From positions 10,474,708 through 10,538,707 of the forward strand of contig JARUPZ010000008.1 in assembly GCA_031213475.1 (NCBI GenBank): a stretch of DNA of 64,000 nt, read 5' to 3'. Each line of letters starts with the position of its first letter. The stretch's first letter is position 1. The position numbers were made by a program, and so were the translations under genes. The DNA is from Nereocystis luetkeana. Its lineage: Eukaryota; Sar; Phaeophyceae; Laminariales; Laminariaceae. This document shows, in pieces, positions 1-64,000 of this stretch. Under the pieces are notes generated by a model, which was given only the letters and a program-made list of their open reading frames with translations, was not told where the DNA came from and ran no database searches.

Positions 1-2188
1 ATCTGTCTCGCACGAATTTAAAGGTTTCCAACCGCATTAGGCCAATTTCACCACCCAGGTGAGGAACCCCGTCAGTCATGGGGTTTAGCTATTGTGACTA
101 ACCTATCGTCCCACTCGTCCCTTAAAATAATTAGGCGGAAGTCATCACTCTCCACCTGGATATGAGGAGCACCGCCATCACATCGTCTCCAGCGGGCACC
201 GATATTGAGGCAAGGTCTTATCCTTCGCACAGCTATAAGAGAGGGCCTCAACCCGGCAAAGAACCTCGGCAAGGACCTCCAAGGTATTTTGAAAAAAGTA
301 TTTTACTCTCCGTTACGCAAAACAGCCAGCTCGAGGTCATCTGTAACTCCGAAACCCATTCAGACAACCGCTGCCGTTCGCCTTGCAATCTATGCCAGCA
401 CGTGTGCCTCGCATTAGGCCTTGGCAGATCCTGTAAGGACCAGAATAGCGGCCCTTCGGGCGTTGGATGCCTTACAGGTCGGCAAAAACTTGTAGCGGTG
501 GCAACACATTTGTTTCGTAGTTGATCGCCCCCTTTCCTCTGGGCGCGCCTTCGCCGTAGTTCGAGTACACCGCACAAGACGAACATTGGCATGCTATGGC
601 CGCGTTTGCCCGTTTGCCCACTAACGTTTCGAGAAGCAGAAGATCCGCCCCACGTGGGTGGATAGCTTACTACGTTTTCGTCTCCATTCACCCTTTCTTT
701 GAGGACCGCAGTCCTATTCGGGGGGAAACAAAATTTTAAGTGGTTTGTTCGCAATTATGGGACTGCAGTTAGTTCTGAAAGGGTCAAGTGGACGCCCCGG
801 CCATCCGATATTCCAACGGCTGTGTTTTTTCAGTCTCGGGGAAGTGTGCCTCTTCTGCAATACCTATACTTCGTATACGATTTCCAGCGTAATAGTGGAC
901 GCTGAACAACGCCTTACTGAAAGCGTTAAACCTCCTCAATTAAAAGGGTTACCCCCGAAATCGAGTTATATGATGCAGACATATTTTCACCCCAATATTA
1001 TTTAACTAGCTCTACAGTACCACTAGATCACAAAGTCCTATATTTTGTCATGTTTGCGCCCCATTCGCTGTAACTGTATAATGAGGCGTTTTACGATAGG
1101 GGTTCGCCCCAAATGTTATGAGGATCCCCACTTGAGGAGCTCCATACCTCACCCGAAAACTGACTAAAAAAAGACAATTGCGCCGCGATGAATACTCCCA
1201 TGGCCCAAGTATACCAAAACGTCATTTTTCGAAACAAGACTGGCATTGCACGATTTTGGGTTAAGGAGCCCGATCATTCAAAAATAATTTCAGCGGAAAT
1301 GTGCTATGAACCTCTGTTGTCGTGGAACGCGTCGAATATTGGTCATTTTGTAGCTCCTTAACCGCATACCTACTCTAGCGGAGCTCGTACGAATAAGTAA
1401 CCAAAGGCGGGGCTCCGACTGCCGTTTGCATCGGTATGCGGGTGGCTGGTATTGCTGTCGAATTCCAATGTTACACGATATCAATGGCGCTAGAACTTGC
1501 ACGTTATCAAGTTGACCAACTGATGGCGCAGTTTCAGGTATATATAGCGTTCGACTCTCGGGCGTTTTTCGGGTTGAACAACAATGGTTGGAAATGATCT
1601 GATAGTCATACAGCACAGATTGTGCCGTGAGTGTATGCATTCCTTAAATATGTAATCAGAGCTTTTTTTCTGAAGGCATGACGTTTTCCGTAGGGCGTGT
1701 TGTTTACCGCGACTCATCCCAGAGTAGCTGTACCACGGTTGGCCTCGTGAGGGATTGTTTTTTGACCCGTTGAGCTCATCAAGGGGGCAGTAATTAGTAC
1801 ACCGGTTATACGAAACTTTGAATACTGTATGCGGTTTGGGACTGCTCGTAGCGCAAATAGTATAAATGTTGGTCGGGCTGCACGAAAAACTTCCTGGAGG
1901 CGTGTTTCGGGTTAGATATTTAGCTCCCTGCGTGAGGCATTGAGCTCAGCAAATAAAGCATCATCCCCGCCGCGGGATGGCTCCCGCTAGACCAGATGTG
2001 TTCTAGAAATATTGCAGCTTCTTCCGCTGAGTACCCGATGTAATACACAAACCTTTACCCAGACACACAACAAGCGCACCAAAACAAAATCCAGGAGTGA
2101 CCCTTCCACGAAACGATAAGCATCTCGTTAGTCGCGCTCGAATGTATGTAGAAGTCCAACCGCGATACAAAAGTAGCACGTGGCAGTC
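1..2188. other. No recognisable gene; one small MITE-like hairpin
   Basis: Open frames here are short and overlap on both strands, with no domain I recognise and no convincing splice structure. The only structured item is a short foldback at 704-768, annotated separately. Confidence 0.5.
704..768. repeat. Short foldback MITE, family B (degenerate copy)
   Basis: Inverted ends read CGCAGTCC at the left and GGACTGCAG at the right, around a core containing AGTGGTTTGTTC. The same ends and core occur at 16,031-16,118, 20,725-20,820 and 29,091-29,160, so this is a small dispersed family of about 65-95 bp. No transposase is seen; it is presumed non-autonomous. Confidence 0.5.
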
Positions 2189-3022
2189 TTAGGGCCTATC
2201 TCAACGGGGACTTCTATTTTTTTTTAATTTGATTTCTTTGTTGTTTTTCTAATTTAATTTGCATCTGATTGGCGGAAGAGTGAACGACCAAGCAGGCAAA
2301 TAAGAAAAAACAAGAATTTGAGTGAAAAGTCTTTTGGGACTTTTTTCGTGTGATTTTTTTCATTTCAATTTGGAATTTGTGAGTCCCTTGGTCTTGACGT
2401 AGCATGTTCATGGTGGGTCAACACCTTCGGTGGAGTCTGGGGCGGTTCTTGGCAGATTCGGTGACCACGATCGAGGCGATAAAACGCGAACCTCAACGAG
2501 AGGTGACCGGACCAATAGCCGCGCCCACGCCCACAGACCATAGAGGATCGTACCCCGGCGGTGGCGCCCCAAAAGTGATCATGGCGGCCGCAATCCCAAT
2601 GTTTTGGCCTGCTCGATCGGCCAACAATCACGAAACCCGAGCAAACTAGCTAAAAAACGGAGGATACGCTCGAGACATCGATAGCTGCATCACCTCTGCG
2701 GTTCCGCACGGGCACTTGAGGGCTTCCTCGGCCCCCCCAAGACACCCTGAGAGTGATCGCTTCCTATCCTGCCCGACCAAAAAGAGGCTGGCGGCGGCGC
2801 AAGCGGCAGCGGAAAAATTCGCTCTCGTCTACGCACGTCGTTGTTTGTCGGCTGGGTTTTGTGTGACGTGGTGCGTTTTTTCCGATTTCTTTTTTGATTG
2901 ACAAGTAGTTCGCTGTTCCCCGATAGGACACAAACACGTTTTTTTTTTCGAAATCAAATTAGAATTAATTGAAATTAATAGTTTACTCCCAAGTAGCGTT
3001 CCCCGTTAAGATGGGCCCTTAA
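2189..3022 (+). mobile_element. TIR DNA element, family D, copy 1 (about 830 bp)
   Basis: The left end reads TTAGGGCCTATCTCAACGGG. The right end is its imperfect reverse complement and finishes GGGCCCTTAA. With TTA taken as the 3-bp target duplication, the terminal inverted repeats begin GGGCC and extend about 20 bp, which fits PIF/Harbinger-type elements. The interior is shared with 10,780-11,930 (inverted orientation), and the right 370 bp with 8,535-8,902. No transposase frame is visible, so this looks non-autonomous. Superfamily assignment is inference from the target duplication only. Confidence 0.6.
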
Positions 3023-3350
3023 CCCGGACTTCGGTCCATATAATATGCCCGGGATGTATACGAAGCACGGACGGAAGCATGTGTGCTGATGGCAATACGT
3101 TGAGCACCGGTAGTCATACAGTACCCACGAAAATGTTGGTGTCAAATTCGGACCTATTATGGATCACCCCTTCTCGCTGCCTCTATTCTTATCTGCTTTC
3201 GAAGGCCAGGTCCATCGATGCTTTGCTCCTCTAACTAATTAATCCTCGCGAAACATGTTGTGTACCGCTATAGGGGTATCTGCACATGTCCCATTACCGC
3301 TGCCCATGTGGCCCTACTACCTGAGCACGGTCGATGTGAGCATATAGACA

Positions 3351-3580
3351 CTTTCCAGCTTCCGGATAAGCCATGGTCACGGGTGTCGTCCCTTCCCCCG
3401 GATAGGTGCCTGCATTTTTTTCCATTGCTGGTCGGTGTTCATCGAATGCGGCCAACTCACGCTCGCGCGCCTTCCGCTCATCAATGTAGAAAACGTCCCT
3501 ACGAGTACGTATGTTCACTCCGTGAGGATTGAACTCACGGAATGGTTTCTAGTAGGCACCTGGGCCACCACGGCAACAGA
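3351..3580 (-). mobile_element. tRNA-derived SINE, family S1, copy a
   Basis: On the minus strand the element starts with a tRNA-like head. A box-A-like TGGCCCAGGTGC lies at 3,556-3,567 and a box-B-like GAGTTCAATCC at 3,526-3,536, the latter inside a 7-bp stem resembling a T arm. The body runs to GCTGGAAAGT at 3,351. The same head and body recur at 25,966-26,292 (plus) and 28,425-28,765 (minus). The pol III promoter layout is what defines it as a SINE; no source tRNA was identified. Confidence 0.55.
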
Positions 3581-3599
3581 GGTTACAAGGGATCCATCG

Positions 3600-4720
3600 C
3601 CCACCACGTCGTAAGCGTACCTGCCGGCCCACCATGTAAAACAAACTGCAGTAGCTAACGTGTGCGCGACATAGAAGCAAGTTGCAGGGAAACGCCCCCA
3701 TCGCTAAAGCTTATGATAAACTCCGTGCAGAGATTTGTACCAAGGATGGATTCTACGGGGTGTCGGGTATAACAAACACACGTCCAACTACTGTACCTCA
3801 AGTGGATTATCACTCACATATTAGCCATCCTCAGAAAGCAAATCGAAGCCTTTTGGAGATCGTAGTAGAATTCCCGCGCTACTACCGTCGCAAAAGGACG
3901 CGCCCGATGCTCGCAAGTGCGTAATTTTCCGACGTCTGAGAACATCACTCCCCAGGCGGAAGCGTGAAGCAGGGAAACAAGTTATTTACGCCCGTGTCGT
4001 ATTTCAGGCACATATTGCCATTCGCATCGAACATCATATGGCAGTGCCATTGCCCTAGAAGTAAGTACTGCCAAAAGGAGGGGGTGTGCGGCGTTTGGAT
4101 ACCTCAAGAGGCTGCCCCCGCCATGCCACAGCCTCAACGCGGCCGTTTCCCAGGTAGTCACCCTCCTGCTTCTGCACGAGTTGCGGTACTACTGTATCCG
4201 ACTAAAAACCCACAGGTCGAAGATTTACAGACAAGGGTGACCTATCCCGATTGACCTTTCCAGACTGAGGGTCAGTCGCTTCGTGGCGGACAGCTTGCCC
4301 CGCGACCACGGACTACATAGCGGTGACTGTCAACAGCAAACCTCTGCAACTCGCCGGTCGAAATTAAATTTGTAGAGTATCATCCTAGACAATTGTTGAA
4401 CGCGCGATACGCGTCTCCCGGACCAGTGGCCCGGTCCCAAACGCAATCGCTTGCGGACCGACGCGCACTCGGGTTCCAACAAGATCAGCACCGGTAGTGC
4501 TTACTCGCCATGAAGCCTTGGCCCACTGTAGTACCTGGCGACAATTTGATACTGTGTCCAAGGAGTTTCCTCCAATACCTACGTGAAATCTACCTTTGCC
4601 CAGCCATCAAAAGCCACGCAAAAGCCGTCGCCGTTTGGCCGGTTCCGCAACTACAGGAACGATAGCAACAAACCGCCCGCAGGGCTGTCGTGGCCGTCAC
4701 TTACAGGCTGACCAGTAGTC
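3600..4720. other. No recognisable feature
   Basis: Unique-looking sequence between the SINE and the FNIP gene. The longest open frames are under 100 codons and resemble nothing I know. It would include the 3' flank of the FNIP gene, but no polyadenylation signal stands out. Confidence 0.4.
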
Positions 4721-5614
4721 CTAGTAGTCCTCTGTTTCCTCTGGAGCCCAGCACAAATATGTCTGGACAAACACACGCTCGATGTCTGGGGGGAGATCTA
4801 CCATGAATTCTAATGTGTCCATCAAAATCAGCTTTCGTAGACTTGAGGGCCATTCGATCTCGTCCACCGACACATACATCGGAGATACCCTGGTACCTAG
4901 CGCCAACACGGAAAGCCCGCCCGGCAGGGTGACATCCCCCAGGCTTTGGTCAAAATTGTCAGAAAGCCAAAGAGTCTCAAGGCTCATTGGTAGGAATGCG
5001 TCCAGCGGCTGGTTGAAGCCCCTGTGTTCCGAGGAAGGATGCCACCTGTCCGCCGACGGCTCCAGGCTTTGCCGTCGCCTGACTTCTTGGCTCCCTAAAA
5101 AGTACAGCGTTTTAAGCCCTGGAGGCCACCGGACGTTCCGAATAGGGCGGTCGAAACCCGGCATTGATAGCAATCCCAGCCCCTCGGGCCAAGCGACGTT
5201 GTCAATGCTATGGTTGAATTGAAGGCCGAGCCATATCTCCCGTAGACCGGCCGGAAAGGTCACCCCGGCGAGGGGCCTGTTGAAATGATCTGGCACTTGA
5301 CAACCATAGTGGTCATGGTAAGGAGAACACAATGAAAGTAGCTCCATTCCGTCCGGCCGCACCACTTCGTCGACAGGTCGATTGAAGATGCTGAGGTAGA
5401 TCTCCCTCACGCCGTCAGGCCAACGCACCTTCGACATGTCGATACTGCAGGCTGTCACATTGGCTGACTCCTCCTCTCTCTTGGTCGGGGCATCTCTGCA
5501 GTACGTCCCGGGGTCGTCGAACGTCCAGTAAACCTTCCGAACCCTTTTCGGGGGCAGAACGTTAGAGCTGATGTCGGCCTCCACGCAAAGGCGCTCTGGC
5601 CAGACCGCCGCCAA
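4721..5614 (-). CDS. FNIP-repeat (leucine-rich-repeat-like) protein, 5' end unresolved
   Basis: The open frame gives 297 residues ending at a TAG just after ...PEETEDY. It contains about six FNIP-type repeats of 21-22 residues with the pattern F[ND]xP(L/I)xxVxxPxGLxxLxLG. They start near residues 77, 111, 133, 154, 200 and 221 (for example FNRPLAGVTFPAGLREIWLG). FNIP repeats form solenoids like leucine-rich repeats and are expanded in Dictyostelium and some algae; a binding role is likely, but the partner is unknown. There is no ATG in frame before residue 60, and a TGA lies eight codons upstream of the first codon used (TTG at 5,612-5,614). Either an upstream exon is missing from this model or the N-terminus has decayed. 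A possible first exon on the same strand is the open stretch from the ATG near 5,800 to a GTGAGT donor near 5,672, but its phase does not match the best acceptor near 5,627. Confidence 0.7.
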   Translation of the reverse strand: MAAVWPERLCVEADISSNVLPPKRVRKVYWTFDDPGTYCRDAPTKREEESANVTACSIDMSKVRWPDGVREIYLSIFNRPVDEVVRPDGMELLSLCSPYHDHYGCQVPDHFNRPLAGVTFPAGLREIWLGLQFNHSIDNVAWPEGLGLLSMPGFDRPIRNVRWPPGLKTLYFLGSQEVRRRQSLEPSADRWHPSSEHRGFNQPLDAFLPMSLETLWLSDNFDQSLGDVTLPGGLSVLALGTRVSPMYVSVDEIEWPSSLRKLILMDTLEFMVDLPPDIERVFVQTYLCWAPEETEDY

Positions 5615-5639
5615 TAGCGTGTGCGGCTCCTCCGGTCAT

Positions 5640-8534
5640 ATCCTCAAGAAGAACTCCAAAGGGGTATACTCACGACACGCACAGGGCGATACACGATTCT
5701 TGCAGGCGCATGCTGTCTTTGACGAAGCCAGACGTGGCAACCAGCTGAATCGCTCGTACGGGTCGCTCTTGCCCTTGCTCGCCCGAGGCATCCTCCATCG
5801 TTACGGTTGACGTAACCAGAACGGCTGGGCCGTTTGTTTTATGTATACGCACTACCTGTGTGAGCCCCAAACAAAGAGCGAGCGACAGGCATCACGCGAG
5901 GAAAGACAAGTGTTGGGGGTCACCGCTTGGCATGATAAAAGAGGTTGCAACGACACGTCAGCCTGATGACGAACGCAGCCGTGATGCAAGAAGAGGTGTA
6001 CCGCAAGATCACAAGTACACCACGGCAGCAGCGTCCGCAGCTCAAAAAGTGAACCCGGGAACCGGCCGCCACGAGAGGGACGGTAAGAACCCGAAGAATT
6101 CAACAAGATTCTCAGCTGTAGGCACAGCCCACGCAAACAGGCTGCCCAAGCTGTCCGGCAGAGAATAGTCAATACCCAGTCCCAAATACATGGATGCCTC
6201 CCAGGGAGTCATGCCGGCGCCACATTTGCCTTGCTGCCGTATCAACGATTAATACAGGTAGCGACGTGTTTTGGCAGCCAGCGGCCGGACAATGCGGCAT
6301 CTGATCGTCGTGCACATCTACGCGTCAAGTCGTGCAAATTATGACAGGCATTACTCCTCCCTATTTGATACTGGTACTCCATACTGCCGGTACCTCTTCC
6401 TTTTGGTGGCCATGGCGGTAGGGTACTTATTGTCTAGACCTACATCTCTAGTCCCGGTGTCGCCGCGGTTTCTCTTCACGCATATCTCATTTTTTCCAGA
6501 AGGCAGGTTAGAGTAATATCAGGAGCCACACTGCTGTCGTGGTACGCTGCAGCACCAATGGCCAAACGAAACCAATGGTCAAACAGAACGTGTGTACCAC
6601 CCACCCTTCCCTCCACTCACCTGCCGGTCCTGACTTAAGAGGCGGAAGTATTTTAGTGTGCAAACAAAATCTCATGCTGAATAGTAGAAGAAAGCTCCAC
6701 CGCTGGCCCCAAAACAACAAGGGAATCTGTGGGCGGGGGGGTTAGTTTGCCATCCCCGAAATTGAACGCCTTCTACACAACCGGAAACCCTATACCAGGG
6801 ACACAAAAAAAAGTCCAAGGAATGGAAACGCTTCCGATTAAAGTTGGAAATATCTTCGTTTGCGGGAATCCTCCCCGATCCCAGAGACCAAGCAACAAAT
6901 CCCCCCGAAGGCGCCTTTCCACCATCCACGCCCACCGACTTGGACGACGGCGCCTCTATTATCGGGGACACCTAGGGCTGCTGTGTGGGGGAGACATGGC
7001 ACCACCGTGCGGTCGCGGGCGGCTTGGTGGCGCTCGGGAGACCCGGTGCTCCGCGGGGCACACTACAACCGATATGTTTTTCACAATTATATACTACACT
7101 ACTACTTCAAAAGCGTGTAAAAACATTATACTTCGTAGTACATACCTGGTATTGTTAATAATCGATTCTCCGTAGGGGAAGACATCTACTCCATGAAGGC
7201 AGGTGCATCAGTTGAGTGTCCCTTCCGTGGTCGGGGATGGTTCCACGACCCCTCCCTCTGTTTTCTCCAAAGTGTCCGAAATGCTTCCTTCTGCTTACCC
7301 AACCACATGCACCGTTTCAAGTCTCAATGCAATGATGCATGCGAGCGCGTGCACGTGCACAACTGCGTGTAGGCATTTTTAACCAACTCCTACGCAAACC
7401 CTGGCGAGTGCAGGCAAGGCTCGTGGTAGCATACGTATTTCCTTCGCTGGACACAGCGACCCCGAGAACTTTCTGACATGCGCGACCGCGCGCGTAAAGT
7501 CTTTTCAAGCGCAACGACCGTGACTTCTTTCAAACACAGCGAACTTGAATCATAGCATAGACTCGTTCCAAGCAGAGGCGACCCGATAATAAGAATGGAA
7601 TGTGTTCAAGCGCCGTTACCCAGCGTCGATACCAGAGGCACAACGACCTAGAGCTTGTCTACAGTAAGCACAGCAACCAAGCAGGCCTCTGGGGTTGGGT
7701 TTCGGGTTCGGACTAAGGTCACGAAGGAACCGTAAGGAATACGTTCCCAAGTGCGCCCGAGTAGGCGTTCCACAACGAATGCACACGACATCGAAATATG
7801 GGGAAGAGCTCTACATAGGAGATATGGTACGACTTCGTCAGAATAAAGGAACTGAAGAACTTCTGCAAAAACACACGAGAATCCGAATTTCTTTGACCTT
7901 TTTTGCCTTTTTCTTAGCCCAATACTGGACTATATACCTCAAACCTAAAAATGAAATTTCTTGGTCCGCGGATATCCTCTTGGTTGGTAATGAAAATTAT
8001 CAGCGACAACCCTGGCTAATGGTGTGCAAAGCCGCTTGTCCATACGTGATATACCCCCATGGCACTACGTAGTACCATGAATAGCGCGTGAAAATACTGA
8101 AATCATCGGATCTGCACTACTTTCTCGACATCTTGGTGATGCTGCATGGCAACTCTGACTTAACAAAAACCACCTTGACCAGTCGTTTCTGTTTGCCTCC
8201 GATTGCTGCCCGGTTCACCTGACGCCCTCCCGCACCCTATAATACGAGCGTGACCCTATACTACGAGCGTTGTGGTTCGTTGCGCAAGTGAAGTGCAACG
8301 CGTTCGGTCGGGGGTTGTTTTGTTCGCCTCATTTTGATGTCTTCCGAATTCCTTCCTATCTCGACCACTGCGGCACCCCAGAGTCGAGGGGTAGACTCCC
8401 GTTGAGGAAGTGCGAGTGGGCAATCCGGAGGGTACCACACGTTTATGTAAATGAGATGCTACCACCGTACAACACCCGTTCTCTGCCAAGGGCCCGAAAT
8501 AACGAGCACAGTGTACATCGTAGTTGAATAGAAC
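5640..8534. other. No recognisable gene
   Basis: Apart from the possible first exon of the FNIP gene (5,672-5,810, minus) I see no supported feature. A short direct duplication (CCCTATAMTACGAGCG twice) lies at 8,235-8,270. One TACCWGGTA site is at 7,143-7,151. Confidence 0.4.
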
Positions 8535-8902
8535 AACATGAAAACTGATTTGATTTCAAGAAGATGTCGTGAAAAATGACTTTGGGGTCCTACTACTGTA
8601 GAGTGATAGCTTCCTATCCTGCGCCACAGAAAATAAAAAAAGGCTGGCGGTGGCGCTCACTCGACAACGCACGTCTTCGCTCTTGTATACGCTCGTCGCT
8701 GTTTATCGGCTGGGCGTTGTGTGATGCGGTGCGTTATTCCAGGCTATTCCGAATTATTCTTTGTTTGACATTTAGTACGCCGTTTCCCGATACGACACAA
8801 ACACGTTTTTTTTTCTCGGAATCAAATAACAACTCATTGAAATTGACAATATATTTCCCAAACACGATTTTTAGCGTTCCCCGTTAAGATGGGCCCTTAA
8901 AG
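8535..8902 (+). mobile_element. TIR DNA element, family D, copy 2 (right-hand part only)
   Basis: Homologous to the right part of 2,189-3,022: the shared blocks include GAGTGATAGCTTCCTATCCTG, a segment around TCGGCTGGGC, and the terminal CGTTCCCCGTTAAGATGGGC followed by CCTTAA. The left half and left TIR are absent, so the copy is truncated and probably inert. Confidence 0.55.
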
Positions 8903-9109
8903 GTATCTCATGCTAGTTCCAAGTTGATCGTTTTTCGTGACAGCCCTGTGCGGTTACCCCACTGCTTACAGCTTACAGCGCTTCTACCGCGACGATGCTA
9001 CCGCTGTAGTCTACTGCTTTACTCGTATGTATATGTGACCTCTCCGCTTCCCCGCGTGGTCAGTGACTTGGTTTCTGTTGGCTGGGTGCGGCCATCCCAG
9101 CCAACTCCG

Positions 9110-9260
9110 GTTCTCGTTTCATTTATGCCGAGGCATTTGCGTCCCACGCGAGGTCTACTTTCTTGTTTCATTCATGCCGAGGCGTTTGCGTCCCACGCGA
9201 GGTCTACTTTCTTGTTTAATGAATGCCGAGGCGTTTGCGTCCCACGCGAGGCCCACCCTG
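9110..9260. repeat. Tandem repeat, about 49 bp x 3
   Basis: Three successive units carry GCCGAGGCRTTTGCGTCCCA and CGCGAGG. Two of them are followed by TCTACTTTCTTGTTT at a 49-bp period. The period is not a multiple of three, so the peptide frame rotates between units, which argues against coding use. Confidence 0.8.
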
Positions 9261-10208
9261 TTCACGTGTGCCTCCCGGACTGCACCCATCGCGCTTTCTG
9301 CCGGCGCGCTGCGGTAGTGACCCTCTGCCCTTTGGTGGGACGAAATCCTCGCCCTTGGGGTGAACAACAAACATCCACCAGGTCTCGCAATGACAATGTT
9401 ACACAACTCGGACAGAGCATCGATCTCCACTTCTTGATAATTGGGATCATTTAGGGCGGAGATATTTATATTCCTGCTCCTGTATGAGCCATGAATAATA
9501 TCAATAGTGAGTTTCGGCAAAAACAAAAAAGAAGAAAAAAACGCTCAGGGTGATTGTTGCTCAGGGCTGGTCGAAGTCTCGCCGCATAAAAAACGTTGAC
9601 GGCTGATTTTTCCCCTGAGCGGATTACTTTTTTCCAAATGCTCAGGGTTACGGGCTTCATAGCAGGGTTTTACCCTGAGCAGTGAAGCTGCGCCGGGTAT
9701 TGGTCATGGCACAGAGTACAGGTAGTATAGGATTCCTGTACCGTCACACAAGCAGCCCGGGACTGACACTGACTGGCCGCCATAGCTTAGGGCGACAAGG
9801 CGCGCCATCTTCTCGGAACCACTCGCCGTTTGGTTCCTGATTCTTAGGCAGCGAGGAAATGGCTTCGGCAATTTCAGCAGGCAAGGAGGTGGAGCATGTA
9901 TCATCATGATTAGGAAAAATGAAGACCAGCGACCCAGCAACCTCACGCCGCGTGAAGGTGAGGAGTGCGGTGATGGCGTTAGAAGGCACGCGAGGCGTAC
10001 GACCACTCGCCAGAGCGTTCGTGCAACCGGGCGCACCAACTCCTCCACCAGTAGGCGTTTGGTTGTGATGGGGCTACAAGTGCTGCTGTCTAGCAGGTGT
10101 ACCGCATGGCGATCGCGGCAGGGGAGGCGAAGTGAGCAGGAGGAGCAGCTCGATAGCTAGAAGCACATCACGCTGCACACGAAAACGAAGACACACAACC
10201 TCAAGCCG
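9261..10208. other. No recognisable gene
   Basis: Contains several CTCAGGG/CCCTGAG motifs in inverted arrangement between 9,540 and 9,690, possibly a decayed foldback element. Nothing else is supported. Confidence 0.35.
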
Positions 10209-10545
10209 GTCGCCCCGGTGGTTCAAGTGGTTGGCCTCGAATTTTACTTGTTTGAGTCCTGGGTTCGAGCCCCAGGTGGGTCGGACTTTGACTTTATTTG
10301 CAAAAATAAAAAAGGATTCAATTGTTGAGAGCGCCTTGCAGCGTGGGTAGGCACAATTCGATGCGAGTCGACGAGGGAAGCAAAGGCTGAAATCTTCTCG
10401 CGATAAAAATGAAGGCACGTACCGTAGCGGGAAGGGGGGAGAAGAGCCTGCTATGTGACCCTGGATCTGAGTTACGGGTGGGAAGGAGAGAGACAAGAAG
10501 ATGTGCGAAGATAATGAATGGGATGAGAAAAAAAAAAAAAAAAAA
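10209..10545 (+). mobile_element. tRNA-derived SINE, family S2, full-length with poly(A) tail
   Basis: The head has a box A (TGGTTCAAGTGG, 10,219-10,230) and a box B (GGTTCGAGCCC, 10,262-10,272) with a 5-bp T-arm stem. However, the acceptor stem pairs at only five of seven positions and the anticodon loop is nine bases, so it is not a functional tRNA. The element ends in 18 A residues at 10,528-10,545. The last 125 bp, including the A tail, recurs in inverse orientation at 34,173-34,293 inside a MITE. That shows this segment moved as a retroposed unit. The LINE that would mobilise it is not known. Confidence 0.65.
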
Positions 10546-10890
10546 TCTGGGTGGCGGCTTGGAGGACAGCGACGGTGGAGATCGTGTTATAGTGATGGAG
10601 GAGCGGGAGGGGCAGATCGGGGCGAAATGTGGTGGAACACGCGGCGGACGACTGCACGATACTTGAATTCACGGCAAGCTTGAACACAGGTACACGTCAT
10701 ATCATTCCTCCTCCCACCCTAAGCATTTCTATGTTTTTGAAATACAAATCCTGGAAGCACCCACCATGAGCACCCGCCCTGAGGGTCCATCTTGACGGGG
10801 AACGCTATTTGGAAATAAAATATTAATTTCAATGAATTTTAATTTGATTTCGAAAAAATAACGTGTTTTTGTCCTATCCGGAGGGTAGGT

Positions 10891-11174
10891 TTAGCAATCT
10901 GGGAGAAGGGATCTTCACGAATGTTTTTTACTTGAAAAATGCGTAGCGTGGTCTGCACTTCGGAATCGTTGTCCGCAACTGGGAAATTTCCTGTTTCGAT
11001 GCAAACGCGGCGCAGCCGCGTTTATGGCGAGTTTTGGCTGCGGTTTAGGGTCAGGGCTAGGGTTAGGGTTAGAGTCAGGGGTTGAGTTGGGTCTTCGCCA
11101 GTACCTTGAGTCCGACAGGAACCAAAGCACCTGAACAGCCTACCAACCTAAAGATCCCTTCTCCCAGATTGTTA
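10891..11174. mobile_element. Nested MITE with TTA target duplication and TTAGGG-like interior
   Basis: The terminal inverted repeats are CAATCTGGGAGAAGGGATCT at 10,895 and its exact reverse complement ending at 11,171. TTA flanks both sides (10,891-10,893 and 11,172-11,174), and the surrounding family D element resumes on either side. The interior holds a short degenerate TTAGGG run (AGGGTTAGGGTTAG near 11,060). A PIF/Harbinger-like affiliation is suggested by the 3-bp TTA duplication. Confidence 0.7.
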
Positions 11175-11219
11175 AAGGTACTCGAGTAGGAAACGTCGTA
11201 TTGATTGTCAATAAAACCA

Positions 11220-11227
11220 TACCGGTA
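11220..11227. other. TACCGGTA micro-insertion site
   Basis: Within family D copy 3 the sequence reads CTACCGGTATGG (minus-strand sense). The sibling copy at 8,752-8,790 lacks six bases at this TA, and with them removed the two align without gaps over 39 bp. See the finding on TA-CC(W)GG-TA scars. Confidence 0.6.
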
Positions 11228-11930
11228 GTTCGGAATAAATTCACCGCGCCCAGCCGACAAACAGCGAGAAGCCTAGACCATAGCGAAGGTATGCCTTGTC
11301 GCGTGCGCGCCGCCACCAGCCTCTTTTTGTTTTTGGTCGCGCAGGATAGGAAGCTATCACTCTCAGGGTGTCTTGGGTGGGCGGAGGGAGCCCTCAAGTG
11401 CCACGTACGGAACAGCAGCGGTGATGCAGCTATCGAGGTCTCGAGCGTATCCTCCGTTTTTTTGCTCGTTTGCTCGGTTTTCGTGATTGTTAGCCGATCG
11501 AGCAGGCTGATAAAATGGGCTTGCGGGCCACCATAATTTTGTTTTGAGGCGCCGCCGCCGGGGTACGATGTGCTATGGTCTGTGGGCGTGGGCGCGGCTA
11601 TTGCTCCGGTCACCTCTCGTTTGAGGTTCGCGTTTTATCGCCTCGGTCGTGGTCACCGGAGCTAGCTGCCAAGAATCGCCCCAGACTTCACCGAGGGTGT
11701 TGACCCACCATGAACATGCTACATCAAGACCGAGGAACTCCCAAATTCGAAATTGAAATAAAAAAATCACACGAAAAAAGTCCCAAAAGACTTTTCACTC
11801 AAATTAAAATTTTCTAATTTGCCTTGAGAACGCCTGCTTGGTGTTTCAATCTTCGGCCAATCAGATGCAAACTAAATAAGAAGAAAAAAATGAAACAAAA
11901 AGTCCCCTTAAAGAGCCCCTCCTAAGGGCC

Positions 11931-13605
11931 GGTCTTATCGAGGGCATAAAAAACGAAAAAAAATACGAAATGAAAAAACGAAAAACAAGACTAAAGAGTA
12001 CGTGAGTTTTATTGGTCAAATTGTGAAAATTAGAAGTAGAGATCCCGATACCTCCGTTTTCACATTTCGTTTTTTTAAGTCCCAGAGGACTTAAAAAAAA
12101 TGAAATGGGTGCCAAATAAACGAAATATGGGATACCCAGGGTCGAAGAGCAACATTGGAGGAGCTCGACGCGTTGGGATGAAGTTCCGATAAAGTTTCTA
12201 CGACCGGTTGGCAAGCGCACGATGGCCGAGGTGGTGCATGTGGCTGCCACGCGGCTTGTCTGCTGGCGGCGCGAGCACATATGGGTAGGGAATCACCATG
12301 GGGTGCCCTCGTAAGAAACCGGGGGATCAGGAAGTGGCTGTGGCGGTATATTTTTGGACATGAGTCCCACACAGCATTCAAACGTCTGCCATCGAACTGC
12401 GATGACCGATACACAAGTTCTAGAGCACTCCGTGGGGAGCGGGTTGGACCACGAGAACCGCCTGCTGTGGAGGGTGTCTTACGTGTGCGAGTTGTGTCTA
12501 TCCACCGTCGCTGTCGAGCGCTATCACCGGGAACCACGTGCTGTGGCGGTTGAGTCATTCCGAAAAATTGCACCGCGCAAAAATTCGACTCGGCTTCTTA
12601 TTTTTGTTTCGTTTTTTTTTCGTTTTTTTTGCGATTCGTGACATTGTCTCCAATCACGCCTGATCTAGGCACGACGCAACCCCCGCGCACCAACGGTATC
12701 CGAAGGTCCGTATAGGGGCATGGCAGACTCTGCTTCGTACGCCGTTTGTGGGCAACGGGCCGCTACCTAAAGACACAGCTGGGCGCGGGCTAACGAGTAG
12801 GTTGTGGCCTCGAAATTTCGAGTAGGAGGAGCCACAGCTCGAAGACAAACGCGAAAATGACCTGAGGATGTCACAGGCCAGGCCGGGCAGAGACGCCCTG
12901 CGAGATGGAATGTCGCGAACCGGGCTTGGCCGACGATCGGTGAAATGGGAATCTCGCAGGCTGGATCAGTCTTCGGCCCGCGATTCGAATATATCACGGG
13001 CCGGGCCAGGCGCTGTCGGCCCGGCTCGGGCCTGGCCGTGCCCCACTCGCAAGAGTTGGATCCACCCGTAAAAACCGTTGGGTGCGATTTGAAATATCAA
13101 ATTTTTACAACTTGAAAATATCACGAAACGCAGAGTATTCTCGGAAGAATGAGAGAATGTGAGTTTTGTACGTACGTAAAAACTCTAGCCAATCCGATGA
13201 ATGCGGTGTTTCATGGTAGTATGAGTCGTAGCCATTAGTACACACACCTTGCCTGGTACGTAGCCGCAACCTGCACGTGTCAGCGCAGGGAAGCAGAGGC
13301 AAAGCTACAAGTATAAGGTGTGATACAGACTAGTTCAGGATGTCCCAAGAGAGCAAGTCGCCGGAGGCCGAGGCCAACGCGGGCACAGCTGCGAGAGAGG
13401 CGCAGGCTGCGTGGTTTGCTGCGCAAACACAAGCGGAGGCGAATGCTCATGCTGCTGAAGCTGCTGTGCAAGCGGAGGTCGACGTTTTTCCGCTTTTATC
13501 GTTTGAACTGAAATGTCACGAATCGTGATTTTTTTTCGATTTGTTAGGAACGGCCCTAAGATCTATGCCAATGGAAACGCGAAGTCCAAACGTTTTTCAT
13601 CAAAC
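11931..13605. other. No confident gene; one Ala/Glu-rich short ORF
   Basis: The only frame with non-random composition starts at the ATG at 13,340 (62 codons, rich in Ala, Glu and Gln, such as EAEANAGTAAREAQAAWF). It has no recognisable family and stops at 13,528. It could be a first exon, but no supporting downstream exon was found. Confidence 0.3.
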
Positions 13606-13735
13606 ATATTGCTTTCAAAGAACAGCCGAAAATTTCCTCGTACCGCCGCTGTGGGAAAAAAGAGAAAAAATGTTAGATTTTTTCTTCTTTTTTTCCCAAC
13701 GGCTGCAGGCGGCGCAATATGTTCTTTCTGGTTGC
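13606..13735. repeat. Long foldback (hairpin) element
   Basis: The arms read CCGCCGCTGTGGGAAAAAAG and its approximate complement CTTTTTTTCCCAACGGCTGC followed by AGGCGG, around a loop near 13,672. Outer arms carry CATATTGC...GAAC in inverted form. Together they form an imperfect hairpin of about 120 bp, likely a foldback MITE; no second copy was found. Confidence 0.5.
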
Positions 13736-13759
13736 AACTTGTCAACACGCTGATAGAAA

Positions 13760-16030
13760 CCAGCTCGTCCGATGATCGACGCTCGATCTCAACATAGACG
13801 CAGCCCACGGCCAACCCGCTCCGTGTCCGGCAAGGCACGAATATGGATGACGGCCTTGGAGGTATCAGGTGGATCCATGGTCTCGGGGGTGAGAGCTTGC
13901 CGGCGGCGTCCTACGGTATCCTCCCAAACCTGCAAAAAAGCCTATTTTTCGCCATGCGAGACGGATGGCGAGAACTTTTGTCTTCTGCTTTGTGCACACC
14001 AGCGGCCAATTGTTCTTTTTATAATACGCCTGGTTTGCTCCCGCCACATGACACGGGCCATGGTGTGAAGACGGTGACCCTAGGGTGGGTCGGAGCCCCT
14101 AACGAGCGCTCTCCGCTCAGAATTAAAGACGCAGTCGTTGGTTTTGTTGATCGATGTCAGTCAAGGACTCGGAATCTCGCCGCTTCGAACCAAAGATCGG
14201 CCTGAGTTTTTATACAATTATGAAATACGTCAGCTGTGAGTTCGACTGTTTACATAGTTGATACTCAACTTTGCAAGCTGCGTAATATGTGTCGTCTATA
14301 TCCCATTTTTACATAATTTCCAAATTTTATGACAAGTCGTTCGCGCGTATTCTAGATGTATTTCCTTGTCAAGGATAGAGGCCAGTGACTCCCCTGGATG
14401 CTGCCCGGGTCAACAGGACAATATACATAATCATTCGGCGCACTGATACTATATAACCCAGATAAGGGAGGGTATCTAAACGTGCCCATAGGAAGCGTTT
14501 TCTATAAAAATCTGGAGGGTATCTTTGAAATTCAAACTTTTTGTTGATATGTACTTTGCTTTCCCATTGGCATACCTGGTAGGTCTGAGCATTTTCTTCT
14601 TTTTTTTTCTTCTTTTTTCCCGAACGCTCTATCAACTATATTAGCTCATGTTGCCGGGTTGAACCCGTATATTCCGCGTGGTCAAGCTCACGCTTCCTGG
14701 GATGATCTGTACTACACAGATCTTGCACGACCTCCTACAACTGCAGGTGAGGAGCCAGATCATCTCCTCTGTAGACAGATAGATCATGACCTCGCACTGC
14801 CGAGGGCTGAAATGGGTTTGATCGCCGCTATATTAGGCTGCTGCTATTGCTGGTGGGCTTCGGGCTACCCCGAGATCCGGGAGAGTCAAGGCGGGAGCGA
14901 CAATACGGAGCTAAGAGGCTGCCCGGTCGTGCATTTCGCAGTGCGGGCTGCGGAGAATTTCACCGGTTCTCGATTGGAGACCAAGCCATGTACCGGTAGT
15001 GCCCGTGAACCCATTCGTTCATGTGATTCGCAGCGGATTGCGCATTATTAAGCTGTCTAGATCCAAGGGATAACGGAGTAATATTCATCCACCTGCACGC
15101 GAAGCACGAAGCACAGCAGCAGCGATCAGTACGGTGCCCGAGCGTAGTTGTGATGTGATGGTCTATCGTTGACGGATGCTTTGAATGGCCGTGATAACTG
15201 CTGTTGTTGCCGCTTTTGGTTGATTGCTTTCTCATTCCCATTGCTTTCACCCGCTTTTAGTGTCCTAGGAGTTACTATCGGAAAGAAGGCTTTTGCACTT
15301 TGGGACCACGGGGTATAATCTTCCTTCGTCGGGGTGCTTGGTCCCGCGAACGATCGACTTTGGGGTCTGATAACCGAGCAAGTCTAATCAAGGCAATCCG
15401 AGAGCTAAGAAAATATCTCAATCTGAAAATCATGCATCGCAGGTGAGGCACGTATGTCGCTGCGCCGTTGTGTTGCATAGCCGTCCCTCACGCTGTCGAA
15501 TGTCTTGATACTGCTGTGCTCTCTCTATATACTGCTGTACGAGTACGTAGCTGTCTATGATGCATGCGTGATACGACACCAGATACCAGATCCATACTCG
15601 TACATAACGTGGTGTCGTACAGCTACTACAGTAGAAGTAGACCTGTAGGCATACGATACGAGAACAAGGAACTCAAGGAACCAGTATCGTGATTTACGCG
15701 CCACTGGATGATCAGCCCAGCATGACGGGGCACCCTAACGTTGAGGTCGTAGTGAAAAACTCGACAGCCTACTTCGAAGTGGCTGCTGCTAAATACTGCC
15801 TGGGTGAGCTCCATGAACTCAAATGAACTCAATGACATTTGTTCCTACAGCAGCAGCAGTACATGATCGTACAGAACACTACCAGGTATTTAATTAATAC
15901 TGCTGGTATGAAATAATACTACTCACTCTAAAAAAGAGATAAAATAAGTTTGAAAAGTCAAACTATGTACCAGGTAGCGTTGTTTTATGCACCAGCATAC
16001 AGGTCTTCGTCTGCACTCGTAATAACCCTT
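13760..16030. other. No recognisable gene
   Basis: Short overlapping frames only. Contains TACCWGGTA sites at 14,573, 15,890 and 15,968 and a TACCGGTA at 14,991. A 40-bp stretch near 14,700 (GGGATGATCTGTACT) is shared loosely with 38,607. Confidence 0.35.
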
Positions 16031-16118
16031 TTAGAACTCCATTCCCGTTTTGGGGACATACCACTCAAATTCCAAGTGACGTGTCCGCAATTGTCCCCAA
16101 AACGAGACTGCAGTCCTA
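16031..16118. repeat. MITE family B copy
   Basis: Inverted ends CCATTCCCGTTTTGGGGAC and GTCCCCAAAACGAGACTGCA, about 88 bp overall. Homologous to the copies at 704, 20,725 and 29,091. Confidence 0.65.
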
Positions 16119-16257
16119 ACAGGGGTAACAATAGTGCATCTCCTTCCCTTATGCCTTTCACGCGTCCTACCTCCTACCCGTATACCGGTACTTGGTACGC
16201 ATACGAGCCCTTGCGACTTGTGACAGATCTGTAAACCCGATTAGGCAACAACTGGGC

Positions 16258-16334
16258 TGGCCATCGTTCCTGCTGTTGATCTCCCTGCGCCCTGCCACCG
16301 TACTTGATCTCCCTGCGCCCTGCCACCGTACTTG
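16258..16334. repeat. 28-bp direct duplication
   Basis: The unit CTCCCTGCGCCCTGCCACCG within TTGATCTC...TAC occurs twice head to tail. Simple tandem duplication; no function inferred. Confidence 0.8.
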
Positions 16335-16783
16335 CAAACAGCAGCGTATGCTGCCGCCCCTTGCATTGCTACACCCCGGAACGTATGATACATTCGCATG
16401 CATAGCTGGTACATGTACGCCCGGACTTTGTCCGGCTGTTTTTTTTTGTGTGCGGTACAGGTGGAATTCCACTAATACGAAAAGTGCCGCCTATTTTTTG
16501 TTCAGCGGCAATTGAACATATTGTCGCCCCCCCCCCCTCCCCTATTGTATATAGGGTGGGTTGGCGTCGGTTGGCAACGACACTGTAAGGCCGCTCTCAC
16601 TACGTGAGCTAGACAACCAGGGTACCTTTTTTTTTCTGGGGCGGTCGCCCACAGCTGGTTGTCGAGTTAGATCGTTTGTGCGAGGTGAACAACCTTTACT
16701 CCGCACAAGTGGGAATGATCGTAGTGTTCAAGGTAAGTAGTACTCCCATTGCTCTCTCTGGAATTGCCTACACCGGAAATTAA

Positions 16784-17010
16784 ATCAACTCATTGAAGCT
16801 GTCACCCATATGCAAGTCCGCCTCACAAGCGGTTCTTAGTAGGATGTAGCTCACCCTTCATGCCACTCGCCAGACACCTCACGGCGCCTCGCGCTTGGTG
16901 CAAGCAATGTCTGCCTGGTCGGTGAAAACCCGACATGCTCCGTCCCGGCATTGTACGGATGCGAGGGTCTATGGTCATACGACTACGGCCATGCGTGAGA
17001 TCGAGTACAT
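16784..17010 (+). repeat. Poly-C-associated dispersed repeat, family C
   Basis: Carries the family landmarks in order: a CATTGAAGCTGTCACCCATAT-like start, CTCACGGCGCCTCGCG, GTCTGCCTGGTCGGTGAAAA, GCGAGGGTCTATGGTCATAC and GGCCATGCGTGAGATCGAGT. Related copies are at 19,408, 33,230, 34,653, 34,839, 37,598 and 42,440. Here the usual terminal poly-C tract has been lost. Confidence 0.7.
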
Positions 17011-17139
17011 CGAACTAGATACTTAGATCACAACCCCTGAGCGTGCTCGGTTGGTGCATCCCTGGCCTCTCAGAGCTCCCACTTCCAGACCGCCTCCTTT
17101 CATTACTTGCCGGACCTTTCCAGCAGTTCTTTGCTTTCT

Positions 17140-18130
17140 CGGCCATTTCTTCCTTTTTTCTTCTTTCGTTTCGTGTGCGTGCGTGTTCTCCGAGCACGGC
17201 ATCGCGGGAGGACCCGGCACCGTCGCGGGTGTCAGCGGGTGCTGGCGGGTAGAGGGGAGGTTGCAAGGAGCGCGGTCGCCGCTTTCGTGCCTAGGCGTGC
17301 CTCGAGACACGAGGGATGCATGAACGGGATTTGTCTGGCTTCGATTTATGATTGTTGATAGAGTATGTACGAGTTTATAAAGATCGTTCAGGAGGGCAAG
17401 ATAATATTCAAGCGGTGCTTATTTTTGCGACCACGCTGAAGTTGAAAGAGGGAGGTGTGCAGTTTGAACACCAACGTTATCGAGCTGGCGAACGACGGCC
17501 ACGGTGAGCACCGGGCTTCACGCGGGGCGGGCGACGGGGCTGATTGTGGCAGAGAGTGATATAAGCTTTACCCGGACCGAATCGGTAGCGAGGTGGTCGC
17601 GAGAGGGGCAGACGGTATACGAGGCTGAGAGAGAAGCTCTTCTGTGCGTTTTTTTTCTTTCCTTCTTTTTGACCGGGTGCAAGGTGTTCCAATCAGGCAG
17701 AAAATTATTACACGAGAGGGGACGGGGATTTTTTCCCCTTTCCGAGTTTTCGGTTTCATTTTCATTTTTTTTGCTGCTGTGCCGTGCTTTGCTTTCGCCT
17801 TCTTCCTACATACGAGTACAGACATAAGAGTAAAGAAGAAAATAAGTACAGACAGCAGTATACTACCTGGGGTATGTACGTACGTACGTACGACATCCGC
17901 GACGCGAAGCGCATATGTGGCATTCGAGCTGGCGTCGGAGCTGTTTGTTCCTGAAGCATGGCGGCGGGACTCTTGGCATTATCAAGTCGCCGGTTTGCAA
18001 TTACGATCCTTGAAAAACCTAAACTCAATCGTGGACCTCTGTCACTTCGCATAATTTGATGTACTTTTTTCCTTCCAGAGCGAGCGTAGCGGGCGGCGTC
18101 GGCCGCCCGCGGAGCGAAGCGCCTTGTATC
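17140..18130 (+). repeat. 1-kb inverted duplication, arm A
   Basis: Matches 48,700-49,716 in inverse orientation over its full length. One end lies at a CTTTGCTTTCTCGG-like site. The other follows a perfect GC-rich hairpin, GCGGGCGGC...GCCGCCCGC near 18,088-18,110, ending CGCCTTGTAT. A terminal hairpin close to the 3' end resembles non-autonomous Helitrons, but the CTRRT terminus is not met, so class is undecided. An open segment (NTNVIELANDGH before GTGAGC at 17,503) is conserved in both arms and might be an exon remnant. Confidence 0.7.
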
Positions 18131-18175
18131 TCCTATCGAGTACACCCCCCCCCCCCCCCCCCCCCCTCCCCTCGC
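18131..18175. repeat. Poly-C tract with family C end
   Basis: CTCCTATCGAGTACACC followed by about 24 C residues. It abuts the end of the inverted duplication arm and is the terminal signature of the family C repeat. Confidence 0.7.
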
Positions 18176-18715
18176 CCCACCCCACCCCTCCTCGCCCCAT
18201 GCCACGCCACGCCACCCCGCCCGCTTCCCGCCAGGCGACGACCACTGATATCCGCTCCGCTCCGCTTGGCGGTCCTCCTAGTGCTAGTGACATGGTTGGC
18301 AAGAATAAGCGAATCAGCATCCACGCTGCCGACATGTGGGCCACTTGATTCGACGTGCGGAGCAAGGACTGTGTGTTTTGCGGCCAGTCCTCTCGGCTGC
18401 TTGTCGAGGGCAGGGTTCGGGGTTGGCAGGAGAAGGGTTTCCAGGTGTTCGGCGTCGCCGGGGTTCGAGGGGGTGAAGTGGGCGGGATGCGGTGTTGGGC
18501 CGGGGCGGCGGGGAAGGTGAGTCCTCGGTTTAGGACAGTGACCGGAGGCCGAAATGAGGTGTCGCCGGGTGATAGTGGTGTTGGGATATTTTTTTTTTGT
18601 GTTTTCTTGCCCGGTTTTAGTTTGTCGTGTTTGATCTCTGTCTTTCGTGTCGCCTTTTTTTGTCTGTTTCTTATGTTGTGGAATGTTCTTCACTTTTTCA
18701 AGTCTTCCGGCCTTG

Positions 18716-18870
18716 TCTTGTCTTGTCTTGTCTTGCGTTGGCATGACTTATCCTATCTTATCGTGCAATTTCACCTCTCTGCTCTACAGGGTTGAACTGT
18801 TGCCGTGCTGTGCTGTGCTGTGCCAGTGCTGTGCCAGTGCTGTGCTGTCCTGTGCGGCGCTGTGCTGTGC
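18716..18870. repeat. Pentanucleotide microsatellites
   Basis: A (CTTGT)n run at 18,716-18,737 and an interrupted (TGTGC)n run at 18,795-18,870. Simple repeats. Confidence 0.85.
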
Positions 18871-19079
18871 TTGTTTCTTGGTGCAGCAGACTACATCCGC
18901 TTTTGTTGTGCGTGCGGCAGGAACCGTAACTGCTGTGTAGTGCGATATCATCACGCCCCTCCAGGCAAGAAGCCCCAGCTGCTCGCCCCCAAGTTCGCCT
19001 AAACTTTCGCCCTCGCCTTTCCGATGGCCGTATCGGGCGTGTGCCTTGACAGGGCCCCCCCCGCGGCTTTGGGCGTGGG

Positions 19080-19160
19080 GCGCCGACGGACAAACTGCCA
19101 CCCAACGGCTTTCAACGGCAACCCAGCGGCTTTCAACGGCCACCCAACGGCTGTCTACGG
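19080..19160. repeat. Short tandem repeat, about 24 bp x 3
   Basis: The unit CAACGGCTTTCAACGGC(A/C)ACCC is repeated three times with small changes. No function inferred. Confidence 0.75.
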
Positions 19161-19407
19161 GGTTTCGAGTTCCCAGAAGGGGGGCGGATGGGGAGTTGGA
19201 GGGCCGGGAGTGGGCACGGCGAGCAAGGCGGGTGCAGGCGTGATTGGTATAGGGCATGACCGATTGATGAGTCCATCCATCGTATATTATTATTGCCGTG
19301 CTCTCTCTGTAAATAGGTTTCCAAACGGTTTTGGCGTTATTCTGGTGATCTCTTTTTGCCCGCATCTGGGATGAAAGAAGGAGGCACCGGAAAGACAAAG
19401 GGATGCG

Positions 19408-19572
19408 GGCGGGGGGGGGGGGGTGTACTCGATAGGAGAGATGTACTCGATCCCAGGCATGGCCGTAGTCGTATGACCATAGACCCTCGCATCCCTACAA
19501 TGCCGGGACGGAGCATGTCGGGTTTTCACCGACCAGGCAGACGGGCGCGGGGGGGGGGGGGGGGGGGGAAGC
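19408..19572 (-). repeat. Family C repeat between two poly-G (minus poly-C) tracts
   Basis: Reads on plus as poly-G, GTGTACTCGATAGGAGAGAT, CATGGCCGTAGTCGTATGAC, CATAGACCCTCGCATCCCTA, GGAGCATGTCGGGTTTTCAC, then a second poly-G run at 19,550-19,568. Both borders are homopolymer C/G tracts, the clearest example of this organisation together with 34,839-35,104. Confidence 0.75.
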
Positions 19573-19574
19573 AG

Positions 19575-20440
19575 GCAGGGAGGGGAGGGAAGGATGGGGC
19601 AGAAGGGATGTACTAGCGAGTGCTCCAAACGTTTGGTCGCGTCTACTGAGTGTATTGCCCCTACGTTTGTGCTTGTGTGATGACATCCCGCGCTTGCAGA
19701 GTTTCCCGGAGTCGTGTTCCTCCGGTATTCACTGCTTTTCATTGCGTAGGCGGCTCGCTGGCAGGTATAGCATGTAAATAAGGTGGCCAATCCGGGTGTA
19801 GTGCTTGGTATGAAAGCTCTGTCGTAGACCATACTCTGGGAGGTACTGGGGTCCAGGTGTGGTGATGGGTACTGCTATCAATTCTCTGTCGTGGGCCTTG
19901 CTCTAAGGAAGGTCTTGGGCAGGCACTTTTGAGCCCAAACCCTCCTTACTGATGGACCTTCTCGAAGCAAGATATATTCGTGCCTTATTTTAGATTCGAA
20001 GAATCCCGTTTGTTTTCATCTTGTTTCTGTCAGATACCCAGCCCATGGGATTTTGTGTCGGCTTACGTGGCTCGGCCGTTTTCTCGAATTTCTTTTTGTT
20101 TTTTTTTTTCTGCGTTTTCCATCCGATTTATTCTTCCTCGCCCTTTTATTTCTTCTCCCATCATACGAAAAGCCGTAACTCAGCGCCAGGGGTACAGCAG
20201 CAGCCTCCCCCTCCCCACCACCCTCCCCACTACGGTTCGTGCCTTGGTTTTTTTTTTTATCTTGGCAACGCTTCCGTATTTTCTTCCCTCGTCGACATGC
20301 GTCTAATTGCGCTTGTGTTGAGGCTCCTGAAGTCGGGGGACTTCAGAAACCTACCGGTGCTACCCGTACAGCAGTAGCGGTCCGTCCGTAGTGCCGGCTT
20401 TCAATAGTGACGTTTTCCCGCCGTTTTGCCGGTGGAACGC
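19575..20440. other. No recognisable gene
   Basis: Pyrimidine-rich stretches near 20,080-20,280 and short frames only. It may be 5' flank or first intron of the SDR gene, whose first exon I could not place. A possible donor, GGGGAAG before GTGAGT at 18,517, is phase-compatible with the exon at 20,893, but nothing else supports it. Confidence 0.3.
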
Positions 20441-20441
20441 C

Positions 20442-20551
20442 TATTACGGGGGACCGTAGTTAATAGGACCTATGGTAGACATAAAAAACCTATAGATTTA
20501 ACCATTTATACCAACAATATTTGGTCCTATTAACTATGGTCCCCCGTAATA
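20442..20551. mobile_element. MITE family A, copy 1 (TA target duplication)
   Basis: About 110 bp, flanked by TA. The terminal inverted repeats begin TTACGGGGGACCGTAGTTAA and continue into TAGGACC; the core is AT-rich. TA duplication and TIR layout place it with Tc1/mariner-type MITEs. Other copies are at 24,441, 29,223, 29,351 (with one nested), 32,950, 34,090, 36,570 and 44,637. Confidence 0.85.
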
Positions 20552-20724
20552 GTCACGGGTGGGATTAACCAGCGTTGCAGTGTGCGGGGCAGTGCCGGTT
20601 TCCGATAAAGTGGCGGCATGTTTTTGGCGGGGCGCACACCGGCGCTATAGTGTGACCGGCAACACTGCACTTCTTTCGTAGCATGGGTCTCGTGATCTCA
20701 TATGTTTGCCCTTATCCCTTCTCG

Positions 20725-20820
20725 GGCTGCAGTCCCGTTTTTGGGGACTATTGGGGACAAAGTACTTGGGATTTGAGTGGTTTGTCCCCAGAACGAGACT
20801 GCGGTCCTAAAATTGTTAGA
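20725..20820. repeat. MITE family B copy
   Basis: Ends GGGCTGCAGTCCCGTTTTTG and GAACGAGACTGCGGTCC in inverted orientation, core GAGTGGTTTGTCCCC. It sits just upstream of the first exon I can support for the SDR gene. Confidence 0.65.
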
Positions 20821-20892
20821 AAGGTGAGCCCGGGTCCAGCGCTTGGAGCCGAAACCTCTGTCGTGGTCCGGTCTGTGTGCTTTGTTTCCCAG

Positions 20893-21053
20893 GGACGAGT
20901 CCGAGCCGAGGGCGGAAGGGGCTATGGGGGGATCAACGGGTCTCGGGACGGTAGTGCTTCGGCTAACGATGAGGGGGAAGACTCGTCGGGGGTGATAGAA
21001 GATGCCATTACTGGGGGTGCGCAAGGTTCGGAGGATGTTGAGGCCTCGATGAG
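20893..21053 (+). CDS. SDR gene, exon 1 of model (5' most supported)
   Basis: Acceptor TTTGTTTCCCAG, donor ATGAG before GTGAGG. Encodes an acidic, Gly/Ser-rich segment (SANDEGEDSSGVIEDAI), 161 nt, ending in phase 2. The next acceptor at 21,906 supplies the single base needed to complete the codon. Upstream reading runs into a family B MITE, so the true start must lie further 5'. Confidence 0.5.
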
Positions 21054-22630
21054 GTGAGGGCGGGAGTGACGATTGTATATGTATTTTCGTTTCTGTCGCT
21101 GTGTTTGTTGGGGTTTTGTCTTGATGTTTTGTGAGTCAGAAGTGTTCAGTCAGTGTGAGATAGAGGATGCCGTTGAAACTATTGCTTTGGAAGCGGCGTG
21201 TTCTGCTTTGATCGAAGCGTGCTGCGGGTTTGATGTGTGTATGGGTAGGGGGGGGGGGTGTTGTGGGTGGTGGTGGTGGTGGTTGTTGTCGTTGTTGTTG
21301 TTGTAGTTGTTGTTGTTGTTGTTGTTGCTGTTGCTCTTGTTGTTGCTGTTGTTGCTGCTGTTGGTATTACAGGGAGTAGCGGTCATGGTAGTGGTAATGG
21401 TAGAGTCAGTGCTGTTGCTGCTGCTGTTGTTGTCGGCTGCGTTCACATCGTTGGTGGCGGTAGTGGTGGTGATGGTGGCAGTGCTGCAGTAGCAGCCGCG
21501 GTGCTGTTTTTTGTTGCTTCTGGTAAGTGGCGTCGCCGCTGTTGTCGGAGGTGCTTGTGTTCATTCGATATTGTTCGCTGCGGTCGTTACTTACTCTCGT
21601 TGGCACGTGGTGTTTTTCGTTATCCTTGTGATGTTAAGTTCCGTCGGCACGTGGAGGTTTCGTCGTCTTTCCGAATAGGAGTGGTGGCTGTTGATGCTGC
21701 GGTCCATGTTTGTGTTAGTGGCGTTTTTTTCTTTCAGGTCGCCCTTTTTCTCTGTTCGCGGGCGGCAGTGTGATTTCCAATTTCCAGCGCTCTCTGGTGC
21801 ACGTTGTTCCCGATGCCTCCGTTTCTTCCTTTGCTTGTCTTTTTTTGGTCCCATGTGTTCACCGGTCCTCTCCTCTTTGTACTGGCATCTTTGTGTCGTG
21901 GCTCAGCGCGGCAGCCGTGGAGGCTCGAAGGGCTGAAAAGTTGCGGAACATCAAGCACCCTCTGGACTACGCGTACGCAGTGATGCCTGCAATACAGGTA
22001 GGTGCCCACGAATGCTGCTGTGTTTTTCTGTTCGGCTGCCCTCACGCATTTACCGCCGAAGCATACATGGATCCTGCTTTCGTCCGAAGTCTGGTTTTCC
22101 GGAAAACGCGTAAGGTGGGACGTTTGTGGTGAGGTTGTGACAAGTTCGACCTGACATCCTCCTTTGGCCGGGCCTTGACAAGCTGTAGTAACCTCGGACA
22201 TGTCACGTCTAGGCAGACCACGATTTAGATCACCTACAGCTGTAGACCTCTAACCTGTCGGGTATGATATAGCGTGCAGGATCTGTGCGGTGTATGTCCA
22301 ACCCAGGAAACAGCCCTAGGTCGTGCAGGTTTGCAGGTTGTTCGGCTGCCACCCGGCAGCATGAGCTAGGTCTTAGCAGACCAGGAAGTTGTCTGCCCGG
22401 TAAGGTCGAGGTGGCGAAGCGCGAGTCGAATGTTTGTACGACCTGCTGAACTTTGACGACCGTTTGCAAAGCTTACGGCCTCGGGATGTAACCCTTCCTC
22501 TGTCCTGCGCGCCGTGCCTTGGTCTTTCTCCTCTTTCGCGGGGGCCGTGACTTAGCCCCCGCGCATATTCTAGCTGGTAGTCCTCTTACTTTTTTCCGGC
22601 ATTCGGCTATGCATTTTTTGTCTTTCTTTC

Positions 22631-22689
<59 letters not shown>

Positions 22690-23272
22690 GGCCATGTCTG
22701 TCTGTCGGGTTGCCGGCCTGTCTGTCGGCCTGTCCCTCTATTTTTCCAGCTATCTGGCTACCTATCTGGCTGTCTGTCTGTCTGTCGGACCATCTGGCTC
22801 TCTGTCTGTCTCCGTCTGATTATTTTGTGTTGACATTTTTCTGAAAGCGTGTATGCCGGAAGGCCTGCCTACCTGTCTACCTCCCTCCCTCCCTCCTGCC
22901 TCCCCTCGCCCCCCAGGAGAGGCTGAAGGAGGCCAGCGGCAAGGAAGGGATGGGGGCAGGATACGAGGACGTCCGCGTCGGCTTCTACCGCGTGAGTCGT
23001 GCACTAGATAAGATTTAACGGCAGAAGCAGCAGCCTAACGAATCAGATGCCCCAACTTTTTCTTGCCGAAAGCCGGAGCCATTCACCAAGCCGCCGCTCG
23101 AGGCGCAACTACGACATGCACTTAACCCTTGTGTGATCTGGGAGTGGGGAAGGGACGAAAGGTTGACGATATTAGCACTATCGACAGCACACACCGTGTA
23201 GCACTCTGAGATTCCACACTGCCGCGGACGGATTTTCAAGTTGTTTTTCTCGGCAATGGCAAAAGAGGGAGA

Positions 23273-23361
<89 letters not shown>

Positions 23362-25040
23362 GTTGTTTTCAGTAGCAACCCCGTGCCGCTGAAGGTAAGA
23401 TGTGTCGGGTGGGATCTCCCCCCCCGCCGTCAGTGCGAAACTTTTTGTTTTCTTGCCTTACAAGGGCTGCACCTGGTGTTCTTTAAGCCTCCGAGCTGGG
23501 AGGACCTGTGTATCTCTCTCTAACTTGGCCCCTCTGGGACCCGGACATAGCGAACAGCGCCATGGTTGGTATATTTGGTGACATGAACCATTGAATCGTC
23601 TAGTGATGCGGGTGGGAGCATGTGGCACCCGAGCTGTACCACTGGTTGGCAGGCGACTCCGACCTTGGTTTAAGAGTTAATGTGAGATCAACCATTTGTA
23701 AGAAGGTCACTCCCACACCAACCATTTGTATCATCCCCCAGTCACGCAGCAGTGGCCTCTGTTGTAGCCGCCGCTTGTTATCGTCGAGCTTCCCCTCTGG
23801 CGTCCCGAGGAGGTCATCTATTGAAAACCTCTAGACCTATCGTAGCTCTATCGTTCGAATGATGAGTATAGACACAACTACGTGATTCCCGGGGACATTT
23901 TGTCGTTCTTCGGTTGAGGAAAGTATTGCCAAAAAAAAGGTACAGCAAAAAAAGGGGTAGTACCCCTAGCGTAGGCATGTTGGTTGAATTAGAAGCGGCA
24001 AACAGCAATGTGATTCCCGGTGACATTGGTCGGTTCCTTTGTTGACCCACCCCCGTCGGTTAAAACAATGTGGCCGAAAAAGGTACTATCGAAAAAGGTA
24101 CAGTACCCCTATATGGTAATAATAGCACGCGTGTTACCCCGTCTGTTGCTCACTCCCACTAGACAGATGAGAGCACAGCGGGATTCTTCAGAGAGCTATG
24201 AAAATAAGCACAACGACAGCCGTGAACGTCAACTCAACCAACGGGAGGGTTTTTCAGCCGATGGCCTGCAATAGGAATGCCGAACCCCTGCAGGTAGATT
24301 TCCGGGAGGAACACCAAAGTATACAAGAATGATTCCGTCGGCAATTTTCACCACACCGGAGAAACACGTACACCGGCACGTACGAGACTGCGTTTTGGTT
24401 CGCTTCCCTTCTGTTCTTGATCGATTGTTCTTCGCCGTGATATTACGGAGGGCCATAGCCAATAGGACCTATGGTATACTTGAAAACCTATATATTCAAC
24501 CATTTTTACTAACAATATTTGGTCCTATTAACTATGGTCCCCCGTAATAGCAGCAGCAGCAGCAGCAGCACGTTTTTGGTCAGCATGGCGAGACTGCAGA
24601 CCCGACCCAATATTCGCGGCAGGCAGGAGTTCCTGTTGTGCCACCTCCCCCGCGGTAAGGCAAGGGCATGCAAGTTACACCGAACACGTTTCTTGGCTGT
24701 ATGTACAGGACACGAACCTGAAACCGATGAACTGGAAAGACGCCGTAGTGTCCATGAAACCCGGTTCTGGAACCGCGGGGCTGGAGCTCGACCGGGACAG
24801 TGATGAGCGCGGCCAATCGCAGACACGAGATGAACGGTCGGTTGCGGAGGGCTTGTCCAAGGATGGGCGGGAGGGGGCGGATGAGGCTTTGGAGGTGAGG
24901 GGAATGAGAGGATCGCCGTGGCGGGGTCTGTTGTGTTTCGGCGGAGGCTGCAGTAGTCGTGGTAGCGGTGGTGATGGTGGTAGGAGCAGGAGGAGGAGAG
25001 GGTGGAGGAGGAGGACGAGGGGGAGTAGTAGTAGTATTAA

Positions 25041-25097
<57 letters not shown>

Positions 25098-25116
25098 TAA
25101 TAGTAGTAGTAGTAGC

Positions 25117-25156
<40 letters not shown>

Positions 25157-27274
25157 TCAATAGTAGTAGTAGTAGTAGTAGCAGCATCAGTACCCTTGTC
25201 CGCTTGCTCCCGCCCTTCCCCCAATCCCTCATTTTTTGGTCAACCATTTTCTGCTGTTTTCGAGTTCTGTGCGATGTCTCGCCGACGATGTACACACGCC
25301 AAGCCTTCCTCGCTACTCTTGTCTACTTGTTGCGCTGACCAGAAGAAGAAGACAGGAGACGCTACGTGGGCGCAACGAAACTACCAGAGCGATGAACGGG
25401 AAGGAAAGACGGCCGCTAGGGTTGGGACGCGATACGGGGGTCCGATCCCTGGCACACATGGACCGTGGCGGTGGGGACAGCTAGTCAAGGGATCTGCGTT
25501 GGAGAAGGTAATGGTGCACACGCCGCCTGATTTGTTTCTCGTTGTTTTCTTTTCCGGTCTCGTCGCGGAACATGTTAATGTTGGCGTTGTTTTTGTTGTG
25601 GTTGGTGGTGGTGGTGGTGGTGTTTTTTTGCTGTTGTGGTCGTTTTGCAGTGGTATTATTGTTGGTGACGATGATGATTGTGGTTCTGCTGCTGCTGCTG
25701 TTGGTCGTGCTGTTGGTGGTGGTGGTGGCGGCGGTGCTTACGTTGGACTAGGTGTTGGTGTTGATAGTGGCCTGGTCGGCGTTTTGGTTTTGTTCAAGGC
25801 AGGGGTCAGGGGGGCATCGAAGCAGTACGTTAGCGAGACCCGCTGTGAGAAACGTTCTGGAATATTGTGGCACAAAACAATGCGATTTTCTTTCAACATT
25901 TTTTTGTCAGAGGTCGTCCTCGCTTTTTTTGTGTCTGAGGATAGAGGTGCTGGCGTCACTCTAACGTCACCGGTGGCTCGATACGTTGTCGTCGTGCCTA
26001 CCAAAAATCAAGTTCGTGAGTTCCTTTCTCACTGAGTGCACATACATACTCACAGGGGCTGTTTCTTATCTAAACATTGATTACCGGAAAGCGCGAGAGC
26101 GTGAGTCGGCAACATTTAAAATGAAGATCGACGAGCGATGGGGATGCCGAACCCCATGCGCGATAAAAGGGGAGGCTCGTACCGCCGGGGGGGGGGGGGA
26201 AGGGGCGGCACCTGTGACCACGGCTTGTCCGGAAAAAGACCGCAGAGAGGAAAAACATTCCTACGAGCCGAGCTGGAAAGTAAAAGTAACGATAATACAG
26301 TAGACAAAGTCAAGTCGCGTACCTGTCGATTGATTACATACACCCCACACCCTCGCCATTATATTTCCGTGTATGGAAAAATACGTACCTGGTGTATTTG
26401 TACTCGTTGCAAAGTTCGTTTTTTTTAACTCTTGTGTTGTGTAAAAAGTCACCCGTGATTTGCGCGGGTTTCTTTTTGTTTCCCCTGACCTTGCAGGAAC
26501 TGAAGGCGGAAATCGCGTCTTTCCCGAGAAGGCTTCCCAGACGGCTACGGCGCTGCTACCACGACAAGGTATTTTGTTGGCTGCAATACGTTTCGCATAT
26601 CGGTGTAGCGGAGACCCCCTATACAGGCCGCTATGTATGATCTAGGGATTTCAGGGTAGATGACTTCCGCTGTTGTTGGACTCTGTACGTACTGTAGATG
26701 ATACATTCTGTTGTCCAACTGCGTAGGTACCTTGCACTGTTCTTAGACTCTGTAGGTAAAGGCATTGTATTCTTCAAGTCTCTCCTAACGCGTGGTGCTA
26801 CGTGTGGTTTTGGCGTTGCCTCTGGCGCCCAGAAATGATGTTGTTTTTTACTCTGTAGATCAACTTAACAATGCACCGGTACATGTTTCGGAATCCGTCC
26901 CGCTCACTCTCTCGGGCCGTACGGTGGATTGCTCCCGGGTCGTGCCGCCGCACGCCAACGCTGCAGCAGCGCGCCCACCATGCGCGTGAGCTAACTTGCT
27001 GAGCAATGGTACGGTATTTCCGCCCTCTCCTTACCCTTCCCCCCTCCTCTCCCCGTCCTGGTCCCTTTTTTGATGTTCGGCTGTATGGCAAGGTCGTGTG
27101 GGTGACAGGAGCGGATGAGGGAGTGGGGGAGCGTCTGGCGATCAACCTCACCGTCAACGGGGCGAAGGTAGGCCAAGATGCCCACGTTTGTTTGCCTCCC
27201 TTGGGGACCCCCCCCCCCCCCCCCCTTCCGTGTTATACAACTCCCGGGGTAGAAGGTTGGCGTTTCGGCACGGC

Positions 27275-27320
<46 letters not shown>

Positions 27321-30300
27321 CTGCTTCTGCTGATGCGCTCCTCGTAGGGGTCAATATCGGTGTGGATTGCCTTTTGCGCATGCTCTGTCAGTGGGTGTGT
27401 TTTTGTGTGGAAAGTTTGCTCTGTAGGATAATTGGAGAACGTTCGTGATCTCAACGGCAAGCTAGCTATTTGTCTAGTTGACGTGGTGGTTGATTGATAG
27501 GCTTGTAGTTTTTTATTGTGCACCAGGTGCTTGATTTTGCTGCTTACTTGGCTTGTTTGATGGGTCGGTGAATTGACTCATTCATCGATTGGTCGGTTGA
27601 TTTGATTGATTGATTGGTTTGATAGATTTGTTGGTCTCTCGATCGAACAGTCTACCGAAATGACAATTTTATCGATTCATCAGTTGATTGATCAGCTGAA
27701 TGGGAGTGTTCGATTGATTATTTTCTCATCGATGCATCGACCGATCGATCCATCGACAAACCCCGCCGCGTTTGCCGTGCAGGTGATACTCTCGGGAACA
27801 AACCTGCAGGAGCTGGAGCGCGTCCAAAGGCTCTCCATTCTCGCGTGGATGAAGTCTGTCAACTGGGAAATCATCACGGTGAGCCCTCGAATGCTGAGCC
27901 CAAGCCTCAGCGCTAACCTTAACTAACCCGAGCGCTATCCTCATTGTGCGTAATTGCCGACCTAAACCCGAAACCTAACCCTGACGCGTTTTGACACAGG
28001 GGAAACCCCTCTTGGCCGAGCTGTCAACCATGGTAGCTGATGAGGGTCCTCGAGGACGCGAAGGGACTACCCAGCCAGGGTATCGTTTTGTTCCCCATTA
28101 TTTTTCGGAATGGACTAAAGGTCACATGTCTCCTCGGGTCGGCCTAAAACAGTTTCGAAAAAAATGAGTTTTTACGCAGCAACAAGGTCCACAAGGCTCG
28201 TCGGGCCGATCTAAAAAGTGTTTTTTAATAAAAAAAAAAACGAGTTTTGGCTCAGTTATAGAAAGGGCACGCGGGCTCGTCGGGCCGGTCCAACAAATGT
28301 TTTATCAAAACCGAATTTTGAGCGGAGTAACAGTAGCGAGCTAGCTCCTGAAGGGAGGAACGTCAGAGGGTGCATCTCTTGTGTGTTTGCTGGCGATTCT
28401 CGTTTGGTTCCTCTTGATAACATTTTTTATTTATTTTTTTTAATTGTTTTTTTTTAACATCACTTTTACTTTCCAGCCTAGCTCGTAGGAGGTTTTACCC
28501 TCGGCGATCTTCTGGACAAGCCGTGGTCACACGTGTCTACCCTTCTCCCCCCCGGTACGTGCCTTTATTTTTTGTCGCGCGTAGGGTTCAGCATTCCCAC
28601 TGCTCGTCGATTTTCATCGAATGTAGCTAGCTCACCCTCTCGCGCTTTCCGCTGATCAATTTCTTTATGCAAGAAAAAGTCCCTGCGAGCATGTGCACTC
28701 GGTGAGACTTGTTGAACCCACGAGGTTGATCTTGACAGGCACGCGGACCACCTACCAAGCCACCGGGGCTAGGCTTCTTGATATTTTGATGTCTTATTGG
28801 TGCTAAAACCTCTCGATTTTTCACGTGATCCTCTTGTCCCGACAACACGGCCCCCGTCGAAAACTAGGAAAGGCGAAGCAAAGTTTGCGCCGTCCGCACC
28901 GTAGACATAAGAGACTCGGCCCTCCCGCTCGCGTGGTGCGTGTGTATGTATACGCGTGTCTCTCCCGCAACTGGCTGCGGCATCACGGGGCACGAGGGCA
29001 TCCGCGGTCCGAAGCAATTGGCGTTGGAACTCCCCACCTATTTGGGCGGAAATACGATGGTTTGTCAGACATCAACCCGTCAAGGCAAAAGCTGCAGTCC
29101 CCTTTTGGGGACAAAACCAGTCAAATTCCGAGTGATTTGTTCCCAGAACGGGACTGCAGCGGCACCAAAAGGGTTTCGTGTGAGCACCAGCCGGTCGGAT
29201 ATACGCCACCTCTGTGTCGCGACTATTACGGGGGGCCATAGTTAACAGGACCAAATATTGTCAGTAAAAATGGTTAAACATATAGTTTTTTATGTGTACC
29301 ATAGGTCCTGTTAACTATGGTCCCCCGTAATAACGACTTAGCTCTACCAGTATTACGGGGGGCCATAGTTAATAGGACCTATGGTACACACAAAAACCTA
29401 GCAGGGTGTATGTATGTATCTATTTTTACTATTACGGGGGACAATAGTTAATAGAACCAAATTTTGTTAGTAAAAAGGGTTAAATATATAGGTTTTTATG
29501 TATACCATAGGTCCTGTTAACTATGGCCCCCCGTAATAACAATATTTGGTCCTATTTACTATGGTCCCCCGTAATAGCGGTTTCCTCCTTGCTTTTGTTG
29601 CCCCCCCCCCCCCGCCCCCCTCCCCCCTCCTTTCTGCAAAGGCATATGGTCGTACGAGTACGGCCATGCATAATATCGAGTACACCGCCCTCCCCCCGTC
29701 CCCCCGCCCCCGACGCGGGGCTTCCTATTATTTTCGGTTGCCTTGCAGGCGTTTCTCGAGGGCTTGACTCGACTGGACCGAGCGACGGTCCTTCCCCTGG
29801 ACGTCAGGGACGATTTCATCCTGCCGGACGCCGTTGCCGGGGCGGAGGACATGTTGGAGCGTCCGATCGACATGGTCTTCAACTGTGCGGGGGTTTCGAC
29901 GACGGTGGGGAAGGATGCGGTGGAGGGGTCTTCGTCTGCTGCTGGTGCCCTCGACGTCGTCGAGGTACGTCTCGTCGGGTTCTTTTTTTTAGGTCGGGGT
30001 GTGTGTGTGATAGTTTTTTCCGTGTTTTCCGTGTTTCGGCGTTTTCTCGTCGTCCTTCTTCGTTTTTTTTGTTTTTGTTTTTTCTGGCGTCTTGTCCTGT
30101 TGCCCTTTTGATGTTTTTGTTTTTCTGCTTTATTCTGCAGTGTCCAGTTGGTTACAAGTTGTGTGATTACTCCGCTCTCGGACGCCTCGCGGTGCCCGCA
30201 ATGCACACGTACATGCTCTTGGTTTGTTTGGAGTACACCCCCACCCATATCGAGTAGTACGCCCCCCCCCGCCATATCGAGTACGCCCCCCCCCCCCCCC

Positions 30301-32108
30301 CCCCCCTCCCCTTTCCCCTCGCCTCCCTCTGTTATCTAAACCCAGTCTGCCCCCCGTGTGCCTCTGTTGAAATTTGTTACGCACACGCGTGCCACCTCAA
30401 CGACGATATCCATTGCTTTATTGTTTTGGCCGTCAGTTTAAGGTCTTCGGTTGTTCTGTTCGAGATTTGTGTAGCCCACGGCGTAAAGATCACCGTAGGT
30501 ATGGGGCAACAAGCGACGTCTCGCGCGCACGCTCAGCCGTCGCACCACGCCTCTCGTAGCTGCAGCCTGCAAGAATACCCCTCTCGCTCGTCCTCTCCTA
30601 GTTTATGCTTGTACGGAGTCGCTGCTTCTCGTTATCTTCCATCGATGGCCTCGACATCTCGTTAGTTGCTTCGATCGGTGCACCCCGTTACCGTCTCTCG
30701 GGGGCAAGCGCCAGAGTTTGCTGCTTCCATTCATACTTCGATCCTGCCCTGTCCTGCCCCGTCCTGCCCTGCCCTGCGTTGCCCTGCCGGACCCCGTCCT
30801 GCCCTGCTTTGCCCTGCTCTGCCCTGCCCCGCCCTGCCCCGCCCTGCTCTGCTTTTACCCTGCCCTGGCCTGTTCTGCCCTGCCCTGCCCGACCCTGCTC
30901 TGTCCTGTTTCTGGGGATGCCGCGCGTGATACGGTATGCAGGCGTTGGATGTGAACCGGGGGGGTGCCGTAGGGTTGACGAAGGCAATTCTTCCGAGCAT
31001 GGTGGACAGGCAGGAGGGGCACGTGGTCGTCGTCATCGCCGGGGAGGGGGGGGCGGAGGAGGAGGAGGAGGAGGAGGAGGAGGAGGAGGAGGAGGGGGAG
31101 GTAGACCGATACGAGTTCGAGCCACGAGTTGTTTGTTCTGTTGTTTTTGTTTTTTTGTGCGTGTTGGTTGTTTCTTTGATTCCTGCTGGTAGGTCTTACT
31201 TTTTTGTTTCCCACGTGTTCGTGTGCGCATGCTGCTTGTCCCTGCATCTTGTAATTTTTGCCTCGAGCCGTATGCGTTATGCCTGGTCTATACTATGCGT
31301 ACATACCTGGTCACATGCATACAGATCGTTTACAGACAGACGGCCCAAGAATATGCATGTCATTATGTGAGCCTTGGTGCTTGTGCCAGAAAACGGTATG
31401 CCGTCCTGGTAGTTGACAGACAGACGGTCCAATAAATTATACCAGGTACCAGGTATTAAACTACGTAAGGCTTGGTGCTTGTGCCAGAAAACGGTATACC
31501 GGGGAGATTTGATGATGTGTACGGTGAGGTTTGTTGCGCTCGAGCTGCCGATACGCCAGGAGTTTATCGTAAACCAGCGTAAAACCACTGATCTACCGCT
31601 TTTTAGCGTTTTTATAGTTATATGGGCTCGATGATCCGCTACATTAGATCCCAGTAAGCCGGGGAAAAAGTTGTGATGCGGCTGGCGGTGTCGACACTCT
31701 CGATTTTGCCCGAATAGTTGGCCTTTTTTTTATGCCCCTCGCTTGCGCTTGTCGCATGAGGCATTACAAATACTGTGCTAGGATTGGGTTTCCATTCAAA
31801 CCCAGCGGAGGTGTTCCATGTTTTTGGATTATGTCAGTTCTGTTCTCCCGCGCCGTCTCTCTCCTGATGCTATCAGTGGATCATATGCCATTATTGTTTC
31901 GGGTCGATGGTCGTATTTTCGTTATTCTGACAAATCCGACCTACGATGAAGTAAGTCCTCCAAAAGGGATGCATGGTTTGTCGACTTGTTCCTGAGTTCT
32001 TTGTTGCGGTTGGGCTAGGGCGCTCTCCATGCCTTCCTTCCGTCCTCTCTTCCTACTTCCCTCCCCCCTCCCTCCCTTCCTCCCTCCGTCCTTTCCGCCA
32101 GCACAATA

Positions 32109-32142
<34 letters not shown>

Positions 32143-35100
32143 GATGCTGTTGTTGTTTTTATAGTCGTGAGTTGTCCCCGCCCCCCCCGACCCGCCCTAT
32201 AAATTTCCCGCCCTCATTTTATTCATGTCTGGTGTTCTGATTATTCTTCTCAGGGGGGCGTCGCCACCGACGCTGAGGTGGTGTCTTCGCACGCCTTGCG
32301 GAGCTACTTCGACAGCCTCCGGACCGAGGTAGCTAGCGACAACATCAAGGTCACCGTCGCTCGACACTCAGGTGACACTGTATTTAAAATATATTTGACA
32401 CTATATGTGGCACTATATAAATGTGGCACTATATAAATGTGGCACTATATGTGGCACTATATAAATGTGGTACTGTGTGTGACACTATGTGCGGTACTGT
32501 GTGTGGCACTATATCAGGTACTATATTTGGTCGATAGGCGGCATTCTATGTAGCACGACATGTGGCACTATATTTGGTCTATATGTGGCACTAAATGTGA
32601 CACTATATGTGGCACTATATGTGACAGTGAATGTGGTACTATATATTGCACTAGACTTGACACTAAATGTGATACTGTGTGTGTAACTAGACGTGGCAGT
32701 ATATGTGGCACTATATATGGCACCACATGTGGCACTATATGCAGCCCTATATGCGGCACTATAGGCGGCAATATATGCGGCACTATATGTGGCACAATAT
32801 CTTTTGTTTTCGACAGTATATTTTGGACATGAACCTGCAGATCATGCGCTCGATCATCGGGTTGAGTGGCCTCCTATGAATAGTACCACTAATGACTACC
32901 GGTAAGTGCGAAGGAATCGCTAGTGGTACTATAAATAGTTAACTACTCGTATTACGGGGGACGATAGCAAATAGGACCAAATATTGTCAGTACAAATAGG
33001 TAAATACATCTTTTTTGTGTAGACCATAAGTCCTATTATCTATTGTCCCCCGCAATAGTTCTAATGACTGTAGACACATTGTAGAGTTCCTCAAGTAAGA
33101 CGCCTCAGCAAAATCGCGGGTGCACCTCTATGTGCCATGGTTGATGATGAAGAACGCCGGCGTGGGTAGGCGAACGGGGAACGGGGGAGGGGTGGAGGAG
33201 GGGGGTTGGGGTGGGGTGGGGTGGGGGGGGGGGTGTGTTCTCGATATCCTGCATGTTTTACTCGGATGCCCATAGACCCTCGCATGCCTACAATGCCGGG
33301 ATGGAGCAGGCAGGGAGGGGGGGGCTACTCGATAGGAGAGATGTACTCGATCTCATGCATGGCCGTAGTCGTATGACCATAGACCCTCGCATCCCTACAA
33401 TGCGGGCAGGGAAGGGGGGGGGGGGAGTGGCCAGAAGCCCGCCACTGCAAAACGGATGACATTGTTCCGATCGCGTGATACTTCGTCTGGTTGGAGAGTG
33501 GGGAGGTGGGAGGTGGGATGGGGTGGCGCTGTGGGGCGGGGTTATTTTGAGGGTGGGAAGTATTTGCCTTGGCGCTCGTTTGGGCGAGGAATAGCGAGGG
33601 GCAAGCGCGGCAACGCCCGGTGTTTTTGTTTTGCTTTCTGAAGCGCGTTTTTTTTTTTTTTCTCGTCTAGTTGGGGTCGATTGGTGTCGCCGACTCTGTA
33701 ACGTCACCACACGACGGGAGTTGCGCGCGACTGGTCTATCCCCTCTGCCGGTTCCTCTTCCTCCGCACTGCGAGAAGGCGTCTCTCTAACGGTATGAGAT
33801 ATATGACTCTGCGCCGATTTGATATCGCAAGGATTAGAGGAAGGCCTCATCCACCCCATTTTCCGTTGCCTAATATTCTCCAAGCCCTGCACAACTGTTT
33901 TGTTTGTCACGCTATCCCTTCAGCTATCGGCTGAGCGCCCCCTGTCATCACTCGGGGATATTTGTTTTTTTTGTGAGGCATTCGAAGATCAGACACCCCT
34001 CACCGAAGAGTCAACCTGACCTCAGATCCCCCCCCTCCCTCCTCTTATCGGCAAGAAGATCTTGAAACTGTTGAAAGGGCTTGCAACGGTTACGGGGGAC
34101 CACAGTAAGAAGGACCAAACATTGTTTGCCAAAAATGGTAATCATATACCTGGTAGGTTTTTGTGTGCACCATTTTTTTTTTTTTTTTCATCCCATTCAT
34201 TATCTTCGCACATCTTTTTATCTCTCTCCTTCCTACTCATAACTCAGATCCGGGGTCACATAGCAGGCTCTTCTCCCCCCTTCCCGCTACGGTGGGTTCT
34301 ATTTACTGTGGTCCCCCGTAATAAACAGTTGCACTTACCGGTTGCGGTTAGGGTTGATAAATAGGGATTGCAATGAGGGGTTGCTAATTACAGACGTAGG
34401 GGAGCCGTGGCACGGGACAGCACAGGGGCTTCAACATGGGGTTTGCTACTAGGCGCTGCACATCTGAGCCCGAACATAGCATCAACCATCGAGCATCAAC
34501 GATTGCAACTGAATAGCTAACCGATATTACACCCGATATCTTCGCATCTTGATGCATGTTTTTTGGTGATTTTCAGGTGCCATGTACCCCTTCTGAAAAA
34601 CTACTGAAAAACGACTTTTTGCTCCATTTGCACCTTCATTTGATTCAAGGAGCTGCCCCCCCCCCCCCTCCCCTCTCAATTAATTGACGCTGTCATCCAT
34701 ATCGGAGAAAATCCGCCTCGAAAGCGATTCTTAACTCGATGCCATCTTCATGCGACTCACGGTCTATGGTCACACGACTACGGCCATGCATGATATCGAG
34801 TACATCTCTCCTATCGAGTACACCCCCCCCCCTCCCCCCTCAATTCATTGACGCTGTCATCCATATCGAAGGAAATCTGCCTCGAAAGCGATTCTTAACT
34901 CGATGCCATCTTCATGCGACTCGCCTAACACCTCACGGCCCTTCGCGTTTTGGTGCAAAGGCCATATCTGCCTGGTCGGTGAAAACCTGACGTGCTCCGT
35001 CCCAGCGGCATTGTACATGGGGATGCGAGGGTCTATGGTCACACGACTACGGCCATGCATGATATCGAGTACACCTCCCCGACCCCCCCCCCCCCCCCCC

Positions 35101-35335
35101 CCCCTTGCCACCTCCCGTAACTGTTTTCTGTATGCTTCCCACTGTAGGACCATCCAGGGAGAAACGTCCAGTGCCCTCGTCTCGAGCGTTATCCGCGGAC
35201 GTCACGGCCAGGAGGGTCTTGGCGGCCGTGGCTCGAGGGCGGCAAGAGGTTTTCGTAGAGAGGCGAGCCTTATCCGTGCTGGGTAGGTTGGGGATCGGGA
35301 GGGGCAGTGGGCGTGCCCTTCGAAAAGGGAGCTGA
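20893..35335 (+). CDS. Multi-exon DHRS7-like short-chain dehydrogenase/reductase gene, apparently without catalytic residues
   Basis: Thirteen exons join in phase: 20,893-21,053; 21,907-21,997; 22,917-22,991; 24,709-24,894; 25,343-25,507; 26,497-26,568; 27,093-27,167; 27,783-27,878; 28,000-28,032; 29,749-29,964; 30,942-31,100; 32,254-32,371; 35,148-35,335. All introns are GT-AG. Most are phase 0; the first is phase 2 and the last phase 1, and both sides agree at each. Exons 1-5 encode about 200 residues I do not recognise. Exons 6-13 encode a classical SDR: TGADEGVG (cofactor loop), NCAG, DVNRGGAVGLTKAILPSM and SHALRSYFDSLRTEV, with a C-terminal SADVTARRVLAAVARGRQEV typical of DHRS7 relatives. 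The expected YxxxK reads EVVSS, and the serine-bearing strand reads VVVVIAGEGG followed by 13 Glu. If the splice model is right this is a pseudoenzyme. The start codon is not located. Introns carry many MITEs, SINEs and microsatellites. Confidence 0.72.
21258..21375. repeat. (GTT)n/(GTG)n microsatellite in intron 1
   Basis: Long GT-rich triplet run with few interruptions. It keeps several frames open by composition alone. Confidence 0.9.
21907..21997 (+). CDS. SDR gene, exon 2
   Basis: Acceptor GTCGTGGCTCAG, donor ATACAG before GTAGGT. Encodes AAAVEARRAEKLRNIKHPLD and ten more residues. Charged, helical-looking, family unknown. Confidence 0.6.
22628..22692. repeat. (CTGT)n microsatellite in intron 2
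   Basis: About 16 perfect CTGT units, followed by degenerate units to 22,815. Confidence 0.95.
22917..22991 (+). CDS. SDR gene, exon 3
   Basis: A C-rich tract ends in the acceptor CCCCCCAG, and the donor is GTGAGT. Exactly 25 codons in phase 0, including GMGAGYEDVRVGFYR at the end. Joins smoothly to the preceding MPAIQ. Confidence 0.65.
23268..23356. repeat. (GA)n microsatellite in intron 3
   Basis: About 40 GA units with one or two interruptions. Confidence 0.95.
23878..24115. repeat. Diverged tandem duplication, about 130 bp
   Basis: The segments starting GTGATTCCCGG(G/T)GACATT at 23,881 and 24,010 both end in AAAAGGTAC...TACCCCTA. Intronic. Confidence 0.55.
24441..24550. mobile_element. 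MITE family A, copy 2
   Basis: TA-flanked, ends TTACGGAGGGCC and GGTCCCCCGTAA, AT-rich core. Lies in intron 3 of the SDR gene, followed by a short (GCA)n run. Confidence 0.85.
24709..24894 (+). CDS. SDR gene, exon 4
   Basis: Acceptor TGTATGTACAG, donor TTGGAG before GTGAGG. 62 codons in phase 0, starting DTNLKPMNWKDAVVSMKPGS and becoming strongly acidic and polar. The other two frames are closed early in this segment, supporting the choice of frame. Confidence 0.65.
25028..25190. repeat. (AGT)n microsatellite in intron 4
   Basis: About 50 AGT units with occasional AAT, GGT and ATC. It opens long Ser, Val or Leu/Tyr frames on both strands that are not genes. Confidence 0.95.
25343..25507 (+). 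CDS. SDR gene, exon 5
   Basis: Acceptor GCTGACCAG in an AAGAAGAAG context (alternative AGs nearby are also phase 0), donor GGAGAAG before GTAATG. 55 codons ending RWGQLVKGSALEK. It links to the SDR domain in phase, but this part of the protein has no family I recognise. Confidence 0.55.
25966..26292 (+). mobile_element. tRNA-derived SINE, family S1, copy b
   Basis: The head carries GGTGGCTCGATACG and CGTGAGTTCCTTTCTCAC (T-arm-like). The body matches 28,471-28,700 and 3,351-3,520 in inverse orientation, including GTGACCACGGCTTGTCCGGA, and ends GAGCTGGAAAGTAAAAGTAA. Inserted in intron 5 of the SDR gene; an internal poly-G run is at 26,189-26,199. Confidence 0.6.
26497..26568 (+). CDS. SDR gene, exon 6
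   Basis: Acceptor CCTTGCAG, donor GACAAG before GTATTT. 24 codons, very basic (FPRRLPRRLRRCYHDK), leading straight into the first Rossmann strand in the next exon. Confidence 0.75.
27093..27167 (+). CDS. SDR gene, exon 7: Rossmann cofactor motif
   Basis: 25 codons starting VVWVTGADEGVGERLAINL. TGxxxGxG is the dinucleotide-binding loop of classical SDRs. Acceptor GTATGGCAAG after a long pyrimidine tract, donor GCGAAG before GTAGGC. Confidence 0.85.
27208..27330. repeat. Poly-C tract and (TGC/TGT)n repeat in intron 7
   Basis: 17 C residues at 27,210-27,226 and a CTGTTG/CTGCTG run at 27,280-27,330. Confidence 0.9.
27783..27878 (+). CDS. SDR gene, exon 8
   Basis: Acceptor TTGCCGTGCAG. 32 codons beginning VILSGTNLQELERVQ, which continues exon 7's NGAK into the second beta strand as in DHRS7 relatives. 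Donor ATCACG before GTGAGC. Confidence 0.85.
28000..28032 (+). CDS. SDR gene, exon 9 (micro-exon)
   Basis: Acceptor TTTTGACACAG, donor ACCATG before GTAGCT. 11 codons GKPLLAELSTM in phase 0. The acceptor is good but the donor is one of several possible, so the 3' edge is uncertain. Confidence 0.55.
28425..28765 (-). mobile_element. tRNA-derived SINE, family S1, copy c
   Basis: Minus-strand head GGTGGCTTGGTAGGTGGTCC, then a degenerate T arm (CGTGGGTTCAACAAGTCTCA). The body matches the other two copies and ends GCTGGAAAGTAAAAGTGA, followed by an A-rich tail seen as a T-rich stretch at 28,425-28,456. Lies in intron 9 of the SDR gene. Confidence 0.6.
29091..29160. repeat. MITE family B copy
   Basis: GCTGCAGTCCCCTTTTGGGG and CCCAGAACGGGACTGCAGC form an inverted pair around a core with GAGTGATTTGT. 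About 70 bp. Confidence 0.7.
29223..29332. mobile_element. MITE family A, copy 3
   Basis: TA-flanked, ends TTACGGGGGGCCATAGTTAA and its complement. First of a cluster of three in intron 9 of the SDR gene. Confidence 0.85.
29351..29577. mobile_element. MITE family A, copy 4, split by copy 5
   Basis: Outer copy: left part 29,351-29,430, right part 29,539-29,577 (CAATATTTGGTCC...CCCGTAATA). An inner complete copy occupies 29,430-29,538, flanked by TA on both sides. Removing the inner copy and one TA gives TTTTTACTAACAATATTTGG, as in uninterrupted copies, which directly demonstrates the TA target duplication. Confidence 0.85.
29640..29712 (+). repeat. Family C repeat, 3' end
   Basis: GCATATGGTCGTACGAGTAC, then GGCCATGCATAATATCGAGT, then ACACC and C-rich sequence. 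Lies just upstream of exon 10; poly-C at 29,600-29,614 borders its other side. Confidence 0.65.
29749..29964 (+). CDS. SDR gene, exon 10
   Basis: Acceptor TTGCCTTGCAG, donor GTCGAG before GTACGT. 72 codons containing VLPLDVRD and IDMVFNCAGVS, the strand 3 and strand 4 (NNAG-equivalent) motifs of classical SDRs. Confidence 0.88.
30216..30312 (+). repeat. Tandem family C termini with poly-C
   Basis: GAGTACACCCCCACCCATAT, CGAGTAGTACGCCCCCCCC and CATATCGAGTACGC followed by a long C run. Repeated ends without bodies, in intron 10. Confidence 0.6.
30745..30905. repeat. (CCTGC)n pentanucleotide repeat in intron 10
   Basis: About 30 degenerate units of CCTGC/CCTGT, ending 40 bp before exon 11. Confidence 0.9.
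30942..31100 (+). CDS. SDR gene, exon 11 with poly-Glu expansion
   Basis: 53 codons: ALDVNRGGAVGLTKAILPSM, then GHVVVVIAGEGG, then Ala and 13 Glu encoded by a GGA-triplet run, then GE before GTAGAC. The Asn of helix 4 (VNRGG) is kept. The serine usually found just after VVxxS is not present. Confidence 0.75.
31340..31510. repeat. Tandem duplication carrying a double TACCAGGTA insertion
   Basis: Two units both begin ACAGACAGACGG(C/T)CCAA and end CTTGGTGCTTGTGCCAGAAA. Between the shared blocks the second unit has 14 extra bases, CCAGGTACCAGGTA, after a TA at 31,440. Without them both spacers are 29 bp. Confidence 0.65.
32107..32162. repeat. (TTG)n microsatellite in intron 11
   Basis: About 15 TTG units. 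Confidence 0.9.
32254..32371 (+). CDS. SDR gene, exon 12
   Basis: Acceptor TTATTCTTCTCAG, donor ACTCAG before GTGACA. Encodes SHALRSYFDSLRTEVASDNI, the helix after the active site and the next strand. In relatives this is preceded by YxASK; here it is EVVSS. Ends in phase 1, matching the acceptor at 35,147. Confidence 0.82.
32385..32810. repeat. Minisatellite GGCACTATATGT in intron 12
   Basis: Degenerate units of 12 bp (and 15-16 bp variants) built on TGGCACTATATGTGGCACTA. More than 25 units. Begins immediately after the exon 12 donor. Confidence 0.9.
32950..33058. mobile_element. MITE family A, copy 6
   Basis: Ends TTACGGGGGACGATAGCAAA and TCTATTGTCCCCCGCAA; somewhat diverged core with ATATTGTCAGTACAAATAGG. 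In intron 12. Confidence 0.8.
33217..33432 (-). repeat. Two family C repeats in tandem with poly-G
   Basis: A poly-G run at 33,221-33,231, then two successive bodies with CATAGACCCTCGCATG and CATAGACCCTCGCATC, with GTACTCGAT...CATGCATGGCCGTAG between them and another poly-G run at 33,413-33,424. Confidence 0.7.
34090..34322. mobile_element. MITE family A, copy 7, with SINE S2 and TACCTGGTA insertions
   Basis: Left end GGTTACGGGGGACCACAGTA, right end TTTACTGTGGTCCCCCGTAA. The copy contains a 7-bp CCTGGTA insertion at 34,149-34,155 and a 5'-truncated S2 SINE at 34,173-34,293. Confidence 0.75.
34173..34293 (-). mobile_element. SINE family S2, 5'-truncated copy with poly(A) tail
   Basis: Reverse complement of 10,421-10,545: a run of 16 T at 34,173-34,188 (A tail), then CATCCCATTCATTATCTTCG and CACATAGCAGGCTCTTCTCC up to CCGCTACGG. 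5' truncation plus A tail is the signature of target-primed reverse transcription. Confidence 0.75.
34653..34838 (+). repeat. Family C repeat, internally deleted, between poly-C tracts
   Basis: Poly-C, CAATTAATTGACGCTGTCAT, CGATTCTTAACTCGATGCCA, then directly GGTCTATGGTCACACGACTA and GATATCGAGTACATC, then poly-C. The middle third present in the next copy is missing. Confidence 0.75.
34839..35104 (+). repeat. Family C repeat, most complete copy, poly-C on both sides
   Basis: Reads CAATTCATTGACGCTGTCAT, CTCACGGCCCTTCGCG, CTGCCTGGTCGGTGAAAACC, ATGCGAGGGTCTATGGTCAC, GGCCATGCATGATATCGAGT, ACACC and a C run at 35,086-35,104. No TIR, no coding frame and no A/B boxes noticed. Lies 44 bp before the terminal exon of the SDR gene. 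Confidence 0.75.
35148..35335 (+). CDS. SDR gene, terminal exon 13
   Basis: Acceptor TTCCCACTGTAG, two bases completing a Gly codon. Encodes SADVTARRVLAAVARGRQEV and FVERR, the C-terminal helix of DHRS7-like SDRs, and runs to a TGA at 35,333. A GTAGGT at 35,283 could instead be a donor to an acceptor at 35,382, but that would read into a family C repeat. Confidence 0.75.
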
Positions 35336-35394
35336 TTACGTTGTTATTGCGCCGCTCGGCGCCGCTCTTGTTTTTTTTCAGGAGGTGTGAGCAA

Positions 35395-35475
35395 TTTTAA
35401 GCATGGCTGCGGTCTTATGGCCACCATAGATCTTCGCGTGCCTACCAGGCCGGTTCGGACCACGTCGAATTTTAC
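35395..35475 (-). repeat. Family C repeat, degenerate fragment
   Basis: GCATGGCTGCGGTCTTATGG, CCACCATAGATCTTCGCGTG and CCTACCAGGCCGGTTCGG resemble the inverted family C body. Confidence 0.5.
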
Positions 35476-35599
35476 ACCGACAAAGGAGATATTGCGTGCA
35501 CCAAGCGCCAAGCGCCAAGCGCCGTGAGGTGTTGGGCGAGTCAAATCACGGGCGAGCTGCATTCTTCCAAGGACCCCTTGCGAGGCAGGTTTTCTTGCA

Positions 35600-35684
35600 T
35601 ATGGATGCATCATGCATGAGGTTTTTTTAAATTTCACGTATTGAGGCATCATGCATGAGGTTTTTTTAAATTTCACGTATTGAG
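35600..35684. repeat. 39-bp tandem duplication
   Basis: GCATCATGCATGAGGTTTTT followed by TTAAATTTCACGTATTGAG occurs twice in succession. Confidence 0.85.
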
Positions 35685-35689
35685 GGCCC

Positions 35690-36569
35690 CGTTAGCATTG
35701 GAGAGTTTGTTTTTTCCAGAATTTCTAAATTTGCGTTTTCTGTTGGAAAAATTGTGTCAAGGTACGGAGGCGTTCTGCGCGCTTCGTGAAATCTTCAGGG
35801 GGAAACATGTCGGGAGAGTAAACTTCCAATGTTATTTAAAAAAAAAATCGAGGAAATTCTGGAAGATAACATATGTGCGCGTTAGAAAGTCTGGTCAGGA
35901 AATTCAGGAACAGGCTCTCCGATAAAGCCGACCCATTTACCAGGGTGTTCATGTTCACACATCGATGTAGACGTGTATGCTGGCACATGCGCAGTATCTC
36001 TCCCTCCAACCATATCTCACATTTTTTGGAAAAAACCGCCGGCATGTATTAGCCATGAAGGTATTGGAAGCGGCGCAAGTTTGTACGATCTACTGTACCT
36101 CTCGTACTGCACCTCAAATCAGCGAATAAAAATCAACTTGTCGCCCTTACCCATCCATGGCAGACGCTGTTCTAAAGTTCACCATCAAACATACTGACTT
36201 TGCGTAGGGAGGGAAGGAGGAGAGGGGATGTGTTGCATGCCCCCCTATGCTGCTACAGCCCTCCCCTACTCCCGTCTCCGCCCGTGTATTGCCCAACTAG
36301 AACACCCTCCCCGCCTTCCTCCCTTCCCACTCATCACACTTCTTCCTTTGCGTTCAGATGGTGTTGCCTAGGGAAGCAACCGAACCCTCCTCCGCCTTGC
36401 TTTGAATCCCCAAGCCTTCCCGCTTTCGATCACATCTCTTCCCCTCTTAATGCGTCGCGTTCTTCGCCTCTAAAGTTGCCTTTCTACACCGTACAGGCGT
36501 TCTCCGTCCGACGGTAAACGTACACCCTTCAAATTCCCCCCAGCTCCGGACTGTCACCACTCGGGGAAT
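35690..36569. other. No recognisable gene
   Basis: 3' flank of the SDR gene. AT-rich stretch 35,700-35,900, then pyrimidine-rich sequence from 36,240. Nothing supported. Confidence 0.4.
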
Positions 36570-36687
36570 CTATTACGGGGGACCATAGTAAATATAACCA
36601 AATATTGTTCGTGAAAATAGGAAAATATATAGTTTTTTTTGTGTACCGTAGGCCCTATTTACTACCAGGTATGGCCTCCCGTATTAC
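36570..36687. mobile_element. MITE family A, copy 8, with TACCAGGTA insertion
   Basis: TA-flanked, left end TTACGGGGGACCATAGTAAA, right end TATGGCCTCCCGTATTAC. Seven extra bases (CCAGGTA, 36,665-36,671) follow a TA in the right arm where other copies read TTTACTATGG. Confidence 0.8.
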
Positions 36688-36689
36688 TA

Positions 36690-37595
36690 CAGTACTACGA
36701 ACCAGCAGGCAACACGTAGCTTCCCTACACATTGCGCTTCAGAATCTCCTCATCTCATTCAACAGGTCCATCCGTGTTACGCCACCGAGTCAACGCCCCG
36801 TTGCCCCCCACGCATTCCCGCTTCGTTCGTCTCACAGCAAACCGGGCTGGGGTACGCAGGCAATATCGCACGTTGTTCATCGTGGAACTATCTCGAAGCG
36901 AATCCCGTTACCCGTTACCCGATGATGCCTCATGACCTCCATAAAATAGGCCTACCCGTTAGCCTCAAGCTTCGCGTGGCCCCTGCCCCCTCGTTCGTCC
37001 AGACGCCTCGCCTTCTCTCCCTACCTGTTGAGTTGCGTCATTGGTGGTGCGAACGTGGTCGGGGGTTTGGCTCTTTGAAGGCGAAACAAACGTCCTTCCC
37101 CATAGAGCTCTTATAGTAGGTAGTCCTGTTGCGTGGAACAGGAAATTTGTCCCCCCCCCGAGCAGCTGCAGAGTCCTTCTGCTTCTGTTCCTTGCAGAGC
37201 GTATGCCCCCGTCACATCGTCCTGACTAAACTCGCCCCTCATTTTCATATTTTCTCTATGCACGGGCCTCGATATACTACGCAAGACGGGGAATATCCTC
37301 TTCCCCCGCCCCCCCCCCCATCGCTTTCGCTAGCGACATGTTCCCGCCAAAGAAGAGAGGGGTTCCCGCCAACGAGGAGAGGGGTTGAACACTTTTGAGA
37401 TCGTACATACGCGATATATTCTACTACACCCCCGTCAACACTTCCCGCGTTCTCGGATTCAGATTAAGTACTATTTGCAATCTGAGCGCTGGCCTACTCC
37501 GGGAATATATAACCCCCCCCCCCCCCCCTTTCTGCTACCACGTACATATTCTGCAATTCCACTATATCTGTATCCTATGCGGACACACCCCCTCT
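36690..37595. other. No recognisable gene
   Basis: C-rich, several short frames. Poly-C at 37,311-37,319 and 37,512-37,527. Nothing supported. Confidence 0.4.
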
Positions 37596-37597
37596 CT

Positions 37598-37705
37598 CAC
37601 CCCCCAAGCAATGCCTGCTTGGGTCTTCGAAAACCCGACGTGCTCCGTCCCGGCATGCAGGGGAAACGAGGGTCTGTGGTCATACGATTACGGCTATGCA
37701 TGAGA
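37598..37705 (+). repeat. Family C repeat fragment, joined to LINE fragment
   Basis: CAATGCCTGCTTGGGTCTTC, AAAACCCGACGTGCTCCGTC, GGGTCTGTGGTCATACGATT and GGCTATGCATGAGATG, after which LINE-like coding sequence begins. Confidence 0.65.
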
Positions 37706-37724
37706 TGTACAGCAATATCCCGCT

Positions 37725-38325
37725 ACATGGCGGAAGCAGAAGAAAATATTAAAAAAAGGGACCGGCTAGCGCAAAGAAACAAGGTGGAATCGAAAAAAAA
37801 GCACTTATATATGATTGAGGGAAGAGATATAAATGAAACGTATTTGCACGTACCAATGGACTTCGCGAAAACCCTGAAACTGCGCTTTCGTGTAGGTGAC
37901 CTGGACCTGCCAGGAAGAAGAAAGAGGTACACCAGTAGCCGGGAGGAGGAAGTAGATGCACAGATGTGCCCGTGTGGCAAAAAAATACCTGGTAGAGAGT
38001 AGAACTCACATAGTAGGAGCATGTGAAATATACGAGGAGGAACGGGATGTGTCGGCAGGGGAGACGAGGGGAATAGGCGAATGTGACATGGAGGAGTTGG
38101 ATACACTAGATAGCAACGAAACAACAATCGCTATCCTGTGAGATGGATGGTGGCGGCCAAACAAGAAGGATATAAGACTAGGGAAAAGTTTCTACGTAAT
38201 ATTTGGAAACGACGTAACGAGCGCCCAACTGTTGAAAGTGTCTCTATTAGGAGTAGGAACGGTGCTCCGTCTCGAAAGGGATCCGTGGTCAATGGTCAAA
38301 TTACTAAGGCCAGCAACAGATGAGT
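37725..38325 (+). pseudogene. LINE (non-LTR retrotransposon) ORF2 C-terminal fragment, frameshifted
   Basis: Encodes the region after the reverse transcriptase of a LINE: a charged segment (KKRDRLAQRNKVESKKKH), a cysteine pair (MCPCGKK), then in another frame RTHIVGACEIYEEERDV and the acidic segment ECDMEELDTLDS. A last stretch with RNGAPSRKGSVVNGQ follows. The Cys/His arrangement (CPCG...HIVGxC) is the C-terminal zinc-knuckle type of LINE ORF2 proteins. The frame change at 37,986-37,994 coincides exactly with a 7-bp CCTGGTA insertion after a TA. 5'-truncated; a poly-C tract (38,329-38,341) lies just beyond its end. Same family as the LINE at 44,786-46,970 is plausible but not shown. Confidence 0.7.
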
Positions 38326-38344
38326 AGCCCCCCCCCCCCCCGCT

Positions 38345-39719
38345 CATCTTCCTCTCTATTCTTCCTCACTCCTTTCCGCTCGCGAAATGTCAGTTTTCTC
38401 TCTTGCACACGTTCTCGCCCTTGCCTTGTATTTCGTTCGTGCATTGCAAGTTTTGCACACTCCAGATAAACCATCGATTCTCACAGTTGATCTACATCTT
38501 TCAAGGCAGATAGATCATCTGCTCCCGGTCGTGTATGATCTACAGAAGCCCGTGCTGCCGGGTGGGACCCGTATCGTCTGCACGGTCTAGGGTGTGTTTC
38601 CTGGCTGGGATGATCTGTACTGAACAGACCATGCACACCCTCTCACTAAGGCTGGTGATGAAGTAGATGATATATCTGTAGATATATAGATCATGGCTTG
38701 TCCGAGGTGTGCAAGTTAACTTCACGAAGTCCTGACCACTATCCCAGTCTGTGTCTCTGTTCGTTTGATTAAAACGAAAATTCAAACGAACAACGTCACT
38801 TTGGCTTGCTGTGGTCTCTCGACCCCGCCCCACCCGTTAATGCCAGTCAGATCCCACTTTGCAGCGCAAAATATACGGAATTCAGTAGTGTATATGCCAT
38901 TATTAACTCTAGCACGCCCTCCACCACCAACCACAGCCTCCGCCATTCCCCCTCCATCATACCCACGTTTATTGTGTCCATGATGTTGCCGTTCAGCCAG
39001 AGATGATGCTTTTCTCTGTCTATGCTCCCCACACTGTCCACAAACACCTACGCCCCGAAGGATTACTCCACAAATCCTTGGTTTCCAGCCTCCGAAAACC
39101 GTAAGTAGCACGGCACCGTCCACTCAAACTGCAGTAGTTCCGTAGACGGGCGTGCTGCTCGCCCGCCGATTCCGGTGGCCCATGCTCTATCAACTTGAGA
39201 CCATTGGACTCGAGGTGGAAGGGTACCTCCCTAACTACTCGAATTGACCTTCGTTTGTTGAAAGTCATCAACACCACAGCCCCTCCCCCCCCCTGCACAA
39301 CCTGGGCGCACGTAAAAGCATCATTGTGGAGGCATCGAACAGTGTAGCCAACTCCGCAACAAGGTGTCGGCAAACTCTCAATTCGGGACCAACGTCTAAT
39401 GGTGTGGTATGTTGTTCACCGCCGCCACAAGGATTATTTTTATGCCGACGTTATGCAGGGGGGAGTGGTCCCGGTCACAGGTGATCCGCTTCGCAGCACT
39501 TTTGCCTTCACGTTTGAAGGTATATGTTCGCGAAACCGTCTAACTATCACCCCTGTCAGACTGTATGCGCTTATCGAGATTCAGAGCCCCAGAGGGTCAG
39601 GCTCGCCATTATGCGGGTAGTCGGAACGTTTCGAACTCGCTGGTTGCCCTTCCCGCTGCACAGCCGATGTGCATCGTCGTCTTTTAGCAAACGTTCTTGC
39701 TCTCTCCCCTACCCCCCCC
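38345..39719. other. No confident gene; possible decayed coding remnant on minus
   Basis: On the minus strand, frames at 39,373-39,100 (FNKRRSIRVVREVPFHLESN) and 38,890-38,790 (YTTEFRIFCAAKWDLTG) read like protein but are broken and belong to no family I recognise. They could be an old transposon. No splice model found. Confidence 0.3.
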
Positions 39720-39742
39720 CCCCCTCTCTCTCTCTCTCTCTG

Positions 39743-39794
<52 letters not shown>
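39720..39794. repeat. (CT)n microsatellite
   Basis: Poly-C (39,713-39,724) followed by about 35 CT units with two CTGT interruptions. Confidence 0.95.
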
Positions 39795-39795
<1 letters not shown>

Positions 39796-40780
39796 CTACC
39801 GCTGCAGCTCACGTATCGGAGAGCTTTTGTTCCAAATTTTCGACATTTTCTGCGCGCAATTTTTCAATCTTCCATATTTTCCTATTTTCCCCCCCCAAAT
39901 GTTGGAATGCTAACGAACTTGATATTTTCGGTTCTGGAGAATTTCACGAATAGTGACGGAACGCCTCCGTATATTGATACATATCTCCAATTATTTCCAA
40001 ACTTTGGAAATTATGGAAAACACGCGCTCCGATAAGAATGAACCTAAGAATGACCCTAAGGAGCGTGAAATACACCACCGTGACATCGTGTGAACCCTAC
40101 TGAAAGGAGGGTGTTTAGTACAGGCGAAACGTCCCCCAGCACACCATCGCCTAGCGTCGTGTCACTACAAATGACGCCCTAACATAGCCTAAACATGGTG
40201 GCCAACTGGACTATCACCACTGTACATAGTTCGGACCCCTCCGTCGTGCTGCCGCCCTGTTTGGACAACGTGACGCCCGACGTGCGTTCTAACTTAGTAG
40301 CTTTACAGTCGGAGCCGGTGTATACGTAGCACGATATCAGGATGGTCTAAATGTCAACGGCATCTCTCTGACAATATGCCATCATGATACTCCCAACAAA
40401 ACTCCGGCGTTACCGTTGCGTGGTGAGGTTGCCGTACATGACGATCTGTCACAACGTAAGATTATGTTACACTACAGTACAATACGTGGCGCATGTAGAA
40501 AAAACGGGGAGGTTGGGGCGGCGGAAAAAAGGCACAATTTTCTGGTTTTTGACTCACCAGCCCAGGAACTGCCTCACGTCTGCTCACGCACACAGTAAAT
40601 AAGCTGGTGCTTGCTTGCGCCCGCCGTGGGGTTTCTGGTTTGCATGTACGGGTCCCTCCGACGGTGATCGGAGGCCCTCCGATCACCGGATCAGCTATAG
40701 TCTATCCCGGTCCCCGATACAGGCAAACTTCATTGTCTATAACAATAAACTGTCACTAGAGTTGCACCCCGTCTGATTGA
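39795..40780. other. No recognisable gene
   Basis: AT-rich to 40,030, then unique-looking sequence with short frames only. Nothing supported. Confidence 0.4.
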
Positions 40781-41295
40781 GAACCGGGTACCCGGTGGCG
40801 GGTACCCGGACCCGTCGGAACCGGAACCGTCCCGGTCCAACTCACGAAACCGCGGGTATTTGTACCCCGGGTACCCGGGTACCCGGGTACCCGTCAATGG
40901 GGCTGTACGGAGTCCCCACCCTGGGGTATACGTTGATTTACACTCCAGCGACTGTGCCTCTAGGCTCTCGCCTCTCGCCCCTGCAGACTACATACCGAGA
41001 ATAGATAATACCCCTATTAATAACTGTCTTGCCTACCACGCCGCCGCTCCAAAGCTACAAGTTTAGCAAATATTGTATGGTATGGTAACCCGGGTATCCG
41101 GGTACCCGTGTCCGCCTTACCACGCGGCCGCTTAAACGCAAAAAGGGAAGCATATAGTGCACGATAACCCGGGTACTCGGGTACACGGGTACCCAGATCG
41201 CCGTGTCCACCTCATCCGCCGCCGCTCAAACGCTAAAAGGGGAGCAAAGAGTGTATGGTAACCCGGGTCCCCGGGTACCCGGGTACCGGTTCCGC
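40781..41295. repeat. Palindromic GGGTACCC satellite
   Basis: Clusters of the self-complementary octamer GGGTACCC (perfect tandem at 40,866-40,892) recur at 40,785, 40,870, 41,085, 41,165 and 41,262. From 41,030 on they are separated by 80-100 bp units sharing CGCCGCT(C/T)AAACGC(A/T)AAA and AGTGYAYGRTAACCCGGG, so there is a higher-order repeat. Confidence 0.85.
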
Positions 41296-41299
41296 CTCA

Positions 41300-42418
41300 A
41301 CCGCCCCCCACCCGGTCAGGTACCCGAATCCAAGTTTTGAGGCCAGGGTGCAACTCTACTCGTTAGTGCGTCAGCGGAGGCCGTTTCTTCGTCGTCTGCG
41401 TACAGAACTGCCGTTAATTGTACCTGACCTAACTGCGGGATTATGCTTCTGTGCTAAGCCCTTTGGGTCTCGTGGGTCCACAGCATGTGGCACCAGGGTT
41501 ACACCTAAACTGGAGTCGCCGAGTACCTTGCTCCCCGGTAGGGAAGGATGATGTAGTGTCGTCCCCGAAAGACACGCCCCAAACAAATTAGGAAACCCCG
41601 CCAGTAGGTTATCCCCCCATAACTTGTAGAAACTTAATAACCAGCATACTCGGACGTGCCAGCTAACACAGCAGTAGAACACATTGTTGAAATGTTAGAT
41701 CGGGGATGTACGTTTCTGCTGGCTTATGCTATACTGCGCCATTTGCGAGCCAAGGTACTAACGTAAAATGTCAGTGTGTAGCCCGCCATACACGATATTT
41801 TCTTAACGGATGCCACGACCCAATGCACACCTTCTTCCGCTAACACCCTACCCTTTGTTTCTCGCGGTGAGCTAGATAGTGTAACATAGCAAGACTACAC
41901 TGTTGCCCACACGGAATCAAGCTGGCACGATAATATTGTGTCACACACTCGTCCGCCGACATCCGTAAGTACTCTTAGTACCTGTATAATAACAATATGT
42001 ATACACAGTATGTTACCACTACTATATATAGATTCTGATATCGTAGTAGCGCAGTGTGAAATCCCCCATGCCGAACCGGAAGACTGATGCGGACCTTATC
42101 CGAGGGAGCGAACAGTTCCCAGTTAGCGACCTCTCCGTTCGAAACATACCCAGCAAACACACAGAAACGGCACGCTTAATGCCTATAGTATGCCCAGCGC
42201 ATTGCCGGTTCATATCCGCCCAATGGCAAAACCTCATTCGATCCAGATATCTCGCTGGCTTACCTCCGCTTCTGCGTTGAGCCCTTGCGATTGAGCTTTG
42301 CTCTAATTGCTCGTCTCCTCGGAGCGAGCAACTTAAAACGAAGCAGGAAGCTGTCGTTTTATTTACGACCTACCCCCTCCCCCCAAGATAAGGGGCAAAT
42401 GACTAAGGAAAACAACAA
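41300..42418. other. No recognisable gene
   Basis: Short overlapping frames only; nothing supported. Confidence 0.4.
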
Positions 42419-42668
42419 AGGACCCCCCCCCCCCCCCCCCCCCCCAAGTCCTCCCCACAGGCAGTTCTTCGTAGGATGCAGCCCACCCCTCATTCGACTC
42501 GCTGAACACCGCGCGGCGCCTCGCGCTTAACGTAATCAATGTCTGCCTGGTAGGTGAAAAACCCGTTGTGCTCCGCCCCGGGCACTGTATTAGGGGTGCA
42601 AGGGTCTATGACCACACGACTACGGCCATTCATGACATCGAGTACACCTTCCCCCCCTGCCCCCCGGT
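42419..42668 (+). repeat. Family C repeat between poly-C tracts
   Basis: 26-base C tract (42,421-42,446), then GCAGTTCTTCGTAGGATGCA, GCGGCGCCTCGCGCTTAACG, GTCTGCCTGGTAGGTGAAAA, GCAAGGGTCTATGACCACAC and GACATCGAGTACACC followed by C-rich sequence. Confidence 0.75.
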
Positions 42669-42669
42669 T

Positions 42670-44636
42670 GTTTGCCATGTAGCTAACCCTACACTCATGC
42701 CCGCCTGTCATTGGCTCACCTAGCTAGTAATTGCAGTATTGTGCCGCAAACTGTGCCGGCACCTCCTTCGAGAGTGCCCGGTGTCCTTTCACTGCGAGTA
42801 CGGGAGACGTGATCATTGTGCTACTCTTTGCGGTACTCGTTGTATGCACCGAAACACACCTCACTCGTCAACCAGTTGGGAACTACCCGGTGACGTCCGC
42901 GATACAACCCTTCATCACATGTTGTTATACAGTATGGAGAGACAAAACAAAAAGTACACCACCCTGTCTCTTGCTATCAGTAAACTTTGTACATTGCTAT
43001 ACTCAATTGGAACGGCGCGTACGGTACTGAGTGCTATCGTGTTTGATATAATCCAGAACACACCAAGTACAAATCTTGTCTTCTTGTCGTCAACCTTTCT
43101 GTCGCAGTATTAGACTACCGCTGTGGTAAGAGGACTACAGTATGATTTCCTCAGCGCCCCGTCGAAGCCTCACTCTATGATAACCGGAACCGCTCCTACT
43201 ACCGCGTTCAGCACACCCCTTGGAAACACGCAGATTGCTGATGTTGGCCGGGACCAGCCGTGTGGCCGGGCATGAGAGTTCGTACTCGCATTTTACACCC
43301 CTCGATTGTGTAGAACCAACAATCACACCGTGACGAACGACACTGCCGAGCCACTGCAAGGTGTAGTACAGGGTGTACTGTAATAGTAGTACCTTTATCT
43401 GCCCGGTCAGGTCCGCAGCCTTCGAGGCTCCATGCCTGTTAGCAATCCCGCCCGGCGTAATCTTCTACGCGTACGACTCCGAGAAGCACCTCCCACCCCC
43501 TCCCTCCAACGGGCTACCCCAGTGTAGCCATGTGTGACAAACGTATCTGCAAAGCGCCAACAACAAGGGGCCTTGTTTGAAAGGTTCTGCGTTGTTCGAG
43601 TCTAGGAGAGCCCACCCGTAAAACTAGGTTGGGCCTGAAATGACAAAACCTCGACGTACGTACCCTTTTTTTTTTTCACCCTGGAATGGGTTTTCCTCGA
43701 TCACGCCCTACTCTAATTTTCCTTCCAATCGGTGATCGCGGTCGCCCCCGACCGTGGCATGGCATGGCATGGCTACGAGGAGAGTGGTCGCCGTTGACGC
43801 CCATGCGCTGCACCCACGGTCGGAGATATAGATGGCGAACATACAAAACAATTGTATGTGTGCCGGTACCTATGTATGTGTACCTTTCCTCCTTGAAGCT
43901 TTCCCCCGCCGTCAGTGCCCTGCATACAGGATTCACCCTCGCGCGCACGAGAGTGAAATACTTCGCACACCTTAGTACAGAAGATGGGTTGGCTACCACT
44001 ATTATTAAGAGTAGGATCATGATGCTGCGCCGGTGTCCTACGTGTGGCCTCTTGCATTTCATGGTTCGAGCATCACATTGACCACCATCATTCCCGAAGA
44101 AAAGGCGGTGGCCACAAAGCCGTTCATCACCATGTTTCTCGCCGCCCCTTTCCCCCCTCCGGCAATAGGATGAATCAGATGTCTGACGTACCAAAAAGGT
44201 TGCACATAGAGCGCAGTCTCGAGCTCGCCACTAGTTTCAGCTGTAGTAGAAGAGAGTCGGACAAAAGTTGCGCAAACAGCAACAGTTCATATACATCTAT
44301 ACGTCGTGTTAAGAAATAAATACGAGAGTCCCAACACGTACGTATACTCGATATGGTACACAGGGCTTCCGCAAATCATACTGTTACTGCATGCACCCTA
44401 TATATATGATATGTGTCCGATAGTAAATTCTGTTGTGGATAGTCCGAGGGAGACTAAATTTCTTCATTTATTTGAACATAAAGTTGCTTACCCCATACGA
44501 CACGTGAAATTAAAGTACAGCAGTAGTATCGGTGGGTGAACATCAGCATTTATTATTACTTATTTTAGTGTGGATTGTTATTTGTTCCCGAAAGAGGGAC
44601 AGTATGTGGTGCAGGGAATTTCCTGAAAACGTATTA
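42670..44636. other. No recognisable gene
   Basis: Short frames; a (GGCAT)n run at 43,757-43,772. Nothing supported. Confidence 0.4.
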
Positions 44637-44785
44637 CTATTACGGGGGACCATAGTTAACAGGACCTATCGTGCACATAAAAATCTATATATTTAACCAT
44701 TTTGACTAACAATATTTGGTCCTGTTAACTATGGGCCCCCGTAATAGTAAAAATGGTCAAATATATAGGTTTTTATGTATACCCA
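44637..44785. mobile_element. MITE family A, copy 9, plus partial copy
   Basis: Complete TA-flanked copy at 44,639-44,746 (TTACGGGGGACCATAGTTAA and complement). A half copy (AAAAATGGTCAAATATATAG and GTTTTTATGTATACC) follows directly and marks the edge of the LINE. Confidence 0.8.
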
Positions 44786-46970
44786 ATATCGGTCAGGGAT
44801 TGTTGGCCGTTTGTTAGGATCGCATCCATCTTGCCTATGTATGTGTGTTTTACCCTTTCCTATTACTTTTGCTATATATATGTGTATCCCAAGAGCAGTC
44901 TTTTGAGATCTCTACGCCAAGGTACGTATACTGGTCTACGATCGGCAATTCATCTTCTCCGCACTTCCAACTGAAGTTTATCGGGTTCACCTTATCTTCG
45001 TTACAAACAACTACTGCGCATTTATTTCTTGACGTTCGCCGTCACCCTCCATTTCCTAGTGTATTCTACCGCGTTCTCTTTTTGTTTCTGCAATCCTTCA
45101 GGTGTTTCTGATATCCCCACGAAGTCATCAGCAAACATCAATCCCGACAGTGTATCTTCCCCCACCGTGACTCCCTGCTTTGCTGCTTCAAGTGCTACTA
45201 TCAGGTCGTTTATACATATATATCTTGAATAGGTTGGGTGACAGCGTACATCCCTGTGCAACTCCTTGTAAAATATCAACATGCTTCGATATTTCCCCGT
45301 CCAGCATCACAGCATTTCTCGCACATTCCGTCGTCTTTTTCATAATTCTCCACATCTTTCCTCTGATTCCTATTTCCAATAGTTTTTTCCACAATCCATT
45401 TCTTCATACTACTGTGTCGTAGGCCTTCTGTACATCTAGAAAGAAACAGTACGTTATTAGTCCCGCGTCTTTCCTACCTTGGATTATCTTCCCTAGAGTG
45501 TACACACGGTCTACGCAGGTACGGTTTTGCCTAAACCCTGCTTGCCCTTCGCTTATATTGTCTTCCTTCTCTATCATCGTTCCCATTCTATCGTTCAAAA
45601 TATTACGAAATGCTTTGCCTACTGTGCTTAGTAGCGTTATCCCTCTATAGTTCCCCGGGTCAGCCTCATCTCCTTTCTTGAAGAAGTTTACTGCTACTCC
45701 TTCTCTCCACCTCCTGGGTGCGTACTCGTTTTTCCATATCCAGTTATACAACATAACCAGCATGGTAAGCACTCCTTCTCCCGCGTACTTCATAAATTCA
45801 TTCACTATTTGGTCTGCCTTTGCTGCTTTTCTTTTCTTAAGTTTAGCTACACATTTTTTTACCTCTTTCCTTGTGAACTCTCTCTGTAACCCTTCCGAAC
45901 CACGGTCTTCCCTTTCTTATGCATCTACGTTCGCCTCTGCCCACGCGTTGATTTCCTTCTCAAATTCTGCGTCGAACGTTTCGTTGGCTGTGGGTGTTCC
46001 TAGCTTACGGTAATGCTCGACAAGTACTTGGCTTTTTCCCTTCGAACTACTAACCATTTTACCGTTCAGTGCTCTTAAGGTAGCTATTCCCGTGTCAGCA
46101 TCTCCTGCTTGTTTGCCCAGTATCCCTTTTATCCCTACCCGCATCTGCTTCATCCCGCCCTCAAAGTCTTCATTCGTTTTATTTACTACGTCTTCCCATA
46201 CATATCCCTTTCTCCTTCTTCTCTACCATCTCTTTTACTTTCTTTCTAGCTATATCATATTCCTCCCATCCTGTCGTAGTTTTGCTCGATGCATACCTTG
46301 CGTGTGCCTTTCTCCTTACTGTTATTATAGCCTCTTTCACTTCTTCATCCCAATATTTTACTGCTCTGTTTCATACTATCAACTTTTTCCCTATTACTTT
46401 ACTTGCTGTGGTCTTGACCAACTTCTCCCATCCTTCTATTGTCCTAGCTCCTGCATCATCCCTCTTTATATCGTTCCTTGTTGTACCTATTCTTTCCAAT
46501 AACTCGGAAAATTGCTCTGCATTTTTGGCCATCTCTTCTTGGAACTCTTCCCGTTTCTCTTCTACTTCTAGTTCATCTATTCTCCATCTGCGTAATTTCC
46601 TACCTCGTCTTTGTTTGATAAGTCTTGTCTGTCGACTGTCTGTCCATATCAGACAGTGATCCGTAGTTCCTACGTCCGCTGCGCATTCATGTAGTTATGT
46701 GTCCTTCCCACTTCCGTGTTCCACTACTATAAAGTCAAGGATAGAGCTTTCTCCTTTTTGTATGCACTGTCTAGTCCATTCCGGTTCTTCTGCTTTTTTT
46801 ACTCTGTCTGTCGTTCAACGTCTTCATCTCGTTGTGTTTGAGGAACTTCAACATCTCTTCCCCATTCTTCTTTTTTGTCATTTTCCCATACTGTCCAATG
46901 CCCTCATTCAGTTTGCTTGCCTTCCCAATTCTTGAATTAAAATCTCCCACTAGTACTACTTCTCCTTGGG
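44786..46970 (-). pseudogene. LINE ORF2 remnant: endonuclease end, linker and reverse transcriptase, broken frames
   Basis: Minus-strand pieces in order: endonuclease GEVVLVGDFNSRIG (46,970-46,930); linker with LRALNGKMVSSSKGKSQVLV; reverse transcriptase with EGVAVNFFKKGDEADPGNYR, GFRQNRTCVDRVYTL and FFLDVQKAYDTV (45,805-45,404); then GVAQGCTLSPNLFKIY (near 45,270) and SGLMFADDFVGISE, which carries the FADD catalytic motif; then YTYLGVEISKDCSW (about 44,900). These are the signatures of an APE-type non-LTR retrotransposon. At least four frame changes and stops show it is dead. The 5' side is truncated inside the endonuclease, exactly at an 18-base poly-G tract (46,971-46,988). The 3' side ends at a family A MITE. 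Confidence 0.85.
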
Positions 46971-47975
46971 GGGGGGGGGGGGGGGGGGATAGAAATGGCA
47001 CATTGCAAAAGAGGAACAACTTCTGCAGTAGAACACACGTACAATGCGTATTGGTGAGCCACTGAACCGATGATATACGCGAGAGAAAACTGGCATTCGC
47101 GGGCGAATATACTGCTTTATGCTCGTGTAGTAGGTATACACACAGTTACCCCCACATGCATGCATATAAATAAAGAGCATACGCACCAGGGGGGGTCAAG
47201 CTCTGACTACATTTTTGCAGTTTTCTTATCCGGAATACAGGAGGAGTACGGTACTATAAATAGTATCCTTCGCAGCTCGCGAAGTCGAGCATCACCCAAC
47301 GATGACGTGCATTGCTTATTTATATACGGTCCAGCTCGCAGTTAGCGAACGGACTTCTTCCTGCAGTACTATTACTGCGTGTATCGGTATAGGTATACAC
47401 AGAGCGTATATGTCATGCCGTGAGAGCATGACGGGTACAATAACAGCGCATCATAATAAGTGGTTGTCCGATATTGTTCTTCGGGGCTGTTTTTTTTAGA
47501 ACGCGCCCTGGGCTCACTTTTGAAACTGTGCCCTTCAAGAAGAGACTCTATATTGATACTCTCTGGGTAGCAAGACAAGCGGGGGGGGGGGGGGGGGGGG
47601 GGCGAGAGTAGTTTGCACAGTGAATGGAAACTGTTCCTACTTAATATTCCCCTGATACCTGGTATAACTATTATTATGGATGATTTCATTTGATCCCTGA
47701 CAACGTGCAGGGAGGCCAATATGTGTCCACAACAACAAAAACTGACACAATTCGCCGAATCAATCAATACCATAAATCTCACGTATGTATATCCTTTTAT
47801 TTTTGAATCTATGTGCTGATTTCTCTCCGACAATGAGCAGCACACATACATGCCTGTCAAGTGCGGCATGAACAAGAAATCACTTCCTCATCGTGATCCC
47901 CGACCCCGATTGTGTCGGGGGCGGCCTCGAGCGTGCTTGCGCCGTGCCCTGGCTGCGGGCTAGCAGGGTGTGAGT
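46971..47975. other. No gene; poly-G tracts
   Basis: Poly-G at 46,971-46,988 and 47,581-47,602. Short frames only. TACCTGGTA at 47,656. Confidence 0.4.
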
Positions 47976-48388
47976 ACGTCAGCTGTGAGTTGGACCAGTT
48001 GAGTGGGCGATACCCGGTACTTTATTTACGACAGTCTCGTGGCCGAAGATTTTGGCTGACGGCCTACCTTTGCCCCGTCAGGCCTACGTTTGGCCCGTCA
48101 AACCCTCTTCTAGAGTATAATAGGTCTCACTAGTGGGATGTCCTTGACAGCTGTGGCCGGATGTACATTGTGCTGTGCTCGTTTCTTACACAAACGTTTG
48201 ATAGAAACGTCAGCTGTGAGTTGGACTAGTTTAGTGGGCCATACTTGACTTATATCACAGTCTCGAGGCCAAAGATTTTAGTTGACGGCCTACCTATGCC
48301 CCGGCAGGTCTACCTTTGGCCCGTCAAGCCTCCTGAAAATTAATTTAGTTTTGAGCGTCAGGATGTCCTTGACGGCGGTTCGTCAAGG
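47976..48388. repeat. Tandem duplication, 231-bp period
   Basis: Both units start ACGTCAGCTGTGAGTTGGAC, contain GACGGCCTACC and TGGCCCGTCAA, and end GGATGTCCTTGACRGC. The first sixteen bases also occur at 14,227. Confidence 0.75.
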
Positions 48389-48699
48389 AGCAAATGTGCC
48401 GTCAACCGACATATATATGTGCTCGATTGTGACGATAAAAATATTTTGTTTTCGATGCCAGCACGCAGACTGGATCTCTTCTCCTTTAGTCAAAACGGGA
48501 GAGGTCGCATCCTCCGCGGCGTTTGACAGACCGTGGCAGTATGAGTGTGGAATATTGGCTGGGGTGGCGGATGTCATGCTCCGCCGTTGCTTGTGCGTTA
48601 AGGGTTGGGCGGTCCAGAAACGAGTGTCCAAATTCCGATTCGGGCTATTTTACGAGTGAAAGCACGAGTTTTGCGCACAACTATTGGGATTCGTAGGCT

Positions 48700-49716
48700 A
48701 TACAAGGCGCTTTGCTCCGCGGGCGGCCTACGCCGCCCGCTACGCTCGCTCGGGAAGGAAAAAAGTACATCAAATTATGCGAAGCGAACAGAGGTCCACG
48801 ATTGAGTTTAATTTTTTCAAGGATCGTAATTGCAAACCGGCGACTTGATAATGCCAAGAGTCCCGCCGCCATGCTTCAGGAAAAAACAGCTCCGACGTCA
48901 GCTTGGATGCCACATATACGCTTCGCGTCGCGGATGTCGTACGTACGTACATACCCCAGGTAGGTAGGGTACTACTGTCTGTACTTATTTTCTTCTTTCG
49001 ATATGCTCTATGTCTGTCCTGTATGCACGAAGAAAGCGAAAGCACAGCACGGCACAGCAGCAAAAACAATGAAAATGAAACCGCAAACTCCAAAAAGAAA
49101 AAAAATCCCCGTCCCCTCTCGTGTACCTGGTAATATTTTTCTGCCTGATTGGAACATCTTACACCCGTCGAAAAGACAAAAAAGAAAAAAACGCACAGAA
49201 GAGCTTCTCTCTCAGCCTCGTACGCCGCCCGTTCCTCTCGCGACCACCTCGCTACCGATTTGGTCCGGGTAAAGCTTTTATCACTCTCTGCCACAATCAG
49301 CCCTGTCGCCCGCCTCGCGTGAAGCCCGGTGCTCACCGTGGCCGTCGTTCGCCAGCTCGATAACGTTGGTGTTCAAACTGCACACCTCCCTCTTTCAACT
49401 TTTTTAGCGTGGTCGCAAAAATAAGCACCGCTTGAATATTATCTTGCCCTCCCGAACGACCTTCATAACTCGTATATACTCTATCAACAATCATAAATCG
49501 AAGCCAGACAAAGTCCGTTCATGCATCCCTCGTGTCTCGAGGCACACGCGATGCCTAGGCACGAAAGGGGCGACCGCGCTCCTTGCAACCCCCCCTCTAC
49601 CCGCCAGCACCCGCTGACACCCGCGACGGTGCCGGGTCCTCCCGCGATGCCGTGCTCGGAGAACACGCAAGCACACGAAAAGAAAAAAGAAAAAGGAAGA
49701 AAGGACCGAGAAAACA
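48700..49716 (-). repeat. 1-kb inverted duplication, arm B
   Basis: Inverse of 17,140-18,130, with the terminal hairpin GCGGGCGGC...GCCGCCCGC at 48,719-48,741. Differs from arm A by scattered substitutions, small indels in homopolymers and a 7-bp CCTGGTA insertion at 49,136-49,142. Separated from arm A by about 30.6 kb. Confidence 0.75.
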
Positions 49717-49719
49717 GCT

Positions 49720-51940
49720 GACACCCGCGACGGTGTTGCAACGCTACGGGCTTCAGGAGTCGCCCAGGTGGGCGACAGGGTATTCTGTGATGTACGTTGA
49801 CTGACCTGACCAGTGACGCACGGAGGGTGCATCGTGTAAGGCAGCGATAAAGCCGTAGGATGGCTCGCTGTCATATCGATGTAGGTATACAATGGAGTGT
49901 CCCCGGCGGGGGAGGCCATTGTCTGGGTCATGGAAACCCCGTATCGGCTGTAATGGTCGATGCGGGTGCTCTCTGGCCCTACCTGGGGTTAGTCAATCCC
50001 ACCAAAGAACGAAAGAAACAAGTCAAACCATATCCTGTTCACACACAGTGCATGATTATCGCTTATCACGTGCCTGTCTGTTAATCACACGTCGCACCTG
50101 CTGAGCAATACCAACACTCAACTCGCGTGGCGTCTGGCCACCCCGTGGCCAGAGAGGATTCAGGAGCGAGGAAAGGAGGAAATCCCCAGAAGGACTCTCT
50201 CAACGAACGACAACAGCTGGCTATCGAGGTGAGACCAAGCCGATAGCGGCACACAAGAGGAGGCAGCTGTAACATGTTCTGCTGTTTGTAACAGTTGTTG
50301 TTGCGGCTGATGCTCACGCAGTCCGCTTCACGGAGTAGGTCGGCCTGGGGTATAGTAATATGCGTTCCCTCCTCGTGCGCCTCCGGGTTCCCCCACTTCA
50401 TCGACTGATGTGCCAGGGGCGGCCTCGGATGTGCATGATATGCTAGTGCAGCTTCTCCTTCCTGCCGCTTTTCTGCCGCTGCTCTGGTGCTGTTGCTATG
50501 ATCGTGCTACTACCGTGCGGTTCTGCTGCTGCTCCTCTTGATATGTCTGTGATATGTTTTTTGAGCGTGAGAATGGTTTTAGGCAAGTCACCCCTTCTCG
50601 GGGATGTGTCTCCGCATCTCGAAGTTGAAAGAGGGACCCATCTGCTTCGGAAGCTGTGAGAGTGCCGTCTCGTAATGGACATTTATTTGTTTTCCGCCTC
50701 GGCGGAGATCCCGTGCCAGCGTTGTTTTCGTACGATACGTACCTGTATACGTTATGCTGCTATTGGCTGCTGCTGAGCTTGATGCACCGACGTAATGGCC
50801 GGCGCTTCTCACTGTCGATTCGCTCGATCGACTGCTGCTCAACTAACTGTTTTGTGCTATCTGCACACGAAGCATACATACAGTACGGATACCGAGCATC
50901 TCGGTATGTGATACATATCGTATACCTGGTATATTTTTAATGGCTGCTTGGTGCTGTACGAAGGATTTAAGTGTTGTTGTGCCGGATGGTGGATGATAAA
51001 GGTTGTTTTTCCTGTGTTTCAAGCGTTTGTTTTCTTTTATTTCTTCACTCTAAAGTTGTGCCCGCCGCGGCGAAGCCCCTTGCATATATTACATATCCTT
51101 CTAACACCTGCAGCAACCATCTAACTCAGGCCGTTGCCTTCTAAGCAGCATTACCCATCAATTTTTCACCCCCGTGGGGGGTAATGCGTCACTCCCCCCG
51201 TCCCCTGATCCTCCTATCTCCCTGCCATCTATCTGCAGGACGGTTGTTGGGGTTTTTCTGGTCGAGACACCCTTCCCGCGAGAAGACAATCGAACCTTTT
51301 GTGCGGAAAAGCTGTTAAAAGACTCTGTTTTGCCAGACAGAGGCTTTTTTGCACGACATAATAAATTGTCCGCGGCCGACGGGGGAGTGCGTTCTTGAAA
51401 AAAAAAAAGAAGACAGCAGCAGCAGTGGTTGGTGTTGTGTTGCTGTTATAGGAGAGCTGTTTGGAATGTGATCAAGGGACTTGCGGGGAAGGTGGGGAGG
51501 GGGGGACGTCGGAAGCGCCGCTCGTGATACGTTCTGGAACGGCTGGATATTTATTTGGAGGTTGTGTATTGTAATGAGGCGAGCGAGCGAAGCGAGCCTT
51601 TTTTTACTTGGTTTTTAACCAAGGAAAAAAAAGCCCCTTCATAACGGCTTGGGTACGAGGGTAGGGTGCCTGTTTTGATTTTTTCTGTATGTGTGTGTGT
51701 GAGTTGGTGTGTGGATTCAACATTTTTTTTGTCCACCTTTCACCACCGCGCTCGACGCACACGCCACCAAATCCAGTCCCGGCGGGCTCTGTGCAGGCAC
51801 ACACACGCAAGACACTTTCTCGTCCTGGTGGGGTGAAAAATCGTTCACAGTTCGTCGAGCTAGGTGCGGCAACGTGTCTAGGCACGTCTGTGCTAGGCCG
51901 TGTTCAAAATACGAAATCATAACGGTTTTTGTGCCTGTGC
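49720..51940. other. No recognisable gene
   Basis: Homology to 17,015-17,140 does not continue past the duplication edge. A CAGCTGACACCCGCGACGGT motif occurs at 49,716 and in part at 49,613. Otherwise short frames. TACCTGGTA at 50,933. Confidence 0.4.
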
Positions 51941-51942
51941 CA

Positions 51943-52168
51943 ACAGCAGGCAGACTGCGCCTGTCCACAGCATGCACACTGTGCCTGCCCACAGCAGGCA
52001 GACTATGCTTGTCCACAGCAGGCAGACTGAGCCTGTCCACAGCAGGCAGACTGGGCCTGTCCACAGCAGGCAGACTGGGCCTATCCACAGCAGGAAGATT
52101 GAGCCTGTCCGCAGCACTCAACAGCAGGCAGACTGGGCCTGTCCACAGCAGGCAGACAGGTTTCGTAA
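51943..52168. repeat. 24-bp minisatellite
   Basis: Nine or so units of CAGCAGGCAGACTGRGCCTG with TCCA. Because 24 is a multiple of three, four or more frames stay open on both strands, giving eight-residue peptide repeats (RQTGPVHS on plus, LPAVDRPS on minus). No initiation context or flanking coding sequence supports translation. It ends about 95 bp before the retrotransposon. Confidence 0.9.
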
Positions 52169-52264
52169 CGAAACCCAAGTACGAGTAGTCATAGGCAGAC
52201 TTCGCCTGTCTGTCCACAGCAACGTTGGGGCCATGTGCTGCAAGTGATATTGTCAGGGCTACCC

Positions 52265-52522
52265 TGTTCGTTTGGATCGTTCCAGCAGCGACGGTTACAA
52301 GTTGTAGAGGGTTGCGTATATCTTCGCAGGCATTATTGTGAATTTTGCCGTGTGTTCATGAGGAGAGTTCGAGCACTCCGTTCTCCGCTCTCCGTTCTCC
52401 GCGCCGAGCTACGAGCTAGGCTCCGCTCTCTCTCTCCTCCTCTGTCCTCTAATACAACGACTATAAAGAATCTCATCAGACCACGTGGTGGTCAGGGCAT
52501 CCAGGTTTGGACTCTACGAACA
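52265..52522 (+). repeat. 5' LTR
   Basis: 258 bp, TG...CA. Contains CTATAAAG at 52,461, a possible promoter element, and a run of CTCCG repeats. Three differences from the 3' LTR. Confidence 0.95.
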
Positions 52523-52564
52523 CACTAGTGATTGGACGTTTGAGGTCTGGTACCAGAAGCTAAG

Positions 52565-54487
52565 ATGCCTTCGGAGAGGTCGGCTCACGTGGAGCACGAT
52601 TCTCCGGGTGAGCAAGATCTGAGGCGCGAGGTAAAGCTGGCGATTGAGCACAGTCAGGCGTCGATGATGAACGCCATGAGGGAAATGATGGCCGAGTTCA
52701 CGAGGAACAACGGCCGATCGGAGTCCGGCAGCGCTGAGGGAAGCGCTGCTGTTGGGCAAATCCCGCGTGGGATAGTGCCCGCTGCTGTAAGAAAAACCCC
52801 TGCTGCTGCTGTAGGCATGGCACGGGATATTGCAGCAGAATATCAGACAAATTTGCGTGAGGGCGCCTCGCCAGATTCGGGAGTAACTGGACGCGGAAGA
52901 ACTGCGTTGCCTGTCGAGGTTGGCCCACCGAGGGGTCAGCCAGACCAGCCTGGGAGGACTGGAGAATGGGGTGCATACCCTGGCGGTGTGTTGGATGGTG
53001 GATTTGATCTACCTCTCTCGCGTCATTTGGCATTGAAACATACTCCTGTGCCATCGTTTAGTGGGCTGAAGCCTGAGTTCAACTCCTGGACAAGAGACGC
53101 TAGGTATTACGCCAAAGGAGTGGGTTTCTTGTCTGCTTTCGTGTCAGATCCACCGCAGTACATTCCCGTAGGGGAATTGGACACTGACAACTGGATGCTT
53201 GTCGCTAGGGGGTTTAGCCGCGAAAGTGTGCACGTGCATACTCTGGCGTGGACTTTCCTGTCGACTGCGCTCAAAAGCAAGAGCGACAAGAGCATTTTAC
53301 ACAGGTGTACCTCGCCGAGGCAAGCGTGGGACGCTCTCCTTGCGTGGTACGGCCCTCAAACAACGGGGGCCAAGTCGGACCTCTCGAGGCGCTTAAATAG
53401 CTTTAGGATAGCGCCGGGGAGCAACCCGCTCGAGGAGATGGGCAGGATCGAGGATGTTGCCGCGGAAATGCGCGCAGCAGGAATGTCAGTAGACGACCAT
53501 ATGCTGTACACCATTTTTATTGACGCTCTGCCTGCTGAATACGAGGTGGAGGCTCGGAACCTGGCATCACGTGACAGCATCGGCCGTGATGACATCATCA
53601 AGGCTGTTCGAGAACGGCATCACCGACTTTCTGGAAACAGGAAGAAGAGGTCCAACGCTGGCCACACAGGCCATGGTATGTACGCCGGCGGCAGTGGCGG
53701 TGGTCGCAGACAAGGTGGAGGCAATGGCAGAGAAAACGGCGGACGGCGACGACAGCCTGGACGAGGTGGAAGAAGCACCAACGAGGGCGGTGGTGGTTCA
53801 GTCGCGGCTGCTGGTGGCAATGGCAGCAGCGCCAAAGCCACCAGCGGAAGTACTCCAGTGGGCAAGTGTCATAGGTGTGGCAAGAAGGGCCATTGGAAGA
53901 GCGACTGCACGGCGAAGCTATGTAGCCGATGCCAAGGACGGGGGCACTCTGCGGATGCCTGTCCCATGTCCATGGACCGCTGCAGTCGATGCAACGGGCT
54001 GGAGCACGCTGCTGATGTCTGCCCCTCATCGAAAGAAGAAGCTGTCATGGCGGTGGCGAACGAGGTTGGGGCAAGGGACGACGACCAAGAGAAAGGTACG
54101 GTCCAGGCCTCAGCTTTCAAGGCCGAGGAAACAAGCAAGAACGGTGATGGTTCGGGGGAAGGGGAACCTGGTTGGCAGGTAGGAGACGAGGCATGGATAT
54201 GCGATAGTGGTGCATCTACTCACATGACGCCCTCAGCAGACTGCATGATCAACTATAGAGAATGCAACCTGGAACTGCGAATCGCCGATGGATCCACTCG
54301 ATCGATTGAAGGTTACGGTGACATAAGCGTTGTCTTTCGGCCCGGAAATGGTCTCGTGCAAGTGCTGCTTACGAATGTTGCGCACGTGCCGGATCTCCGC
54401 TACCACCTGTTTTCCCTGCCCACTCTCGTCAAAAACGGTCACACTTTCGAAGGGCGCCCCACGGGGGTTGTAGTCAGCGCTGACTGA
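52565..54487 (+). CDS. Copia Gag and protease
   Basis: 640 codons from an ATG 43 bp after the LTR. Order: charged N-terminus; a Gag core (WDALLAWYGPQTTGAKSDLS and onwards, about residues 260-360); a Gly/Arg-rich stretch; three CCHC zinc knuckles (CHRCGKKGHWKSDC, CSRCQGRGHSADAC, CSRCNGLEHAADVC; about residues 435-490), where most copia elements have one; then the aspartic protease motif WICDSGASTHM near residue 546. Packages RNA and processes the polyprotein. The frame closes at a TGA where copia polyproteins normally continue, about 80 bp before the integrase frame resumes in another phase. Confidence 0.9.
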   Translation: MPSERSAHVEHDSPGEQDLRREVKLAIEHSQASMMNAMREMMAEFTRNNGRSESGSAEGSAAVGQIPRGIVPAAVRKTPAAAVGMARDIAAEYQTNLREGASPDSGVTGRGRTALPVEVGPPRGQPDQPGRTGEWGAYPGGVLDGGFDLPLSRHLALKHTPVPSFSGLKPEFNSWTRDARYYAKGVGFLSAFVSDPPQYIPVGELDTDNWMLVARGFSRESVHVHTLAWTFLSTALKSKSDKSILHRCTSPRQAWDALLAWYGPQTTGAKSDLSRRLNSFRIAPGSNPLEEMGRIEDVAAEMRAAGMSVDDHMLYTIFIDALPAEYEVEARNLASRDSIGRDDIIKAVRERHHRLSGNRKKRSNAGHTGHGMYAGGSGGGRRQGGGNGRENGGRRRQPGRGGRSTNEGGGGSVAAAGGNGSSAKATSGSTPVGKCHRCGKKGHWKSDCTAKLCSRCQGRGHSADACPMSMDRCSRCNGLEHAADVCPSSKEEAVMAVANEVGARDDDQEKGTVQASAFKAEETSKNGDGSGEGEPGWQVGDEAWICDSGASTHMTPSADCMINYRECNLELRIADGSTRSIEGYGDISVVFRPGNGLVQVLLTNVAHVPDLRYHLFSLPTLVKNGHTFEGRPTGVVVSAD

Positions 54488-54570
54488 GTAGCTCAGCGGT
54501 CTATCCTCTATAAACGAACAAAAGAAGTACCTTTGGGCTCGATACGGCCTCCCGCCGAAAGTCAGAGCGT

Positions 54571-55371
54571 TTGATCGTGTTTCCGCTGAGTGGGACCCTT
54601 TTCAGCCTGTACGGCTACCGGGTCGACCGCAGTTGTGGGGAAACTGCCTGTGCTGTACTCGCCCCGGGACAACCGCCCCACAAGTCTGCGATCAATATCA
54701 ATGATTTCCACTGCGCGGCTGGACACTCCCATGAGGTACTACTCCGCAAGACGGCGTCGCAGCAAGGGATTGTCCTCGAGGGAAAGCTGCTGGAGTGCAG
54801 AGGGTGCTCCATGGCGAAGGGCCTCCGCAAAGGTATCAAGCAGTCCACACACACACGCGCAGCTAAGAAGCTTGGGAGGGTTTTTGTGGATTTGAGTGGA
54901 CCTAAGGTGGTAGAGTCTCTCGGAAGAAAGCGGTATACTCTGATAGTGCGCGACGATTTTTCTCGGTATACGTGGGTGTACTTCATGCGCCACAAGTCGG
55001 ACGCCACGGAATTGTTCGAGCAGTTTCTTGCGGATTCTCGTGCAGATGGTGTCCCTTCTACTGTGGTAATCGTCCGATCTGATGGAGGTGGCGAATTCCG
55101 CGGAGGCAAGTTTGGCGACCTGTGTAGATCACGAGGGATCAAGCAGGAATTTACGACAGCCGACAGCCCCCAATTTAACGGAGTAGCAGAGCGCGCGCTG
55201 GGTTTGATCGAGACGGCCGCAATGGCGGGCCGAATCCAGGCTAAAGAGCTTTTTCCCGGCACGCAACTCCCGGCCACTGCGTCATTGTGGGCGGAAGCGT
55301 CCCACTGGGCGTGTGACGCCTTGAACCGCACTGCAACGACAGCTAACCCTGAGAGCAAGTCGCCGCATTAG
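54571..55371 (+). pseudogene. Copia integrase segment of pol
   Basis: Zinc-binding region (FHCAAGHSHE ... CRGCSMAKG), then the DDE core: VDLSGP, VIVRSDGGGEF and FNGVAERALG provide the Asp, Asp and Glu. Joins the 3' cut element to host DNA. No usual start: it is a piece of a polyprotein whose link to Gag-protease is lost by a frameshift. It ends at a TAG (55,369-55,371), in the place of the Tyr normally found before the conserved MWHG, and the next segment is in the same frame. Confidence 0.9.
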
Positions 55372-56811
55372 ATGTGGCATGGTAGCCCCCCCCCGGTAGT
55401 ATTACTACCTTTCCTCAAGCCTGGCTACTGCAAGGTGAAGAGGGAAAACAAGTCACAGGTGAAAGCACAAGAGTGCTTTTACCTTGGCCCTGCACCCAAC
55501 TACCCCCGAGACTCAGTACGAGTATTGACGAGGCAACGCACTGTGCTAATCACGCGAAATGTCACCTGGCAGCGCGTGTCGCCTGCACCACCTGTACCTG
55601 CCCAGGCGAATGACTCCCTGTCTACGGAAAAGGGGGGGTCCGAGGCGGACGACGTCAGCACGTCGGATCGAGGTGGTGGGGGGGTGGTGAATGAGCTAGA
55701 CGACGGTCTGGCTCACTTGAACGACCTCGACGTGACGTGGGGTTTTGACCTGGACGCGTTTATGCAGGAGCACATACATCAGGTACCTGTCGCCGGCGAG
55801 GCCGGCGACGAAACACCAGAGACGATGGGTTCGTCTCAAGGGGGCGCCATGGACGCCTCCTCGGCCTCGAGGGGGAGGGCCGAAACAGCCCAGACGATGG
55901 GTTCGTCTCAAGGGGGCACCGTGGACGCCTCCTCGGTCCCGCCAGGGAGGGCCGAAAGCGACCCGGGTGCAGCATCAGTCTCCGACACCGGCCAAGGGAA
56001 CGGTGAGGGCCCTCCCGCGATCCTGTCGGGCAGGCCAGCACACGAGCTCAGCAGCTGGGGACGGCTCCCTCCAACAGTACGGGGCCGGACCCGGGGTCAG
56101 AGCCAACGCCTGGAGGGTGAACCTGCTGTGAACCAGCTGAAGATGGACAGAGGAGCCGCAGACGCGCTGCTTGCGGCAGCGTACGACTGGTGGACGACGC
56201 CTGGGAGTATCCTGAATCGTACGTCATGGACGACGGAGGACGCAGTGGCCTTGATGGCCGGAGGACCTGCCGTGGAGAATAAAGGGGAGTTGAGCGTGTG
56301 CATGCCGAGTGGTTTCCCGGAAGACGTAGAACCGCCCCCGCAGTCCGTAGCAGATGTAGAGCGTTCCCGATATAAAGCGGCGTGGCACGAGGCCATGCAA
56401 ATTGAGTTGGACGGTCACAAAACGACCGGTACATATGAAGCCGCGACACCGCCACGAGGGCGGAAACCTGTAGGCGCGAAGTGGGTGTTCACCTACAAGA
56501 CGGATAAGGATGGTATGATAGTAAAGACAAAGGCCAGACTTGTGGCTAAGGGTTTTAGCCAGGTGCAGGACGTAGATTACTTTCAAACGTTTGCACCAAC
56601 TCCTTCGTCAGCGTCAGTTAAAATTCTGGCGGCTGTTGCCAACGAATATGGTCTGAAGATGTTTCATCTAGACGTCGCGCAAGCTTTTGTTCGCGCGAAA
56701 CTCGACGCCGAGATATACATGAAACTACCCGGTGGGTGTGGTGACATGTCAGGAAAGATCGTCCTCTTGAACAGATCACTGTATGGTCTAAAGCAGAGCG
56801 GACGGCAGTGA
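55372..56811 (+). pseudogene. Copia pol: integrase C-terminus and N-terminal half of reverse transcriptase
   Basis: Starts MWHGSPPPV (the conserved integrase C-terminal motif). It runs through a variable, Ser/Gly-rich linker with a short internal duplication (SSQGG(A/T)(M/V)DASS), then reverse transcriptase: WHEAMQIELDGH, WVFTYKTDKDG, KARLVAKGFSQ and FHLDVAQAFVRAKLDAEIYM. It ends at a TGA (56,809-56,811) in the Trp position of the GLKQSGRQW motif. Same frame as the segments before and after, so this is a nonsense change rather than a frameshift. Confidence 0.9.
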
Positions 56812-57366
56812 GCCGGATTATTGGTGGAAACCGTGGTAGAGTACGGTATGGAGCAGTGTAGGTCTGACCCGTGTGTTTTTCGTATGGTTGTGGACGGCAA
56901 GGTAGAACTGATCATGGCCGTCCATGTAGATGACATCGTGATCGCAGGATCGGACGAGACATGCAGAGATTTCCATGCCGCGCTAGTTGCGAAATTCCCC
57001 ACAAATAACCTCGGCGAACTGACTTGGTATACTGGTTGTGCTTTCAAACGCGACTGGGAGTTGGGAACATTGGAGATTACGCAGAAGGCGTTTATAGAGA
57101 GCATGCTGAATCGTTTGGGTGTTAACTCATCCTCTGACATCCCCGCGACCCCCGGTGTGGAACTAGGTCCAAGAGAGGAGGGCGAAATTGGAGGAGACTG
57201 GCCGTACAGGGAGGCTGTGGGCAGCTTGATGTGGCTGTCGACCATGACGAGGCCGGACATCTCGAACGCTGTGCGTGCTGTGGCGCGCCACTCCCACAAC
57301 CCAACGGAGAGGCACTGGAAGGCAGTTTTGAAGATAATGGCTTACCTCCATGGGACCAGGTATTGA
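56812..57366 (+). pseudogene. Copia pol: C-terminal half of reverse transcriptase
   Basis: Continues in frame with LLVETVVEYGMEQ and CVFRMVVDGKVE, then VHVDDIVIAGS, which holds the VDD catalytic pair of copia reverse transcriptases, and YREAVGSLMWLSTMTRPDIS near the connection domain. Closes at 57,364-57,366 through a frameshift just after AYLHGTR. Confidence 0.9.
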
Positions 57367-57872
57367 CTTTTGTGCGGGGTTCGGGATTGGATTTGACAGC
57401 GTATAGTGATGCCGATTATGCCGGTAAGTCGAACGATAGGCGCTCGGTATCGGGGACGGTAATTACCCTAGGGGGTGCGGCCGTCAGTTGGGCAAGTAGC
57501 ACGCAGAGGTGTGTTACGCTGTCGACAGCAGAAGCAGAGTATGTCGCCCTGGGTGAAGGGGTGAAGGAAGCTTTGTTTACGGGCGCGGTGTTGTCGTTTA
57601 TTTGTCCAGAGCTAAGCGGATCATGTGTTCGGGTTTTCGAGGATAACCAGGGGGCCATAGCGTTGGCTGAGAACCCTCTTAGTTCTGCGCGGAGTAAGCA
57701 TATTGACGTGCGTTTTCATTTGGTCAGAGAGCTACTTCGTGCTAAGAAGATCGACATTCAGATCGTAGCTTCGGAAGAGCAGCACGCGGATATTTTGACG
57801 AAATCCCTTGCTGCGACCCCTTTTAAGTATCATCGTAGGTTCTTGGTGAATCTGCCCTTGGACGGCGAATAA
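57365..57872 (+). pseudogene. Copia RNase H segment of pol
   Basis: In a new frame: LTFVRGSGLDLTAYSDADYA, RSVSGTVITLGGAAVSW, TLSTAEAEYVAL, VFEDNQGAIALAENP and ADILTKSL. These carry the acidic residues of the RNase H site (SDADYAG, TAEAEY, EDNQGA). It degrades the RNA strand during reverse transcription. The stop at 57,870 is the normal end of pol. Confidence 0.9.
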
Positions 57873-58186
57873 GGGGGTATGGGCATTGTTCGATGAGTAC
57901 CATGTTTGAGTGATGCGAGGAATAATTTGTCAGGTCGCCAACCCTGCGCTACTTTGAGGGGCATGGGGGAGTAGGGCACAGCTTGGCATTTTATTTTCTG
58001 GCCATGGTCATCGTTTGGAATGCGGCCGTTGTTCAATTGCAATGATTTGAAGTATATGTGTTATACAGGGGGTTTTTACCCGGTGGCCGGGTTTCCTCCT
58101 GCGGGACTGTCGTTGGCTGTTCTTAGGTCCTAGCAAGTCTTGAATGTCTCTTCGGTCTCGTCATTGCTGTGAAGAGCCAGGGAGGG
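57873..58186 (+). other. Copia 3' untranslated region and polypurine tract
   Basis: No coding frame. The last 16 bases before the LTR (GAAGAGCCAGGGAGGG) are purine-rich and serve as the likely plus-strand primer. Confidence 0.7.
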
Positions 58187-58444
58187 TGTTCGTTTGGATC
58201 GTTCCAACAGCGACGGTTACAAGTTGTAGAGGGTTGCGTATATCTTCGCAGGCGTTATTGTGAATTTTGCCGTGTGTTCATGAGGAGAGTTCGAGCACTC
58301 CGTTCTCCGCTCTCCGTTCTCCGCGCCGAGCTACGAGCTAGGCTCCGCTCTCTCTCTCCTCCTCTGTCCTCTAATACAACGACTATAAAGAATCTCATCA
58401 GACCACGTGGTGGTCAGGGCATCCAAGTTTGGACTCTACGAACA
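58187..58444 (+). repeat. 3' LTR
   Basis: 258 bp; differs from the 5' LTR at CCAACAG/CCAGCAG, GGCGTT/GGCATT and CCAAGT/CCAGGT. Confidence 0.95.
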
Positions 58445-58499
58445 TACCCTCCAACTGACGAGGGGACGGAGAAACAGGAGAAGGTCTGCTGTAGTTGTA

Positions 58500-59075
58500 C
58501 AGCAATCAGTAGTAGTGGTGGCACCTGCTACGAGAACCTCTGTTGGATACATGTATGTCATATCAGAGGTTGTAGATATTTCGTCTTCAAATTATGAGGG
58601 TGGAATCAGGAACCACACACAACATCGAGTACGGTGTACAAAGGGCAGAAGCCGAGCGTACTGCGACGCTGACCCTGACCTCGTGGATCCTACTGCTACT
58701 GCTGCTGCTGTTTTGCTGCTGGAGAAGCTCTGATGTAGATGTTGCACAGCAGCAGTAGTTGTGGCACCTGCTACGAGAAGCTCTTTTGGGCATGCCATGT
58801 TCGTGTTGTCGTCTCGAAAATATTATGCCGACTTTCGAGGTGGGAAGCAGGAAACATAAAAAAAACGAGTGCAGGGTACGTACGTGTGTGTATAATATAT
58901 ATGTACGCGTACAAAGGGTGCAAGGGTTAGACCGACAAGCCGAGCGTACGGCGACGCTGACCCTGGCCTCGTGTGACCTACTGCCACTGGTGGGGGTGCT
59001 GCTGTTATGGTGCGGGAGGCGCACCGCTGCTGTAGATGTCGTACAAGTAAAGTTGTGGTGACACCTGTTGCGAAA
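58500..59075. repeat. Tandem repeat, about 240-300 bp x 2.5
   Basis: Units start GTGGCACCTGCTACGAGAA at 58,518 and 58,758 and a diverged GTGGTGACACCTGTTGCGAA at 59,056. The first two share GCCGAGCGTACKGCGACGCT and GACCCTG. Interspersed CTG/CAG runs. Confidence 0.7.
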
Positions 59076-59199
59076 AATAAGCCCTTCTTGTTGGACAAAA
59101 CATGTGAGATGCAGATTTTTATTGTGCTGAATTTCAACCAGAAAACACTCTGCTGGACAAAACATGTCGAGTGTTGTGTGTTCTTCACTCTTTCTACCC

Positions 59200-59996
59200 G
59201 TCACATCCAGCACCACAGCAGTGTCCGTGCCGATTCCTCAATCCCTGATGAGATATAGACGGATTGACCTCCCCCTGCGCGAGAATTTATATTTTTCAGA
59301 TCAGAACCGCAAGTAAGTGCGAGGAGCATTTTCTTTTTCTGGATGACGGAGAAAGGTAATCGACTGGAAGGGAATGACAACGAGTGCACGCGCAAAGGAG
59401 CGGGTGGATTGGGCCAAGGTGATGATGCGGCCATGAAGAGCGGCAGGAAGACGGTGCATGGAGACCCATGATCTGCGCGCACACTATCATCACGAGAGAA
59501 GCAGTCATACTTTGTTTTTTCCTGGTATTGTTTTTCACGAGGCAGGATAGTATCTGTTACGGTTCGGTTGACCGTTTCAGGAGTTATGATGACATAGAGG
59601 CGTTTTCATATTGTAGCTCCGTTCCGGACGGAAGGTTTCATCCCCCTTCCGTCTCACTCAGTTCCCGCGACCATCGCCACGGTCACGGAACAAGCAATCA
59701 CTTACCATCTAGCCATCTCCAGTTGGAGCCTCTTCACAGAAGAACCACAAGCTCGCCCTACTCTCCTGGAGACCTAGGAGCGCACCTCTCGACTCGGTCG
59801 GACTCAAGCTCTGCTCTGTCACTGAGGTTGGTCATTCATGTCTCGTCTTTGTGTTCCCCTTTTGGGTTATGCGTCTCTGAGTGGTAACCTGTGGTCCACA
59901 GCTGCCACTCCTACCAACCATTGCAGAACCCTACATGTGTTGCCTTGTGACAATGACTTAAGACCTCAGCCCAGGCAGCCAGCATCCGTTTCATGG
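59200..59996. other. No confident gene
   Basis: A 139-codon frame from the ATG at 59,468 starts with a hydrophobic stretch (AVILCFFLVLFF), but the rest is Ser/His-rich without a family. I do not call it. Nothing else supported. Confidence 0.35.
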
Positions 59997-60068
59997 TGTC
60001 CAATCCGAGAATCGAACTCGGGTTTCCACAGCCACAATGTGGTGTACTGACCACTATACTAATTAGAC
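59997..60068 (-). tRNA. tRNA-His(GUG)
   Basis: The minus strand folds into a full cloverleaf of 72 nt without an intron. The acceptor is GTCTAAT with ATTGGAC (one G-T pair), with discriminator A. The D arm contains AGTGGTCAGT. The anticodon stem CCACA/TGTGG holds loop TTGTGGC, giving anticodon GTG at 60,033-60,035, and the T arm is CCGAG TTCGATT CTCGG. The extra G at position -1 typical of tRNA-His would be added after transcription. A clear T-run terminator does not follow immediately. A cytosolic nuclear tRNA is the simplest reading; an organelle-derived insert cannot be excluded. Confidence 0.9.
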
Positions 60069-61285
60069 CATGGTGTTCAGTCCCTGTACATGCTGCGCGC
60101 TTACTGCACGGGTTTGCATTTAATTTCCCGTGCCGGAACGATCGGCGGCCTTCGCGCCTCCGACCTGTTCCTTTCGATTTTATTTTTTATCTTGAGTAAC
60201 TTTTTTGGTAGCTGCGGGTGGCAGCGTTTTATTGTTTTTTTTTTTTGTGTGTTGCACCTCGCCTTTCCTTTGCCTCTACGGGGGGTACACGCGCTGATAG
60301 CGCTCTTCCTGCAAGAAACTCTGACCCACCGCTGACCACATGCATCCATGGACCACGTGGAAACTCAACCCCACTGGTACCTACTACGGGGTAGGCTGTA
60401 TCACGGATACAGCAGCAGCAGTACTGCGCGTCCCGCGCGTACGATAACACCCATGACTCTCAACGGGTGCTCATTATTTAGGGGGTCTGTACTCAATTAA
60501 TTATTTTATTTCGGCGGGGAATGCCTGAGTACCTGGTATAATTCATGATGCATGACACAACCAGGAAGCGACTTGCTCCCTGGCGCGTGTCCACATCGTT
60601 GATTCTCACTCTGGTACCCTCAGTTTTCGTGCTTGGCTCGACGTGTATTGAACAAATGGCGCAGGTGGGAGTCTTAAAGCTGGCAGCGCACTTGTCAGAC
60701 CCCCATCACCTCTTCCACACAGCAGCCAAAATAAAGAATGAATGAAAAATAAGCGTAAGCCTGACGATGATGCGAGGCTTGAGAGCGCGAGTGTCCAAGT
60801 GCGCTCGCTGGGACTCTCAGGCTCGTGTTCCACAAGCCAGCTGCTGTCACGTACGTCGTTACTGCCGTCGCTTGCCGTCACGTGCTTGTGTGCTGCCCTT
60901 ACCACGTGCGTGTATGTTGCCGCTGCCGTCGCCGCTTCGCCACGCTTCGTTGCTGCTGTTATCTGTGAAATAAAAATGCCTCACGGCTAACGCAACATAC
61001 TAATTCAAGGCACGTCCTTTCCCATCCCCCTTTCTTAGTTCTTGTTCTGGCAAGTTAGAGGTCGATAAGCATCCCTGCAAACCTTGCAAGCCACGTTTTT
61101 CATTTTCATGTGTCTTGGTAATTATAACGTTATAACTGCTGTGAGTCAGATCATTTTTAATAGACTACAGCAGTAGGCAAAATTACGTACGTACGAGTAT
61201 ACACTGTGTTATTGCATGTCGACCTCTCTATCTCTCTCTTCAGTAGGTTCACGGTACCGGCCTACCGCTGTTGTACTGCGATGTT
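60069..61285. other. No recognisable gene
   Basis: Contains short frames and a TACCTGGTA at 60,530. Nothing supported. Confidence 0.4.
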
Positions 61286-61289
61286 ACTG

Positions 61290-62345
61290 CCGTACTGCGT
61301 TTTGGCCACCACAACCGCTGCTGTACTGCGATTTTGCTGCTGCTGTACTGCGATTTTGCTTTTTCGTTTGCCGCCGTTGTTATTTTTTTTTTACTCTGAT
61401 CATTATTTATTTTGTTCACTTTTGCTATTCATTTTAATGTCTCAACAAAACCGTGTGCGCTGCTGTACTGCGATTTTGCTGCTGTACTGCGATTTTGCTA
61501 CCGCCCGACTGACTACTGCTGTGCCGTGATTTCGCGCCACTGCCTTAGTACGGTTATGCGTGGTTTTCTCCCTGATCCTATGCTAATTTCCTGTACTACT
61601 GCTGTACTGCGGTGTGTCTGTTAACGGTATGTTCTTTCGTCTTCTGCACGTTTGCCGCTGTTGTTAGTGTTTTTTTACTCTGATCATTATTTATTTTTGT
61701 CCGCTTTTGCTATTCATTTTAATGTCTTAACAAAACCGTGTGCGCTGCTGTACTGCGATTTTGCTACCGCCCGACTGACTACTGCTGTGCCGTGATTTCG
61801 CGCCACTGCCTTAGTACGGTTATGCGTGGTTTTCTCGCTGATCCTATGCTAATTTCCTGTACTGCTGTACTGCGGTGTGTCTGTTAACGGTATGTTCTTC
61901 GTCTTCTGCACGTTCGCCGCTGTTGTTATTTTTTTTTACTCAGATCATTATTTATTTTTGTTCACTTTTGCTATTCATTTTAATGTCTAAACAACACCGT
62001 GTGCGCTGCTGTACTACTGCGATTTTGCTGCTGTACTGCGATTTTGCTACCGCCCGACTGACTACTGCTGTGCCGTGATTTCGCGTCACTGCCTTAGTAC
62101 GGTTATGCGTGGGTTTCTCGCTGATCCTATGCTAATTTCCTGTACTGCTGTACTGCGGTGTGTCTGTTAACGGTATGTTATTTCGTCTTCTGCACGTTTT
62201 GCCGCTGTTGTTATTTTTCACTCTGATCATTATATATTTTTTTATTTTTTTATTTTTGCACTTTTGATTTTTCGCCACTGTACTACTGTGCCGTGATTTC
62301 ACGCCACGGTAGTACGGTTATGCGGAGATTTCTCGCTGATCCTAT
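61290..62345. repeat. Satellite-like tandem repeat, 262-285 bp monomers
   Basis: About three and a half monomers, each with GCCGCTGTTGTTATTTTT, ACTCTGATCATTATTTATTT, GCTGTACTGCGATTTTGCTA, CCGCCCGACTGACTACTGCT, TTAGTACGGTTATGCGTG and CTGATCCTATGCTAATTTCC in order. GCCGYYGTTGTT starts at 61,369, 61,654, 61,916 and 62,201. Monomers are very similar, so the array is young or homogenised. Confidence 0.9.
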
Positions 62346-62349
62346 GCTA

Positions 62350-62825
62350 ATTTCCTCACTCTTGTCGTAATAAATGGGTCTGCACTTGAACGACATCCAA
62401 GTCTATTGAGTCTGCGCCTGTCCTGGTTACATTAATTACTGTACTACTGTGCCGTGATTTTACGCCACTGTCGTAATAACCGGATGGGTCTGCGGTCGAA
62501 GGACGACCACGTCTTTTGAGTCTGCGCCTTTCCTGGATGCATTACGGTACTGCTGTGCCGTTCTGGTCTTGAACCGAGCCTCCACAAGGTCTGCCCCTAT
62601 CCTACCTACTACCTAGCATGCGTTCTGTTTTATTGGAGATGGGTCTGTGCCTTGTGGGGACGTGGTTACGGTCTCTGATCCGAGCCTCCATAGGGTCTGT
62701 GCCTCTCCTACCTGTATTTTTTTTGTCACATATAGTGTAGAAGAGATAGGTATGTGCCTCGTGGGAGCGGTGTTGTCTCTTCACCCGTCGTGGAAGACAG
62801 AGACGAAGTTCCACGAGGTCTGTGC
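62350..62825. repeat. Irregular repeats of TCTGYGCCTNTCCTR
   Basis: TCTGCGCCTGTCCTGG, TCTGCGCCTTTCCTGG, TCTGCCCCTATCCTAC, TCTGTGCCTCTCCTAC and TCTGTGCCTGTCCTAC occur between 62,410 and 62,835, usually after GAG or AGG. Spacing is irregular (about 65-110 bp). Confidence 0.6.
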
Positions 62826-62895
62826 CTGTCCTACCTACACGGTCTGTTAGTATGCTGTCTACTGTCCTACCTACACGGTCTGTTAGTATGCTGTC
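62826..62895. repeat. 35-bp direct duplication
   Basis: TGTCCTACCTACACGGTCTG followed by TTAGTATGCTGTCTAC occurs twice in succession. Confidence 0.9.
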
Positions 62896-62899
62896 TACA

Positions 62900-63695
62900 A
62901 TTTTACTTCGTTTATTTTGTGGGCGTACAGCTGCTGAGCGTATCCAGTGTATGCACTTGCCACCTGGAATACAATTAGTTGTCGATCCGATTATTCATTA
63001 CAGGTGTGAGTCGCGCTCAACATCTTACTCTGCTTCAGTTGGTTATACTGATTTTCACGCTTGTATCGGTGCTGATATCTGCACTTATCTCATTATGCTG
63101 CTCTGCTGCTGGTTGTACTGATTTTCCCGCTTTTATTGGAGTTGATATTTGTACTATTTTCTATGCTCCGCCATCGCAACATGTTCCTGCAACGAAGGGC
63201 GAGCGGGAGACAGGAACGGCCGGATGCATTATGATTTTCCTATCTCACCTTGTTGGCGCATGCATAGCATATATATGGGTTTGTCTGAGCCTGAGAGGAC
63301 CATTGTTGCCGTCTCCATCCGGCAGAGAGATAGCAACAAGGTCTCTCTGGAATACTAATATGTGCGGCTGATCTGTACCGCCGATTTCAACACGCTGTGC
63401 GGGCAGCAGGAGATTAACACACTCTCGTATACCGCGTACATGTATATATGTGCTTACCGGCTGCTATTTTGCTGACGTCCCGTGTTCCACTGCTGCTGTA
63501 CTCGTCCTATATCTTATCTTGACATTCGCTTATCATTTGCCTGTCTGCGTATCGGCTGCTCTCGCCGTACGCCGCTCGTCAAACCCGCGACGCTTTGCTC
63601 TGCGTCGCTGGGAACGCAGCACATTTTGTTGTATGTTTGTGTTCGTTGTGTTCGCTTCATTTCTCGGATAGAGAGTGGATGCCCAGATTGGTTGG
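62900..63695. other. No recognisable gene
   Basis: Short frames only. Loose resemblance to the surrounding repeats (GGGAGACAGGAACGG at 63,208). Confidence 0.35.
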
Positions 63696-63990
63696 GTCTG
63701 CGCCTATTGGGACCGTTGTTGCTGCCTCCCATGCTGAAGGGAGACGGCAACCAGGCCCCTCTAGGCCTGTGCCTTAGCCACGGGGCTTATACCTGTTTTC
63801 TTTTCTTTTGGTTTCTTTTTATTCGCCCTCTTTTGTTTGTCTGCTCGTTGTTTGTTTCTTTAGACGGGGTGAATGAACAGAATGGTCGGGTCTGTACCTA
63901 TTGGGACCTTTGTTGCTATCGCCCATGCTGAAGGGAGACAGCAACCAGGCCCCTCTAGGTCCGAGCCTTGCCACGGGGCTTGCTGCCTGT
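63695..63990. repeat. Tandem repeat, about 193-bp period
   Basis: TATTGGGACCKTTGTTGCT, CCCATGCTGAAGGGAGAC, GGCCCCTCTAGG and CCACGGGGCTT occur at 63,705 and again at 63,899. The array probably continues past the window end. Confidence 0.75.
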
Positions 63991-64000
63991 GTTTATTTAG

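Follow-up and report, generated by a model that had tools for sequence, protein, structure and literature searches.

The palindrome TACCWGGTA in the Nereocystis luetkeana genome is probably the excision scar of a TA-inserting transposon

The palindrome TACCWGGTA occurs 182,395 times in the 465-Mb genome of the brown alga Nereocystis luetkeana, compared with 1,744 occurrences of the reversed pattern. Comparison of repeat copies with and without the motif supports well its insertion at TA dinucleotides by an enzyme, and we consider it probable that TACCWGGTA is the excision scar of a TA-inserting cut-and-paste DNA transposon. Transposon footprints have so far been known singly, and here one footprint-like form pervades a genome. 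If these sites are scars, the cut-and-paste jumps of a single lineage can be counted from them, regardless of surviving elements, and a near-invisible element can add more than 1 Mb of 7-bp insertions (182,395 × 7 bp).

Abundance and positions of the palindrome

The window analyzed is a 64,000-nucleotide stretch of contig JARUPZ010000008.1. It contains 13 copies of TACCWGGTA, while 100 dinucleotide shuffles gave a mean of 0.44 and a maximum of 2. The over-representation noted from the window's letters alone is therefore real, both there and genome-wide. Ten of the 13 positions reported in that sequence-only reading were right; three (15,890, 49,134, and 50,933) were 10 bp too high, the true starts being 15,880, 49,124, and 50,923. 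Features of the window are listed below without strand; they come from a motif scan unless stated otherwise.

7143..7151, TACCTGGTA scar
11220..11227, TACCGGTA, possible 4-bp variant scar
14573..14581, TACCTGGTA scar
14991..14998, TACCGGTA, possible 4-bp variant scar
15880..15888, TACCAGGTA scar
15968..15976, TACCAGGTA scar
16183..16190, TACCGGTA, followed by TACTTGGTA with a common TA
20442..20551, TTACGGGGG MITE with TA on both sides, the control family and probable source of the TATTAATA scar (repeat analysis)
31440..31455, tandem pair of scars, TACCAGGTACCAGGTA (motif scan and tandem analysis)
32897..32904, TACCGGTA, possible 4-bp variant scar
34147..34155, TACCTGGTA, 7-bp insertion at TA within a TTACGGGGG MITE copy (motif missing from sibling L013:4562-4488)
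36663..36671, TACCAGGTA, 7-bp insertion at TA within another TTACGGGGG MITE copy (sibling comparison)
37986..37994, TACCTGGTA scar
44638..44746, another TTACGGGGG MITE copy (repeat analysis)
47656..47664, TACCTGGTA scar
49124..49132, TACCTGGTA, 7-bp insertion at TA in an approximately 1-kb repeat (sibling comparison)
50923..50931, TACCTGGTA scar
60530..60538, TACCTGGTA scar

Genome-wide, there is about one TACCWGGTA per 2.5 kb, or about one per 130 TA sites (extrapolated from the TA count). The density is patchy: across 20 stretches chosen by coordinate it ranged from 0 to 0.7 per kb, and 5 of them had none. The 67 sites read in 264 kb sit in many differing sequence contexts. An assembly or sequencing artefact is scarcely credible given these contexts and the number of sites, even though some small contigs are duplicates (L040 equals L041 over 4,287 aligned bases).

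The spacing between CC and GG is nearly fixed. In about 306 kb, exactly one base separated them in 106 of 140 TACC-N(0-3)-GGTA strings, with W at the center in 99; two bases were found in 12 strings and three in 9. If short foldback elements had instead been lost through replication slippage or hairpin deletion, with the outermost end bases retained every time, the remnants should be variable. Foldback elements are common here (L030:5156-5489 and the TTACGGGGG MITE are examples), but given this uniformity we regard such a route as quite improbable. The central W itself carries no information because the A and T forms are one sequence on two strands; for the same reason, we dropped the idea that the A/T mixture reflects mismatch repair.

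A second motif, TACCGGTA, had also been called over-represented. Its four copies in the window were confirmed, as was the tandem variant TACTTGGTA following the copy at 16,183, but the excess is weak: the shuffle mean was 0.78 and the maximum 4, with 1 of 100 shuffles reaching 4. The earlier suggestion that the event producing TACCWGGTA also gives rise to TACCGGTA is not supported. It is 3.0- to 3.5-fold enriched, had no readable sibling, and gave inconclusive flanks.

Insertion at TA and target preference

Sibling repeat copies were compared for the 67 TACCWGGTA sites in 264 kb, with up to five sibling rows listed per site. Eight sites had siblings, and seven of these were readable. At all seven, CCWGGTA appeared as a clean 7-bp insertion at a TA in at least one sibling row. 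Clean insertions made up 14 of 26 rows (by site, 1/1, 1/2, 2/5, 3/3, 1/5, 3/5, and 3/5); the remaining 12 had gaps of other lengths or extra indels. None of the 26 rows listed for these sites carried the whole motif. A motif-blind list of 5- to 12-bp insertions between repeat copies found the same seven events. It also included other 7-bp gains ending in or placeable at TA, such as CCTCGTA (L015) and GTACTTC/TTCGTAC (L010), so CCWGG is not the sole sequence gained there. The scar itself, rather than any element, shows TA integration and TA duplication, and neither a filled site nor a polymorphic copy was seen.

Three of the seven sites lie in the window. The site at 34,147 has one sibling row, which is clean. 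For that at 36,663, one of two rows is clean (window 29429-29538), while L012:3095-2989 lacks the motif and carries a further indel. The site at 49,124 has five sibling rows without the motif (window 18135-17132, three in L010, and one in L023), of which the window and L023 copies differ cleanly by 7 bp. Rows that are not clean at these sites also lack the motif but contain further small indels. The sequence-only reading had claimed a clean 7- or 6-bp insertion wherever a sibling exists. The 7-bp part held at these three sites; the 6-bp part was not confirmed, as no TACCGGTA site in the window had a sibling.

The flanks of TACCWGGTA share a symmetric pattern. With both sides pooled (n = 118), W was found at −7 in 105 flanks (background, 0.51; p = 4e-18), A at −6 in 63 (background, 0.24; p = 1.5e-11), and R at −1 in 94 (background, 0.61; p = 2e-5). 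W occupied −7 on both flanks simultaneously at 54 of 67 sites. A symmetric preference is as expected for a transposase or integrase. The flank pattern argues against a palindrome maintained by selection, for example, as a site for a regulator or chromosome-organizing protein, and so does the occurrence of the motif within MITE and other repeat copies that have motif-free siblings. The palindromic form and the wide though patchy spread would suit such a function, which we nevertheless consider very unlikely.

Tandem scars were present in 8 of 59 runs. Four of 16 tandem pairs mixed the A and T forms, and these four are therefore not tandem copies. Variants that differ from the motif by one mismatch or in length showed hardly any flank preference (n = 84), and chance matches, not decayed scars, may account for many of them. 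Since the variants barely share the preference, we make no firm claim on the age of scars from their decay.

A proposed excision mechanism and the search for its donor

From the scar, we infer that an element was once present and left, what sequence it ended in, and how long its overhang was. The donor would be a Tc1/mariner-like cut-and-paste transposon with ends starting CCAG(G) or CCTG(G). It would land at a TA with the preferred flanks W-A-N4-R-TA-Y-N4-T-W and duplicate the TA. On excision, a staggered cut would leave 4 to 5 nt of each element end on the flanks. The leftover strands would be complementary except for the center base, favoring near-constant end joining to TA-CC(W)GG-TA, with 7 bp gained overall. 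Were the overhang filled in, minor products would be TACCAGCTGGTA (4-nt overhang) or TACCAGGCCTGGTA (5-nt overhang).

The data agree better with a self-complementary overhang of 4 or 5 nt than with one of 3 nt. A CCA overhang should often yield TACCATGGTA, yet only one such site was present in 264 kb (2 both-strand counts; 0.41 expected). The chemistry offered in the sequence-only reading, in which two-base overhangs give CCGG and three-base overhangs give CCWGG, is for this reason not favored. That reading's central proposal, a transposon scar, is consistent with the 7-bp insertion at TA, the genome-wide excess, and the symmetric flanks; its link to TACCGGTA was not supported, its overhang chemistry is not favored, and the donor was not found.

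The proposed mechanism resembles that of Sleeping Beauty and other Tc1/mariner elements, which insert at and duplicate TA and, being cut out in a staggered manner, leave behind a small footprint made of a few of their terminal bases (PMC7827188). According to that source, Sleeping Beauty and mariner excise with three-nucleotide overhangs. Here, 5 bp rather than 3 separate the TAs, the donor was not found, and the roughly 182,000 copies are a major genome feature. Grass Stowaway MITEs and Osmar likewise target TA, leave short end fragments after loss, and can reinsert beside an older footprint (PMC1925063, PMC4561436), but their footprints are described as variable 1- to 4-bp TIR fragments (PMC1925063), whereas one palindromic form dominates here. 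Palindromic scars after excision are also described for hAT (Ac/Ds) elements (PMC4561436). Those palindromes come from flanking DNA; here the scar is the same sequence across different flanks. Another brown alga, Ectocarpus, carries Tc1-mariner elements, with 17 Mariner-Tc1 families and almost 12,000 copies, most of them non-autonomous (PMC12477816); "footprint," "excision," and "palindrom" are absent from the main text of that paper. Among the literature matches listed for footprints with brown algae, mariner, and genome-wide, none reported a genome-wide scar of this kind, and the matches listed for the strings TACCAGGTA and TACCTGGTA appeared unrelated by title.

No donor with such ends had been seen in the window, and no convincing one with CCWGG ends was found in about 306 kb either, despite 99 TACCWGGTA there. 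The search took TA-flanked end pairs starting CC[AT]G with at least 11 of 16 positions matching. It gave 44 loose pairs, judged by eye; none was accepted, and most were pairs of separate scars. At L030:5156-5489 (16/16), the inverted repeat extends past the ends of the putative 330-bp donor, placing the motif inside a foldback. The pairs L022:750-2967 and L022:480-3253 (16/16 and 15/16; ends CCAG and CCTG) fall within a longer L022 inverted repeat and were not accepted as element ends. The best candidate was L024:9096-9908 (TACCAGGGTA...TACCCTGGTA), with a TIR-like CCAGGGTATATAWT and TACCAGGGTA at both ends. This 6-bp variant also occurs alone, in L015, L025, L029, and the window (4,895), so the candidate may be two separate scars. 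L021:3037-4250 was rejected as a TA element since it has longer direct repeats (read as an 8-bp TSD, hAT-like), and L021:4426-4998 is a TA element whose ends, CCGTAATC, cannot give CCWGG. As further scar types, TACTCSGAGTA (10 of 11 copies in one local repeat of L022) and CAGCTAGCTG (14 of 14 in L015) were dismissed as local. A profile search gave 28 matches to the Pfam DDE_1 transposase and none to DDE_3. Five of these DDE_1 matches, representing three distinct loci, were inspected over about 19 kb, and no CC[AT]G-ended element was seen; one of the loci, L043, is a long palindrome where the best 10 end pairs were viewed. A scan of viral contigs for the MITE end and for a triple scar found neither.

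The missing donor speaks for direct micro-insertion, in which an enzyme adds the 5-mer and a copy of the TA directly at TA sites without any element. The enzyme could be a transposase that uses short fragments of element ends, or a nuclease specific for TA could work together with a polymerase. The extreme uniformity of the scar agrees with this explanation, and the central W would need no mismatch repair, both forms being one sequence in two orientations. We know of no enzyme that makes such insertions, however. Moreover, the genome probably does contain scars of ordinary elements, given that TATTAATA behaves like one left by a MITE that still exists. Micro-insertion is accordingly unlikely in our judgment. 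We give a rather small chance to a donor-less system in which the enzyme, perhaps a domesticated transposase, writes a fixed CCAGG, in one orientation or the other, together with a copy of the TA into preferred TA sites, its products being good new targets. Such a system would cover tandem arrays with a 7-bp period and more than 180,000 events in one genome. The whereabouts of a donor, as expected under transposon excision, is a directly testable question.

Comparison with TATTAATA and the TTACGGGGG MITE

A second palindrome, TATTAATA, has 93,112 copies genome-wide, compared with 10,689 of its reversed control. Copies of the TTACGGGGG MITE, whose ends carry that sequence, span about 105 bp from TA to TA, and TATTACGGGGGACC gave 17,726 forward and 17,658 reverse matches genome-wide and 0 for the reversed control. 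From its short foldback form, its flanking TAs, and its high copy number, the family appears to be of Stowaway type.

The flanks of TATTAATA (n = 52; Y at −3, 0.83; R at −2, 0.79; C at −1, 0.44) are like those of TTACGGGGG MITE insertions (n = 28; 0.75, 0.82, and 0.64, respectively). They are unlike those of all TA (0.51, 0.50, and 0.21) and of CCWGG sites (0.41, 0.45, and 0.14). This similarity suggests that TATTAATA is probably a scar-like product of the still-present, TA-flanked MITE. As the flank preference of TACCWGGTA differs, its donor was probably another element. Two scar types with different target preferences in one genome would make target choice, end-joining precision, and jump rates measurable from sequence alone.

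TATTAATA is a partial and imperfect control for TACCWGGTA. Five TATTAATA sites had siblings: two showed a clean 6-bp insertion, two were unreadable, and one (L023:2283) had a sibling of equal length, indicating no insertion at that site. In 264 kb, there were 28 TTACGGGGG MITE ends for 26 TATTAATA scars; by this measure, the CCWGG donor is far rarer per scar, or extinct.

Abundance of TACCWGGTA and its insertion at TA

In the window, TACCWGGTA occurs 13 times, against a mean of 0.44 and a maximum of 2 in 100 dinucleotide shuffles. This confirms the excess seen in the sequence-only reading, which had the right count but placed three sites 10 bp too high. TACCGGTA, a second palindrome proposed there as a CCGG-type sibling product, also exceeded its shuffled mean (4 copies versus 0.78), but the shuffle maximum was likewise 4. 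Across the genome (465,085,209 bp in 1,987 contigs; window, G000:C8:10474708-10538707), TACCWGGTA was found 182,395 times, compared with 1,744 for the pattern read backwards. Our main sample of 264 kb comprised the window and twenty 10-kb stretches picked by coordinate (two adjoin the window; 2,500 bases of stretch L015 were masked). It held 13,215 TA per strand and 67 TACCWGGTA sites, versus 2.1 or 1.9 expected under second- or third-order Markov models, the top observed/expected ratio among the TA-N5-TA words listed. Density ranged from 0 to 0.7 per kb across the twenty stretches (zero in five) and reached 1.3 per kb where stretches had been selected for the motif. A 306-kb sample, enlarged by a 30-kb motif-dense part and four 3-kb loci around motif sites, is biased for motif counts by these additions and was used in some tests only. 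That the pattern is real and genome-wide is well supported. Two small contigs, C1099 and C1378, share 4,287 identical bases (L040 and L041), which shows a degree of duplication among the small contigs.

Sites that have repeat siblings were all aligned with them, and up to five sibling rows were listed for each. Eight of the 67 sites had siblings; L009:9564 falls in a larger alignment gap and was unreadable, leaving seven.

Sibling rows with a clean 7-bp insertion (CCWGGTA) at TA; L numbers denote other stretches of the genome
Window 34,147: 1 of 1 listed rows
Window 36,663: 1 of 2
Window 49,124: 2 of 5
L010:1556: 3 of 3
L015:3808: 1 of 5 (weakest comparison; siblings 70-77% identical)
L020:9284: 3 of 5
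L020:9871: 3 of 5

All seven sites had at least one clean row. Of the 26 rows listed, 14 were clean, and the other 12 had other gap lengths or extra indels. None of the 26 carried the whole motif. One MITE accounts for two of the seven sites, each in a separate copy and at a different position. A motif-blind listing of 5- to 12-bp insertions between repeat copies recovered the same seven events among its 7-bp insertions, a class of 37 keys in which some events appear twice. Further 7-bp insertions ending in or placeable at TA were CCTCGTA (L015), GTACTTC/TTCGTAC (L010), and TCACGTA (L016), indicating that sequences besides CCWGGTA are also gained at TA.

Target preference and tandem copies of the probable scar

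Flanks were pooled from both sides after removal of tandem neighbors (n = 118). Position -7 was A/T in 105 flanks (background 0.51, p = 4e-18), -6 was A in 63 (0.24, p = 1.5e-11), and -1 was a purine in 94 (0.61, p = 2e-5) and T in 5 (0.19, p = 8e-6). With tandems included, both sides at once had A/T at -7 at 54 of 67 sites, a purine at -6 at 42, and a purine at -1 at 44. Such a symmetric pattern is the type of trace left by a transposase or integrase. It is well supported that TACCWGGTA is an enzyme-made insertion at TA with a defined target preference.

For the TA next to it, the scar itself supplies the favored T-A at -7/-6 together with G at -1, and it is therefore a good new target. Scars were carried by 2.4% (47/1,983) of TA with W-A-N4-R on one side, compared with 0.45% (118/26,200) overall. 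Doubles made up 8 of the 59 scar runs in 264 kb, whereas roughly 1.4 to 2.8 are estimated from the 2.4% rate; the excess likely reflects same-site re-use or a finer target preference. The center base was the same in 12 of 16 tandem pairs, which could be simple duplications, and mixed in the other 4, which cannot be; 8 of the pairs came from the 264 kb and 8 from the first 100 genome-wide places.

Form of the probable scar and comparison with a control MITE

The form of the scar is very uniform. TACC-N(k)-GGTA strings in the 306-kb sample numbered 106 at k = 1 (center T in 61, A in 38, C in 6, and G in 1), 13 at k = 0, 12 at k = 2, 9 at k = 3, and 2 each at k = 4 and k = 5; nine control dinucleotides averaged 2.6 to 6.1. 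Longer spacings above the control means were k = 6 (9), 7 (11), 8 (30), 13 (10), and 15 (13), and the k = 8 strings (12 of 30 listed) include tandem scars. One-mismatch forms occurred at about 82 sites versus about 48 expected (summed counts, palindromic center class counted once), beside the 67 intact sites. Pooled with length variants (n = 84), they hardly show the -7 preference and so allow no firm statement on scar age.

Judging from the sequence, a 5-nt CCAGG overhang, or a 4-nt CCAG overhang joined over three bases, would be self-complementary save for the center and would give exactly TACCWGGTA. The three-base overhang suggested earlier fits poorly, as CCA would often yield TACCATGGTA, found once in 264 kb. 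The most likely origin of TACCWGGTA is excision of a cut-and-paste transposon that has itself not been seen. TACCGGTA (11 sites in 264 kb versus 3.7 expected; both-strand counts, 22 and 7.39; flanks tested, n = 26) had no readable siblings, two L021 copies both carrying it; it may represent a minor product, or else a different family's scar. TACWGTA and TACSGTA, with three bases between the TAs, were about 2-fold enriched (264 kb) with little flank preference and are possibly scars of further families.

As a control, we used a TA-flanked foldback MITE ending TTACGGGGGACC. Its perfect 14-base ends number 35,384 genome-wide (TATTACGGGGGACC, 17,726 forward and 17,658 reverse matches; reversed control, 0).

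Foldback MITE copies with TTACGGGGGACC ends, mostly about 105 bp (window coordinates)
20442-20551
24441-24549
29224-29332
29430-29538
32950-33057
about 34090-34322
36570-36686
44638-44746

Its presumed scar, TATTAATA (TA-TT-AA-TA), would be expected if a 3-nt TTA overhang paired at two of its bases. TATTAATA was enriched 20-fold (second-order model) or 7-fold (third-order) in 264 kb and occurs 93,112 times genome-wide, versus 10,689 for the reversed pattern. Its flanks (26 sites, both sides, n = 52) had a pyrimidine at -3 in 0.83, a purine at -2 in 0.79, and C at -1 in 0.44, matching MITE insertion flanks (0.75, 0.82, and 0.64; n = 28 ends) and not background (0.51, 0.50, and 0.21). Siblings were available for five TATTAATA sites. 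Two had a clean 6-bp insertion row (L016:811 and L015:3784) and two were unreadable; at L023:2283 a sibling of equal length counts against insertion, and the location of some copies in AT-rich repeats counts against the scar reading. The CCWGG flanks are unlike this pattern, so those sites were probably made by another enzyme or element.

Donor search and related elements

The sequence-only reading had seen no element with suitable ends, and wider searches of about 306 kb likewise gave no convincing donor among inverted repeats that are flanked by TA and begin with CC[AT]G (44 loose pairs, judged by eye), at repeat-family boundaries at TACC, or in split alignments. Nor was one seen near 5 of the 28 matches to DDE_1, which represent three distinct loci; a profile search found no DDE_3 match. 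This lack is the chief weakness of the excision reading and keeps alive direct micro-insertion as an alternative. The control MITE has about one end per scar (28 element ends versus 26 scars in 264 kb), so any donor of the CCWGG scars has to be far scarcer in relation to them, or extinct.

Other elements were noted. At C34:4445281-4448513, a long palindrome contains two matches to DDE_1 transposases that are inverted relative to each other. L021:4426-4998 is a TA-flanked element of about 570 bp with long inverted repeats CCGTAATCATGCGAAGGTTCGCACC; its sibling at window 14284 is empty. L020:476-647 is TA-flanked with Stowaway-like ends CCACTCCGTCCCGAAATA, which resemble those of grass Stowaway elements.

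The nearest known systems are Tc1/mariner, with three-base footprints (PMC7827188), and Stowaway, with footprints and re-insertion next to an older footprint (PMC1925063). A 2025 Ectocarpus transposon survey reports 17 Mariner-Tc1 families with almost 12,000 copies, and its main text lacks "footprint," "excision," and "palindrom" (PMC12477816). None of the literature matches listed describes a comparable genome-wide scar, which does not prove absence.

The window also encodes an FNIP-repeat protein with 19 relatives; the three with an organism name come from Laminaria digitata (two) and Pylaiella littoralis (one), which points to a brown-algal genome. At 40866-41297, CCCGGGTA repeats and GGTACC palindromes cluster both beside and within a 94-bp tandem repeat. 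A Copia-type LTR element spans 52265-58447; its 261-bp stretches (52265-52525 and 58187-58447) are 98.5% identical and enclose gag, integrase, and reverse transcriptase matches.
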